From contig NC_003071.7 in NCBI RefSeq assembly GCF_000001735.4, forward strand, positions 2,615,001 to 2,679,000: 64,000 bases of DNA, in the 5' to 3' direction. This DNA is from Arabidopsis thaliana (lineage: Eukaryota; Streptophyta; Magnoliopsida; Brassicales; Brassicaceae). The first letter of the stretch is position 1, and the number at the start of each line of letters is the position of its first letter. Under the pieces are notes generated by a model. The model ran no database searches. It had not been told where the DNA came from and was given only the letters and a program-made list of their open reading frames with translations. Below, piece after piece: positions 1 to 64,000 of this stretch. The position numbers and the translations under genes are program-made.

Positions 1-1339
1 TCACTTCAGTGACTTTCAGTTTGATAAATTTTTGGACTGCAACTTTCAGACTACATAAGAGTTGCATCAAGAAGATTGACAAAATTTGCTCCGCTTTCCT
101 TTGGTCTGGTCCATCTTTAAACCCGAGGAAAGTAAAGGTAGCGTGGTCTACTGTGTGCACTCCCAAGAGTGAAGGAGGATTGGGGCTGAGATCAGTAGAG
201 GAAACAAATAAGGTTTGCATGCTAAAGCTGATTTGGAGAATTCTCTCAGCAAAAGGCTCTCTATGGGTGGACTGGATCAAAATGCATTTGATAAGAGGTG
301 GCTCTTTCTGGGCGGTGAGAGAAACAAGTTCTAGTGGGTCTTGGATATGGAGGAAGCTTTTGAAGTATCGAGAAACAGCAAAGAGGTTTCATAAGGTGGA
401 AGTACGAAATGGTGAGAAAACATCCTTCTGGTATGACTCATGGTGTTCTTTAGGCTGCCTATATGACAAGCTCGGAGATAGAGGTTGTATTGATATGGGG
501 ATCCCGAAAGAAAGTACTTTGTCTCCAGTAATGAAGAGAACAAAAAGAAGAAGGCATCGACAACCTGTTTTAAACACTGTTGAGTGTAAGCTACAAAAAC
601 AGAAACAAAACCGAGTAGAAACAAAGAAAGACATCGCTATATGGAAAGGAAAAAACGATTATTACAAATCAAATTTCCGATCCAAAGAAACATGGTTGCA
701 GCTCAGAAACACGAAACCGGAGATGTAGGGGCATAAGGAGATTTGGTTCTCGAACTCGACTCCAAAGTATGCTCTCCTTACTTGGTTGGTGGTCAGGAAC
801 AGTTTAGCAACAGGGGAGAGAATGGGGCAGTGGAAACAATATGCAAATACTAGCTGTACTTTCTGCAAAACTCAGATAGAAACAAGTGACCATCTCTTCT
901 TTCAATGTGATTACTCAAGGAAAGTTTGGAATGGACTGGTACGTGGGCTGCTATTGGACAAATACTCAGAAAAATGGCAAGATATAATGCTAATGCTTGC
1001 AAGAAAAGACTTCAACACCACAAAGAGCTTCATCCTTGGATATGTTTTGCAGAACTCAATTCACTCGATATGGAGGGAAAGGAACGCTAGAAGACATGGC
1101 GAGGAACCGTCACCCGCGGAGAGACTAATCAAGTTAATCGACAAAAACATTAGGAACCGGTTGAGTACAATGCGAAGAGGAGGTCAAGAGAAGTATGAAA
1201 AGGGGATTCAAATGTGGTTTGGATCAAGAAGAACATCTTAAGAGTTCTTTAATTTTTTTTTAAGACAAGTCTACATGTATATGTATAAACGTTTATTTTT
1301 TCTTGAATATAATTTAACATTAGATTCAAAAAAAAAAAT
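1..1339 (+). mobile_element. LINE (L1 type), 3' part with reverse transcriptase C-terminus
   Basis: The 3' end of a non-LTR retrotransposon, cut by the window start. Residues in 9-728 match the thumb and post-RT region of plant L1 elements (motif SEGGLGLRSVEE, then a tryptophan-rich stretch). The same frame resumes at 786-1241 with the zf-RVT cysteine/histidine cluster (CTFCKTQIETSDHLFF) that ends many plant LINE ORF2 proteins. One in-frame TAG at 726-728 separates the two stretches, so the copy is dead. An AT-rich 3' UTR follows and ends in a short A tract at about 1328-1338, taken as the poly(A) end. The catalytic FADD-type core must lie left of the window. It is a different LINE lineage from the two copies further right, which end in an RNase H domain instead. 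Confidence 0.85.
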
Positions 1340-1439
1340 ATATTACAGTAAAACATTATCCCAAAAACAAAAGCATATATAATGTTTGTCATGTATAGCA
1401 TAATTATACATATGGCTATAATATATTACATTGATTTAT

Positions 1440-2150
1440 CGTTTTCATGATCAATCGAGAAAATCTGCCATACCAAAATGATTGGCCTTTAAAGGAAGGT
1501 CCCGACTTATCACGATGAGATTAGTTTCAACATCCCTTTCTTTTGTCTTTTGTGAGGCTTGATACTGATAGACTAAATGTTTTGGTATACGACACGTCAT
1601 GTACTAGTGTCCTTTCATGTCGCATCTGTGGTAAGTGCTTTCAATATACCATTTCTTAACACGGCCAACATCATTCACATGAAGATTTTTGTTGGTTTTT
1701 TCTGTGTTGAAATCATTGTGATGGAAACTTCTTCCTTTTCCTCGACCACGACCACAACCTCTCCCATGACCACTACCACTACCACAGCCTCGCCAAGGTC
1801 TGGATCCTCACCAATTATCATCACCAGATGTAGCAACATTCACTTCTAAAAGTGAAGCTGATCCAGGTGGGGGAGATAAATGATTCATCATCACGAGTTC
1901 ATTATTTTTCTCAGCAACCAAAAAGACTTGCATCAACTCGGAATAACAAGTGTGTCCTTTGGCCCAATATTACTGGTGAAGGATTACAATTCCAGGATGA
2001 AACGTGGAGAGCGTTTTTTCAATCATCTCATAATCGCTCACTTTTTCACCACATAATATCATCCTAAAGGTGATTCTAAACATGGCAGAACTATAATCAC
2101 CAACACTTTTGTAATCCAAGAACCGGAAATATATGTGTATCATTTTTGAG
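1440..2150 (-). mobile_element. Ty1/Copia LTR retrotransposon fossil, gag part
   Basis: Read on the minus strand, this stretch resembles the gag (UBN2-type) protein of Brassicaceae Copia elements: a helical segment containing EKTLSTFH, then SELMQVFLVAEKNNEL, a glycine/arginine-rich run, and a CCHC-like zinc-knuckle region near CDMKGH followed by PKHLV. The copy is broken in several places and I see no LTRs, protease, integrase or reverse transcriptase beside it, so it is an old fragment. The opposite-strand open frames at 1577-2067 are shadows of it. Confidence 0.7.
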
Positions 2151-3590
2151 TGAATTTTTTCTTATAGGTTCTAAGACACAATACTTATAGCACATATTAG
2201 ATAAATTAGCAAATATATATTAAGAAAAAAATGGAACATACAAATTTGAACAATTTGCAATCGCGTAAAGCAACAATAAAGGAATATAAGTTTGGAAAAA
2301 GTTGTTGAGATCGTATATATTTCATGTAATATGTAACATTAAATATTTAGTGTCCAAAAGAATAAGACTTTTGAAAGCATACTATGATGGATTAATTACG
2401 AGAAAGGACCGAAAAAATAAAAACTTACAAGATCAGGAACTTTCGTATGTACTTACAAAACCCGACACTTTCATCTTTGCAAATAGACCGTTCTACCCTT
2501 CAATTATAATATCGAAGCTAAAGAATAAAATATGCGACATCTCTGTTGTAGACAAGAGGGCTCAAATTTATTGCGGCTGTCCAGTGTTGGCTTCTCTGTT
2601 ACCTCATCGTTATCGCCTTAGTTTTGTTACGCATCCAACACGGCCAGAGAATTTCTCTGATTCATCAACAAGCGGGAGATTTTCCCTTGATCTACTTTTG
2701 TATGTACCGGATGTTTCAGAAAGTTGATTCCGTTTCTCCCCGTCGGCCATGTCCGACTGATTTTTACCCGCCATCATCGATTCATCAATAAACGTAAGAT
2801 TCTTCGTCGATCTATCGAGATTCAGTTCCGTCTTTGATTTTGTGTTTACTGTCTACCATCAGATCTACTTGTTATCGAATTCTGATGCGTCGATCTACTT
2901 TTGCATGTACCAGAAATTACAGAAACTTGATTCCGTTTCACCCTATCGTCTTTGTTTGGCTGATTTTCATTCTCCATCATCGATTCATCGTTAAACGTAA
3001 GCACCTTCGTCGATCTTTCGTATTTAGTTTCGTCCTTGGTTTGTGTTCACTGTATACTTTCAGATCTACTTTGGTTACTTCACAAGCATCTTGTTGTACC
3101 GTTATTGTGTTAACTTGGATAGTACCAAGCACTTATGTTATGCACGGTTTTGCATCTTTCAGTTCAGTGAAGATTTAGTAATGTAGTCTGATGCAGACGA
3201 AGTTTACCAATGTGTATCAGGTTCTATGCATCCCCAAATTCCCCTGTTTATGACTATGTCCCCTTGGATTCCCACATTAGTATCCATTAGGGTTTTAGTT
3301 AATTGCGTAAATTACTCAATTATATGCATTCATGTAAATGTGTTACTTATACTGTTGTGTTAACTTTACTCCCTTGTGTTCCCAAATTAGTGTCCATTAG
3401 GGTTTAGCTTTCATCTGTTACTTAGAGTTATAATATTGTTAGTACCTTTGTCTGTTTCGCCTCCCACAGTCGTAGCATAAGGGTTTTACTTTGCTGCGTA
3501 AAAAGCTGACACTTATGTATATATTTTGTTAGACCTATGTATCCAAGCACTTCTCTGTTGTAGGAACTTACGACTTGTACTCCATCTTTC
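2150..3590. other. Non-coding stretch ahead of the DUF1985 gene, with short internal repeats
   Basis: No convincing gene. The open frame at 2302-2727 has no recognisable domain and unremarkable composition. The right half has pyrimidine-rich, 5'-UTR-like sequence and degenerate direct repeats, including the block CATTAGGGTTT seen near 3285 and again near 3395. It may hold the promoter and leader introns of the DUF1985 gene that follows, since a good acceptor (TTTCTCAG) sits at about 3593. Confidence 0.5.
2689..3090 (+). repeat. Two-unit tandem duplication, period about 203 bp
   Basis: GATCTACTTTTGTATGTACC at 2689 recurs in near-identical form at 2892, and the following about 190 bases align throughout (TTGATTCCGTTTC, then CATCATCGATTCATC, then TTCGTCGATCT, then CAGATCTACTT). 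The units differ at roughly one base in five, so the duplication is old. It lies in the leader region of the DUF1985 gene. Confidence 0.75.
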
Positions 3591-3593
3591 TCA

Positions 3594-5396
3594 GGTGACC
3601 TTCCTCCTCGCTTGCTTGCCCTCAATTGCTACCCTTCTCATCTTGTCTGCATCAACTCATATTCAAAGGCAAAATATATTATTGATATTTACAATGTCTT
3701 GTATGGAACTCCTGAGTTAGAACTTCTGCTCCAGTCTCCGCTTGGGTCAATTTTTTTGCTTCCTATCAGGCAGTGTTCTTTGTCTAGTCAGCTTCTGCAC
3801 CAGTTACTACGTAGGCAGCTGTTTACATCTGAAGTTGATGCAACCTGGTTTGTGTTTGCAGGACAGCCATTACGGTTTTCTTTGCAAGAGTTTGAGGAAG
3901 TCACAGGTTTGTGTTGTTCTAAATATCCGTCAGCTGCTGAAGTACGTTCTACTACTTCATATGATGATGGCGAATCTCCTTACTTGTACAAACTCATTGA
4001 GGGCCAACTCGGTTTGACGACTGTGAAATCATTGGTTAGCCGTCTCAAATCTGATTGTGCCATGTCTTCTTGGCGTAAATTCCAAATATCTCTTGTTGTT
4101 ATTGTTGAAGGTGTCTGATATAGGTTAAATTAATCCTAAGACCACTCTCTCAAATAAAGAGGTCAGTTGCAGCACTGAGGGATCGAATTCACAAAGTTCT
4201 CGGATCACGCAATAGATTAAGGTTTTGAATTAAGCTAAGTAAAACATTAATGAAAATAAAGAGAAACAAAAGTAAACAATAGCAATCGATTGGATGGTTG
4301 TGAAACAAGATAATAAATGCGTCAGGCTTAAGGTATTCTCAGGAGATAAATGATAGTAGATCTAGAAATAGCTAAGTTGTTATCGAACCGTTCTTGAAAA
4401 CAAACTATGATTTTAGAGTAACCGGTGGCGTTCCGCGAAACTCTCTATACTTAGAGCTAAGATAACCGGAGAAGCCGAGAAATCATATACTAAAGCATGC
4501 ATTATTATCAAGTCTGATTAGTTCACCTAGTATCTAAACCAGAGCCCTTCTATGAGCCTACCTGTTTTTTCTTAAATGCCTAGGCTCATCTATGATGGAT
4601 CTAATAACAAGTACCTATGGCGGGCATACCTATTATCTAATATCAAGTTCTAGTTAGCTACTCTAGAACTAGCATTAAGAACAATCAAGATGAAGAATCC
4701 TACAGATAACCTAGCAAGGGGCAATCTACTAAATCATCTAAATCCCTAATGAAAAACCCTAAATCTAACAGGAAAACTACTCAAGCATGATGAATAAAGC
4801 AAACAACATGATTAGAATAGAAATCAATGAATAAAACAAGAGAAGAATAGAGTTAAGAAGAATCTTCTCTAAAGGGAGTCTCCACAGGGTTTTGCTCCCA
4901 AAGTACAAAAGAGATAGAAAATAGCCTCTCCAAGCTTAGTCTAAAACAATGACCTAATAACCATATATATATGTCTCAAAAACGTGTTGGGCCTTAATTA
5001 AACATAGGAGAAAGTTCTGGGCCGAATTTGGAAATCTTCAAAACATCAGTAAGTTGCGTCTCGAAATTGCCGTCATGTATTGGTGTCGTTCGACACCTAC
5101 GTCCATTTTCGTCTCCGGATTGCTTCTGCAGCTTAAGTTGTCTGTTGATCTCCAGAATGCTCCATAATCTCTAAATGCATCCCAAACATGTAAAGACCTG
5201 AAAAGGACTAGAAAAGACTGTAGAAATAACAATTAGACTCTAAAACCTATACCTAAAACATTGTTAAAAACAGTAAAAATAGGGATATATCAGTGTCCTT
5301 CTAAGTGCGTCCCAACATGTGCGTCCATATGTCGAAGTAGTAAAGATGGTTAAGAATGTTGATTTTTTCTCAATTATCCTTTACATTGCTTTGTAA
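3594..5396 (+). pseudogene. DUF1985 protein (ULP-like, Kaonashi-type N-terminal region), split by a solo LTR
   Basis: The exon opens after an acceptor at about 3593 with DLPPRLLALNCYPSH and continues through a clear DUF1985 domain: PELELLLQSPLGS, the leucine-rich LLHQLLRRQ, then FVFAGQPLRFSLQEFEEVTG, then SYDDGESPYLYKLI and WRKFQISLVVIVEGV. In Brassicaceae this domain is the N-terminal half of ULP-like cysteine-protease genes carried by MULEs. A 1177-bp LTR sits inside the domain (4116-5292). Coding similarity resumes right after it (LLSASQHVRPYVEVVKMVKN) and fades by about 5396. No protease half follows, so the gene is both interrupted and truncated. It lies outside the tandem duplication. 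A ULP protease half on the opposite strand at 60.6-63.0 kb belongs to a separate gene. Confidence 0.8.
4116..5292. mobile_element. Solo LTR (LTR retrotransposon fossil) with 5-bp target duplication
   Basis: A 1177-bp unit starts TGATATAGG and ends GATATATCA. It is flanked on both sides by GTGTC (4111-4115 and 5293-5297), a perfect 5-bp target-site duplication. No internal retrotransposon sequence, primer-binding site or second LTR is present, so it is a solo LTR left by recombination. The family is not certain. Length and ends fit a Gypsy-type element, and the minus-strand reading (TGATATATCCCTATTTT at its start) looks the more natural orientation. Confidence 0.8.
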
Positions 5397-5602
5397 CTTT
5401 CTCATGCATCGTTCATACTGACACATTGCACACTTGTTGTCTCACATACCATTTACACTCTCACATATTCTTTACATAAGTCTACATTTATAAACTGTTT
5501 GAGTTTTTATTGGAACACATTTCATATTTCCTAAAATGTCTTATCACTTTCAAATACTGGAACACACAACTTCTTTTATGACCCATAATTGTTTCCACCA
5601 AC

Positions 5603-6301
5603 ATGACTGATACCCCCCTATATAAATTTCTAGCAAGACAAGATATTTACAAAAAGAAAAAGATAGAAAACCTTGACCTCAACATTGCTCTCGACATCGC
5701 AGCACGTGTTGGGCGTGATTCAGTTGTTGATCTTGCTGGCATGCTATCAACCTCTACGTATTATCGCTTCCTCTCTGCCCACCCTGATGTGCTGAAGACT
5801 GTTTCTTTGCAAACCTTTTATCAAAAATGCCGCCCGTTGTAATCTTCTCTTCACCGCTCGGCCTATCTTTGCCCGATGCCTCGAAGATTCTTATCATTCA
5901 GCTGTATACCTTGAGAGCCTCCGCCTGGCTGCAAGCGAGGGCCGAGTAGAGGAAGGATTTCACATGTTACGCTTTTAGCAAGCAGCACAGCGAACCAGCT
6001 TCCCACCTGCAACCATGTTCATGTTGTCTCTATTTCAGACTATTTTAGGTTTTTATGATGATGGCATATCATCTTCCCCCTGTTTATTGACTTCATTGGA
6101 TCTTATGCTGCAGCTGATACTGTAGCAACCTCTGTTTACCGCCAAATATTCCAAATTGACCCTCTTAAGATTCGCTTCAATAGTGACACCTGGAGGTTTG
6201 ATGATATCCCTGCATGTATTGCTGACGGATGCGCTATCGATAATCGTTGTATAAATTGTTTCCTTTACTGGTACTCAGTTATGTACCTTATCCTTTGCTA
6301 A
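5603..6301 (+). pseudogene. F-box-like protein, At2g35280 type (first left copy)
   Basis: The start ATG at 5603 leads into an F-box-like segment (LDLNIALDIAARVGRDSVVD), followed by the family's middle helical part (FARCLEDSYHSAVYLESLRL) and the closing cysteine motif DNRCINCFLYWY near 6240-6290. This family joins a degenerate F-box to Sel1/TPR-like helices and a C-x2-C tail. The reading is broken by a frameshift near 5836, a TAG at 5977-5979 and another frameshift near 6110, so this is a pseudogene. It lies downstream of the DUF1985 gene on the same strand, as the related genes do relative to the ULP gene at the other end of the window. Confidence 0.7.
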
Positions 6302-6755
6302 AATTGTACTGTATCTATTGTTCTCCTTTTTCCATTGTAATGTATTTGTAAGGCCTTAATCTTTTTTTCCCCTGCCTCACTAGTTGCTTATGACTTGTCT
6401 CTTCCAATGTTTAATATCTGTACTTGTTTTATTTTGTCCTCCATGCAACTGTAACTTCTGTCAATTGATGTCCTACTATTTAAGTCAAGCTCTTGATAGA
6501 TGGGCTGCTGTCTTTCACTAACTTCCCCCTACTACACACAACTGCCTTTACCGCACCCTCACTTATCCATTTACTGTGCCACCTACACCATTCAATTTGT
6601 CACTAATCCTTATTCTTTCTCAAACTGTGTCAACTACATCATTTATTGCTCCACGCTTTTGCGTTCAAAACTGCATTTCTATTTATTCCTCCATTTTCCT
6701 TTTCACTCTTTATAATGATTGAAGAACACAAAAGTATCCACTCTCGCATAAGAAG
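6302..6755 (+). other. Intergenic stretch between two F-box-like pseudogenes
   Basis: AT- and pyrimidine-rich DNA with no coding similarity that I can see. The open frame at 6500-6715 is low-complexity and has no recognisable motif. It probably held the promoter of the following gene. Confidence 0.5.
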
Positions 6756-9050
6756 ATGACTTACATTCCACAGCCTATCGCCACCGACATCGTCCGCCGT
6801 GTTGGCCACTCTGGCTTTGGTTTTCTCAGACCTTTCATTGCTGCTGTGCCATTTTGGCATGCCACAACTCTCTCACCCGAAGTGTTTTTTGATGTTGATA
6901 TTGATGAGTTTGTTTTCAATAGTCGCCTGGGTAATGAAGGTTCACCATTTCGGCCCTTCCTGCTTCAATGTTTGCAGCTAGGTCACCATACTGCATAGTA
7001 TTTTGAAGGCCTCCATCTTTTGGTTCAGGAAACCCTCACGCAAGCTTCACTAGACATGCTTGAGACTGCAGGACCACATAGCATGTACGCTCGGTTTGCT
7101 TTTGCAATCTTCCTCCTATGCTGCGGTGTGTGTGTATCAATAACTTTCTCAATAAGGTATTGATAAGTGTGTATTTTGCATGTTTTGAGCATCCATTTGT
7201 CATCACTTTAGCATCATATCATCACTGTTTTATACCATTTCTCATCATTTGTCATCACTTTCCATGTTTAGGATAGGTTTGCATGCATTCTACATATTTG
7301 TGTTGATTTCAGGTGATTTGGAGCTGTTAACGAGCTAACTGGAAGAAGCGGACCTAATCATGACAAACCACTTGACCCAGAGGTCGAGTAAGAGCTTCAA
7401 GATCTCAAGAGACCAGTCGACCCCCAGGCCGAGTAGAAGACACCACCACTCGATCACATCACTCCACCCCCAGGTCGAGTGACTTCATCTCCATCTTCTG
7501 ACCACCACTCGATCACATCACTCGACCCCCAGGTCGAGTGACTTCATCTCCATCTTCTGACCACCACTCGATCACGTCACTCGACCACGCGGTCGAGTGT
7601 CTTCATCCCATTGCCAGACCACTACTTGACCTCATCACTCTACCCGGAAGTCGAGTATCACCATCACACCACTCGACTGCATACTCGATGACAAGCTTCA
7701 AAGCCTTCTTCATTCTGCACTCAACCAGACACTCAAGCACAAAGAAGAAGAGAAGACTCCAGCTATTCACTCGACCTCTCACTCGACCACATGGGTCGAG
7801 TACAGTTCTTAATCCGTCCCAATACTTCGTCGTTTTAAGTATTAGGGTTTCGGAATATTTGGCTATAAGTAGCATGTACTTCACATTTTTGCAGACAAGA
7901 AGTTTTTACCTAGTTTTATTCCGCAGACCTTGTGTTCTAGACTTTTTGTAATCCGGATTTCTCTTTATCTATTCAGTATTCAGTATTCAGCTTTTGTTCT
8001 TGATTTTCGTTTACTGTTGTTCATTCTGTTATCATCCTGCTGTTACACTGCTGTTATCATGTCTTCAACCTGTTCAACGTTTATGCTTTCTGTTATGTTG
8101 TCTGAGTAGTGAATAGGTTTCTGAGGATGGGTTAGAGTAGTGTAGAATTCTCAGTATGCTAGGTGATTGAATATTGGTTGATAGATCCCTTCTGGATTAG
8201 TTGTTCTTAATGCCTATTGCTTTCTGATCAACTGGATTTTGAGCCCAGACATTTCCGCGCCCAAAAGGTATTCGATGAAATGTCTGAACCACTAATTCCA
8301 GAGATTCGTGACCCTGTACCAAGGTATTGGTTGCAGGGAGCGTTTTGGCTTTAACTTGTTGATTCGTAATGCCTGTTAGGTTAGCTCTCGTGAATGGTGA
8401 TTGAGTCTGGGACTAGGTTAACTTGAGAGTCTCTGTTGCGGTGGCACTTAGATTTGGTTAATGAACTTGTTGTCTAGGGTTAATTTATTGAGCATGTCAA
8501 TCACTTGTAAACTGATAAAACGAAACCACTCAATTACCCCATCCTCGGGAATTCTTTATCTGATTGATTTTATTGTTTACTCTACTGCTGTTTACTGCAT
8601 CCTGTAATCTGTTGCTTAGTTTCTACAATTCTTTACTGTTACTCGACCTGATACTCGACCACTCAGTTGTCTGGCAACAGACTGTGCAGTCGAGTATCCC
8701 TGTTACATTATCTGTCTGTTACTCGACCTGTCACTCGACCACACCCAGTGCTCTGCAACAAGCTGTGTTGGTCGAGTGTTTATTTGTTTCTGCTTGATTT
8801 TCTGTTTTCTGCATGTTCACTTAGGACTGCTAGAACGCACCAAAACCGGTTATTGCTTGGCTTGACTTAGTGACTTCTGATCACATCTTGATTGTTAGCA
8901 TCACACCCATTTGGATTGACAACCTAAAATACTACAACGATAAGATTGGTGTTTAGGATAATTGACTAAAAACCTATTATCAGGTATCAAATTTCACTGA
9001 AGCACTTGAGATTACAAACCTCATTGAAGATTAGATTCGTTAGATGGGAA
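6756..9050 (+). pseudogene. F-box-like protein, At2g35280 type (second left copy), split by an Athila-like solo LTR
   Basis: The ATG at 6756 opens an F-box-like segment (PQPIATDIVRRVGHSGFGFL), then SPFRPFLLQCLQLG and, after an in-frame TAG at about 6996, YFEGLHLL and RFAFAIFLLCCG. A solo LTR then interrupts the gene (7161-8982). The tail resumes after it with SFTEALEITNLIED. The start of tandem unit A lies inside this gene at about 7090: unit B begins with the same 3' part at 33147 but has no LTR. This copy also lost about 16 bases just before the LTR compared with unit B. Confidence 0.7.
7161..8982 (+). mobile_element. Solo LTR, Gypsy/Athila-like, with 5-bp target duplication
   Basis: An 1822-bp unit starts TGATAAGTGTGTATTTTGCA and ends CCTATTATCA, flanked by GGTAT at 7156-7160 and 8983-8987. 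The 5' end matches the start I recall for Athila LTRs, and the interior carries the many CTCGACC/GGTCGAGT repeats common in that group. No internal element sequence remains. Unit B has the unoccupied site (AAGGTATCAAG near 33230), so insertion followed the segmental duplication, which makes it one of the younger events here. Confidence 0.85.
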
Positions 9051-9059
9051 GCCGTGGGA

Positions 9060-9965
9060 CTAAGCAGTACCGGAGACTAATGCCTTTAACACGAGCCTTT
9101 TCCGCTTCAGCTCTTTCTAAAGCCTCTAGCTCCCTCTGATCAACCTCATCCTCAGAGTAGTTGGCAAAGAAATCTTCCTCGCATCTTCCATCAATGTCTG
9201 TACTCAAAGATGGCGTGCCTGCATCAGCTGGACTTATAATCCCGCCATATCTAAATCATGGCAAACATCATACGCAGGTTCAGTCCACAGAGCTTTGTCG
9301 TGACGCCTAATTCCTCGAAAAAGCCACTCCTCTACACCATCAACTGCTTCACCATTTGTCTCTGTTGTTGGGGCACTAACAGACTTAACCACTGCCAACT
9401 CAACATGAACGCCCTCCACCTCACTTGAAAAGTATTTCCCTGCGCCATCATCTACGTCACCATTGGTCTCTATTGTTGGAGCAGTAACAAACTGAACTAC
9501 TTGAGACTCAACACGAACGCTCTCCAGCTCCCTTTGAATGTATTTGGCAGTTCCAAAACTTTCCCCAAGCTCACGCCCATCAAATTTTTGGATGTCGCCA
9601 CCAACACTAGGCTCAATAGAGTGGCAAAAATTTAAATGTGCCTTTGTATCCTTTACAAGCAAGAAACCTTTCGGCGCGACAGTGCTATTTAAAGCTACTG
9701 GAGGCTTTTTAGACGTTGAAAATATTGACAGCTGCTTTGGAAGCCAGTAACTTAAGTTAGTAATCCAAGCATTTGCATCGACATGAAACTCACCAGCTAC
9801 AGCCGCTTCGAGCTCATAAAATGTCATATCAGAATTAACGCATATGCTCCTGGCAAATCGATCATTTTCTATCACAAATCCCACTTTCCTTGTTGTGAAC
9901 ATTCCCACTTTCCAGCTATGGCAAAAACTGGAACATCAGCACCCTGCAACAAGCGATAAAAAAAA
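9060..9965 (-). pseudogene. MULE (MuDR-type) protein N-terminal fragment, unit A
   Basis: Minus strand. An exon opens after an acceptor (TTGCAG near 9945) with GADVPVFAIAGKW, then the N-terminal domain typical of plant MURA-like proteins (DRFARSICVNSDMTFYELEA and SYWLPKQLS), then a variable acidic region with two repeats of SAPTTETNGE type, and finally EDFFANYSEDEVDQRELEAL. It resembles residues 1-100 of the full transposase at 24598 but is a different family. A one-base loss near 9895 shifts the frame and the DDE domain is missing. A LINE sits just upstream of its 5' exon. Confidence 0.7.
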
Positions 9966-9982
9966 CCCAGCAATAAACATTT

Positions 9983-12900
9983 GAACTTCATTTAAAACGA
10001 CTAGCAATAAAAGTACAAAAGGGTAGAAAAGTCAATTTTCAGCAACAAAAGTACTCTTTTTCGAAGTACACTGGCAAAGTACCTAAATTCAAAGTTTTCC
10101 AGTTTATGAGGAGGATAAAATAGTAAATGTTATTTCTGAATATTACCAACAAATCTTTACCTCAATTCCTGGAGAAAAAAATCCACTGTCAATGCAACCC
10201 TAAAACCATGTATCTCCCAAGTTATGAATGACAAACTCATACTAATGCCAACTCCTTGTTTCTCTATTCATCCTGACAAGGCCCTGGGTCCTGATGGCTT
10301 CTCAGCGAGTTTCTTTCAATCTAACTGGGACAATATCAGCGACCAAATCATCTCTGAAGTCCAAGCTATCTTTATTACGTGTCCTGCCAAGAAGAATCAA
10401 TCACACCCATGTCAGGTTAATACCAAAGGTGCCTTGCCCCCAAAAGGTTTCAGACTACAGACCCATCACTCTTTGCTCTGTTTATTACAAGATCATATCA
10501 AAGATTCTAGCCAAGAGACTTCAACCAGTTTTACATATGTGTATCTCTTAAAATCAATCACCTTTTGTTCCCCAGCTTGCTATATCTGATAACGTTTTAA
10601 TCACCCATGAAGCTCTCCATTACTTTAAAACCTCAGGAGCAATAAAACGTTGCTTCATGGTAGTGAAAAATGACATGAGCAAAGCCTATGACAGGCTAGA
10701 ATGGGACTTTATCCAGGCAGCTCTTGAAAGAATGGGATTCCACCCTCGTTTGATTCAATGGCTAATGCAGTGTATTAACTTTGTTACCTATTCTTTCCTC
10801 CTCAATGGTCAGGCTAGACGACTAGTCACACCTGAAAGGGGAATCAGGCAGGGAGACCCTTATCACCATACATCTTCATTATCTGCAGTGAAGTGCTGTC
10901 TGGACTGTATAACAATGCCCTCAGCCAAGGTAACTTAATTGGCCTAAGAGTTTCCAAACGCAGCCCACATATTAATCATCTGTTGTTTGTGGATGATACG
11001 ATGTTTTTCTCCCGCTCTGATCCCAAAAACTGCGCCAAGCTGAAACAAATCCTCCACAAGTATGACCAAGCTTCAGGACAACAAACCAATAGAGAGAAAT
11101 CCTCTATTACTTTCTCCTCTAAAATAGCTCCTGAAACAAAGACTCGGGTTCAGGCAGTACTTAATATTCAAAAAGAAGGTGGGAAAGGGAAGTATCTTGG
11201 ATTACCTGAATTGTTTTGTAGAAAGAAAAAGGATCTTTTCAATATGATAGTGGTTCGGATTAAGCAACGAGCTCTGAGCTGGTCCTCACGCTTCCTTTCC
11301 ACTGCGGGTAAGCTTACTATGCTTAAATCAGTTCTTTCCGCTATGCCATCGTACACCATGTCCTGTTTCAAGATCCAAACAATCTATGTAAGAGAATTTA
11401 GTCAGCACTTACTAGATTTTGGTGGGACACAAAAACTGAAAAGAAGATTGGGTATCTTGGAAAACAATGACAAAGTCCTTTAGAGAAGGAGGGTTAGGGT
11501 TCAGAGATATTCAAACCTTCAACTCTGCCCTCTTAGCCAAAATTAGTTGGACACTGCTCAATAACCCTTCCTTCTTGTTGGCTAAGGTCCTTCTAGGCAA
11601 ATATTGCACTTCATCCAACTTTCTCGATTACATAGTTCCCAACTCTGCTTCTCATGGTTGGTGCAGCATCTGCTTCGGCAGAGACCTCTTAAAACCCAAG
11701 TTGGGGTACCTCATTGACTCTGGTACGTCTATTCCCCTCTGGAGAAGTCCTTGGCTCTCCATGACCTCTCCTCAAGCCCCTATGGGACCCCCACCTTTGA
11801 ATCACATAGTTGGACTGTTTCCAATCTGTTATTGTCGGATGCTTATGTTTGGAATAAAGCCCTGATCCAACGCTTACTGCCAGCCTATGAGAAGGATATT
11901 CTAAGTCTGAAACCCAGTAAAAGATGTGCGGCTAATAAATGGGCTTGGCTTCCCACAAAAGATGGATCTTATAGCACCAAATCGGGGTACCATGAATCCT
12001 TCTCTGAGGAGGAGACCTCACCTACAACCCCAGTGGTTTTGCAGCAAGACCATTGCAGTTGGAAATCTAATATTTTGTCCTTAGCTACCTCCCCAAAAAC
12101 AAAACTTCTGCTATTGAAAATGGCTCAAAGAGCACTTCTGTTGGCGAAAATCTATCCCACCGTCTAGTCACAGACTCTATCGAATGCCCACACTCCGGAA
12201 TTGCTGACACGGAGCTTCACCTGTCCATTTGTGACACAGATCTGGAATCAAGCTCCATTCAAAGAAAGTCTGAACCGAAACAATCTAGTGTCCATCAAAA
12301 AAGGTATCATGTGTGCTAAGAACCTTACTTGTCTTCCTCCGTCTGGGATTGGTAATGGTCCTCTCTTTCCATAGATTTGTTGGATCATATGGACTTCACG
12401 AAATCAGTTTATTTTTAGTAAGAAACAAATCTCAGCAAAGGATGCACTTGTTCTAGCAATTATCCAGGCAAAGGAGTGGTAGTAGGCTCAATCTTCTAAT
12501 CCAATGATCAGAGCTCTCCCCAACCCACCCCTCCAAGCCCCCTCACCCGACAATCTGGTTACCTGCTTTACTGATGCCTCCTGGAAACCTGAGAATAAAG
12601 CGTGCTTAGGTTGGCTCTTCAAGGATTGGCAAAATTGCATCGTCCGACAAGGCTCGACTCTGCTCTCTTTTGTTCCTTCTCCCCTCATGGCCGAAGCACT
12701 GGCAACTCTTACTGCGATTCGCGTTGCAAATGAATTAGCTTTCATCCACATATCTTTCGCTTCAGACTCGCTCACACTTATCAAAGCTCTTAACTTGAAG
12801 CTCCAATTGAAGGAACTTCACGGGATTCTCCACGATATCCTATCTATCTCTGCTCTTTTCTCATTTTGCTCTTTCAATTCCATTTATAGAGAGTGTAATC

Positions 12901-12990
12901 GACAGGCTGATGTTGTGGCGAAAGCAGCTCTATTCTGTTGTACGGATGCCTGATTCAATATAAGGGTTTTGTTGTTAAAAAAAAAAAAAA
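9983..12990 (+). mobile_element. LINE (L1 type with C-terminal RNase H), 5'-truncated, unit A
   Basis: A non-LTR retrotransposon carrying most of ORF2. In order: RT fingers (KALGPDGFSASFFQSNWDN at about 10280), palm (DMSKAYDRLEWDFI at about 10670), GIRQGDP at 10840, the catalytic FVDDTMFF at about 10990, thumb (LSWSSRFLSTAGKLTMLKSV), the GGLGFRDIQTFNSALLAKISW segment, and an RNase H domain with FTDASWKPENKA, MAEALATLTA and CNRQADVVAKAALF (12570-12950). A tail of 14 A follows at 12977-12990. TAAACATTTG occurs just before the element (9973-9982) and just after the tail (12999-13008), a plausible target duplication. Several frameshifts and stops make it inactive. The endonuclease domain is absent through 5' truncation. 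Confidence 0.9.
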
Positions 12991-13290
12991 GATAAAAGTA
13001 AACATTTGTTTGTAAAAAAAACTTTTTCACATGTGTTGTCCAAATCTATGGGATAGCACACGTCTAGGGGTTTCATGTTACGAAGTGATATCATATAGCA
13101 TCTCTTTCTCGCCACTCTAATCCCATGTAGTGAGGTTTTGATTTTTTTCCAACAAGTTTCATCCATGGTGGTGTCTTTAACCCATTCAAGTTGGCTCATA
13201 TAGGTTTTTCCCTCTTCACTCCTTCCTCTACATAATAATAGCATCACATATATGTAGATTGCTTCTTTCTAGTCTATGTAGTGTGATAAT
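12991..13290. other. Unclassified flank of the LINE, unit A
   Basis: About 300 bp present in both units. A minus-strand frame (12975-13247) reads SQLEWVKDTTMDETCWKKIK and similar, which is protein-like in composition but matches no family I recognise. It could be the 5' exon region of the MULE fragment displaced by the LINE, or another captured gene piece. I make no functional call. Confidence 0.4.
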
Positions 13291-14305
13291 AATACGGGAC
13301 GGTATACTACAGATGAAATAGTAGAAATAACAATCAAAATACAATTATACAATCTTAAACACTAAACAAAACAAACAATAGTAACAAAAACAATTACAAC
13401 TTCAAATTCAAAATTTTAGAAACGCATCTTAATTTTTTTATAAGAAGATTTAACATTATAAACATTTAAACTTTACACGACTGCTCAAATCCTAGAATTG
13501 ACGATAGCTGTTATATTAATATAAGATGATATACTACGGGTGAAATCCTATAATTAACAATCAATATACTATTATATAGTCTTAAACACTATAAAAATTT
13601 AACAATATTAACAATAAAAAACTTTTTTGAAGTTTTAAATATTATAAATATTTAAACTTTAAAATAATTAATAAGAAATTTAAAAATTATAAACATTAAA
13701 ACTTTATACTACAGGTGAATCCTAGAATTATTGTATTTGGGTCGATAATAATACCAGACGATACACTACGGATGAAATCCAAGAAATAACAATCAAAGTA
13801 TAATTATACAATCTTAAACACTAAACAAAACAAACAATATTAACAAAACAAATACAACTTAAAATTCAAATTCAATTTTTTTTTCTAAAAGGCATTTCAA
13901 TTATTTTATAAGAAGTTTAAATATTATAAACATTTAAACTTTATACGATGGCTCAAATCCTATAATTGGCGTTAGTTGTGTTTATATTAATAAAAGATTG
14001 TATATTATGTGGAAAAACCCCGAAAAAAACCTCAACTAATTTTTATTTGGACGTTTAATACCTAATATTAGTTGTGTTTTTGGTTGGAAGAAAAATATAC
14101 AAACTAATACAACTAGGTATTAAACGTCCAAATAAAAATTAGTTGAGGTTTTTTCGAGTTTTTTCCCGTATATTATTGAAAAAATCCTAGAATTAACAAT
14201 CAATATACAATTATACAATCTTAAACACTATAAAAATTTAAAAATAATAAATTAAATACAACTTAAAATTTCAAATCTTATAATTATCGTCTCTCAGTAT
14301 ACCAT
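13290..14305. repeat. Degenerate tandem repeats, period about 235 bp, unit A
   Basis: Blocks with the consensus order TATACTAC, GGTGAAATC, TAACAATCAA, ATTATACAATCTTAAACACT, then AT-rich sequence and AAACATTTAAACTTTA, recur near 13300, 13530, 13765 and 14170. A related inverted series lies at 38.3-38.65 kb. The repeats end beside a Helitron-like 3' terminus and are probably the body of Helitron-type non-autonomous elements. No coding potential is seen. Confidence 0.6.
14020..14165. repeat. Inverted repeat with arms of about 33 bp or more, unit A
   Basis: CTCAACTAATTTTTATTTGG and the following ACGTTTAATACCT at about 14030-14062 are matched in reverse complement at about 14115-14150, around a loop of some 50 bases. 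The arms extend imperfectly outward through runs of T or A and CGAAAA-type sequence. Unit B keeps only the right arm (near 37920-37960), with different sequence to its left, so the left arm was lost there or gained here. It looks like the ends of an internally deleted DNA element. Confidence 0.7.
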
Positions 14306-14308
14306 ACA

Positions 14309-14340
14309 CTAGAGATTGACCCACGGTACACCGCAGGTTG
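14309..14340 (-). mobile_element. Helitron-like 3' terminus, unit A (minus orientation)
   Basis: On the minus strand the sequence ends GCGGTGTACCGTGGGTCAAT then CTCTAG, the pattern of Arabidopsis ATREP/Helitron 3' ends: a short GC-rich hairpin about 10 bases before CTAG. The host base after it is T. The body would lie to the right. No Helitron helicase is present, so if real it is non-autonomous. Confidence 0.5.
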
Positions 14341-14400
14341 ATATTTTTATGAGAAAGTTAACAATTTTATTCTAATTAATATAATATTAAAATAAAACAT

Positions 14401-14643
14401 ACGTAGCTCTTAATATAAGAACTTCTACATCAAACACAAAAACAATAAGGAAATCAAATGAAAAAAGAAATTTTAAAATTATTTACAAATGGAATTATAA
14501 CAAAACTTCTTTTTTTACATATTGAAAACTTTCAAAAATCTGAAAACCAAAAATTCTCTTTATAAATTAATAAATTATTAATTTATCGATAAATTAATAA
14601 AATATGCTGGTCCCGACATTATTAATTTATAGAGGTTTTACTG
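14401..14643 (-). mobile_element. Remnant of a pogo (Lemi1/Emigrant-like) element, unit A
   Basis: Only the transposase-proximal end of the element that is whole in unit B remains here, ending in TAATTTATAGAGGTTTTACTG and followed by TA. The left boundary, ACAT joined to ACGTAGCTC at 14400/14401, is a deletion junction: unit B has 4452 bp more at this point (38208-42659), including the transposase and the other terminal repeat. Confidence 0.85.
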
Positions 14644-16865
14644 TATATGTATATTGTATAAGGTATGTTTGATGTATGGATGTCTCCCAAAAAAAGAAAA
14701 CATAAATGAAAAAGATAATAGTAATAAAAGACAATAAATATTCTTTTGGTTAAATCTAAAAACGTAAAGTATTCTTCTTCTCCAACTATACAAAACATAG
14801 ACATCAAATTTCTTCGTCGATCATTTTCCTTCGTAGATTGATAAAGCTTAGATGATGGTAACCAATAAAGCATGTCGCAATAAGACGAAAGGATTAGCAG
14901 ACCCAATTGAAAACTGAATCAATCGATGATCCCCCGATTCAAAATATGACTTCTCCAAGAGGTATGAGAAAATCAGGGTTGAATGAATGAGTTACAAAGA
15001 ACAATCAGTAGTCGAGTTTGGTGCTCTTAGGTGATGTGAATGAAGAGTATTTATAGTGTTTAGATAAAATGATAAGTAGCTAAAATCTTGGTGAGAAAGT
15101 TTGGAAGATCTTGGAAATTATCGTCAAGATGATAATTTCGGAAATTGTTTAGTAGGAATATGCTTGAAATATGCTTTAGTTTTATGATTGTGTGCTGGTA
15201 AAAGATCCTCACATATACTCGTTCAATTATAATTGAAAACAAAAACTATCTTACCTTATTAGGAACTAATTTTCGAGACTTTGGCAATCTAATTTTCGAG
15301 ACTTGAGCAAAGAGAAATACATATATAGTTAGTGTAGATACAATCTAATTGTTGAGATATTTTCTTATATTTCAAAGTAAATATGGTCGATAATGATGGA
15401 AAGAAATAATGGCAAGTGATTAATGTTTAATCCATTTGTAAAATCTCGTAAATGTAAGATTTCATTAGCATTAAAAACTAAATTTCTTTTTGAATCAAGT
15501 AATTCCTTAGCATTAAAAGAATTTATTCTTGTAATATTCTTGTAATTGATAACAGAAGAATAAATTTTGGTAAGATATCATTAGCATTTAAAACTAAAAT
15601 TATTTTTCGAATCAAGTAATTATAGATATGGTTAGTTAAGATTAATTAGGATTCTAGATATGGTTAGTTAGGATTGATTTCCGAATTTTGCTAATTAGGA
15701 AATAAGCATTCATTAATTTTGTAGAGATTTAAGGGAGTGATTATGCAATATATTTAAGTAGTACTTAATAATTTCCATGTTTAAGCAAGTTATTAGTGCA
15801 ATATCTTAATTGTTCATCAAAAGTTTGGTCATTGTCCTAAAGAAAATATTTTATCTGATTGAATTTGTAGGGACTAAACATATAAATAGAAAATTGAATA
15901 AGGATTTTTCAACCCAAAAAACTGACCAAAAATGTATATATAGATTTAAATCAAACAAAACAATCTTATAAATTTGAAACATAATATACAACTATTTCAT
16001 GTAGAGAAAAACATTAAAAAAAATTAGGATAACTACAATTACATATAAAAAATTAAATTTAAAATAATTTTAATTATTATACTTTACGTAATTTATAACA
16101 AATAAGAAAATATATAATAAACACGAAATAATGAACCATAAAATACACTGCTTTATATAATAATTCGTATAATAAACAGCAGATCTTAACAAAACAAAAT
16201 CAAACCAAACACATACTAATATAACATTAAAAGTAAATCTATATATAAATAAGGTGATAAATTAATATAACTTGATTATATAAATATAGATGATATTGAA
16301 TTGACAAAATAATTTAAATCCTAACGCAAATAATCAACATGCGGTATAACGCGGGTCAATATCTAGTTTATCAAACAAAAAATGATAATCCAATAAAATC
16401 AAATAAAACTCTTCAAATAGAGAGCTGACTAAAAATATATATAAAAATTTAACTGGATTTTAAAGTTTATTTCTTAGTTAAAATTGAAAACACATAAATA
16501 AAAGAGTGTTACTTCATCAAAACAAAAATACTAGTACTGAGTTAGATAAATATGCACATCTGCATACTATCCCCTATCAATTTTTAAACCGTTTTTCTCA
16601 AAATAAACATATAATTAATTATTAATTACATGTGGCGTAAGATACATTCACATTTAACGACAAGATATTTTCTTTCCTTTTTAACTTATTAAGTACTTAT
16701 ACCAGTTTTAGATTTGGGACAAAAATTACATTAAAAACAAAAAATTAAAAATTAAAAACTATGAAAAAGATATAACAAAAATACAAACGAGAACCACCAG
16801 CATACCTTATGTGAAGCAGTCCTCAAACCTCATAGCAAAAAGGACACTTGAAGCTTCTCCAAAAT
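14644..16865. other. AT-rich non-coding DNA, unit A
   Basis: More than 2 kb with no convincing gene on either strand. Minus-strand frames at 14622-14906 and 15060-15242 are short, hydrophobic by AT bias and without motifs. Repeated phrases such as ATGGTTAGTTA and GAATCAAGTAATT suggest decayed repeats. A Helitron-like end lies at 16342-16366. Confidence 0.6.
16342..16366 (+). mobile_element. Helitron-like 3' terminus, unit A (plus orientation)
   Basis: GCGGTATAACGCGGGTCAAT followed by ATCTAG and a host T is the typical 3' end of ATREP Helitrons. It is inverted relative to the terminus at 14309, so at least two elements are involved. The 5' TC end cannot be placed by eye. Confidence 0.5.
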
Positions 16866-17398
16866 CTAACGTAAAAATGGAACCTTTAGAGAAGACATAA
16901 TCAAACCAGATGGCATGTGAGCACCAACGAACAACCAAAGTTGTGACAATAATAATTTGTAACTTTTTTTTGCTTCAGAGTTTGGTTCATTTCCTCCACT
17001 TTCTATATCTGTAAACGACTGTATATTTTCTCTATATGCGTCTTGAACCATTTGAACTGTGTCTACCGCCTCTTCTGAGATTGTAGATTCTTCATCCCTA
17101 TTTGGAACATTTCTACTACTACTACCCACTTGGTATGTATCACTTTCCCCGTGATTATACCAGACCTTGTAACTCGGCAATATTCCATCTTTATCTAAGT
17201 GGGACCACACTATAGCCTTATCAATAAATGAATTATATTACATACTCGACAAAGACAAAACATCATACCACTTTCTAAGCAACACGCCTGATTTGTTGCT
17301 AAGGTCATGAATTCCATGAGGTCGGCCGCATACTCTGTCGTCAGCAATGAGTTAGAAGCAAATCGCTCCTTATCCATCCATGCCCGAAAACGATGCAT
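16866..17398 (-). pseudogene. CACTA TnpD N-terminal fragment (transposase-associated domain), unit A
   Basis: Minus strand from an ATG at 17398: FRAWMDKERFASNSLLTTEY, then FMTLATNQACCLESG and a CLCRVC cysteine pair. After a probable intron near 17210 it continues with VWSHLDKDGILPSYKVWYNH GES and MVQDAYRENIQ, ending in PNSEAKK. This matches the Transpos_assoc domain at the start of En/Spm TnpD proteins (Trp-Met start, C-x-C-x2-C, then the WYxHGE signature). Similarity fades after the PNSEAKK motif, so the catalytic part is absent. It lies outside the left terminal repeat of the neighbouring CACTA element and may belong to an older, disrupted copy. Confidence 0.7.
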
Positions 17399-18125
17399 AT
17401 TTTTGCTCGGATAATAAATAAATAAATATATTACAAGAATACAGCCGATTTGCGAGAGAAATTTGCGTGGCAATTGCGACGGAGTTGCGATTCATTTGCG
17501 AGACGAGTAGCATACCTCGCCAATCCCTCGCAAATTTGCGAGGAAATTCTAGAAGGCGAAAGCACTTTTTATGGGATTTTGCTCAAACCAGCCGCATCTC
17601 AGAAAATCCTAACCTTAATCTCTGATTCTCTTCTTCTTCTACGCCTCTCTTCTTCTGCAACAAATCTCTCTTCCTTCTTCGATCTGATTTCTTCGTCGCT
17701 GCCTCTCTTCTTCTTGTCCGATATGTATTCTTCTCGGCCGCGACTCTTCTTCTCCAGCACCCACCGCAACTCGATTTGAAACACCTCAAAGGTAACGTCT
17801 TCTTCTCCGATCTAAGTTATTCTTCTACAATCTAACTTCTTCTTCTCGATCTAACTTCTTCTTCTTCTGCGATCTATCTTCTCTGCCGCGACTCTTCTTC
17901 TCCGATTTATCTTCTCCGCTGCGACTCTTCTTCTCCAGCAGCAGCCGCCGCGACTCTTCTCTATTTTTGTTTCGATCTGAAACTCCTCAAATGTAACTTC
18001 TTCTTCTCCAATCTAACTTCTTCTTCTCCAATATAACTTCTTCTTCTTCTCCAATCTAACTTATTTTTTCCCGATCTAACTTCTTCTACATAATCGATCT
18101 AATTCAATGTTTTTTTTTGTGCAAG

Positions 18126-20019
18126 ATGCCCACGTCGGAGAATACTCATGCACGGTTTAGGGCAACAACAGCGTGAACCGTTGCATGCCAATGCTCCTTT
18201 CAGTGATGGGAATATCTTAGGAGTTCAGGGTTCACGCCATCCACCATCGCCTCCAACGCCAACCACTCAGCCTTCTGTCAATCATTCTGCTCCTCCACCT
18301 AAGGAACTCAACAACCTGACATTGGAGGAGCTGCTTGATAGTCTCGGTCGTGCTGGCTTGACAAGACTAGACCCAAACTGTCCTCCGATAACTTTTGGTA
18401 AGGTTAAATTCATAGATTTATAGAACAACTTGTAAAATGGATTTAGCATTATAGTGTCTTGGAAGTTTAAAGAAATATAAATTTCATGTAGGTTTATAGA
18501 ACGTTTGATTGCTCGTGTTGTAGGTTTGACCAGGACCCTGCAGTTGCAGCAACATTCCGTAGCATCTTCGATGTTTCTGCTTGTTTTGTTGTTTGGTTTC
18601 ATTTCTGATATGTGCTCTTTTGATGTTTCTGCTTGTTTTGTTGTTTGGTTTCATTTCTGATATGTGCTATGTCTATTTTGTAGCAAGTATATAACTGGGA
18701 CCGTTCAATTAACAAAAGACTGAAAGGGTAAGGATTGAGTTTGAAGCAAAGCTAAAGGATAGGATGACTGATCAAGTGTCACAATGGAAGGGAAAGTGGA
18801 AGGACAAGGGTGATGATGCCAAGCCAAAATAGATTGATCCTAATGTGTGGGCTGGTTTAGTTCGGTTTTGGCAAGATCCAAAGTCAGATATCATGATCCA
18901 GATGGCCTTGGCATATATAAACACCGTTCCGGCCAGACCTCATAGAAAACTCGTGCACGAAAACATGTAAGATAAGTATTCTTCTCTCCTTACCATTATT
19001 TAATCTACAATGTTATATTGACAACTTCTTTATATGTTTGTGTTTCAGTGTGAGAAGACCGGAGAAACAACTCCTCATTTCCTTGTCCTATTAGATGAGA
19101 CACACAGAAAAGCGGATGGAACTGTCATCGATGGAAAGTCAGAGGAGATCTACAAGAAAGTGACATCTAGGATAGAAGAGGAAGAGTCTCACATGTGTTA
19201 AGGGGACAATATGGAGAGCACTGGATCAGGTGGATTTTCTGTTCATGCCAAGAACAAGATATTTACTGAGGTAAATTTTCTCTTACCATTCAGTATTGTG
19301 CTTGTTGGCTTATAAGATATCATTGTATCTTTAGTCCTTAGTCCGTGTGTTGTGTATGGTGTCTGAAATGTTTGTGTTGTGTCTTTAGTTTTTGGTATAA
19401 GTTTCTCGTCATCTTGGCAGCTAATTCATTATACTTTGTGTTGTGTTGTGTCTTAATTGCTGTCTTTTGTCTGTTTACTCATGCGCTTTGTGTTGTACTT
19501 GTGTCTGATTAGCTTTGTCATTCTATTGGTTTTGTTGTTATGTTGTGTCTGAATTAGTTTGTGTAGTGTTGTATCTGAATTGCTATATCTTTTGTCTGTT
19601 GTCTTAAACGCTTTATGTTATGTACTTGTGTCTGATTAGCTTTGTCTTTCTATTGGTTCTATTGTTGTGTTGTCTTGTGTCTGAATTACTTTGTGTTGTG
19701 TTGTGTTGTGTCTGAATTCTTTTGTGTTGTTTTGTATCTGTTTTCTCATGGTTTTTGTGTTGTGTGCTTGTGAGTTTTTGTGATCTTTGTAGGGTGCTCC
19801 GCGAAAGAAAGGAAGGATTTATGGGGTTGGTCTCTGCAGTTTGAAGCATCCTCAGCAATTGCAGGTCCACTGCTTCCTCGTGATGATCCGGTTCTACTTT
19901 CTTAAAAGTTGTCTGCCGCTAAAGCTTGCATTCAAACTCAGGCTGAGAAGATCAACAGCTTCGATATCCTGTTTGACTATCTTACCGACAAGGATCCAGC
20001 TTTAGCTGCAATTCTTTGA
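18126..20019 (+). pseudogene. TnpA-like gene (plant transposase Ptta/En/Spm, Transposase_24 family), unit A
   Basis: The ATG at 18126 (MPTSENTHARFRATTAxR) follows a long CTTCTTCTTC-rich leader. Exon 1 is proline-rich and ends at a GT near 18398. Later exons show FDQDPAVAA, then LKDRMTDQVSQWKGKWKDKG, DPNVWAGLVRFWQDPKSDIM and EKTGETTPHFLVLLDETHRK, then KADGTVIDGKSEEIYKKVTS, the conserved core of Transposase_24 proteins. The last exon ends ALAAIL at 20017-20019. Breaks include a TAG in DDAKPK/IDPN, and the end of exon 2 has been replaced by a tandem copy of intron sequence (18560-18660) that unit B lacks. In En/Spm, TnpA binds the subterminal repeats; that role is inferred here. A TGTGTTGTGTC-rich intron lies at 19.37-19.78 kb. 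Confidence 0.7.
19370..19780 (+). repeat. Low-complexity TGTGTTGTGTCTGAATT repeats within the TnpA-like gene, unit A
   Basis: Degenerate units containing TTTGTGTTGTGTC, GATTAGCTTTGTC and GTCTGAATT recur through this intron. They give rise to long but meaningless open frames on both strands. Unit B has the same array at about 47760-48170 with small length differences, consistent with slippage. Confidence 0.7.
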
Positions 20020-20989
20020 GGTAGTTCCTCGACAGAGACATAAAAGGTCAGCGCAAATGAAGCACATGTGGTTACTGCTCCAGTACCGCAACTCTACAAC
20101 GAGACGACAACTGCTGCGACCCTAGCTAACACCGCACGAGGATCCTCTCCATCAGCAATATTTTAAAACCAATGTTTTTTTTCTTGTTATTTCTATCACA
20201 AAACAATACAATTCTCAAATGTTTAAGTTTTCAAACAGTACAATTCTAGTATACATTTTAAATTTACTTATGAAATTTCAGTTTTCAAATGTGAGTTAAT
20301 TTGAGAAGCAGAAATCACATTAAGCTAAATATCAAATTAATTTGTTAATTTGGGTCTAATTAATAAGTAATTAATTAGAATAAGATAATTAGAGTCTAGT
20401 TCAACACAAATCAAGCCATAATAGAAAAGAAAGACGTTGCCGAATACTGGCAAATCCATCGCAAATTCTGCTAGGGATTTGCTAGGAGATAAAAACAATA
20501 TCGCAAATCCCTCGCAAATTTTGTGAGGCAAGTACAAGAAAGTAAAATGCAAGGTGTTTTCTACCGTAACTTTCCCTCGAAGTACTAGATCAAACAATTG
20601 CAAAAATTTTGCTACCATTTATTTCCCTCACAAAGTGCGTGTGGTTTTGCTAGAAATAATTTCCCTCTCAAAATTGCAAGATTTTTACCATTTGCGAGGA
20701 GCGATTTGGAAGGAACTCGTTGTCCTCGCAATTGCCTTGCTTCAACCCAATTGCGAGGGATTAGCGGCTAATTCATCCCTAGTAAATCGGCTTTATTCTT
20801 GTAGCGTATATATATATATCTAGATATTTTTTGGTGAGAATATATAATATTTTGGTATTTTAGAAGGGAATGTTTTTACATTTTTTGGGAATTGTACGAG
20901 TGAATGATTTTGTATTTTTGGGGAGTGAGGTTTTTTTAGAAAATGTTAAATGGACTCTGAAATAGTTTTATATAAGATTTTTTTTTCTT

Positions 20990-22334
20990 TTAGTTTTCCT
21001 ACCAAAATAAATACTATTCCACCTACTTAAATGAAAAATGTTTTTTTTTTACCTAATTATATATTTCCTCCACCTAGTTGTCAAAAATTCGTTTATCACA
21101 TTTTTAAGAAACCAACGATTTTCCTACGAAACTTTTGGTAGGAAAGGCTCTTACGTTATTCCTTCGGTTCTCTTAGAAAGTTATTTTCGAAGGAAACTGA
21201 TGTAACGCCCCAACCGCCCCTACCAGTGGGCCCCACGTCCTCTCTCGGGCCCATGGGCCCACCCCTGTCCGACGGTCGGTGCGCCACGTCTGAGAGGCTT
21301 TAAAGACTTGTTACCGACTCTACAAATCACCACATGATCTTTTCCCATGCTTTGTCCTCACTCGCATGGTTCCGAAAATCACTTCTCGGAAGGTCATCCA
21401 TCCTGAAACTATTCCAGCTCAAGCACACTTAACTGTGGAGTTCTCTCAGGATCTTTGACCAAAAAGATAAGTGCACTTTGGTGACATAGTTGGCCAAATC
21501 AATTCTTTTAAACCTCTCCGCATGCACCACCATATTCCTAAAACTGGGTGTTACAATTCATCCACACTAACAGATGGCAACGTCCTCGTTGCACAACAAG
21601 ATCGTAACCCCCGATGGTGCTTGCCTTCTTTATTCCACACTCATCTGGGTTCGGCTCTGATACCATTTGTAACGCCCCAATCGCCCCTACTAGTGGGCCC
21701 CACGTCCTCTCTCTTCCCCATGGGCCCACTCATGTCCGACAGTCGGTGCGCCATGTTCGGGAGGCTTTAAAGACTTGTTACCGACCCTACAAGTCACCAC
21801 ACGATCTTTCCCCATACTTTGTCTTCACTCGTATCGTTCGAAAATCACTTCTCGGAAAGTCACCCATCCTGAGACAACTCCAGCCCAAGCACGCTTAACT
21901 CTGGAGTTCTCTCAAGACCTTTAACCGAAAAGATAAGTGCACTTTAGTGACATAGATGACCAAATCAATTATTTTAAATCTCTCTGGATGCACCACCATA
22001 TTCCTGAAACCGGGGTGTTACAACTGGAAAGAACAGTTCCTACGCTTTTCCTTTGAGTCTCCTTTAAAAATAGTTTTGTAGGAAATTGGACGAAAATGTT
22101 TCCGACTATTTTCCTACCACTATATTTCCTTTCGTTTTCCTTCTATTTTCCTACGAGATTTCCTACGATTTCATAAGTCGTAGGAAATTGAATAGAAATT
22201 TCCTTCGAAAAACTGACGAATATTTTCGACGGAATATAAATTTGGTAGGAAATTGGAAGGATTTTGGTAAGTGTTTTGTCTTACAAAAATTTGGTAGGAA
22301 ATTTTGTCGGAAAATACAATGTTTTCTTGTAGTA
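20990..22334. mobile_element. Second CACTA end with subterminal repeats, unit A
   Basis: TTTTCTTGTAGTA at 22322-22334 is the inverted CACTA terminus (reverse complement TACTACAAGAAAA), preceded by dense subterminal motifs of types TTCCTACGA and GGTAGGAAATT. The same motifs continue left of the TRIM (about 21120-21195). I cannot find the other terminus. The left boundary given is where the motif family begins. No coding sequence is seen, so it is a fragment or a non-autonomous copy, with a TRIM inserted. Confidence 0.6.
21201..22022 (-). mobile_element. TRIM (terminal-repeat retrotransposon in miniature), unit A
   Basis: Two direct 355-bp LTRs (21201-21555 and 21668-22022) start TGTAACGCCCC and end GGGTGTTACA, with only 112 bp between them. 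On the minus strand the interior begins AATGGTATCAGAGC, the primer-binding site for initiator methionine tRNA, which fixes the orientation. ACTGA and ACTGG flank the ends, a probable 5-bp target duplication with one change. It has no coding capacity, as expected for a TRIM, and looks structurally whole. The LTRs differ at more than ten percent of sites by eye, so it is old. It is shared with unit B. Confidence 0.85.
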
Positions 22335-24597
22335 TATAGCCACCCATTATCATCTTTTGTTTTATTTGCAGATGATTTAGATGTCTTTTGATTTCCTTTT
22401 CCTGTGATTTAATTTAAGAGTTGTTTGAGAAGAAGTAATCTAAAATTTGTTTAGCATTTGTAACATATTTGTTAGTTTTTATGGATTGCTGTCGAATTTT
22501 AATATTTATAAAAATATTATTAGACTTGGTGGTAAATCATTTGGTGTATTGAAAGATCGTTTATAACCAATGTACCTTTAAGCTTTCCAGTAGCTCTTTT
22601 CGCCAATAGTATTGCATGGAGCATTTGTCAGGTTTTTCTTTGTTCCTCTACAAATATATAATATTAGTATTGTTCCATTTGTTAAATGTAGTTTACTATT
22701 ATTTGCCGACGTATTAACTTGAATACCCAAAAAACTTTTTTTTTATATATTTTATTTATATATGTATCCAGAAAACTTAGTTTATAGTCGTTTGGTTTTC
22801 CTCGGCGTACACTGATGTTTGACATGTAAATTGTACTCTGAAATGGAGAATTTGTATAGGAATAAAGTAAGTTTGTTTGTTTATTTTTTAAAGTAGTGAT
22901 CGTAAATGCATTATTTGATACTATTATTGAGAGATGGTAACCTTACTTTGTCTTTGATTGGTGCATTGTGGTTCTTCATGAGTCTCTTTTTTTCTTTTCT
23001 TTTTAGCTGCCTGAGTTGAAGTTTGTAAGTAGCCTTTTCTCTTACCTAAAGGTTCTCGCTTCATGATTTTTAATTGTTTTTTTACTTGATTTCTTTATTT
23101 CGTACCATCAGTTTGTGGTTTTATTTGGTTTTCTTATGAGATTGTTGTCTTTAGTGTAATGATGTAGTAAAAAGCTTGTAATAGTGAGACGAATTCTTTT
23201 CGTGTTCTTTTGTTTTGTTTAGTATAAGTTTTAAGTATAACCAATATTAAATTCTCCACATTGTTTTTTAGTTAATGAGTGGTTATATCCTCGATAGATT
23301 AAGGGTCTTGTGATTTAGATGTTTTACGTTACACATACGAATTTATTGTCTTTGGTATTAATATATTTTCAAAAACTAATAATATTGAACTCCTCTTATT
23401 TCTAAGAAATTGGAGTCTTTGGGAAATCTTTTATATTAGGTTGTCTTTATTATAATCCGGTAGATATGTTTTTAATGGAATTACATGAATACATTTGTCA
23501 AGTTATTCCTTTTAATTATTTATTTTAACAATATTATAATAGCTACTTGACAAATCGTAATTAGTTAAATTCCCCAATGTCTTCAGTTTTTTTTGGGTTG
23601 CCTCTTTGGAAACTCTCTACGGCAACGTCTTCGCTATTTCGGTTCTTAAAATTATGATTATATGGCTGATAAATAAATGTAAGAGTTGGAATTTATTTGA
23701 TTAAGAAACTTCCTTACAACATCAAGGAATATAAACTGCATAGAAAAAGAAATAGTAAAAAAAAAAGAAATAACAAAAACAGCTTTGCTTTGACACTGTG
23801 ATAACCCACAACTCTATAAGCATTAAATTAAGGGTAAATTATATACAGTAGCCGTTGACCCACTTTTATTTTCTGATTTTGACATTGTGGGCTGGGCCTT
23901 TCAATTCTTAACCTTTCAGCCAAAAACTAACCAAAATGCCCTTGACGCTTCCTGACCGGGTTTGGACGTACGGACTGCGTCGTTGGAATCCAATTGAAGC
24001 GTACACTGTTCACCGACGGGAAGTGCATTAAATGTTTTCTGGGTTTCGGCGAATTTGACACTGTAACTTGGAATTAAAATTTTTAAAAAAATTGTTGGGC
24101 TCAGATGTTTTAAATGCTAAAAAGTTTTGACAAAACTAAAACTCATGATTACCTATTATAATAGAGATTATATTATAAGATATTTACATAATTGAGATTA
24201 GAATTTTGGACAAAAAAAACGAATCCAAATTGTGTTACGGTGAAGAATCTGAAGTTTTCAGTTGCTGTTTAACAAAGTTTGAACGTTTGAACGGGAGACA
24301 ATCTGTGATCTAGGTAAGAAATTCGTGTTATTCTTATGAATTACACCTGAGAACGTGATATGAAAGTAATGATCCGTTTTTAAAAATTTCTAAGTTCATA
24401 AATTGTTTTGTTGGAGATTCTTTTTGTCTTTGTAGATATAAATGAAAGCCCTTTGATCTGTTTTGTTAAATTTCTAAGTTCATAAATTGTTTTGTTAGAG
24501 ATTCTTTTTGTCTTCGTTGATATAAGTGAAAGCCTTCAAAAAGATCTGATTTTTTGTATTTAATGTTGTTCTGACCTGAGGAATTTATGTTGCAGGT
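22335..24597 (+). other. Non-coding DNA upstream of the MULE transposase, unit A
   Basis: No gene seen to about 23.8 kb: AT-rich with long T runs. From 23830 (GGGTAAATTATATACAGTAG) the base composition changes, and GACGTACGG and GCGTACAC, forms of the motif that marks the MULE block, appear at about 23965-24010. This could be near the element's left end, but no matching right end was found. A donor AGGTAAG at about 24311 and acceptor TTGCAG at about 24596 suggest a 5'-UTR intron for the transposase. Inside it, a 94-bp stretch is tandemly duplicated (about 24388-24540). Unit B lacks about 23.44-24.19 kb. Confidence 0.5.
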
Positions 24598-27531
24598 ATG
24601 GAGTTACATGTATTAATTATGGTTGGTGAGTGGATATACAAAGAAGAAGGTTGGAAATTTGAAGCTGAGAAAGGAAGTTTCGGACGCTGTGTACGTATTA
24701 GAGACACAACGACGTACACGGATTTGGCAAGTACAATATGTGATGTTTTTAGTTTCAAGTTTAGTGAATGGAACCCTATAATAAGTTACTGGATGCCTGA
24801 AAAGATGTCTGATATGATAGCAAGTAATCGCCCTCGAGTATATATTGAGAATCAAATCAGCCTTGATACATTTATGTTGATTCGTAGTGGCGATCCTTCT
24901 GTTAACTTGTATGTGTCTTTTTACTCTATCAGCAAGGGAGGCCATACAGAGACAGAGGTTACAAATGTTGATGCAGCTCATAAGTTTTACGAAGATATAA
25001 ATGTAGATGAGGATGACATAAATGAAGGTGATAGGGATGAATATGAGGACGAGGAAAATGAAGAGGACGAAGATATGGATGTACATGACGATGACACTGA
25101 TAGTGAATGTCGTGGAAGTACCCTCGACCCTACAATAGACGGTAGTGAAGGTAGTAGCGAAGATTACGATTACAATAAATGGGGTGATCTGATTGTGGAA
25201 GAATATGGAATTGGTCATGTTGAGGAGGACGTCGTGAATGCCACTCAACAAATCGTGGAACCCCCAAAGGAATTCACTCGTCTATTGGCATCATGTACGT
25301 CGACAGGTAAACATGTACATCATGTAGAACCCACTGCTGTTTTGGTTGACAGTACACCAACCTCTGCTCCATCCCCGACGTGTCAACATGGTTTGTACCA
25401 ATGTACGTACACTAGAGTCTGTGCAGAAGAGACAAGATGCGAAGGTGAATTAGTTAAGTACACTGCTGCAAATGTGGATGATATAGCTGAGAACGTAACT
25501 GGAGATGATGGTATAGTCGTCCTAGAAGGGGTTTCTGCAAGTGGGTTAAATATTGAATATGACGACCGTCTAGTGACAACATGTGAAGCCTACGAAGTGT
25601 ATAAAGGGTTTTCTACATTGCATAATGGTGAGAATGAGTTTCTCGATACTAATGCTGCTCATGTATTTGATGATTTAGCCAATGTTAGAGTCGATGAGAT
25701 AGAAGTTGAATTGAGTACGTCAGGTCATCCGTTGTATGTGGGAAGTGTTTTCAAAAACAAGCAAGTCATACAGCAGACTATGCGACTTGTTGCAATCAAA
25801 AGGTGCTTCCGCTACAAACAAACTCGGTCATGCCCTAAAAGATTAGAAATGGTTTGCGTAGATCGCAATTGTTCATGGCATTTGACTGCACATATCATAA
25901 CCAATTCCAAATGTTTCAAAATCACAGAGTATGATTCTATCCATGTTTGCAAGATCGAGAGTCGAAAGGATTATCGTAAACATGCTACTTACAAGCTTTT
26001 AGGCGAGGTTATGAAGAATAGATATAGTTCTACGCAAGGGGGTCCGAGAGCTGTAGATTTGCTTCAATTGGTCTTAAATGATCTTAATGTTCGTATCTCA
26101 TATTCTACAGCATGGAGAGCTAGAGAGGTTGCAGTAAACTCTATAAGGGGTGATGATATGGCTAGTTACTGGTTTTTACCTACATATCTGTATCTTCTAC
26201 AATTAGCAAATCCCGGTACAATCTGTCATCTCCACTCCACTCCTGAATCTAATGGTCGGCAGCGCTTCAAATATGTATTTGTTTCTCTCTCGGCTTCTAT
26301 AAAAGGTTGGAAATATATGAGGAAAGTCGTTGTTGTAGACAGAACGCATCTAGTCGGTCGTTACAAAGGATGCCTCCTTATAGCATGTGCACAAGACAGG
26401 AACTTACAAATCTTTCCATTAGCTTTTGGGGTTGTTGACGGCGAGACCGATGCTTCATGGATTTGGTTCGTTGAGAAATTATCAGAGATTGTTCCAGATA
26501 CTGACGATTTGATGATTGTCTCGGACAGGCATTCTTCCATATATAAAGGCGTTAGTGTGGTGTACCCGAAAGCCCCCATGGAGCATGTATAGTACACCTG
26601 GAGCGAAACATATCAGTGTCTTACTCTAGGTACGGTGTGTCTGATTTATTCTTTAGCGCCGCTAAAGCATATCGGGTTAGAGATTTTGAAAAATACTTTG
26701 AAGAGATAAGAGGTCGGAGTCCCGGATGCGCAAAGTATTTAGAGGATGTTGGATTTGAGCATAGGACAAGGGCATACTACATAGGGGAGCGGTACAATAT
26801 CATGACTAGCAACAACTCCGAGGCAATGAACAATGTCTTAAGGAAGGCAAAAGCGTATCCAATTGTCTATATGCTAGAGTTCATCCGATAGGTCATTATG
26901 CGATGGTTTGCAGCAAGGCGGAAAAAAGTGTCGAAGTGTAACTCTTTGGTGACCCCGGATGTAGATGAACGTTTCCTCCAAGACTTGCCTGCGTCAGGAA
27001 AGTTCGCAGTCATGATGTCTGGGCCATGGAGTTATCAAGTTACTTTAAAGAGTGGTGAGCATTTTCACGTTGTACTAGATGAGTGTACGTGTACTTGTCT
27101 TAGGTACACGATGTTAAGAGTCCCATGCGAGCATGCTCTAGCTGCTGCAATACATTTTGGCATCAACCCGAAGGCTGTGATTGGATTGTGGTATAGCCTT
27201 CAAGTGTTTTCTGATTCTTTCCAAGAACCCGTTTTACCTATAGTGGACCCAAATGACGTTGTAATTCCTCAAGATTTATCGGACCTGATTCTCATACCTC
27301 CACGCAGTAGACAACCACCTGGGAGACCACCTACCAAAAGGATACCATCTACTAGGGAAAACCGGGTAAGTTTTTCACCCATCCTAACTGCTATGAAATT
27401 TTTACTTCGTTTTAAACGACATACTATTTTATAACTTTCAGAAAAAGAGGCAGAAAAGACTCATTCCTAATCAGTGTACAAGATGTCGGAAAACCGGTCA
27501 TAACAAGAAGACATGCAAAAACCCTATTTAG
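24598..27531 (+). pseudogene. MULE transposase (MuDR/MURA-like), unit A
   Basis: The ATG at 24598 starts a plant MULE N-terminal domain (EGWKFEAEKGSFGRCVRI, SYWMPEKM), a long acidic linker (25000-25200), the Mutator DNA-binding zinc region (LYVGSVFKNKQVIQQTMRLV, CSWHLTAH), and the DDE domain with VVVVDRTHLVGRYKG (first D), LMIVSDRHSSIYKGV (second D) and MTSNNSEAMNNVL (probable E). A SWIM zinc finger (CTCTCLRYTMLRVPCEHA) follows. An intron (27366-27441) leads to a terminal exon with a CCHC knuckle, CTRCRKTGHNKKTC, ending at 27531. A one-base loss at about 26575 and a TAG in the sequence EFIR/VIMRWF (26889-26891) break it. The TAG is shared with unit B. Unlike B, it retains the full N-terminal and linker region. 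Confidence 0.9.
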
Positions 27532-27774
27532 TCGATGACTGTTTTACTCGCGATGGTTAGAGTCTCTATGCTTTTGGACGATGTTCTACGTACGTTTTGG
27601 AAATCTTTTTAAATTTTTAACTAAACCGTTACATCAATTTGGGACCAGTCATCGCGTCTATTCAAAATCTATTTAAGAACCTGGTAATAACACCCTTCAT
27701 CCATTCAAACAAAAGTCCAAACCCATCTCACAAATAAGACAGAAAGTCGGTTATTCTGGGTTTTTTTTGGCATC

Positions 27775-28729
27775 ATGGATGCTGGATATCATTCCATTTT
27801 TGAACCTTTTCCAATGATCACCGGATGGAGTATACGCGCTTTTGTGGTCAGGGTGTTTAAGAAATGCGTGGGAATAAATGAGTTTGACCTGGGTCTCATC
27901 TTTGCCGATAATTGAGTACTATTTCGCCAATGTGTTTATAACGTTTTTACTTCCACATACCTTAATTGTCACTAATCATCATAATTTCGTGCAGGGAATG
28001 CGTTCCCGCATAGAGGCTACCATTAATCGTCGCATTGCTTCGTTTTACTCTGACTGTATCCGAGAAAATGAGTGGATAATTATCAATACTTTCTCGGTTC
28101 GTCTCCACGACGAGGGGATACACACAACGTCCCATGACTACCGGATCTGTTTTATGGATCAGACCATTGTTACCAAAGTTTTGGGATTGGCTGCAATACC
28201 GTATTACGATTTTATTCCTTTTGACTACATCGTCGAGAAGACAGTTTCTACTGGAGTGTTAGTTGGTTAGTATATTTGACTCGCTATTGATTCTTGTAAA
28301 TCTGTACGTACACGTAATACTTTTATCTTTTATTACGTACACCAGATGTGATTGGTGCGCTCCTTGAAGTTGGCAACTTGACCGAAGACTACCGTGGGCT
28401 GAAGCTTCCTTTTAAGATAATGGATCAATAGTAAGTGCCTCTGTGTTATTTTTTAAAAAAGTTTTCACCTATATGTTTGTTATATCCTCCGTATAATATA
28501 TATTCTCTGTAGCAAAGAAGTTCTTCAATGTGAAGCACACAATGATCAAGCTTTGGAATTTCAAAGATTCTTCCAGCGGCTAACTGGTCCTCAAAATGTT
28601 ATTGCTCTCGTATCCTGGCGTCTGAGCGGGATTTATAAACTGAAGACTCTGAGCAATGACCCCATCTCCAAAGTCATTGCTAATCCGGATATACCGGAAG
28701 TGGAAGAAATCAGAGTCGTTGTCTATTAG
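27775..28729 (+). pseudogene. RPA1-like (DUF223/OB-fold) gene, unit A, one nonsense codon
   Basis: Four exons with canonical splice sites: 27775-27933, 27995-28265, 28346-28430 and 28513-28729. The product resembles the first DNA-binding OB-fold region of plant RPA1 paralogues: MITGWSIRAFVVRVFKK, ENEWIIINTFSVRLHDEG, TSHDYRICFMDQT, then LVDVIGALLEVGNL at the exon 2/3 junction. At 243 codons it is far shorter than a full RPA1 (over 600 residues) and has no zinc-finger C-terminus. Codon 47 is TGA where unit B has CGA. Exon 2 differs from B by a single silent base. It begins about 245 bp after the transposase on the same strand, which suggests cargo of the same element. Plant Helitrons also carry RPA1-like genes. 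Confidence 0.75.
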
Positions 28730-28829
28730 TTTATCTCTTGTCTCTGTTATTCTTAATAACTACAGATTTGTAACCGAATTTAAACATATCCTATATTTAT
28801 GCTAAAGTTTTACTTTATTTCCGACATTA

Positions 28830-29035
28830 TATTTCATGGACGTATATTATATCAGTGTACGTTCAAACTGCTACAGTTTACTTATTACAAAATACATCAT
28901 AATTGTAATGACTTTCCATGGACGTACATTTATATCGGTGTACGTTCAAACTGCTACAGTTTACTTATTACAAAATACATCATAATTGTAATGACTTTCC
29001 ATGGACGTACATTTATATCGGTGTACGTTTAAATA
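28830..29035 (+). repeat. Tandem repeat, period about 83 bp, rich in ACGTAC motifs, unit A
   Basis: About two and a half units: CATGGACGTACATTTATATC, then GGTGTACGTTCAAACTGCTA and CAGTTTACTTATTACAAAAT, then ACATCATAATTGTAATGACT. Each unit holds one ACGTAC and one GTACGT. It lies between the 3' ends of the RPA1-like gene and the first minus-strand F-box-like gene. Open frames across it are repeats of the same nonsense peptide. Confidence 0.85.
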
Positions 29036-29252
29036 GTTGTACTCTATGTAGAATGTAAACAAACTTAGTTCCATTCATAACATAAACAATAAAACATGGA
29101 ACTACAAAACATAACAAAAGAGCAGGAACTACAAAGCATAACAATAAACCGATTAGAGCATACAACCAAAGGATAGTAAAGCCGAAGCATATAACAGGAA
29201 AACATATGCTTTACAAAAAGTCGAAATTATAGCCGATGCATAGAATGGGAAA

Positions 29253-29906
29253 TCAGATGCTGAACCAACGCCTTTCCTTAATAAAATATGCACAACTCCC
29301 TAGCATACCAGTAGAAGAAACAATTCCGGCAGCAGGCTCCGTAGTTGCAACGACCCAAACATCTGGTGAAACCACGAACCTCCATGATCGATCCCACATC
29401 CGAGGTCCTTCAGCATGCAGTCAACTTATGTGATACATAACCAACTCCCCCATTGTGTTTGCAGCTTCGAATGATGGCACTAAATCCCAGAAAGTCGCAT
29501 TCACGGCTTCAACCTCTCGTCTGTTGCTAGTTGCGGTTAGGAACAGTCCATGATAGAAACATGCGTAGGCGTCGGTGGGAGAGATAGAACCCAACATGGT
29601 TAAACCATGAGCAACCGAAACGAAATTGCAAGCTAAACGAACCCCTTCAAGGTAAAGCGCCGACATTGCTCCCCGTTCAAGCAGGAGGGTAAAATATGGT
29701 CGGAAAGGTGTTTTCGGCAACACGAAATCAGGCCACGTCATAAACTCATCCATGTTGATAGCGGTCGGCTTCAGCGTGCTTACGGGACCTCTGAGCGTTT
29801 CAATGGGAGTTACAGAAACGGGTAAGTAGTTGACGAGGATGCTGAGTGGGTTAGGTAGCTGAATGGCCATGTAAATTTCCGCCGGTGGGGGTGTGGGGAC
29901 GTCCAT
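29253..29906 (-). pseudogene. F-box-like protein, At2g35280 type (F1), unit A, one nonsense codon
   Basis: Minus strand, ATG at 29906. The N-terminus is proline-rich (MDVPTPPPAEIY). The body carries the family's middle section: TPFRPYFTLLLERGAM, then LYLEGVRLACNF and DAYACFYHGLFL, which aligns with PFFKRC, YNEAIRVL and ACAIIFI in its neighbours. The F-box part is very weak. The reading stops at a TGA (29421-29423) where unit B has CGA. B's frame continues to 217 residues. The tail after the stop is still present and nearly unchanged, so the break is recent. This is the most divergent of the three minus-strand family members. Confidence 0.65.
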
Positions 29907-30687
29907 TGCCGAGTCTGAGGGATTTTTTTGGTGAGTTTAGGTTATATTTGTCATAGTAAGAGTAATGAAAAGTGTGGAGATGACTTGTCCCAGTGTACAT
30001 GTTATATAGACCTAATGGCGAGGAGACAACTAAGTAAATATTTGACGTCCCACTTACCTATTGTAGGTGGTATTAATATTGGACATTAACTCGTGTTTAT
30101 ATGAAAAGAATAAACTATTAACTATTTCCGATTAAAACTGAAACTTCAAATTACAATTTTCGAGTATATTGGTTTATGTACGTGTAGATTTACACGTGTA
30201 CTTCTATATTGAAATTTGTAGTTTTTGATGTAAACCCAAGCTATCTCGTCGACTTATTAGTTACATGTACGTCATTAGTAACACGTGTACGTCTATATAA
30301 ACCTATACGCTGAATTGGAGTGTATTTATTATGCCATGTCACGTCTATCACAATACTGTCTTTTGCGTCAATCCAGTCATATTTATTCCTACATTTATAG
30401 TGACTTTAAAGTTATAATGTAAGTACAGAAATAAGTATGGATTACGAAACTTCAAATTTATTACTCATATCCGAATAAACCATTAAACGGAGAAACTTTG
30501 TAAACCAGAGGATAAGCACAAATTCAAACATAACTTCATAAAAGCATTACAAGAACTTGAACAACTTCATGCATAGAGGATAAAACGAATTAGAAACATA
30601 ACTTCATAACGGCATTAGAAGAACTTGAAACATAACTTAGACGATAACATTAAATAACAACTTCAAATAACTAGTAGATTTATATTA
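29907..30687 (-). promoter_or_regulatory. F1 upstream region with a motif module, unit A
   Basis: Non-coding. Between about 30165 and 30440 lie TTATGTACGTGTAG, ACACGTGTAC, ACATGTACGTCATTAG and ACACGTGTACGTCTAT in a fixed order, then GTGTATTTATTA and ATTTATAGTGACTTTAAAG. The same order, diverged, is found upstream of F2 at 31540-31865, so the two genes were copied together with their promoters. ACACGTGTAC contains a G-box core (CACGTG), a common plant bZIP/bHLH site. Confidence 0.6.
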
Positions 30688-31413
30688 CTAGAGCATTTGG
30701 CTAACTCGCCTAGCACACCACCAGAGGTAACAACTGTTACACACGTTCTTGAACGGTCCAGAGACAATGTAACAAAGCAGGGCGCAATCTGGAGTTTGAA
30801 TACCATGGCTGTTATGATAAGAGAACGTCGATCCATAAGTATTATTATATGGAGGGCGAAACTTCTTTAAATCCTCCAGGAACTCCTCACACAAATCCCG
30901 TATCTCTTTTGTCCTGAACGGATAATGATTGCGTTCGAATAGGTTTAGAAACATGGCGCCCATGTAATCATTACCGTCAATTATGAAAAGTATCGCACAA
31001 GCAAGTGTTGCATGGGCTTGTGATGGAACATGAGGTCGTAAGAGGTTGATGGCTCCCTTAATGTCACGTTCATGCGTTAGAACACGCAGAGCTTCAAAAT
31101 ACGTGGCAGTCGGATTGCCAGCATCCACACACCTTTTGAAAAAGGCTCGATGTCGGCCTTCTCCCTGGGGGCCGGATGGATGATGGCTGCCATCAACTTG
31201 GTAGTCGTCGGGATCGTCGCACATGCTAAAAATATTAGCACCTTTCAGGACATCCAGACGGTATACAATATCTCCGCCACGTGTGTCTGACCGTAGTAGT
31301 GGCTGAAGGTCCCACCAGCATTTGTCAGTCATTTTCTTAGCTATCTTTGCGAGTAAATCGTCGGGAATAGTCGGATTCACCATGTTAGGAATGAGATAGG
31401 CCAATATGGTCAA
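30688..31413 (-). CDS. F-box-like protein, At2g35280 type (F2), unit A
   Basis: An open frame of 241 residues from an ATG at 31413. An F-box-like segment at about residues 15-60 (IPDDLLAKIAKKMTDKCWWD, then VYRLDVLKGANIF) leads to Sel1/TPR-like helices (HRAFFKRCVDAGNPTATYFE, ACAILFIIDGNDYMGAMF, about 85-160) and a closing cysteine region (FKNVCNSCYLWWCARRV). This is the layout of Arabidopsis At2g35280-type proteins, some thought to act as substrate receptors in SCF ubiquitin ligases. The F-box here is degenerate, so ligase function is doubtful. It is intact in both tandem units, differing at 14 residues, with only two or three silent differences noticed. No intron is needed. Confidence 0.8.
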   Translation of the reverse strand: MTILAYLIPNMVNPTIPDDLLAKIAKKMTDKCWWDLQPLLRSDTRGGDIVYRLDVLKGANIFSMCDDPDDYQVDGSHHPSGPQGEGRHRAFFKRCVDAGNPTATYFEALRVLTHERDIKGAINLLRPHVPSQAHATLACAILFIIDGNDYMGAMFLNLFERNHYPFRTKEIRDLCEEFLEDLKKFRPPYNNTYGSTFSYHNSHGIQTPDCALLCYIVSGPFKNVCNSCYLWWCARRVSQML

Positions 31414-32082
31414 ATCATTGTCCTTTTAATAACCAAGGAAAGAGAGTCGGTTGGGGAGATTACAGTTGCATTGAATGTTATTTAAGTTGGATGTCAAATC
31501 AGAGGATAAGTGATTATTTGAGAAGACTAACATTTATCTACTATATCAATAAATGTACGTATAAAGTAACAGTCTACGTACATATTTAATTCTCATATTT
31601 TTGGTGCAAACCGATGCTACTTTATCTTAAATAATTGATAAATGTACGTCTAATAAGGCGTTACACGTGTACGTATATTTACAATAAGCATAGAGGTTCT
31701 AGAAATTATGACAAGTGGAAGTGTATTTATTAATTAACGCTTGGCACGTCTTTAATAAGACTGACATTATGCGTCTATTGACTGACATATATGCTTACAT
31801 TTATTATTACATTTATAGTTAGAATGTAAGTACTTGTTAGAATGTAAGTACAACCGTAAGTTTAGTTTGACAACACAAATATATTATTCATGACCGATAG
31901 AACCAAACCGCATGAAACAAAAACACAAGTTGTAAATAGGAAATTTCAAAGAAACGGAAGAAACAACATAATAGGAAATAACAATGAAACATAAACAAAA
32001 TACATAGGTCCAAACACCTAACAAACTTGAAACAAGTGACCGTGTACACCTAGCACACGTACAAATGCGATACCTACAGCAT
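31414..32082 (-). promoter_or_regulatory. F2 upstream region with a motif module, unit A
   Basis: Non-coding. AAATGTACGTATAAAG, GTCTACGTACAT, AATGTACGTCTAATAAGG and ACACGTGTACGTATAT lie 130-270 bp above the F2 start, followed by GTGTATTTATTA and a duplicated TTAGAATGTAAGTAC. It is paralogous to the F1 upstream module. The far part (31884-32080) overlaps the 3' flank of F3. Confidence 0.6.
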
Positions 32083-32925
32083 TTAGCTAACTCGCCTAGC
32101 ACACGACCATAGGTGACACTTGTTGCAAACGTTCTTGAATGCACCAGAAACCATGTAACAATGGTAGGCGCATGGTGGCATCTTAATTCCATGGCTGTTC
32201 GGATAACAGAAAGAATAACCGTAAGTATTATTGTACGGAGGGCTAAACTTCTTTATCTCCTCGAGGAACTCCTCACACAAATCTCAAGTGATATCCGACT
32301 CCAATGGATGATGGTTGCGTGTGTAGAGCTGAAGAAACAATCCACCCATATAATCATATCCCGCACATATGAATATGATGGCGCAGGCGATGGTTGCATC
32401 TGCTCGCACGGGTGCATGACGCTGCATGAGCTTAAATGCTCCATTGATGTCACTTTCATGGATTAGAACACGTATTGCTTCGTTATACACAGCCATCGGA
32501 TTGTTAGCGAGAAGGCACCTTTTGAAAAATGGTCGATTGCGGCTTTCTCCTTGGGGTCCGGTTGGATTATGGCCACCTCCTACTTGGAAGTGATCGGGAA
32601 CACCGCACAAGCTGAAGATGTTAGCGTCTTTAAGGATATCCGGACGGTAGACAATGTCTCTTCCGCGAGTGCCTGATCGTAGCAGTGGCTTAAGGTCCAA
32701 CCAGCATTTGTCTGCCACTTTTTTAGCTATCTTAACGAGTAAGTCGTCGGAAATAGTCGGGTTGACCATGTTAGAAATGAGATACTCCGAAGAGGTCAAA
32801 TTGTTCCTCCCATTAATAACCACGGATGTAGATATTGTTGGAGAAATTACAGTTACATTCAATGAGCAATTTAATTTTACATTGATGGTTGTCAAATCAA
32901 TGTTACCGTTACTGCAGTCGTGCAC
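32083..32925 (-). pseudogene. F-box-like protein, At2g35280 type (F3), unit A
   Basis: Minus strand. The frame opens at 32925 with an unusual leader (MHDCSNGNIDLTTINVKL), then the F-box-like part TISDDLLVKIAKKVADKCWL, middle helices (PFFKRCLLANNPMAVYNEAI, ACAIIFICAGYDYMGG) and, past a TGA at about 32282-32284, DLCEEFLEEIKKFSPPYNNT and the closing CNKCHLWSCARRVS. The TGA stands where F2 has CGA (Arg of IRDLCEEF) and is shared with unit B, so this gene was already broken before the duplication. It is close to F2 in sequence, consistent with local tandem copying. Confidence 0.75.
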
Positions 32926-33146
32926 TGTGTACAGGTGGACTCATAGTCTGTACGTACATTGCTAAGATATTACGTTGTGTACGTTGTTAATTCCTAATAA
33001 AAATGTTGCTTATCATCCAAAAGTAATAAATTGTTTTGAAAACAAACAAGTCAATCTAAACACTACCAAATTCAAGTTCCAAAAGGCATACAAAATAAGT
33101 TTGTTTTCCCAGCATTTAAAAATAAGGTTAAGGAACCAATTCCATG

Positions 33147-33300
33147 CTCAGTTTGCTTTTGCAATCTTCCTCCTATGTTGCGGTTCTATGGATCAAGGCT
33201 TTTTGGTACTAGATAACTTTCTCAATAAGGTATCAAGTTTCACTGAAGCACTTGAGATTGCAAACCTCATTGAAGATCAGATTCGTTGGATAAGAAGCCG
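33147..33300 (+). pseudogene. 3' fragment of an At2g35280-type F-box-like gene, unit B
   Basis: The counterpart of the 3' part of the gene at 6756-9050, without the solo LTR. It begins mid-gene (QFAFAIFLLCCGSMDQGFLV) and continues NFLNKVSSFTEALEIANLIE before running into the MULE fragment on the other strand. It has no start or F-box and is joined to the tail of a ULP gene by the duplication breakpoint. It preserves the pre-insertion sequence around the LTR target (AATAAGGTATCAAG). Confidence 0.8.
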
Positions 33301-34022
33301 TGGGACTAGGCAGTACCGGAGACTAATGCCTTTAACACGAGCCTTTTCCGCTTCAGCTCTTTCTAAAGCCTCTAGCTCCCTCTGATCAACCTCATCCTCA
33401 GAGTAGTTGGCAAAGAAATCTTCCTCGCATCTTCCATCAATGTGAGTACTCAAAGATGGCGTGCCTGCATCAGCTAGACTTATAATCCCGCCATATCTAA
33501 ATCATTGCAAACATCAGACGCATGTTCAGTCCACAGAGCTTTGTCGTCACGCCTAATTCCTCGAACAAGCCACTCCTCTGCACCATCAACTGCTTCACCA
33601 TTTGTCTCTGTTGTTGGGGCACTAACAGACTTAACCACTGCCAACTCAACATGAACGCCCTCCACCTCACTTGAAAAGTATTTTCCTGCGCCATCATCTA
33701 CGTCACCATTGGTCTCTGTTGTTGGAGCAGTAACAAACTGAACTACTTGAGACTCAACACGAACGCTCTCCAGCTCCCTTGGAATGTATTTGGCAGTTCC
33801 AAAACTTTCCCCAAGCTCACGCCAATCAAATTTTTGGATGTCCCCACCAACACTGGGCTCAATAGAGTGGCAAAAATTTAAATGTGCCTTTGTCTCCTTT
33901 ACAAGCAAGAAACTTTTCGGCGCGACAGTGCTACTTAAAGCTACTGGAGGCTTTTTAGACGTTGTGAACATTCCCACTTTCCAGCTATGGCAAACACTGG
34001 AACATCAACACCCTGCAACAAG
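33300..34022 (-). pseudogene. MULE N-terminal fragment, unit B
   Basis: The counterpart of 9060-9965. About 190 bp encoding the MFTTRKVGFVIEND to PKQLSIFS part is deleted, joining GGGAATGTTCACAAC to GTCTAAAAAGCC; the short CAAC shared at both edges suggests end-joining. The acidic region with two NGE repeats and the ANYSEDEVDQRELEAL end are kept. Confidence 0.7.
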
Positions 34023-34052
34023 CGATAAAAAAAACCCAGCAATAAACATTTG

Positions 34053-37000
34053 AACTTCATTTAAAACGACTAGCAATAAAAGTACAAAAGGGTAGAAAGG
34101 TCAATTTTCAGCAACAAAAGTACTCTTTTTCGAAGTACACTGGCAAAGTACCTAATTCAAAGTTTTCCAGTTTATGAGGAGGATGAAATAATAAATGTTA
34201 TTTCTGAATATTACCAACAAATCTTTACCTCAATTCCTGGAGAAAAAAATCAATTGTCAATACAACCCTAAAACCAAGTATCTCCCAAGATATGAATGAC
34301 AAACTCATACTAATGCCAACTCCTTGTTTCTCTATTCATCCTGACAAGGCCCCGGGTCCTGATGGCTTCTCAGCGAGTTTTTTTCAATCTAACTAGGACA
34401 ATATCAGCGACCAAATCATCTCTGAAGTCCAAGCTATCTTTATTACATGTCCTGCCAAGAAGAATCAATCACACCCATGTCAGGTTAATACCAAAGGTGC
34501 CTTGCCCCCAAAAGGTTTCAGACTACAGACCCATCACTCTTTGCTCTGTTATTACAAGATCATATCAAAGATTCTAGCCAAGAGACTTCAACCAGTTTTA
34601 CATTTGTGTATCTCTTAAAATCAATCACCTTTTGTTCCCCAGCTTGCTATATCTGATAACGTTTTAATCACCCATGAAGCTCTCCATTACTTTAAAACCT
34701 CAGGAGCAATAAAACGTTGCTTCATGGTAGTGAAAACTGACATGAGCAAAGCCTATGACAGGCTAGAATGGGACTTTATCCAGGCAGCTCTTGAAAGAAT
34801 GGGATTCCACCCTCGTCTGATTCAATGGCTAATGCAGTGTATTAACTTTGTTACCTATTCTTTCCTCCTCAATGGTCAGGCTAGACGACTAGTCACACCT
34901 GAAAGGGGAATCAGGCAGGGAGACCCTTATCACCATACATCTTCATTATCTGCAGTGAAGTGCTGTCTGGACTGTGTAACAATGCCCTCAGCCAAGGTAA
35001 CTTAATTGGCCTAAGAGTTTCCAAACGCAGCCCACATATTAATCATCTGTTGTTTGTGGATGATACGATGTTTTTCTCCCGCTCTGATCCCAAAAACTGC
35101 GCCAAGCTGAAACAAATCCTCCACAAGTATGACCAAGCTTCAGGATAACAAGTCAATAGAGAGAAATCCTCTATTACTTTCTCCTCTAAAACAGCTCCTG
35201 AAACAAAGACTCGGGTTCAGGCAGTACTTAATATTCAAAAAGAAGGTGGGAAAGGGAAGTATCTTGGATTACCTGAATTGTTTTGTAAAAAGAAAAAGGA
35301 TCTTTTCAAAATGATAGTGGTTCGGATTAAGCAACGAGCTCTGAGCTGGTCCTCACGCTTCCTTTCCACTGCGGGTAAGCTTACTATGCTTAAATCAGTT
35401 CTTTCCGCTATGCCATCCTACACCATGTCCTGTTTCAAGATCCAAACAATCTATGTAAGAGAATTTAGTCAGCACTTACTAGATTTTGGTGGGACACAAA
35501 AACTGAAAAGAAGATTGGGTATCTTGGAAAACAATGACAAAGTCCTTTAGAGAAGGAGGGTTAGGGTTCAGAGATATTCAAACCTTCAACTCTGCTCTCT
35601 TAGCCAAAATTAGCTGGAGACTGCTCAATAACCCTTCCTTCTTGTTGGCTAAGGTCCTTCTAGGCAAATATTGCACTTCATCCAACTTTCTCGATTGCAT
35701 AGTTCCCAACTCTGCTTCTCATGGTTGGTGCAGCATCTGCTTCGGCAGAGACCTCTTAAAACCCAAGTTGGGGTACCTCATTGACTCTGGTACGTCTATT
35801 CCCGTCTGGAGAAGTCCTTGGCTCTCCCTGACCTCTCCTCAAGCCCCTATGGGACCCCCACCTTTGAATCACATAGTTGGACTGTTTCCAATCTGTTATT
35901 GTCGGATGCTTATGTTTGGAATAAAGCCCTGATCCAACGCTTACTGCCAGCCTATGAGAAGGATATTCTAAGTCTGAAACCCAGTAAAAGATGTGCGGCT
36001 AATAAATGGGCTTGGCTTCCCACAAAAGATGGATCTTATAGCACCAAATTGGGGTACCATGAATCCTTCTCTGAGGAGGAGACCTCACCTACAACCCCAG
36101 TGGCTTTGCCGCAAGACCATTGCAGTTGGAAATCTAATATTTTGTCCTTAGCTACCTCCCCAAAAACAAAACTTCTGCTATGGAAAATGGCTCAAAGAGC
36201 ACTTCCGTTGGCGAAAATCTATCCCACCGTCTAGTCACAGACTCTATCAAATTCCCACATTCCGGAATTGCTGAAACGGAGCTTCACCTGTCCATTTGTG
36301 ACACAGATCTGGAATCAAGCTCCATTCAAAGAAAGTCTGAACCGAAACAATCTAGTGTCCATCAAAGAAGGTATCATGTGTGCTAAGAACCTTACTTGTC
36401 TTCCTCCGTCTGAGATTGGTAATGGTCCTCTCTTTCCATAGATTTGTTGGATCATATGGACTTCACGAAATCAGTTTATTTTTAGTAAGAAACAAATCTC
36501 AGCAAAGGATGCACTTGTTCTAGCAATTATCCAGGCAAAGGAGTGGTAGTAGGCTCAATCTTCTAGTCCAATGATCAGAGCTCTCCCCAACCCACCCCTC
36601 CAAGCCCCCTCACCCGAAAATATGGTTACCTGCTTTACTGATGCCTCCTGGAAACCTGAGAATAAAGCGTGCTTAGGTTGGCTCTTCAAGGATCGGCAAA
36701 ATTGCATCGTCCGACAAGGCTCGACTCTGCTCTCTTTTGTTCTTTCTCCCCTCATGGCCGAAGCACTGGCAACTCTTACTGCGATTCGAGTTGCAAATGA
36801 ATTAGCTTTCATCCACATATCTTTCGCTTCAGACTCGCTCACACTTATCAAAGCTCTTAACTTGAAGCTCCAATTGAAGGAACTTCACGGGATTCTCCAC
36901 AATATCCTATCTATCTCTGCTCTTTTCTCATTTTGCTCTTTCAATTCCATTTATAGAGAGTGTAATCGACATGCTGATGCTGTGGCGAAAGCAGCTCTAT

Positions 37001-37059
37001 TCTCTTGTACGGATGCCTGATTCAATAAAAGGGTTTTGTTGTTCAAAAAAAAAAAAAAA
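34053..37059 (+). mobile_element. LINE (L1 type with RNase H), 5'-truncated, unit B
   Basis: The counterpart of 9983-12990, with the same domain order, frame breaks and 5' truncation point, so it was copied by the segmental duplication rather than inserted independently. The RT core FVDDTMFF lies at about 35060 and the RNase H FTDASWKPENKA at about 36635. The A tail is 37044-37059. The flanking duplication is longer here (ATAAACATTTG at 34042-34052 and 37061-37071), which supports it as the target-site duplication. Extra stops unique to this copy occur, for example in SNxDNISDQI at about 34395. Confidence 0.9.
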
Positions 37060-37071
37060 GATAAACATTTG

Positions 37072-38207
37072 TTTGTAGAAAAAACTTTTCCACATGTGTT
37101 GTCTAAATCTATGGGATAGCACACGTCTAGGGGTTTCATGTTACGAAATGATATCATATAGCATCTCTTTCTCGCCACTCTAATCCCATGTAGTGAGGTT
37201 TTGATTTTTTTCCAACAAGTTTCAGCCATGGTGGTGTCTTTAGCCCATTCAAGTTGGCTCATATAGGTTTTTCCCTCTTCAGTCCTTCCTCTACATAATA
37301 ATAGCATGACATATATGTAGATTGCTTCTTTCTAGTCTATGTAGTGTGATAATAATACGGGACGGTATACTACAGATGAAATAGTAGAAATAACAATCAA
37401 AATACAATTATACAATCTTAAACACTAAACAAAACAAACAATAGTAACAAAAAGAATTACAACTTCAAATTCAAAATTTTAGAAACGCATCTTAATTTGT
37501 TTATAAGAAGCTTTAACATTATAAACATTTAAACTTTATACGACTGCTCAAATCCTAGAATTGACGATAGCTGTTATATTAATATAAGATGATATACTAC
37601 GGGTGAAATCCTATAATTAACAATCAATATACAATTATATAGTCTTAAACACAATAAAAATTTAACAATATTAACAATAAAAAACTTTTTTGAAGTTTTA
37701 AATATTATAAATATTTAAACTTTAAAATAATTAATAAGAAATTTAAAAATTATAAACATTGTAAGGGTAAAATTGATAGTTAATTGAGATTGTAAGGGTA
37801 AAATTGGAATTTTATTTTTGTTGTGAGATCGTTAGTATGAAAATAACAACATTTATTTTTTTTGTTATTAAATTGCACAGTTTTATTAGTTTGTATATTT
37901 TTCTTCCAACCAAAAACAACTAGGTATTAAACGTCCAAATAAAAATTAGTTGAGATTTTTTTCCAAATTTTTCCCGTATATTATTGAGAAAATCCTAGAA
38001 TTAACAATCAATATACAATTATACAATCTTAAACACTATAAAAATTTAAAAATAATAAATTTAATACAACTTAAAATTTCAAATCTTATAATTATCGTCT
38101 CTCAGTATACCATACACTAGAATTGCCCCACGGTACACCGCGGGTTGATATTTTTATGAGAAAGTTAACAATTTTATTCTAATTAATATAATATTAAAAT
38201 AAAACAT
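37072..38207. other. AT-rich repeat DNA beside the LINE, unit B
   Basis: Corresponds to unit A 13009-14400. The first 300 bp are the unclassified flank with the minus-strand frame SQLEWAKDTTMAETCWKKIK. Then come fewer tandem units than in A (near 37370 and 37595), a private segment with GTAAGGGTAAAATTG twice (about 37760-37810), the single right arm of the A inverted repeat, and a Helitron-like 3' end on the minus strand, CTAG at 38117-38120 preceded by a GCGGTGTACCGTGGGG hairpin. Confidence 0.55.
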
Positions 38208-38925
38208 ATTAAGAGGTATACCACATGTGTATATTTTTATATAAAAAAATGAATTCTGTCTTTAAGATGATATATAGACATATGTTATTTCTTTTTAATG
38301 TATAATACACCTTGGGACAATTTTTAGAACTAAAGAATTTAAAATTTGAAGTTATCTATATATTTTTTGAATATTGTTACTCTGTTTAGTTTTTCAAATT
38401 GTATAATTATATTTTGATTGTTAATTATAGAATTTCACCGATAGTATATATCATCCCATATTAATATCAACTCAAACACGTCCCACCATATAACCCCGTC
38501 ACGTGAAATTAAACATCATTTTGTCATTTTTTCATATTATAAATTTGAAAAAATAATAATATCGAATTATAATTGTATTTTGATTTTATATATAAGATTT
38601 CACACGTAGTATAATTTTCCGTATTAATATATATAATTTTTTAAAAAAGTTTTATTTTTTTTGATATTTAACTTTTAAGAATCAAATTAAATATTGATTC
38701 CTTTGCAAACCACTTTACATATAAAAAAAATATAGTTGAAAATCACCAAACTTGTCAAAAGAAACTTCGTTTGCAAACCACTTTACATAAAAAAAACATA
38801 CATCAAATATCTAAAATAACCAAAACATGAAGAAGATAAACCATCGTTTAACACCTTTTTATTTTTGTTAATTGAATTTGATTGCATAAAATTAATATAG
38901 TGGGAAGTAGGCTATAGTTTTTACA
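38208..38925. other. AT-rich DNA unique to unit B (lost from A)
   Basis: No coding potential. It contains two inverted members of the 235-bp repeat family (about 38340-38480 and 38560-38640, recognisable by TTGATTGTTAATTATAGAAT). A near-duplicate phrase, TTGCAAACCACTTTACATA, occurs at about 38703 and 38771. Confidence 0.5.
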
Positions 38926-38929
38926 AAGC

Positions 38930-40140
38930 TCACTAAATAATATAACTGAACCTTAGCAATTCTTGCTGAGAATGCCCTTTGCACACTACCCTTTTTCAAT
39001 TCTACCCTTTCCTATTTGTCATTTTTATTTCTACCCTCTTTAAATTTTTAATGACTATTTTACCCCTATTTAAAAAATGTTTTAGGTTAAGAAAATGAAA
39101 TATTAATATTTTTTGCCTAAAATATTCTAAAATAAATTTCCCGCCAAAATTTTCCCGCCATAAATTTTCGAAAAAAAAAAATTCCAGCCAAAAAGTTTCG
39201 AAAAAAAAATTTTCTGCCAAATTTTTTTTTTCAAAAATATTTTCCCGCAAAAATTTTTTTTTGGCGGGAAATAGCTTTTCAAGAGATTTTAAAAGGGTTT
39301 TAAAAGATTTACAAGAGATTTTAAAAGAGTTTTAAAATATTTACGAGGAATTTTAAAGGCCTTTAAAATATTTACAAAGGTTTTTAAAAGATTTTGAAAG
39401 GGTTTAAAAGTGTTTTAAAAGATTTACAAGGGATTTTAAAAGGGTTTTAAAGATTTACAAGAGATTTTAAAAGGGTTTTAAAAGATGTACAAGGATTTTT
39501 AAAAGATTTTTAAAGAATTTACAACAAGACCCTTTAAAAACTTTTGTAAATTTAAAACCTTTTAAAATCTCTTGTAAATCTTTTAAAACCCTTTTAAAAT
39601 CCTTTGTAAATATTTTAAAAGCCTTTTAAAATCCATTGTAAATCTTTTAAAATCCTTTGTAAATCTTTTAAAACCCTTTTAAAATACCTTGTAAATATTT
39701 AAAAACCCTTTTAAAATCCTTTGAAAATCTTTAAAAAAAAAAATTTAAAATCCATTGTAAATCTTTTAAAATCCCTTGTAAATCTTTTAAAACCCTTTTA
39801 AAATCCCTTGTAAATCACTTTCCCGCCAAAAAAATTACAAGGATTTTTAAAAGCATTTTTTTGACTGAGAAAAAATTTGTAACGAAATAAAATAATTTGG
39901 CGGGAAATATTTTTTTTTGGCGGGAAACTTTTTTTTTGGCGGGAAAAAAGTTTGGCGGGAAACTTTTTTTTGGAGGGAAAAATAAATTTGGCGGAAATAT
40001 TTCAGTTTCCAATTACATGTTCCTATTAGATGAGGGTAATTTAGTTATTCTGTTCAAGAGAAGAGGTATTTTTAAAAATGAACAACACAAAAGGGTATTA
40101 TTGCAAAATGGTAGTAAAAAAGGGTAGTTTTGCAAATCTC
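38930..40140. mobile_element. Long fold-back (giant hairpin) element
   Basis: About 1.2 kb that is close to one inverted repeat. The outer ends read GCACACTACCCTTTTT on the left and AAAAAGGGTAGTTTTGC on the right. Next inside are several GGCGGGAAA/TTTCCCGCC blocks separated by A or T runs. The core is a minisatellite of type TTTTAAAAGGGTTTTAAAAG with ATTTACAAGAGA (39290-39530), mirrored as CTTGTAAATCTTTTAAAACC (39535-39830). The turn-over point is near 39532. No gene is present: the open frames at 39002-39250 and 39815-40127 are products of the G/C-blocked A/T runs. It is probably a non-autonomous DNA transposon of the long-TIR MULE or Foldback type. Confidence 0.75.
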
Positions 40141-40438
40141 CCATTAAAAATAGCCAAAAATTGATACATTACACCCAAACTGAAACGTTGAAGTCAAAAT
40201 AATTTACCCGTGCATAAGACAGATTCTTATTTAAGTATATATTAAAATTATCCAAGGAATTTAAATTTGCAAGTGGAGAACATTAGTATAGATTACCAAA
40301 AAAAATCAAAATAAATAAATAAATGAAGTATAGATGTATAATGATTAATGAACCACCTATAATCCCTTCTTCTTTATCGGTGTAGTCGCATGAGCATCAT
40401 CGGACTGTAATTAGTTTTGTAAACCGTGTATGTATTAA

Positions 40439-40688
40439 GACCATCTCCATCGGTAAAACTAAGTAAAGTTTCTCAAAAAAAAAGATTTCTAATATTTTAA
40501 TCAAAACAAATATATTAATTATTATTTAATAGTTAAACTAAGTATTATGACAACCGTCCAAATTGGATGAGAATAGTTTCTCAAAGTTTCTCCTTCGAGA
40601 AACTCAACTCTCCCTCTCTCATACTTTTTTTTTGAATTATTAATTTTTTTGTTGAGTATCTCATTGAGATACTCAAATGAAGATGATC
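40439..40688. mobile_element. MITE, PIF/Harbinger (Tourist)-like
   Basis: A 250-bp non-coding unit with terminal inverted repeats GACCATCTCCAT (left) and ATGAAGATGATC (right), matching at 10 of 12 positions, flanked by TAA on both sides (40436-40438, 40689-40691). The 3-bp TAA duplication is the Harbinger signature. It lies in the DNA that unit A has lost. Confidence 0.6.
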
Positions 40689-40849
40689 TAAGGATTTTGT
40701 TGTATGGTTCTCTTTAATAGCTCGTTTACAAAAAAAAAAAAACGGTTTCCAAAAAAAAAGGTTATCTTTATAGTCAATTTGTCGAAAAAATTTACAATCG
40801 GATTAAAAAACAATAAGTCTATAGGGAATAAAAAACAAAGAAGTATATA

Positions 40850-42963
40850 CAGTAGAACCTCTATAAATTAATACTCGATAAATTAATAACCTCTCTAAAT
40901 TAATAAATTCTTCCGGTCCCGAGTTGGGACTAGTGTAAAAAACAATACAAATCGATAAATTAATAAGATAATAACTTTTTTGAAAACCCTAGGTAAAATA
41001 TAGTCCTATCAATATCATAAATTAATAATTCTATAAAAAAAATATATATATATATATATATTTAAGAAAATTTAGTGAAATATGACTCTATTGTTGTTTG
41101 CTTATTCTTGAACTTGCATTCTTTTTGGAGTTCATCTCTAATCTTCCTTACTGCATTAAAAATTTCTGGGGTTGTCTTATCAAATCGCATCCAAAAGTTA
41201 TGAAGTGTTCTAGATGTGATAATTGCTTCCTTACGTGTAATTGGTTCTAAAGGTAGCGCAATATCATCTTCAACTTCATCATCACCATTAAAGATAGATG
41301 CATCAATTTCTTCTAAAGTCTGAACTTCTGAACATGCATCATTTTCACCAGGATAATCAAGTAGACTATTGACATCCATTCTATTGCGATAGCCTAGATT
41401 GTTAATAACATCATCAATCAGAATGAATTTTGCAGTGTCGAAAACAATTTAATATTGTCTCTCGTCGAACATTAATTGTCCAAGCCGAGACTGCAAAACT
41501 AATAGCATCTAAAACATTGATCGTACCTGGATCAGATTGTCCCAACTCATAGCCTTCTAAAATCTCACGGTAAAATCTCCTACGGTAATGCATCTTAAAA
41601 GCTCTTATTATTCCAGCATCACAAGGTTGAATTTTTGACGTCATGTTAGGTGGCAAGAAGAACAACTCAACATTTTGTAACCCTTCAATAATTTTTGGAT
41701 GTGCTGGACCATTATCTACCACAAACAAAACTCTTCTACCATGCATCTTGTTATCAAACCAACGCATATATTCTTCAAAAATCACACTTGTCATCCAAGC
41801 CCTTTTGTTGGACCGATACTCACAATTCAAGCCACTCATGTTGACATTCTTAAAACAACGTGGTTTTGCATATTTTCCAATAATCCACAAAGGAACTTTT
41901 TCAGAGCCATCTGCATTGCAGCAAATAACAACTGTCAACCTTTCTTTATCTTGTTTTCTTCCTTCAAGTTGTTTCGTAGCAAGAGAATGATCAGCTTGTA
42001 ACTTGTAAAACAAACCAGTTTCGTCCATATTAAAAACATCTTTCAATGGAAATTGATCTATTTTTTCCCTGATAACTTCCAGCTTCTTTTCCATGTCATG
42101 TGTATCAACAGAACCACTCTCTCCAAAACGACGAAAAGACTTGATACCATGTCGTAACTTAAACTTTTCAAGCCATCCTTGAGAAAATTGCTTCACGGAA
42201 TCTTGTAGAGGGTATACAAGTTTCATTGTCTCTTTTGCCTTTTCTAATATTAGTTCTCCGGTCATATTCACATGACTTTGGTGTTGGAGGAACCACTCAA
42301 AAACAACCTTTTCCATCTCTGGAAATTTTGCTGATTTGTGTCGCTTGATAGCTTTTCCTTTTCCTAGGTTGGTTGAAAGATACTCAGCAGAATGTTTGAG
42401 TGTGTTTGAGATTGTACCTTGACTAATCTTTAAATGAAACTTTTCTTCAAGCTATACTTTTAAATCGTTTTGAGTGCATTCCATATGATATCTCTTGTAC
42501 TCACATAATTCTTTACGTATATGATCTGTCATCGTTGATTTCGAAACACCTTTGAGATGAGACGCCATCGTTGGTGTGGATCAAAGACAGAGAAGAAAAC
42601 CAAAATTTTTGTAGCTTAGTCAATTAAGAATAAATAATATAATAACTAAACTAATGCTACGTAGCTCTTAATATAAGAACTTCTACATCAAACACAAAAA
42701 CAATAAGGAAATCAAATGAAAAAAGAAATTTTAAAATTATTTACAAATGAAATTTCATAAAACGTTATGTACACTATAAAAATATAAGGAACTATAACTA
42801 AAAGAAAATTTGAAATAATAGAATTATAACAAAACTTCTTTTTTTACATATAGAAAACTTTCAAAAATCTGAAAACCAAAAATTCTCTTTATTAATTAAT
42901 AAATTATTAATTTATCGATAAATTAATAAATCCTGACATTATTAATTTATAGAGGTTTTACTG
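40850..42963 (-). mobile_element. pogo-like DNA transposon (Lemi1/Emigrant type), full length
   Basis: A 2114-bp element with terminal inverted repeats CAGTAGAACCTCTATAAATT (left) and AATTTATAGAGGTTTTACTG (right), each followed inward by further TAATTTATCGA-type repeats, and flanked by TA on both sides. These ends match the Emigrant MITEs and their autonomous relative Lemi1 in Arabidopsis. It carries one transposase gene on the minus strand. Both termini survive here, while unit A keeps only the right-hand end. Confidence 0.9.
41062..42568 (-). pseudogene. pogo-like transposase (Tigger/CENP-B type)
   Basis: ATG at 42568. The N-terminal helix-turn-helix (ELCEYKRYHMECTQNDLKV, then LEEKFHLKISQGTISNTL) and CENP-B-type second DNA-binding region (WFLQHQSHVNMTGELILEKA, FKLRHGIKSFRRFGES) precede the DDE domain: NMDETGLFYKLQ (first Asp), FVVDNGPAHPKI (second Asp) and SKIQPCDAGIIRAFK (third Asp). 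Such transposases cut and paste at TA. Two breaks are visible: a TAG at about 42452 where relatives have Trp, and a frameshift near 41412 after FRHCKIHSD. The C-terminal part (41062-41379) is acidic and ends IESYFTKF. All catalytic residues are kept, so inactivation looks recent. Confidence 0.88.
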
Positions 42964-42965
42964 TA

Positions 42966-45182
42966 TATGTATATTGTATAAGCTATGTTTGATGTATGGA
43001 TGTCTCCCAAAAAAACAGAAAACATAAATGAAAAAGATAATAGTAATAAAAGACAATAAATATTCTTTTGGTTAAATCTAAAAACGTAAAGTATTCTTCT
43101 TCTCCAACTATACAAAACATAGACATCAAATTTCTTCGTCGATCCCTTTTCCTTTGTAGATTGATAAAGCTTAGATGATGGTAACCAATAAAGCATGTCT
43201 CAATAAGACGAAAGGATTAGCAAACCCAATTGAAAATTGAATCAATCGATGATCCCCCGATTCAAAATCTGACTTCTCCAAGAGGTATGAGAAAATCAGG
43301 GTTTAATGAATGAGTTACAAAGAACAATCAGTAGTCGAGTTTGGTGCTCTTAGGTGATGTGAATGAAGAGTATTTATAGTGTTTAGATAAAATGATAAGT
43401 AGCTAAAATCTTGGTGAGCAAGTTTGGAAGATCTTGGAAATTATCGTCAAGATGATAATTTCGGAAATTGTTTAGTAGGAATATGCTTGAAATATGCTTT
43501 AGTTTTATGATTGTGTGCTGGTAAAAGATCCTCACATATACTCGTTCAATTATAATTGAAAACTATCTTACCTTATTAGGAACTAATTTTCGAGACTTTG
43601 GCAATCTAATTTTCGAGACTTGAGCAAAGAGAAATACATATATAGTTAGTGTAGATACAATCTAATTGTTGAGATATTTTCTTATATTTCAAAGTAAATA
43701 GGGTCGATAATGATGGAAAGAAATAATGGCAAGTGATTAATGTTTAATCCATTTGTAAAATCTCGTAAATGTAAGATTTCATTAGCATTAAAAACTAAAT
43801 TTCTTTTTGAATCAAGTAATTCCTTAGCATTAAAAGAATTTATTCTTGTAATATTCTTGTAATTGATAACAGAAGAATAAATTTTAGTAAGATATCATTA
43901 GCATTTAAAACTAAAATTATTTTTCGAATCAAGTAATTATAAATATGGTTAGTTAAGATTAATTAGGATTCTAGATATGGTTAGTTAGGATTGATTTCCG
44001 AATTTTGCTAATTAGGAAATAAGCATTCATTAATTTCGTAGAGATTTAAGGGAGTGATTATGCAATATATTTAAGTAGTACTTAATAATTTCCATGTTTA
44101 AGCAAGTTACTAGTGCAATATCTTAATTGTTCATCAAAAGTTTGGTCATTGTCATAAAGAAAATATTTTATCTGATTGAATTTGTAGGGACTAAACATAT
44201 AAATAGGAAATTGAATAAGGATTTTTCAACCCAAAAAACTCACCAAAAATGTATATATAGATTTAAATCAAACAAAACAATCTTATAAAATTTGAAACAT
44301 ATATACAACTATTTCATGTAGAGAAAAACATTAAAAAATTTTAGGATAACTACAATTACATATAAAAAATTAAATTTAAAATAATTTTAATTATTATACT
44401 TTACGTAATTTATAACAAATAAGAAAATATATAATAAACACGAAATAATGAACCATAAAATACACTGCTTTATATAATGATTCGTATAATAAACAGCAGA
44501 TCTTAACAAAACAAAATCAAACCAAACACATACTAATATAACATTAAAAGTAAATCTATATATAAATAAGGTGATAAATTAATATAACTTAATTATATAA
44601 ATATAGATGATATTGAATTGACAAAATAATTTAAATACTAACGCAAATAATCAACATGCGGTGTAACGCGGGTCAATATCTAGTTTATCAAACAAAAAAT
44701 GATAATACAATAAAATCAAATAAAACTCTTCAAATAGAGAGCTGACTAAAAATATATATAAAAATTTAACTGGATTTTAAAGTTTATTTCTTAGTTAAAA
44801 TTGAAAACACATAAATAAAAGAGTATTACTTCATCAAAACAAAAATACTAGTATTGAGTTAGATAAATATGCACATCTGCATACTATCCCCTATCAATTT
44901 TTAAACCGTTTTTCTCAAAATAAACATATAATTAATTATTAATTACATGTGGCGTAAGATACATTCACATTTAACGACAAGATATTTTCTTTCCTTTTTA
45001 ACTTATTAAGTACTTATACCAGTTTTAGATTTGGGACAAAAATTACATTAAAAACAAAAAATTAAAAATTAAAAACTATGAAAAAGATATAACAAAAATA
45101 TAAACGAGAACCACCAGCATACCTTATGTGAAGCAGTCCTCAAACCTCATAGCAAAAAGGACACTTGAAGCTTCTCCAAAAT
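42966..45182. other. AT-rich non-coding DNA, unit B
   Basis: The counterpart of 14644-16865. No gene is seen. It contains the plus-oriented Helitron-like 3' end, GCGGTGTAACGCGGGTCAAT followed by ATCTAG (CTAG at 44680-44683); the hairpin has one base changed relative to unit A. Confidence 0.6.
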
Positions 45183-45715
45183 CTAACGTAAAAATGGAAC
45201 CTTTAGAGAAGACATAATCAAACCAGATGGCATGTGAGCACCAACGAACAACCAAAGTTGTGACAATAATAATTTGTAAAATTTTTTTGCTTCAGAGTTT
45301 GGTTCATTTCCTCCACTTTCTATATCTGTAAACCACTGTATATTTTCTCTATATGCGTCTTGAACCATTTGAACTGTGTCTACCGCCTCTTCTGAGATTG
45401 TAGATTCTTCATCCCTATTTGGAACATTTCTACTACTACTACCCACTTGGTATGTATCACTTTCCCCGTGATTATACCAGACCTTGTAACTCGGCAATAT
45501 TCCATCTTTATCTAAGTGGGACCACACTATAGCCTTATCAATAAATGAATTATATTACATACTCGACAAAGACAAAACATCATACCACTTTCTAAGCAAC
45601 ACGCCTGATTTGTTGCTAAGGTCATGAATTCCATGAGGTCGGCCGCATACTCTGTCGTCAACAATGAGTTAGAAGCAAATCGCTCCTTATCCATCCATGG
45701 CCGAAAACGATGCAT
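45183..45715 (-). pseudogene. CACTA TnpD N-terminal fragment, unit B
   Basis: The counterpart of 16866-17398, with the same domain extent and the same loss of similarity after PNSEAKK. It differs at a few residues only (FRPWMDKERF here, FRAWMDKERF in A; IQWFTDIES here, IQSFTDIES in A; AKKFYKLL here, AKKSYKLL in A). Confidence 0.7.
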
Positions 45716-45747
45716 ATTTTTGCTCGGATAATAAATAAATAAATATA

Positions 45748-48700
45748 TTACAAGAATACAGCCGATTTGCGAGAGAAATTTGCGTGGCAATTGCGACGGA
45801 GTTGCGATTCATTTGGGAGACGAGTAGCATACCTCACCAATCTCTCGCAAATTTGCGAGGAAATTCTAGAAGGCGAAAGCACTTTTTATGGGATTTTGCT
45901 CAAACCAGCCGCATCTCAGAAAATCCTAACCCTAATCTCTGATTCTCTTCTTCTTCTACGCCTCTCTTCTTCTGCAACAAATCTCTCTTCCTTCTTCGAT
46001 CTGATTTCTTCGTCGCTGCCTCTCTTCTTCTTGTCCGATATGTATTCTTCTCGGTCGCAACTCTTCTTCTCCAGCACCCACCGCAACTCGATTTGAAACA
46101 CCTCAAAGGTAACGTCTTCTTCTCCGATCTAAGTTATTCTTCTACAATCTAACTTCTTCTTCTCGATCTAACTTCTTCTTCTTCTGCGATCAATCTTCTC
46201 TGTCGCGACTCTTCTTCTCCGATTTATCTTCTCCGCCGCGACTCTTCTTCTCCAGCAGCAGCCGCCGCGACTCTTCTTCTCCAGCAGCAGCCGCCGCGAC
46301 TCTTCTCTATTTTTGTTTCGATCTGAAACTCCTCAAATGTAACTTCTTCTTCTCCAATCTAACTTCTTCTTCTCCAATATAACTTCTTCTTCTTCTCCAA
46401 TCTAACTTATTTTTTCCCGATCTAACTTCTTCTACATAATCGATCTAATTCAATGTTTTTTTTGTGCAAGATGCCCACGTCGGAGAATACTCATGCACGG
46501 TTTAGGGCAACAACAGCGTGAACCGTTGCATGTCAATGCTCCTTTCAATGATGGGAATATCTTAGGAGTTCAGGGTTCACACCATCCACCATCGCCTCCA
46601 ACGCCAACCACTCAGCCTTCTGTCAATCATTCTGCTCCTCCACCTAAGCAACTCAACAACCTGACATTGGAGGAGCTGCTTGATAGTCTCGGTCGTGCTG
46701 GCTTGACAAGACTAGACCCAAACTGTCCTCCGAGAACTTTTTGGTAAGGTTAAATTCATAGATTTATAGAACAACTTGTAAAATGGATTTAGCATTATAG
46801 TACCTTGGAAGTTTAAAGAAATATAAATTTCATGTAGGTTTATAGAACGTTTGATTGCTCGTGTTGTAGGTTTGACCAGGACCCTGCAGTTGCAGCAACA
46901 GTCCGTCGCATCTTCGAAAGAGATTTCAAAGAACCTCATGCCAATTGGTCACATACAGCAAATGTTGTGATCGATTGATGGTATGAAACGTTTGTAGTAA
47001 GTTATGTGCTCTTTTGATGTTTCTGCTTGTTTTGTTGTTTGGTTTCATTTCTGATATGTGCTCTGTCTATTTTGTAGCAAGTATATAACTGGGACCGTTT
47101 AATTAACAAAAGACTGAAAGAGTAAGGATTGAGTTTGAAGCAAAGCTAAAGGATAGGATGACTGATCAAGTGTCACAATGGAAGGGAAAGTGGAAGGACA
47201 AGGGTGATGATGCCAAGCCAAAATAGATTGATCCTAATGTGTGGGCTGGTTTAGTTCGGTTTTGGCAAGATCCAAAGTCAGATATCATGATCCAGATGGC
47301 CTTGGCATATATAAACACCATTCCGGCCAGACCTCATAGAAAGCTCGTGCACGAAAACATGTAAGATAAGTATTCTTCTCTCCTTACCATTATTTAATCT
47401 ACAATGTTATATTGACAACTTCTTTATATGTTTGTGTTTCAGTGTGAGAAGACCGGAGAAACAACTCCTGATTTCCTTGTCCTATTAGATGAGACACACA
47501 GAAAAGCGGATGGAACTGTCATCGATGGAAAGTCAGAGGAGATCTACAAGAAAGTGACATCTAGGATAGAAGAGGAAGAGTCTCACATGTGTTAAGGGGA
47601 CAATATGGAGAGCACTGGATCAGGTGGATTTTCTGTTCATGCCAAGAACAAGATATTTACTGAGGTAAATTTTCTCTTACCATTCAGTATTGTGCTTGTT
47701 GGCTTATAAGATATCATTGTATCTTTAGTCCTTAGTCCGTGTGTTGTGTATGGTGTCTGAAATGTTTGTGTTGTGTCTTTAGTTTTTGGTATAAGTTTCT
47801 CGTCATCTTGGCAGCTAATTCATTATACTTTGTGTTGTGTTGTGTCTTAATTGCTGTCTTTTGTCTGTTTACTCATGCGCTTTGTGTTGTACTTGTGTCT
47901 GATTAGCTTTGTCATTCTATTGGTTTTGTTGTTATGTTGTGTCTGAATTAGTTTGTGTAGTGTTGTATCTGAATTGCTATATCTTTTGTCTGTTGTCTCA
48001 AACGCTTTATGTTATGTACTTGTGTCTGATTAGCTTTGTCTTTCTATTGGTTCTATTGTTGTGTTGTGTTGTGTCTGAATTACTTTGTGTTGTGTTGTGT
48101 TGTGTCTGATTTTTTCTTTTTGTTTTGTATCTGTTTTCTCATGGTTTTTGTGTTGTGTGCTTGTGAGTTTTTGTGATCTTTGTAGGGTGCTCCGCGAAAG
48201 AAAGGAAGGATTTATGGGGTTGGTCTCTGCAGTTTGAAGCATCCTCAGCAATTGCAGGTCCACTGCTTCCACGTGATGATCCGGTTCTACTTTCTTAAAA
48301 GCTGGCTGCCGCTAAAGCTTGCATTCAAACTCAGGCTAAGAAGATCAACAGCTTCGATATCCTGTTTGATTATCTTACCGACAAGGATCCAGCTTTAGCT
48401 GCAATTCTTTGAGGTAGTTCCTCGACAGAGACATAAAAGGTCAGCGCAAATGAAGCACATGTGGTTACTGCTCCAGTACCGCAACTCTACAACGAGACGA
48501 CAACTGCTGCGACCCTAGCTAACACCGCACGAGGATCCTCTACATCAGCAACATTTTAAAACCAATGTTTTTTTTTCTTGTTATTTCTATCACAAAACAA
48601 TACAATTCTCAAATGTTTAGGTTTTCAAACAATACAATTCTAGTATACATTTTAAATTTACTTATGAAATTTCAGTTTTCAAATGTGAGTTAATTTGAGA

Positions 48701-49199
48701 AGCAGAAATCATATTAAGCTAAATATCAAATTAATTTGTTAATTTAGGTCTAATTAATAAGTAATTAATTAGAATAAGATAATTAGAGTCTAGTTCAACA
48801 CAAATCAAGCCATAATAGAAAAGAAAGACGTTGCCGAATACTGGCAAATCCATCGCAAATTCTGCTAGGGATTTGCAAGGAGATAAAAACAGTATCGCAA
48901 ATTCCTCGCAAATTTTGTGAGGCAAGTACAAGAAAGTAAAATGCAAGGTGTTTTCTACCGTAACTTTCCCTCGAAGTACTAGATCAAACAATTGGAAAAA
49001 TTTTGCTACCATTTATTTCCCTCGTAAAGTGCGTGTGGTTTTGCTAGAAATAATTTCCCTCTCAAAATTGCAAGATTTTTACCATTTGCGAGGAGCAATT
49101 TGGAAGGAACTCGTTGTCCTCGCAATTGCCTTGCTTCTACCCAATTGCGAGGGATTAGCGGCTAATTCATCCCTAGTAAATCGGCTTTATTCTTGTAGC
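45748..49199 (+). mobile_element. CACTA (En/Spm-like) element, unit B
   Basis: The counterpart of 17431-20804, with ends TTACAAGAATACAGCC (left) and CGGCTTTATTCTTGTAGC (right). A 33-bp segment (CGACTCTTCTTCTCCAGCAG and its neighbours) is present twice at about 46230-46300 and once in A, a simple replication-slippage difference. The subterminal TTTGCGAGG arrays are kept. Confidence 0.75.
46471..48412 (+). pseudogene. TnpA-like gene (Transposase_24 family), unit B
   Basis: The counterpart of 18126-20019, but here the second exon is preserved (FDQDPAVAATVRRIFERDFK then EPHANWSHTANVVID), so this copy shows the ancestral arrangement. Exon 1 carries an extra T near the donor (ACTTTTTGG). The TAG within DDAKPK/IDPN and the final stop ALAAIL at 48410-48412 are as in unit A. 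Confidence 0.7.
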
Positions 49200-49389
49200 G
49201 TATATATATATATATATATCGAGATATTTTTTGGTGAGAATATATAATATTTTGGTATTGTAGAAGGGAATGTTTCTACATTTTTTGGGAACTGTAGGAG
49301 TGAATGATTTTGTATTTTTGGGGAGTGAGGTTTTTTTTGAAGATGTTAAGTGGACTGTGAAATAGTTTTATATAAGATTTTTTTTTTCT

Positions 49390-50734
49390 TTTAGTTTTCC
49401 TACCAAAATAAATACTATTCCACCTACTTAAATGAAAAATGTTTTTTTTTACCTAATTATATATTTCCTCCACCTAGTTGTCAAAAATTCGTTTATCACA
49501 TTTTTAAAAAACCAACGATTTTCCTACGAAACTTTTGGTAGGAAAGGCTCTTACGTTATTCCTTCGGTTCTCTTAGAAAGTTATTTTCGAAGGAAACTGA
49601 TGTAACGCCCCAACCGCCCCTACCAGTGGGCCCCACGTCCTCTCTCGGGCCCATGGGCCCACCCCTGTCCGACGGTTGGTGCGCCACGTCTGAGAGGCTT
49701 TAAAGACTTGTTACCGACTCTACAAATCATCACATGATCTTTTCCCATGCTTTGTCCTCACTCGCATGGTTCCGAAAATCACTTCTCGGAAGGTCACCCA
49801 TCCTGAAACTATTCCAGCTCAAGCACACTTAACTGTGGAGTTCTCTTAGGATCTTTGACCAAAAAGATAAGTGCACTTTGGTGACATAGTTGGCCAAATA
49901 AATTCTTTTAAACCTCTCCGCATGCACCACCATATTCCTAAAACTGGGTGTTACAATTCACCCACACTAACAGATGGCAACGTCCTCGTTGCACAAAAAG
50001 ATCGTAACCCCCGATGGTGCTTGCCTTCTTTATTCCACACTCATCTGGGTTCGGCTCTGATACCATTTGTAACGCCCCAATCGCCCCTACTAGTGGGCCC
50101 CACGTCCTCTCTCTTCCCCATGGGCCCACTCCTGTCCGACAGTCGGGGCGCCATGTTCGGGAGGCTTTAAAGACTTGTTACCGACCCTACAATTCACCAC
50201 ACGATCTTTCCCCATGCTTTGTCCTCACTCGTATCGTTCGACAATCACTTCCCGGAAAGTCACCCATCCTGAGACAACTCCAACCCAAGCACGCTTAACT
50301 CTGGAGTTCTCTCAGGACCTTTGACCGAAAAGATAAGTGCACTTTGGTGACATAGATGACCAAATCAATTATTTTAAATCTCTCTGAATGCACCACCATA
50401 TTCCTGAAACCGGGGTGTTACAACTGGAAGGAACAGTTCCTACGCTTTTCCTTTGAGTCTCTTTTAAAAATAGTTTTGTACGAAATTGGACAAAAATGTT
50501 TCCGACTATTTTCCTACCACTATATTTCCTTTCGTTTTCCTTCTATTTTCCTACGAGATTTCCTACGATTTCATAAGTCGTAGGAAATTGAATAGAAATT
50601 TCCTTCGAAAAACTGACGAATATTTTTGACGGAATATAAATTTGGTAGGAAATTGGAAGGATTTTGGTAAGTGTTTTGTCTTACAAAAATTTGGTAGGAA
50701 ATTTTGTCGAAAAATACAATGTTTTCTTGTAGTA
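49390..50734. mobile_element. Second CACTA end with subterminal repeats, unit B
   Basis: The counterpart of 20990-22334. The terminus TTTTCTTGTAGTA is at 50722-50734. Subterminal motifs TTCCTACGA and GGTAGGAAATT lie on both sides of the TRIM. No other terminus found. Confidence 0.6.
49601..50422 (-). mobile_element. TRIM, unit B
   Basis: The counterpart of 21201-22022, with the same LTR length, 112-bp interior, initiator-tRNA primer-binding site and flanking ACTGA/ACTGG. Presence at the identical position in both units dates insertion before the duplication. Confidence 0.85.
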
Positions 50735-52276
50735 TATAGCCATCCATTATCATCTTTTGTTTTACTTGCAGATGATTTAGATGTCTTTTGATTTCCTTTT
50801 TCTGTGATTTAATTTAAGAGTTGTTTGAGAAGAAGTGATCTAAAATTTGTTTAGCATTTGTAACATATTTGTTAGTTTTTATGGACTGCTGTCGAATTTT
50901 AATATTTATAAAAATATTATTAGACTTGGTAGTAAATCATTTGGTGTATTGAAAGATCGTTTATAACCAATGTACCTTTAAGCTTTCCAGTAGCTCTTTT
51001 CGCCAATAGTATTGCATGGAGCATTTGTCAGGTTTTTCTTTGTTCCTCTACAAATATATAATATTAGTATTGTTTCATTTGTTAAATGTAGTTTACTATT
51101 ATTTGCCGACGTATTAACTTGAATACCCAAAATTGTTTTTTTTTTTTTTTATATATTTTATTTATATATGTATCCAGAAAACTTAGTTTATAGTGGTTTG
51201 GTTTTCCTCGGCGTACACTGATGTTTGACATGTAAATTGTACTCTGAAATGGAGAATTTGTATAGGAATAAAGTAAGTTTGTTTGTTTATTTTTTAAAGA
51301 AGTGATCGTAAATGCATTATTTGATACTATTATTGAGAGATGGTAACCTTACTTTGTCTTTGATTGGTGCATTGTGGTTCTTCATGAGTCTCTTTTTTTC
51401 TTTTCTTTTTAGCTGCCTGAGTTGAAGTTTGTAAGTAGCCTTTTCTCTTACCTAAAGGTTCTCGCTTCATGATTTTTAATTGTTTTTTTACTTGATTTCT
51501 TTATTTCGTATCATCAGTTTGTGGTTTTATTTGGTTTTCTTATGAGATTGTTGTCTTTAGTGTAATGATGTAGTAAAAAGCTTGTAATAGTGAGACGAAT
51601 TCTTTTCGTGTTCTTTTGTTTTGTTTAGTATAAGTTTTAAGTATAACCAATATTAAATTTTCCACATTGTTTTTTTTAGTTAATGAGTGGTTATATCGTC
51701 GATAGATTAAGGGTCTTGTGATTTAGATGTTTTACGTTACACATACGAATTTATTGTCTTTGGTATTAATATATTTTCAAAAACTAATAATATTGAACTC
51801 CTCTTATTTCTAAGAAACTGGAGTCTTTGGGAAATCTTTTACATTAGGTTGTCTTTGGGAAATCTTTTAATTGAGATTAGAATTTTGGGCAAAAAAAACG
51901 AATCCAAATTGTGTCACGGTGAAGAATCTGAAGTTTTCAGTTGCTGTATTACAAAGTTTGAAGGTTTGAAGGGGAGACAATCTGTGATCTAGGTAAGAAA
52001 TATGTGTTATTCTTATGAATTACACCTGAGAACGTGATATGAAAGTAACGATCCGTTTTTAAAAATTTCTAAGTTCAGAAATTGTTTTGTTGGAGATTCT
52101 TTTTGTCTTTGTAGATATAAATGAAAGCCCTTTGATCTGTTTTGTTAAATTTCTAAGTTCATAAATTGTTTTGTTAGAGATTCTTTTTGCCTTCGTTGAT
52201 ATAAATGAAAGCCTTCAAAAAGATCTGATTTTTTGTATTTAATGTTGTTCTGATCTGAGGAATTTATGTTGCAGGT
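50735..52276 (+). other. Non-coding DNA upstream of the MULE transposase, unit B
   Basis: Matches 22335-23460 and then jumps to the equivalent of about 24190. The jump is marked by a duplicated TCTTTGGGAAATCTTTTA (about 51827 and 51858), a repair footprint. The 5'-UTR intron donor AGGTAAG (about 51992) and acceptor TTGCAG (about 52275), with the internal 94-bp duplication, are kept. Confidence 0.55.
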
Positions 52277-54793
52277 ATGAAGTTACATGTATTAATTATG
52301 GTTGGTGAGTGGATATACAAAGAAGAAGGTTGGAAATTTGAAGCTGAGAAAGGAAGTTTCGGACGCTGTGTACGTATTACAGACACAACGACGTACACGG
52401 ATTTGGCAAGTACAATATGTGATGTTTTCAGTTTCAAGTTTAGTGAATGGAACCCTATAATAAGTTACTGGATGCCTGAAAAGATGTCTGATATGATAGC
52501 AAGTAATCGCCCTCGAGTATATATTGAGAATCAAATCAGCCTGGATACATTTATGTTGATTCGTAGTAGCGATCCTTCTGTTAACTTGTATGTGTCTTTT
52601 TACTCTATCAGCAAGGGAGGCCATACAGAGACAGAGGTTACAAATATTGATGCAGCTCATAAGTTTTACGAAGATATAAATGTAGATGAGGATGACATAA
52701 ATGAAGGTGATAGGGATGAATATGAGGACGAGGAAAATGAAGAGGACGAAGATATGGATGTACATGACGATGACACTGATAGTGAATGTCGTGGAAGTAC
52801 CCTCGACCCTACAATAGACGGTAGTGAAGGTAGTGGCGAAGATTACGATTACAATAAATGGGGTGATCTGATTGTGGAAGAATATGGAATTGGTCATGTT
52901 GAGGAGGACATCGTGAATGACACTCAACAAATCGTGGAACCCCCAGCAGAATTGATGAGATAGAAGTTGAATTGAGTACGTCAGGTCATCCGTTGTATGT
53001 GGGAAGTGTTTTCAAAAACAAGCAAGTCATACAGCAGACTGTGCGACTTGTTGCAATCAAAAGGTGCTTCCGCTACAAACAAACTCGGTCATGCCCTAAA
53101 ATATTAGAAATGGTTTGCGTAGATCGCAATTGTTCATGGCATTAAACTGCACATGTCATACCCAGTTCCAAATGTTTCAAAATCACAGAGTATGATTCTA
53201 TCCATGTTTGCAAGATCGAGAGTCGAAAGGATTATCGTAAACATGCTACTTACAAGCTTTTAGGCGAGGTTATGAAGAATAGATATAGTTCTACGCAAGG
53301 GGGTCCGAGAGCTGTAGATTTGCTTCAATTGGTCTTAAATGATCTTAATGTTCGGATCTCATATTCTACAGCATGGAGAGCTAGAGAGGTTGCAGTAAAC
53401 TCTATAAGGGGTGATGATATGGCTAGTTACTGGTTTTTACCTACATATCTGTATCTTCTACAATTAGCAAATCCCGGTACAATCTGTCATCTCCACTCCA
53501 CTCCTGAATCTAATGGTCGGCAGCGCTTCAAATATGTATTCGTTTCTCTCTCGGCTTCTATAAAAGGTTGGAAATATATGAGGAAAGTCGTTGTTGTAGA
53601 CAGAACGCAGCTAGTCGGTCGTTACAAAGGATGCCTCCTTATAGCATGTGCACAAGACAGGAACTTACATATCTTTCCATTAGCTTTTGGGGTTGTTGAC
53701 GGCGAGACCGATGCTTCATGGATTTGGTTCGTTGAGAAATTATCAGAGATTGTTCCAGATACTGACGATTTGATGATTGTCTCGGACAGGCATTCTTCCA
53801 TATATAAAGGCGTCAGTGTGGTGTACCCGAAAGCCCATCATGGAGCATGTATAGTACACCTGGAGCAAAACATATCAGTGTCTTACTCTAGGTACGGTGT
53901 GTCTGGTTTATTCTTTAGCGCCGCTAAAGCATATCGGGTTAGAGATTTTGAAAAATACTTTGAAGAGATGAGAGGTCGGAGTCCCGGATGCGCAAAGTAT
54001 TTAGAGGATGTTGGATTTGAGCATTGGACAAGGGCATACTACATAGGGGAGCGGTACAATATCATGACTAGCAACAACTCCGAGGCAATGAACAATGTCT
54101 TAAGGAAGGCAAAAGTGTATCCAATTGTCTATATGCTAGAGTTCATCCGATAGGTCATTATGCGATGGTTTGCAGCAAGGCGGAAAAAAGTGTCGAAGTG
54201 TAACTCTTTGGTGACCCCGGATGTAGATGAACGTTTCCTCCAAGACTTGCCTGCGTCAGGAAAGTTCGCAGTCATGATGTCTGGGCCATGGAGTTATCAA
54301 GTTACTTTAAAGAGTGGTGAGCATTTTCACGTTGTACTAGATGAGTGTACGTGTACTTGTCTTAGGTACACGATGTTAAGAGTCCCATGCGAGCATGCTC
54401 TAGCTGCTGCAATAAATTTTGGCGTCAAACTGAAGGCTGTGGTTGGATTGTGGTATAGCCTTCAAGTGTTTTCTGATTCTTTCCAAGAACCCGTTTTACC
54501 TATAGCGGACCCAAATGACGTTGTTATTCCTCAAGATTTATCGGACCTGATTCTCATACCTCCACGCAGTAGACGACCACCTGGGAGACCACCCACCAAA
54601 AGGATACAATCTACTAGGGAAAACCGGGTAAGTTTTTCACCCATCCTAACTGCTATGAAATTTTTACTTCCTTTTAAAAGACATACTATTTTATAACTTT
54701 CAGAAAAAGAGGCAGAAAAGACTCATTCCTAATCAGTGTACAAGATGTCGGAAAACCGGTCATAACAAGAAGACATGCAAAAACCCTATTTAG
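52277..54793 (+). pseudogene. MULE transposase (MuDR/MURA-like), unit B
   Basis: Starts at the ATG at 52277 with the same N-terminal and acidic regions. About 420 bp of the linker are deleted near 52950, which shifts the frame, and a TAA replaces a Leu codon at about 53144 in CSWH/TAH. From 53272 the frame runs open through the DDE domain (VVVVDRTQLVGRYKG, LMIVSDRHSSIYKGV, YPKAHHGACIVHLEQ, MTSNNSEAMNNVL), so the one-base loss of unit A is private to A. The TAG at 54151-54153 is shared. The SWIM finger CTCTCLRYTMLRVPCEHA, the intron 54628-54703 and the CCHC exon (54704-54793) are intact. Confidence 0.9.
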
Positions 54794-54859
54794 TCGATGA
54801 CTGTTTTACTCGCGATGGTTAGAGTCTCTATGCTTTTGGACGATGTTCTACGTACGTTT

Positions 54860-55080
54860 TGGAAATCTTTTTATCAGTCTATGTTGTAATATTACATATT
54901 ATTTTTTCTGTACGTTATCTTCTGTACGTACATTTGTGGACCTCGTATTATCGGTGTATTTGCTTATCCTTCAACTTTTTGTCAGTACCGTTGTTGTCTG
55001 TACGTACCTTTGATAAAAAAATTCATTTGTACGTACACTTCGTACATCTAATTATAAAGAGTTGACGGTTACATTTTTAA
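54860..55080 (+). promoter_or_regulatory. Cluster of GTACGTAC motifs between transposase and RPA1-like gene, unit B
   Basis: About 210 bp absent from unit A, with at least three full GTACGTAC sites (in TCTGTACGTACATTTG, GTCTGTACGTACCTTTG, TTTGTACGTACACTTCG) plus half sites. It lies just upstream of the RPA1-like gene and downstream of the transposase. It could be a promoter, a protein-binding array or both; only the clustering is directly seen. Confidence 0.55.
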
Positions 55081-55234
55081 CTAAACCGTTACATCGATTT
55101 GGGACCAATCATCGCGTCTATTCAAAATCTATTTAAGAACCTGGTAATAACACCCTTCATCCATTCAAACAAAAGTCCAAACCCATCTCACAAATAAGAC
55201 AGAAAGTCGGTTATTCTGGTTTTTTTTTGGCATC

Positions 55235-56237
55235 ATGGATGCTGAATATCATTCCATTTTTGAACTTTTTCCAATGATCACCGGATGGAGTATACGCGCT
55301 TTTGTGGTCAGGGTGTTTAAGAAATGCGTGGGAATAAATGAGTTTGACCTGGGTCTCATCTTGGCCGATAATCGAGTACTATTTCGCCAATGTGTTTATA
55401 ACGTTTTTACTTCCACATACCTTAATTGTCACTAATCATCATAATTTCGTGCAGGGAATGCGTTCCCGCATAGAGGCTACCATTAATCGTCGCATTGCTT
55501 CGTTTTACTCTGACTGTATCCGAGAAAATGAGTGGATAATTATCAATACTTTCTCGGTTCGTCTCCACGACGAGGGGATACACACAACGTCCCATGACTA
55601 CCGGATCTGTTTTATGGATCAGACCATTGTTACCAAAGTTTTGGGATTGGCTGCAATACCGTATTATGATTTTATTCCTTTTGACTACATCGTCGAGAAG
55701 ACAGTTTCTACTGGAGTGTTAGTTGGTTAGTATATTTGACTCGCTATTGATTCTTGTAAATCTGTACGTACACGTAATACTTTTATCTTTTATTACGTAC
55801 ACCAGATGTGATTGGTGCGCTCCTTGAAGTTGGCAACTTGACCGAAGACTACCGTGGGCTGAAGCTTCCTTTTAAGATAATGGATCAATAGTAAGTGCCT
55901 CTGTGTTATTTTTTAAAAAAGTTTTCACCTATATGTTTGTTATATCCTCCGTATAATATATATTCTCTGTAGCAAAGAAGTTCTTCAATGTGAAGCACAC
56001 AATGATCAAGCTTTGGAATTTCAAAGATTCTTCCAGCGGCTAAATGGTCCTCAAAATGTTATTGCTCTCGTATCCTGGCGTCTGAGCGGGATTTATAAAC
56101 TGAAGACTCTGAGCAATGACCCCATCTCCAAAGTCATTGCTAATCCGGATATATCGGAAGTGGAAGAAATCAGAGTCTCTGTTATTCTATTAGTTTATCT
56201 CTTGTCTCTGTTATTCTTAATAACTACAGATTTGTAA
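55235..56237 (+). CDS. RPA1-like (DUF223/OB-fold) protein, unit B, open throughout
   Basis: Exons 55235-55393, 55455-55725, 55806-55890 and 55973-56237, all with GT-AG introns and matching phases, give 259 residues with no stop. The protein has an OB-fold DNA-binding region like the first fold of plant RPA1 (MITGWSIRAFVVRVFKK at about residues 16-32, ENEWIIINTF, TSHDYRICFMDQT, LVDVIGALLEVGNL), then KEVLQCEAHNDQAL and WRLSGIYKLKTLSND. It lacks the other RPA1 domains. The last exon ends later than in unit A because of local indels (extra VILLVYLLSLLFLITTDL). In cells RPA1 coats single-stranded DNA; a role in transposition or in escaping silencing is possible but not shown. Confidence 0.75.
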
Positions 56238-56289
56238 CCGAATTTAAACATATCCTATATTTATGCTAAAGTTTTACTTTATTTCCGAC

Positions 56290-56500
56290 ATCATATTTTA
56301 TGGACGTATATTGTATCAGTGTACGTTCAAACTGCTACAGTTTACTTATTACAAAATACATCATAATTGTAATGACTTTTCATGGACGTACATTTATATC
56401 GGTGTACGTTCAAACTGCTACAGTTTACTTATTACAAAATACATCATAATTGTAATGACTTTCCATGGACGTACATTTATATCGGTGTACGTTCAAATAG
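56290..56500 (+). repeat. Tandem repeat, period about 83 bp, rich in ACGTAC motifs, unit B
   Basis: The counterpart of 28830-29035, with the same number of units and a few base changes. The ACGTAC and GTACGT sites in each unit are kept. Confidence 0.85.
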
Positions 56501-56717
56501 TTGTACTCTATGTACAATGTAAACAAACTTAGTTCCATTCATAACATAAACAATACAACATGGAACTACAAAACATAACAAAAAAAGCAGGAACTACAAA
56601 GCATAACAATAAACCGATTAGAGCATACAACCAAAGGATAGTAAAGCCGAAGCATATAACAGGAAAACGTATGCTTTACAAAAAGTCGAAATTATAGCCG
56701 ATGCATAGAATGGGAAA

Positions 56718-57371
56718 TCAGATGCTGAACCAACGCCTTTCCTTAATAAAATATGCACAACTCCCTAGCATACCAGTAGAAGAAACAATTGCGGCAGCAG
56801 GCTCCGTAGCTGCAACGACCCAAACATCTGGTGAAACCACGAACCTCCATGATCGATTCCACATCCGAGGTCCTTCAGCATGCAGTCGACTTATGTGATA
56901 CATAACCAACTCCCCCATTGTGTTTGTAGCTTCGAATGATGGCACTAAATCCCAAAAAGTCGCATTCACGGCTTCAACCTCTCGTCCGTTGCTAGTTGCG
57001 GTTAGGAACAGTCCATGATAGAAACATGCGTAGGCGTCGATGGGAGAGATAGAACCCAACATGGTTAAACCATGAGCAACCGTAACGAAATTGCAAGCTA
57101 AACGAACCCCTTCAAGGTAAAGCGCCGGCATTGCTCCCCGTTCAAGGAGGAGGGTGAAATATGGTCGGAAAGGTGTTTTCGGCAACACGAAATCAGGCCA
57201 CGTCATAAAATCATCCATGTTGATAGCAGTCGGCTTCAGCGTGCTTACGGGACCTCTGAGCGTTTCAATGGGAGTTACAGAAACGGGTAAGTAGTTGACG
57301 AGGATGCTGAGTGGGTTAGGTAGCTGAATGGCCATGTAAATTTCCGCTGGTGGGGGTGTGGGGACGTCCAT
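56718..57371 (-). CDS. F-box-like protein, At2g35280 type (F1), unit B
   Basis: An open frame of 217 residues from an ATG at 57371. Residues 1-160 match F1 of unit A. The frame then continues RLHAEGPRMWNRSWRFVVSP, DVWVVAATEPAAAIV and ends ERRWFSI. The tail lacks the C-x2-C motif of F2 and F3, and the F-box is barely recognisable, so this may be a gene that has drifted to a new or no function. Confidence 0.65.
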   Translation of the reverse strand: MDVPTPPPAEIYMAIQLPNPLSILVNYLPVSVTPIETLRGPVSTLKPTAINMDDFMTWPDFVLPKTPFRPYFTLLLERGAMPALYLEGVRLACNFVTVAHGLTMLGSISPIDAYACFYHGLFLTATSNGREVEAVNATFWDLVPSFEATNTMGELVMYHISRLHAEGPRMWNRSWRFVVSPDVWVVAATEPAAAIVSSTGMLGSCAYFIKERRWFSI

Positions 57372-58151
57372 TGCCGAGTCTGAGGGATTTTTTTGGTGAG
57401 TTTAGGTTATATTTGTCATAGTAAGAGTAATGAAAAGTGTGGAGATGACTTGTCCCAGTGTACATGTTATATAGACCTAATGGCGAGGAGACAACTAAGT
57501 AAATATTTGACGTCCCACTTACCTATTGTAGGTGGTATTAATATTGGACATTAACTCGTGTTTATATGAAAAGAATAAACTATTAACTATTTCCGATTAA
57601 AACTGAAACTTCAAATTACAATTTTCGAGTATATTGGTTTATGTACGTGTAGATTTACACGTGTACGTCTATATTGAAATTTGCAGTTTTTGATGTAAAC
57701 CCAAGCTATCTCGTCGACTTATTAGTTACATGTACGTCATTAGTAACACGTGTACGTCTATATAAACCTATACGCCGAATTGGAGTGTATTTATTATGCC
57801 ATGTCACGTCTATCACAATATTGTCTTTTGCGTCAGTCCAGTCATATTTATTCCTACATTTATAGTAACTTTAAAGTTATAATGTAAGTACAGAAATAAG
57901 TATGGATTACGAAACTTCAAATTTATTACTCATATCCGAATAAACCATTAAACGGAGAAACTTTGTAAACCAGAGGATAAGCACAAATTCAAACATAACT
58001 TCATAGAAGCATTACAAGAACTTGAACAACTTCATGCATAGAGGATAAACGAATTAGAAACATAACTTCATAACGGCATTAGAAGAACTTGAAACATAAC
58101 TTAGACGATAACATTAAATAACAACTTCAAATAACTAGTAGATTTATATTA
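57372..58151 (-). promoter_or_regulatory. F1 upstream region with a motif module, unit B
   Basis: The counterpart of 29907-30687. Here ACACGTGTACGTCTAT appears twice (about 57655 and 57747), because the first copy, degenerate in A (GTACTTCTAT), is intact. Otherwise non-coding. Confidence 0.6.
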
Positions 58152-58877
58152 CTAGAGCATTTGGCTAACTCGCCTAGCACACCACCAGACGTAACAACTG
58201 TTACACACATTCTTGAACGGTCCAGAGACAATGTAACAAAGCAGGGCGCAATCTGGAGTTTGAATACCATGGCTGTTAGGATAAGAGAACGTCGATCCAT
58301 AAGTATTATTATATGGAGGGCGAAACTTCTTTAAATCCTCCAGGAACTCCTCACACAAATCCCGTATCACTTTTGTCCCCAACGGATAATGATTGCGTCC
58401 GAATAGGTTTAGAAACATGGCGCCCATGTAATCATTACCGTCAATTATGAAAAGTATCGCACAAGCAAGTGTTGCATGGGCTTGTGATGAAACATGAGGT
58501 CGTAAGAGGTTGATGGCTCCCTTAATGTCCCGTTCATGCGTTAGAACACGCAGAGCTTCAAAATACATGGCAGTCGGATTGCCAGCATCCACACACCTTT
58601 TGAAAAAGGCTCGATGTCGGCCTTCTCCCTGGGGGGCGGATGGATGATGGCTGCCATCAACTTGGTAGTCGTCGGGATCGTCGCACTTGCTAAAAATATT
58701 AGCACCTTTCAGGACATCCAGACGGTATACAATATCTCTGCCACGTGTGCCTGACCGTAGTAGTGGCTGAAGGTCCCACCAGCATTTGTCAGCCATTTTC
58801 TTAGCTATCTTTGCGAGTAAATCGTCGGGAATAGTCGGATTCATCATGTTAGGAATGAGATAGGCCAATATGGTCAA
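58152..58877 (-). CDS. F-box-like protein, At2g35280 type (F2), unit B
   Basis: An open frame of 241 residues, the same length as unit A. The F-box-like segment reads IPDDLLAKIAKKMADKCWWD and LLRSGTRGRDIVYRLDVLKG, closer to F3 than the A copy is (which has RSDTRGGD), so B looks more ancestral there. The cysteine tail is CNSCYVWWCARRVSQML. Confidence 0.8.
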   Translation of the reverse strand: MTILAYLIPNMMNPTIPDDLLAKIAKKMADKCWWDLQPLLRSGTRGRDIVYRLDVLKGANIFSKCDDPDDYQVDGSHHPSAPQGEGRHRAFFKRCVDAGNPTAMYFEALRVLTHERDIKGAINLLRPHVSSQAHATLACAILFIIDGNDYMGAMFLNLFGRNHYPLGTKVIRDLCEEFLEDLKKFRPPYNNTYGSTFSYPNSHGIQTPDCALLCYIVSGPFKNVCNSCYVWWCARRVSQML

Positions 58878-59540
58878 ATCATTGTCCTTTTAATAACCAA
58901 GGAAAGAGAGTCGGTTGGGGAGATTACGGTTGCATTGAATGTTATTTAAGTTGGATGTCAAATCAGAGGATAAGTGATTATTTGAGAAGGCTAACGTTTA
59001 TCTACTATATCAATAAATGTACGTAGAAAGTAACAGTGTACGTACATATTTAATTCTCATATTTTCGGTGCAAACCGATGCTAATTTATCTTAAATAATT
59101 GATAAATGTACGTCTAATAAGGCGTTACACGTGTACGTATATTTACTATAAGCATAGAGGTTCTAGAAATTATGACAAGTGGAAGTGTATTTATTAATTA
59201 ACGCTTGGCACGTCTTTAATAAGACTGACATTATGCGTCTATTGACTGACATAGATGCTTACATTTATTATTACATTTATAGTTAGAATGTAAGTACTTG
59301 TTAGAATGTAAGTACAACCGTAAGTTTAGTTTGACAACAAAAATATATTATTCATGACCGATAGAACCAAACCGCATGAAACAAAAACACAAGTTGTAAA
59401 TAGGGAATTTCAAAGAAACGGAAGAAACAACATAATAGGAAATAACAATGAAACATAAACAAAATACATAGGACCAAACACCTAACAAACTTGAAACAAG
59501 TGACCGTGTACACCTAGCACACGTACAAATGCGAGACCTA
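58878..59540 (-). promoter_or_regulatory. F2 upstream region with a motif module, unit B
   Basis: The counterpart of 31414-32082. The first site is the full form GTGTACGTACAT at about 59037 (GTCTACGTACAT in A). ACACGTGTACGTATAT follows at about 59128. No gene is seen. Confidence 0.6.
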
Positions 59541-59546
59541 GAGCAT

Positions 59547-60386
59547 TTAGCTAACTCGCCTAGCACACGACCATAGGTGACATTTGTTGCAAACGTTCTT
59601 GAATGCACTAGAAACCATGTAACAATGGTAGGCGCATGGTGGCATCTTAATTCCATGGCTGTTTGGATAACAGAAAGAATAACCGTAAGTATTATTGTAC
59701 GGAGGGCTAAACTTCTTTATCTCCTCGAGGAACTCCTCACACAAATCTCAAGTGATATCCGACTCCAATGGATGATGGTTGCGTGTGTAGAGCTGAAGAA
59801 ACAATCCACCCATATAATCATATCCCGCACATATGAATATGATGGCGCAGGCGATGGTTGCATCTGCTCGCACGGGTGCATGAGTGCATGACGCTGCATG
59901 AGCTTAAATGCTCCATTGATGTCACTTTCATGGATTAGAACACGTATTGCTTCGTTATACACAACCGTCGGATTGTTAGCGAGAAGGCACCTTTTGAAAA
60001 ATGGTCGATTGCGGCCTTCTCCTTGGGGTCCGATTGGATTATGGCCACCTCCTACTTGGAAGTGATCGGGAACACCACACAAGCACAAGCTTATGGATAT
60101 CCGGACGGTAGACAATGTCTCTTCCGCGAGTGCCTGATCGTAGCAGTGGCTTAAGGTCCAACCAGCATTTGTCTACCACTTTCTTAGATATCTTAGCGAG
60201 TAAGTCGTCGGAAATAGTCGGGTTGACCATGTTAGAAATGAGATAGTCCGAAGAGGTCAAATTCTTCCTCCCATTAATAACCACGGATGTAGATATTGTT
60301 GGAGAAATTACAGTTACATTCAATGAGCAATTTAATTTTACATTGATGGTTGTCAAATCAATGTTACCGTTACTGCAGTCGTGCAC
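59547..60386 (-). pseudogene. F-box-like protein, At2g35280 type (F3), unit B
   Basis: The counterpart of 32083-32925, with the shared TGA before DLCEEFLEEI (about 59746) and two further private changes: an 8-bp insertion near 59881 (GTGCATGA repeated) and an indel near 60090 (CACAAGCACAAGCTTATGG) that removes part of the LKDANIF segment. The closing CNKCHLWSCARRVS is intact. It is more decayed than the A copy. Confidence 0.75.
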
Positions 60387-60588
60387 TGTGTACAGGTGGA
60401 CTCATAGTCTGTACGTACATTGCTAAGATATTACGTTGTGTACGTTGTTAATTCCTATTAAAAATGTTGCTTATCATCCAAAAGTAATAAATTGTTTTGA
60501 AAACAAACAAGTCAATCTAAACACTACCAAATTCAAGTTCCAAAAGGCATACAAAATAAGTTTGTTTTCCCAGCATTTAAAAATAAGG

Positions 60589-62996
60589 TTAAGGAACCAA
60601 TTCCATGGTCGTAGAGGTCGATTGCGTAACCCTAACGGTTGTTGTACATATCAGCTCTTCAATCGAAAACAAGTCCTTCGTAGGACAGTTCAGCATGTAC
60701 AACTCAATAAACTTCATCGCGTACGGACTGCAATCTCTGGTAGTTGGATTCTATGCAAGACGTTGATTCCTTATGTAAGTAAAAGGAGTTACGGGATAAG
60801 GCTTTTCGAGATAATCTTTGCATGTCGCTCTGACTAGGTACGACAACATCTCCAGTATTGGAAGGATACGTGACCTAACCACAGACTCCCGCGTAAGTGA
60901 AATCAAAGGATCCTTGATTTCAATAGAGCGACGTTACAGGCATATAGCCAACCCAACCCAATGCTTCTCATCTTTCAAGTTCATGAGAACATATATAACG
61001 TCGACATACCGATTTCTCTTCATATGCTCCCCGTTTTTATGCCACATCAAGAGTCTGGGATCCACCACGACATACCGATTTCTCTTCATATGCTCCCCGT
61101 TCTTATGCCACATCAAGAGTGCGATCATTTCCATGTGCTGGAAAGTTAATAAAAGTATGATGTTATGTACGTACTTTCCAAAACATATTCTTAAATATAC
61201 GTACACTTAAAACAGTGTACGTAATCAATGGTCACTTACGTAAGAGCCAAACCAATTATTAGCCTCGGCTAGAGTTGTGAAGAATTCGTTGGCCCTTTTC
61301 CGAAAGCCAAAAAGAGTATGGCATCTGAAATTTAGTAAGACATATGAAATAGTTATGATTGATATATGATTGACAAACAAACAGATAATGGAGTGAATGC
61401 ACAGATGCATACCTTTGTTCTCCTTCCATGATATTGCATAACTTCTGGAATTTAGCTCCGTCAATCTTCTCCAAAGGATTGTAGGGTAAATCGCCAGCCT
61501 TCACCAACACCTCAGGGCCTGCCTGTCTCTCCTCAACAAATATTACATCATCACTCTTTGTATCATCAGTTTTTGTGTCATCAGAGAAGGTAACTCTCCG
61601 TCTTACATTTTTCTTCTCATTCTCATTCCCGGGAGCAACGATTGCTTCAGTTTGAGAAACACCCCCTTCGACAACTTCGTCTTTCTTTACTGTCTGTAAG
61701 CATAAAATAATAGAATTAGATTAGTCATGGAAACAACTACAAGAGTACGTACACTATATGCACGTACAGTGGAAATATTAATAGGTACACGGGATAATAT
61801 ATACTGACCTCTACGGGGACGACAACCTTCTCAAGAATTTGAGATACATTTTCTTCGAGAACATCGTCTTTTTGTGGCAGTTGTACAAAATAAATAGTCG
61901 ACATAAGCTGAAAGTTAGTTGAAAGTAATGTTGAACAATGTAAGGTAGAAGAGAAGTAGCATGTCTCACATCAACGACGCTGGATGTTTTCAATTCAGTA
62001 AGAACCTAATGAAAACAATTTAACATACATCAAATGATAACTCCGACAGTAATGCTCTAGGTCTTAATTAATAACTTACCTTGCTAACAACTACTGTTGG
62101 TGAAGACGGGTCACTGAGATTCGCTTCATCATCAAAAGCCTCTACAAACCTCGGAGGAACAAGTCCAGGTAATGTGGTGTCCTTCAGATTTAGTAACCAA
62201 AGATTTGGTTATTTCTCTATTTGACAAATAAGCGTTACAAATAGCATAATAGTATCACATACCTCCACGGCTTCATCTACAACTCTTGGAGTTTTAGCCT
62301 CCTTCAACACTTCCTCTCCATCCCCACCAATTGTTTCATCCTGACCTCATTATATGGAGATGGATGTCCATCTATTAGTCTCACTCACAGCAAAGCAATC
62401 AAAGGAGCGAAACGGATTTCAAAAACATTGTACGTACATTAGGTTTGCCATCTTCTATACGTTCAAAAGCAACTTCTTGTCTAACCTTGTCTTCCGGTGA
62501 TTGTGGCAGTTCGATTCTGTACTCCTCCAACTGTTGTGACTCAGGAGCAACAACTTCTTCTTCACGATTACCACCAACACCTTTCGCAACGTCCTATAAG
62601 ATAGCAAACCATACAAATTAGAAATAACATGTACGTACACTATAATTAGTAGTACCCGACGTACCTGATGGGACAAGGAAGATACATCATCTGACATTTT
62701 GTCAATGCCTGGGTCAGACAGTATTTGTTTTAACTGCGGAAGGAGTTCTTCAAAGTTACCACCATCAAGAATGCCTTGTTCGGGCTGTTATGTCAAAATT
62801 AAGAACATAAAGAACATAAAATATTCTGTACGTACAATAATGAAATACTAAGAACACAGGTTACCTGGTGAGTTGGTGATGGAACACGATCGACATTGTC
62901 TTCCATTAGAGAGTTAGAGACATTTTGGTGTAACTTGGAAGAATCTTCATCAATCTCCGAGTTCCCTCCTATCTCCTTCGAAATCAAAACCATACA
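60589..62996 (-). pseudogene. ULP-like cysteine protease (Kaonashi-type, peptidase C48), C-terminal exons
   Basis: Minus strand, at least nine exons with GT-AG borders. Upstream exons are short and acidic (GGNFEELLPQLKQILSDPG, PPRFVEAFDDEANLSD, RRRVTFSDDTKTDD). Then come VKAGDLPYNPLEKIDGAKFQ, an exon with GFRKRANEFFTTLAEANNW, and the protease exon (60589-61137): IYVLMNLKDEKHWVGLAI (His), IEIKDPL (Asp), TRDCSPYAMKF (Cys), ending TTMELVP at 60589. ULP enzymes remove SUMO; MULE-carried relatives are known in Brassicaceae. A TAA follows LAICL (about 60937) and there is a frameshift near 60760, so the enzyme is inactive as read. The DUF1985 half is not in the window: a CACTA element starts 78 bp beyond the first visible exon. 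Confidence 0.82.
61003..61120 (-). repeat. In-frame tandem duplication within the ULP protease exon
   Basis: A 52-bp stretch (61003-61054) recurs at 61069-61120 with one mismatch, period 66 bp, exactly 22 codons. The peptide LLMWHKNGEHMKRNRYV therefore occurs twice, joined by VVDPR. It keeps frame and lies just before the HWVG motif. Confidence 0.85.
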
Positions 62997-63073
62997 CTAG
63001 GTCAGTAATTGTTCTTTATGTACGTACAATAAGGCAAAACTGTAACATGACTAGTACACGAGTGGGTTACATG

Positions 63074-64000
63074 CACTACAAGAAAACAGGCGTTTACCGA
63101 CTACAACACTAGTCGTTTCATAGTCGTAAACAGAAATAATACGACTAATAGACGACTAACAAGAGTAGTCGTATATACATAGTCGCTAAGCAACATAGTC
63201 GTAAGTTAGTCGTAACTTTACGACTAACATACGACTACGAAACAGTCGGCACGGAATAGTCGTCTATTGGTCGTAATATTTGGCGACTATATAGCGACTT
63301 AAGTACGATTAATTTACCTGTTTATGGGGGATTATTCGTGTAGTCGTAAACTAGTCGTACTTCGATTGACGACTACTTTGCGACTAGATTACGATCATTT
63401 GTATTAAACTGTGGGCACTATTCTGGTTGTCGTATCTTAGTCACTAAATAATATACGACTAATGTACGACGTCTTTACGACTACCTAACGACTCTCTTAT
63501 ATTGTCAGACGATAGTCGTTAATATTGGTGACTATGGTACGACTATGGTACGACTATATAGCGACTATTGGACGACTATTTGGCGACGACATTTTGTGTC
63601 GAAATAAGAATTTGGTCATATCTTGATTTCTTTGTTGGTTGTTTATTAATTATGAGAATTCGGTTTGTTTGTTGTTCTAAATGCTATAAAGTATAACTAA
63701 AACACATTTTTATTGAAAATCCTATCAAATACATAAAACACAACTTACACTTAAGGTTCAAAGTACTAAACACACACACAAACATTATTGTTCAAAGTTC
63801 AAGTGAAAAGGGACTGAAATCTAAACCTATTGATCATTCTGTGGAGTAGCTGGTAGAGACTCTGTGGTTGTCGAAGATTTAGAGGCCATGAAGTCAAGGA
63901 ATTGCGGATCTGTTTGTCGGAGATACTTCTCCACTAAGGACAAGTGTTCGAGTTTGTCCTTTTGCTCAGCCGTGATTCGGGCAGTCTCAGCTTCACGCGC
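63074..64000 (-). mobile_element. CACTA element, terminal part (extends beyond the window)
   Basis: Perfect terminus CACTACAAGAAAACAGGCG at 63074, followed by a dense subterminal array of TAGTCGTA/TACGACTA units on both strands (63090-63600, dozens of copies). The 3' end of a gene follows on the minus strand. With an intact terminus and gene side by side this could be a fairly young copy. The other end is outside the window. Confidence 0.85.
63827..64000 (-). CDS. C-terminal end of a CACTA TnpA-like protein (partial)
   Basis: The minus-strand frame runs in from the right edge to a TAG at 63827-63829: ITAEQKDKLEHLSLVEKYLR, then QTDPQFLDFMASKSS and a Ser/Thr-rich tail. The charged helical segment followed by an FLDFM-type motif is usual at the end of plant En/Spm TnpA-like (Transposase_24) proteins. 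The 230 bp between the stop and the subterminal array would be the 3' UTR. Confidence 0.6.
   Translation of the reverse strand, partial: AREAETARITAEQKDKLEHLSLVEKYLRQTDPQFLDFMASKSSTTTESLPATPQNDQ

Follow-up and report, generated by a model that had tools for sequence, protein, structure and literature searches.

A single heptamer, ACGTACA (TGTACGT on the other strand), is packed into one MULE of the analyzed window, by which we mean the whole 64-kb stretch of Arabidopsis thaliana DNA, and is absent from the rest of it. We consider it likely that this MULE is a VANDAL-type KIU element and that its ACGTACA copies are the predicted binding sites of the element's own VANC-type protein.

Enrichment and sequence unit of the motif

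The initial annotation had claimed at least 15 exact copies of GTACGTAC, far more than expected by chance and missing outside the MULE block. A search of the whole 64-kb window recovered 15 copies, within 9 bp of the coordinates given there, all inside the MULE and none elsewhere (Table 1). Copy B of the element contains 12 of them, compared with a mean of 0.07 and a maximum of 2 in 200 dinucleotide shuffles, and copy A contains 3, compared with a mean of 0.10 and a maximum of 2 in the same number of shuffles, which confirms the claimed excess over chance. Removal of the redundancy between A and B reduces the 15 copies to 13, and 0.14 would be expected according to a k-mer scan of 11,619 bp of non-redundant element against 27,871 bp of background.

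The initial annotation had also proposed to count the motif per kb and to run a motif search. The unbiased k-mer scan places ACGTACA/TGTACGT at the top of all 7-mers in the element (46 copies, 1.71 expected, 0 in the background), and GTACGTAC was rejected as the unit of the enrichment because this 7-mer is the stronger signal in the scan. All 68 copies of the 7-mer in the window fall within A or B, none is present in the remaining 43,833 bp, and thus the density within the window is confined to the two copies of the element. In detail, B contains 43 copies (shuffle mean 1.66, maximum 6) and A contains 25 (shuffle mean 1.59, maximum 7). With respect to the strand, 26 copies read ACGTACA and 42 TGTACGT, many of them as palindromes. 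The palindrome TGTACGTACA, which consists of two overlapping ACGTACA/TGTACGT and underlies 12 of the 15 copies of GTACGTAC, was found 10 times in the non-redundant element (0.02 expected in the k-mer scan). If overlapping pairs are merged, 35 non-redundant sites are obtained. Ranking the 7-mers separately for different parts of the element puts ACGTACA first in the MURA ORF, in the DUF223 part and in the part with F-box genes 2 and 3, and second in the Ulp1 part, behind the overlapping GTACGTA; between 29250 and 30687 it is outside the top five.

Exact copies of the motif number 44, compared with 1.91 in shuffled sequences, and one-mismatch variants number 41, compared with 34.9 (sd 5.9), which is no clear excess; some individual variants exceed the expectation, for example ATGTACA with 7 versus 3.15. 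As near-misses are what neutral decay would leave behind, their lack of a clear excess suggests that the sites have been kept or made exact. Furthermore, the flanks contribute little information further than about 3 bp away from the core (TGt-ACGTACA), which argues against sites that are merely carried along in longer repeats.

A comparison with 63 loci from viral contigs carrying paired TGTACGTACA helps to interpret the density. Three of these loci (L031, L002 and L011) reach 3.0-3.9 ACGTACA/TGTACGT per kb, compared with a median of 0.56 for the 63 loci, and a density of at least 3 per kb is not unique to transposons. Since the viral loci were picked for the motif, their counts show no more than that unrelated DNA can be dense in ACGTACA. 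None of the 63 loci is similar to the MURA, DUF223, DUF1985 or F-box queries from the window at E values up to 0.01, and none of 13 stretches in viral contigs that fit a MURA pattern is a relative.

Structure and gene content of the locus

Self-BLAST revealed a tandem segmental duplication of 8979-33149 and 33225-60610, mostly 96-98% identical and interrupted by indels. Two independent insertions of A and B were considered and rejected, as the flanks match at 97%; given the tandem duplication, A and B represent one element that was duplicated together with its neighborhood. The range of 24700-63020 given in the initial annotation also takes in about 18.7 kb (33150-51867) that belong to neither copy. 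The left end of the element probably falls within 23449-24188 of A, a stretch that is missing from B. This end may be located near 23832, with the sequence GGGTAAATT, which in our estimation resembles MULE ends. The right end is located outside the window. VANDAL/KIU non-TIR MULEs have ends that lack long inverted repeats, and they produce a target-site duplication of about 9 bp.

Both MULE copies are decayed. The MURA transposase was recognized by PF10551 in A (E 4.7e-14) and B (E 1.2e-17) and by the SWIM domain PF04434 in A (E 3.3e-9); in A its reading frame is interrupted near 26590, and 413 bp of A are missing from B. The following DUF223 gene carries a palindrome at 28304 and a further site at 28335 in its second hand-called intron. 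For the TPR_27-like genes (PF23310) the label F-box is our assumption. At the right side of B, the minus strand encodes an Ulp1 protease domain (PF02902, E 8.2e-31), the catalytic part of which is disrupted, as it contains two in-frame stops as well as an internal duplication of 66 bp. Six hand-called introns of this gene carry motif sites, and GTACGTAC at 61167, 61745, 62430, 62631, 62828 and 63020 is always located in such an intron, with an uncertain placement for 62430, where the exon frame stays open across the site. The 5' part of the gene lies beyond the insertion at 63074 and outside the window. Pfam detected neither DUF1985 nor DUF287 in the three minus frames of 54700-63073 and the three plus frames of 23800-33149, and a PDB search with a 94-amino acid exon of the Ulp1 gene gave no match at E values up to 5.

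Table 1. Coordinates of the features at the locus, counted from the first nucleotide of the window.
Feature	Position	Strand	Basis or remark
MULE copy A, motif-bearing	24189..33149	+	right side cut at duplication junction 33149
MULE copy B, motif-bearing	51868..63073	+	right part cut by CACTA
MURA transposase gene (PF10551, SWIM PF04434)	24598..27530	+	Pfam; limits by hand
DUF223 (PF02721) gene	27775..28730	+	Pfam; 4 hand-called exons
83-bp tandem repeat, 2.4 units	28835..29033	.	five ACGTACA/TGTACGT; B counterpart 56296-56497
F-box/TPR-like gene 1	29254..29907	-	similar to F-box-like frames of the second MULE (tblastn); no Pfam match
F-box/TPR_27-like gene 2	30688..31425	-	PF23310 match under Pfam cut-off
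F-box/TPR_27-like gene 3	32074..32864	-	DNA about 75% identical to gene 2
Non-coding DNA of about 195 bp, B only (absent in A)	54874..55068	.	GTACGTAC at 54924, 55000, 55029
Ulp1-protease gene (PF02902, C48), KIU-like	60610..63073	-	about nine short hand-called exons within the window
CACTA element (presumed), starts CACTACAAGAAAA	63074..64000	.	interrupts Ulp1 gene; runs past window end; 0 ACGTACA
GTACGTAC, exact copies	25403, 28304, 32950, 54924, 55000, 55029, 55764, 59038, 60411, 61167, 61745, 62430, 62631, 62828, 63020		
DUF1985 exon, second MULE	3564..4118	+	PF09331 E 2e-17
Part of MURA N-terminal region, second MULE	9234..9935	-	tblastn E 3e-8 to MURA of the motif-bearing element; no Pfam match

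The element starting at 63074 is presumably a CACTA transposon, a name that we chose from its terminal sequence. It carries an array of its own, TAGTCGT/ACGACTA, at 63110-63572.

A second, more decayed MULE with the same plan and the opposite orientation occupies, within hand-set limits, about 2.5-9.95 kb. Besides the DUF1985 exon and the partial MURA listed in Table 1, it contains F-box-like frames (tblastn E 6e-7); a search of this element for Ulp1 found none. When its DUF1985 exon was used for a phmmer search of the PDB, VANC21 (9lnj, 9lnk) ranked first with a weak E value of 0.051, and a single-sequence structure prediction of the exon gave a mean pLDDT of 34.8. The second MULE has no ACGTACA in 4,948 bp within hand-set limits, compared with 14.9 expected at the density of the motif-bearing element, and no comparable motif of its own was found in 3,988 bp (best 7-mer CTTCCTC, 5 versus 0.35).

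An array of ACTCGAC/GTCGAGT was considered as a rival MULE code and rejected, as an inserted 1.8-kb element at 7161-8975 accounts for 17 of the 22 copies found in the window. This insert has TG...CA ends with GGTAT on both sides and is most likely a solo LTR.

Position of the sites and possible relation to known anti-silencing systems

Based on coding intervals set by hand, 30 of the 35 merged sites are located in introns or intergenic DNA and five in the MURA transposase ORF. Leaving MURA aside, all 30 sites are non-coding, with hand-set intervals of 4,429 bp coding and 4,257 bp non-coding DNA. Mechanical ORF masks (at least 100, 120, 150 or 170 amino acids) also indicate a depletion in ORFs, with p values of 0.0003-0.002 that are weaker than for the hand-set intervals, and of 7e-5 to 9e-4 without MURA; the masks at 100 and 120 amino acids place 6 and 4 of the 30 non-MURA sites inside ORFs. 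An 18-bp repeat at 30256-30293 carries sites, as does the 83-bp tandem repeat, and the majority of the sites is found outside tandem repeats. The initial annotation had assigned the sites to introns, intergenic DNA and repeats; more precisely, they are mainly non-coding, and five are located in the MURA ORF.

The short spacings between dyads are 14, 15, 19, 19, 20, 20, 20, 20, 25, 29, 29, 29 and 30 bp and cluster near 20 and 29-30 bp. Ten of the 13 deviate by no more than 1 bp from a multiple of 10 (p 0.0006), a p value to be read as post hoc, since the pattern was noticed before the test. A test of the spacing phase gave p 0.04, or 0.08 after one repeat-derived pair was dropped, and for one-mismatch sites the spacing phase is unclear (5 of 13). 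Between A and B, the columns of the motif diverge no less (2 of 156) than the other columns do (148 of 8,375; p 1.0), a comparison of low power at 1.8% divergence.

In 2022, Sasaki reportedly described about ten anti-silencing systems and named motif sequence, density and helical periodicity as what sets specificity. According to the available part of the relevant article, VANC21 and VANC6 cause sequence-specific hypomethylation and bind to motif-bearing non-coding DNA, and VANC proteins contain a DUF1985 domain (PMC5735166). KIU genes are described, in the accessible portion of a second source, as VANC genes of VANDAL MULEs that have captured an Ulp1 domain and act by a motif on KIU elements (PMC13317346).

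The locus analyzed here shares several features with these systems, as far as the available text describes them. Like VANDAL21 of A. thaliana, which is targeted by VANC21, it is a MULE whose introns and intergenic DNA are full of a short motif specific to its family, with some of the sites in tandem repeats, and as in VANDAL21, where related families lack the motif, one related MULE here is free of it (PMC5735166). Since the tandem repeats of VANDAL21 likewise carry sites, the 83-bp repeat with its five sites may count in favor of the VANC reading. Furthermore, the combination of MURA with a multi-exon gene ending in Ulp1 is in line with KIU (Kaonashi) VANDAL/non-TIR MULEs, whereas the F-box/TPR-like genes and the DUF223 gene are additional to KIU as reviewed in the accessible text (PMC13317346).

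The motif itself differs from the two published VANC motifs with which it was compared. YAGTATTAY of VANDAL21, with 0 copies in the window, is described as non-palindromic and present in one orientation, whereas ACGTACA/TGTACGTACA occurs in both orientations and also in the transposase ORF; moreover, binding has been demonstrated for VANC21, while the ACGTACA sites are known from sequence (PMC5735166, available in part). The motif AGTTGTCC/AGTTGTAC of VANDAL6, read by VANC6, is a different and non-palindromic sequence, although its AC-type form AGTTGTAC shares TGTAC with the ACGTACA motif (PMC5735166, available in part); only 4 copies are present in the window. ACGTACA is thus distinct from YAGTATTAY and AGTTGTCC/AGTTGTAC, the two VANC motifs compared, and the main difference is its palindromic form and its occurrence in both orientations. 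The accessible parts of PMC10398659 and PMC12312487 contain no ACGTACA-like motif, a literature search for GTACGTAC together with transposons gave no relevant title among the matches listed, and a search joining 'VANDAL2' with 'CGTAC' had no match. Among the matches listed for a literature search on the structure of VANC21, none dealt with this protein.

A family code similar to that of the VANC proteins had already been suggested in the initial annotation. This suggestion is supported in part, by a motif that within the window is private to the element, mostly non-coding, exact and absent from the related MULE, and with the presence of MURA and a KIU-type Ulp1, but the two motif-rich blocks amount to one duplicated locus. 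Several observations run against the VANC reading, i.e., the palindromic form of the motif and the occurrence of sites in both orientations, in transposase coding DNA in five cases and mostly outside tandem repeats, as well as an A/B divergence that is no lower in the motif columns, a weak spacing phase, the lack of DUF1985 and DUF287 in the frames scanned and the similar density at three viral loci.

Possible function of the motif

According to the VANC reading, the mainly non-coding DNA of the element would have come to carry a single exact address about 35 times, with ACGTACA as the core and TGTACGTACA as the fullest form. The reader of this address would be the family's VANC-type protein, the product of the minus-strand gene with a C-terminal Ulp1 at 60.6-63.07 kb, and the 5' part of this gene, past the CACTA element, is expected to hold DUF1985. 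Bound at many sites, the protein would strip silencing marks in trans and from family members only, which would include decayed copies such as A and B. For this locus, we infer the identity of the reader, its binding and its anti-silencing effect from the features described above.

Apart from a dedicated anti-silencing protein, host factors come into consideration. The motif contains the cores CGTAC and ACGT and could recruit SPL/SBP proteins (GTAC core, TNCGTACAA) or bZIP proteins (ACGT core) that drive the genes of the element, and even if copies belonging to the motif are disregarded, the element has more of these cores than the background (GTAC 3.44 versus 2.01 per kb; ACGT 3.10 versus 1.65 per kb). 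We regard this as unlikely, because the SBP consensus needs an A after ACGTACA, which is present at 5 of 46 sites, because TNCGTACAA itself occurs only 5 times in the element and once in the background, and because sites are found in introns and 3' intergenic DNA in addition to upstream regions. Moreover, a host factor alone does not explain the restriction of the motif to one element.

Slightly less probable still is a role as binding site of the MURA transposase, which would assemble the ends for transposition in a similar way as the subterminal repeats of CACTA elements. The confinement of the motif to the element and its palindromic form would fit, and the adjoining CACTA element shows such an array, but transposase sites are expected near element ends, and the sites described here are spread across about 11 kb and include introns and intergenic DNA in its central part. 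It is very improbable that the enrichment is a functionless by-product of short tandem and gene-unit duplications that copied a few chance sites. The A/B duplication does double the counts, the 83-bp repeat does multiply some sites and gene duplications are present in the element, but 35 merged sites with little common flank past about 3 bp persist after A/B redundancy removal, near-misses show no clear excess, and of five parts of the element ranked separately, three, including the MURA ORF, have ACGTACA as their top 7-mer and a fourth has it in second place.

Coming back to the VANC-type protein as the probable reader, the palindromic target would suggest binding as a dimer. We propose tentatively, and with more doubt than confidence, that a dimer of a DUF1985-Ulp1 protein reads the palindromic address TGTACGTACA at sites two and three helical turns apart, that the address has also spread into the transposase coding sequence, and that decayed copies still answer an intact copy in trans.

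If an Ulp1-carrying VANC protein does use ACGTACA as its address, the small set of known sequence-specific anti-silencing systems would gain one more specificity. As VANC21 structures are present in the PDB (9lnj, 9lnk), the question of how DUF1985 proteins change their target can now be tested by a comparison of proteins and motifs. Furthermore, if the proposed function is true, counting a single 7-mer would sort the copies of the family into those able and those unable to respond.

Tandem duplication and transposase sequences

The stretches 8979-33149 and 33225-60610 form a tandem segmental duplication with unit sizes of about 24 and 27 kb, and at its junction (33149) the MULE carrying ACGTACA/TGTACGT sites is fused to an F-box-like stretch of an older, related MULE. 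The DNA with the Tc5/pogo-like gene is found in the second unit only; a second copy of the En/Spm-type region is located at 42.8-51.9 kb.

Further transposase sequences in the duplicated region
Feature	Position	Domains
Tc5/pogo-like DDE transposase gene	41062-42451	PF03184, PF03221 (in 41414-42451)
Region with plant En/Spm-type transposase domain	14300-23448	PF03004 (E 3e-20, ~19.05-19.27 kb)

Palindrome and CACTA repeat array

An imperfect palindrome of about 1.1 kb (38985-40115; self-complementarity 69%) lies in a stretch in which the words TTTAAAA and GGCGGGA are abundant. A TAGTCGT/ACGACTA array (63110-63572) lies at the start of the CACTA element.

The second MULE

The older MULE (2500-9950) is oriented opposite to the motif-bearing one, is more decayed and contains a stretch resembling the N-terminal part of the transposase MURA, F-box-like frames, and an exon encoding DUF1985, a VANC domain. 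This MULE is split by insertions (~4117-5290 and 7161-8975), and a LINE comes after it. Judging from its TG...CA ends and the GGTAT on either side, the insertion at 7161-8975 is probably a solo LTR. This insertion holds 17 of the 22 ACTCGAC/GTCGAGT copies in the window, some of them in a 59-bp tandem repeat.
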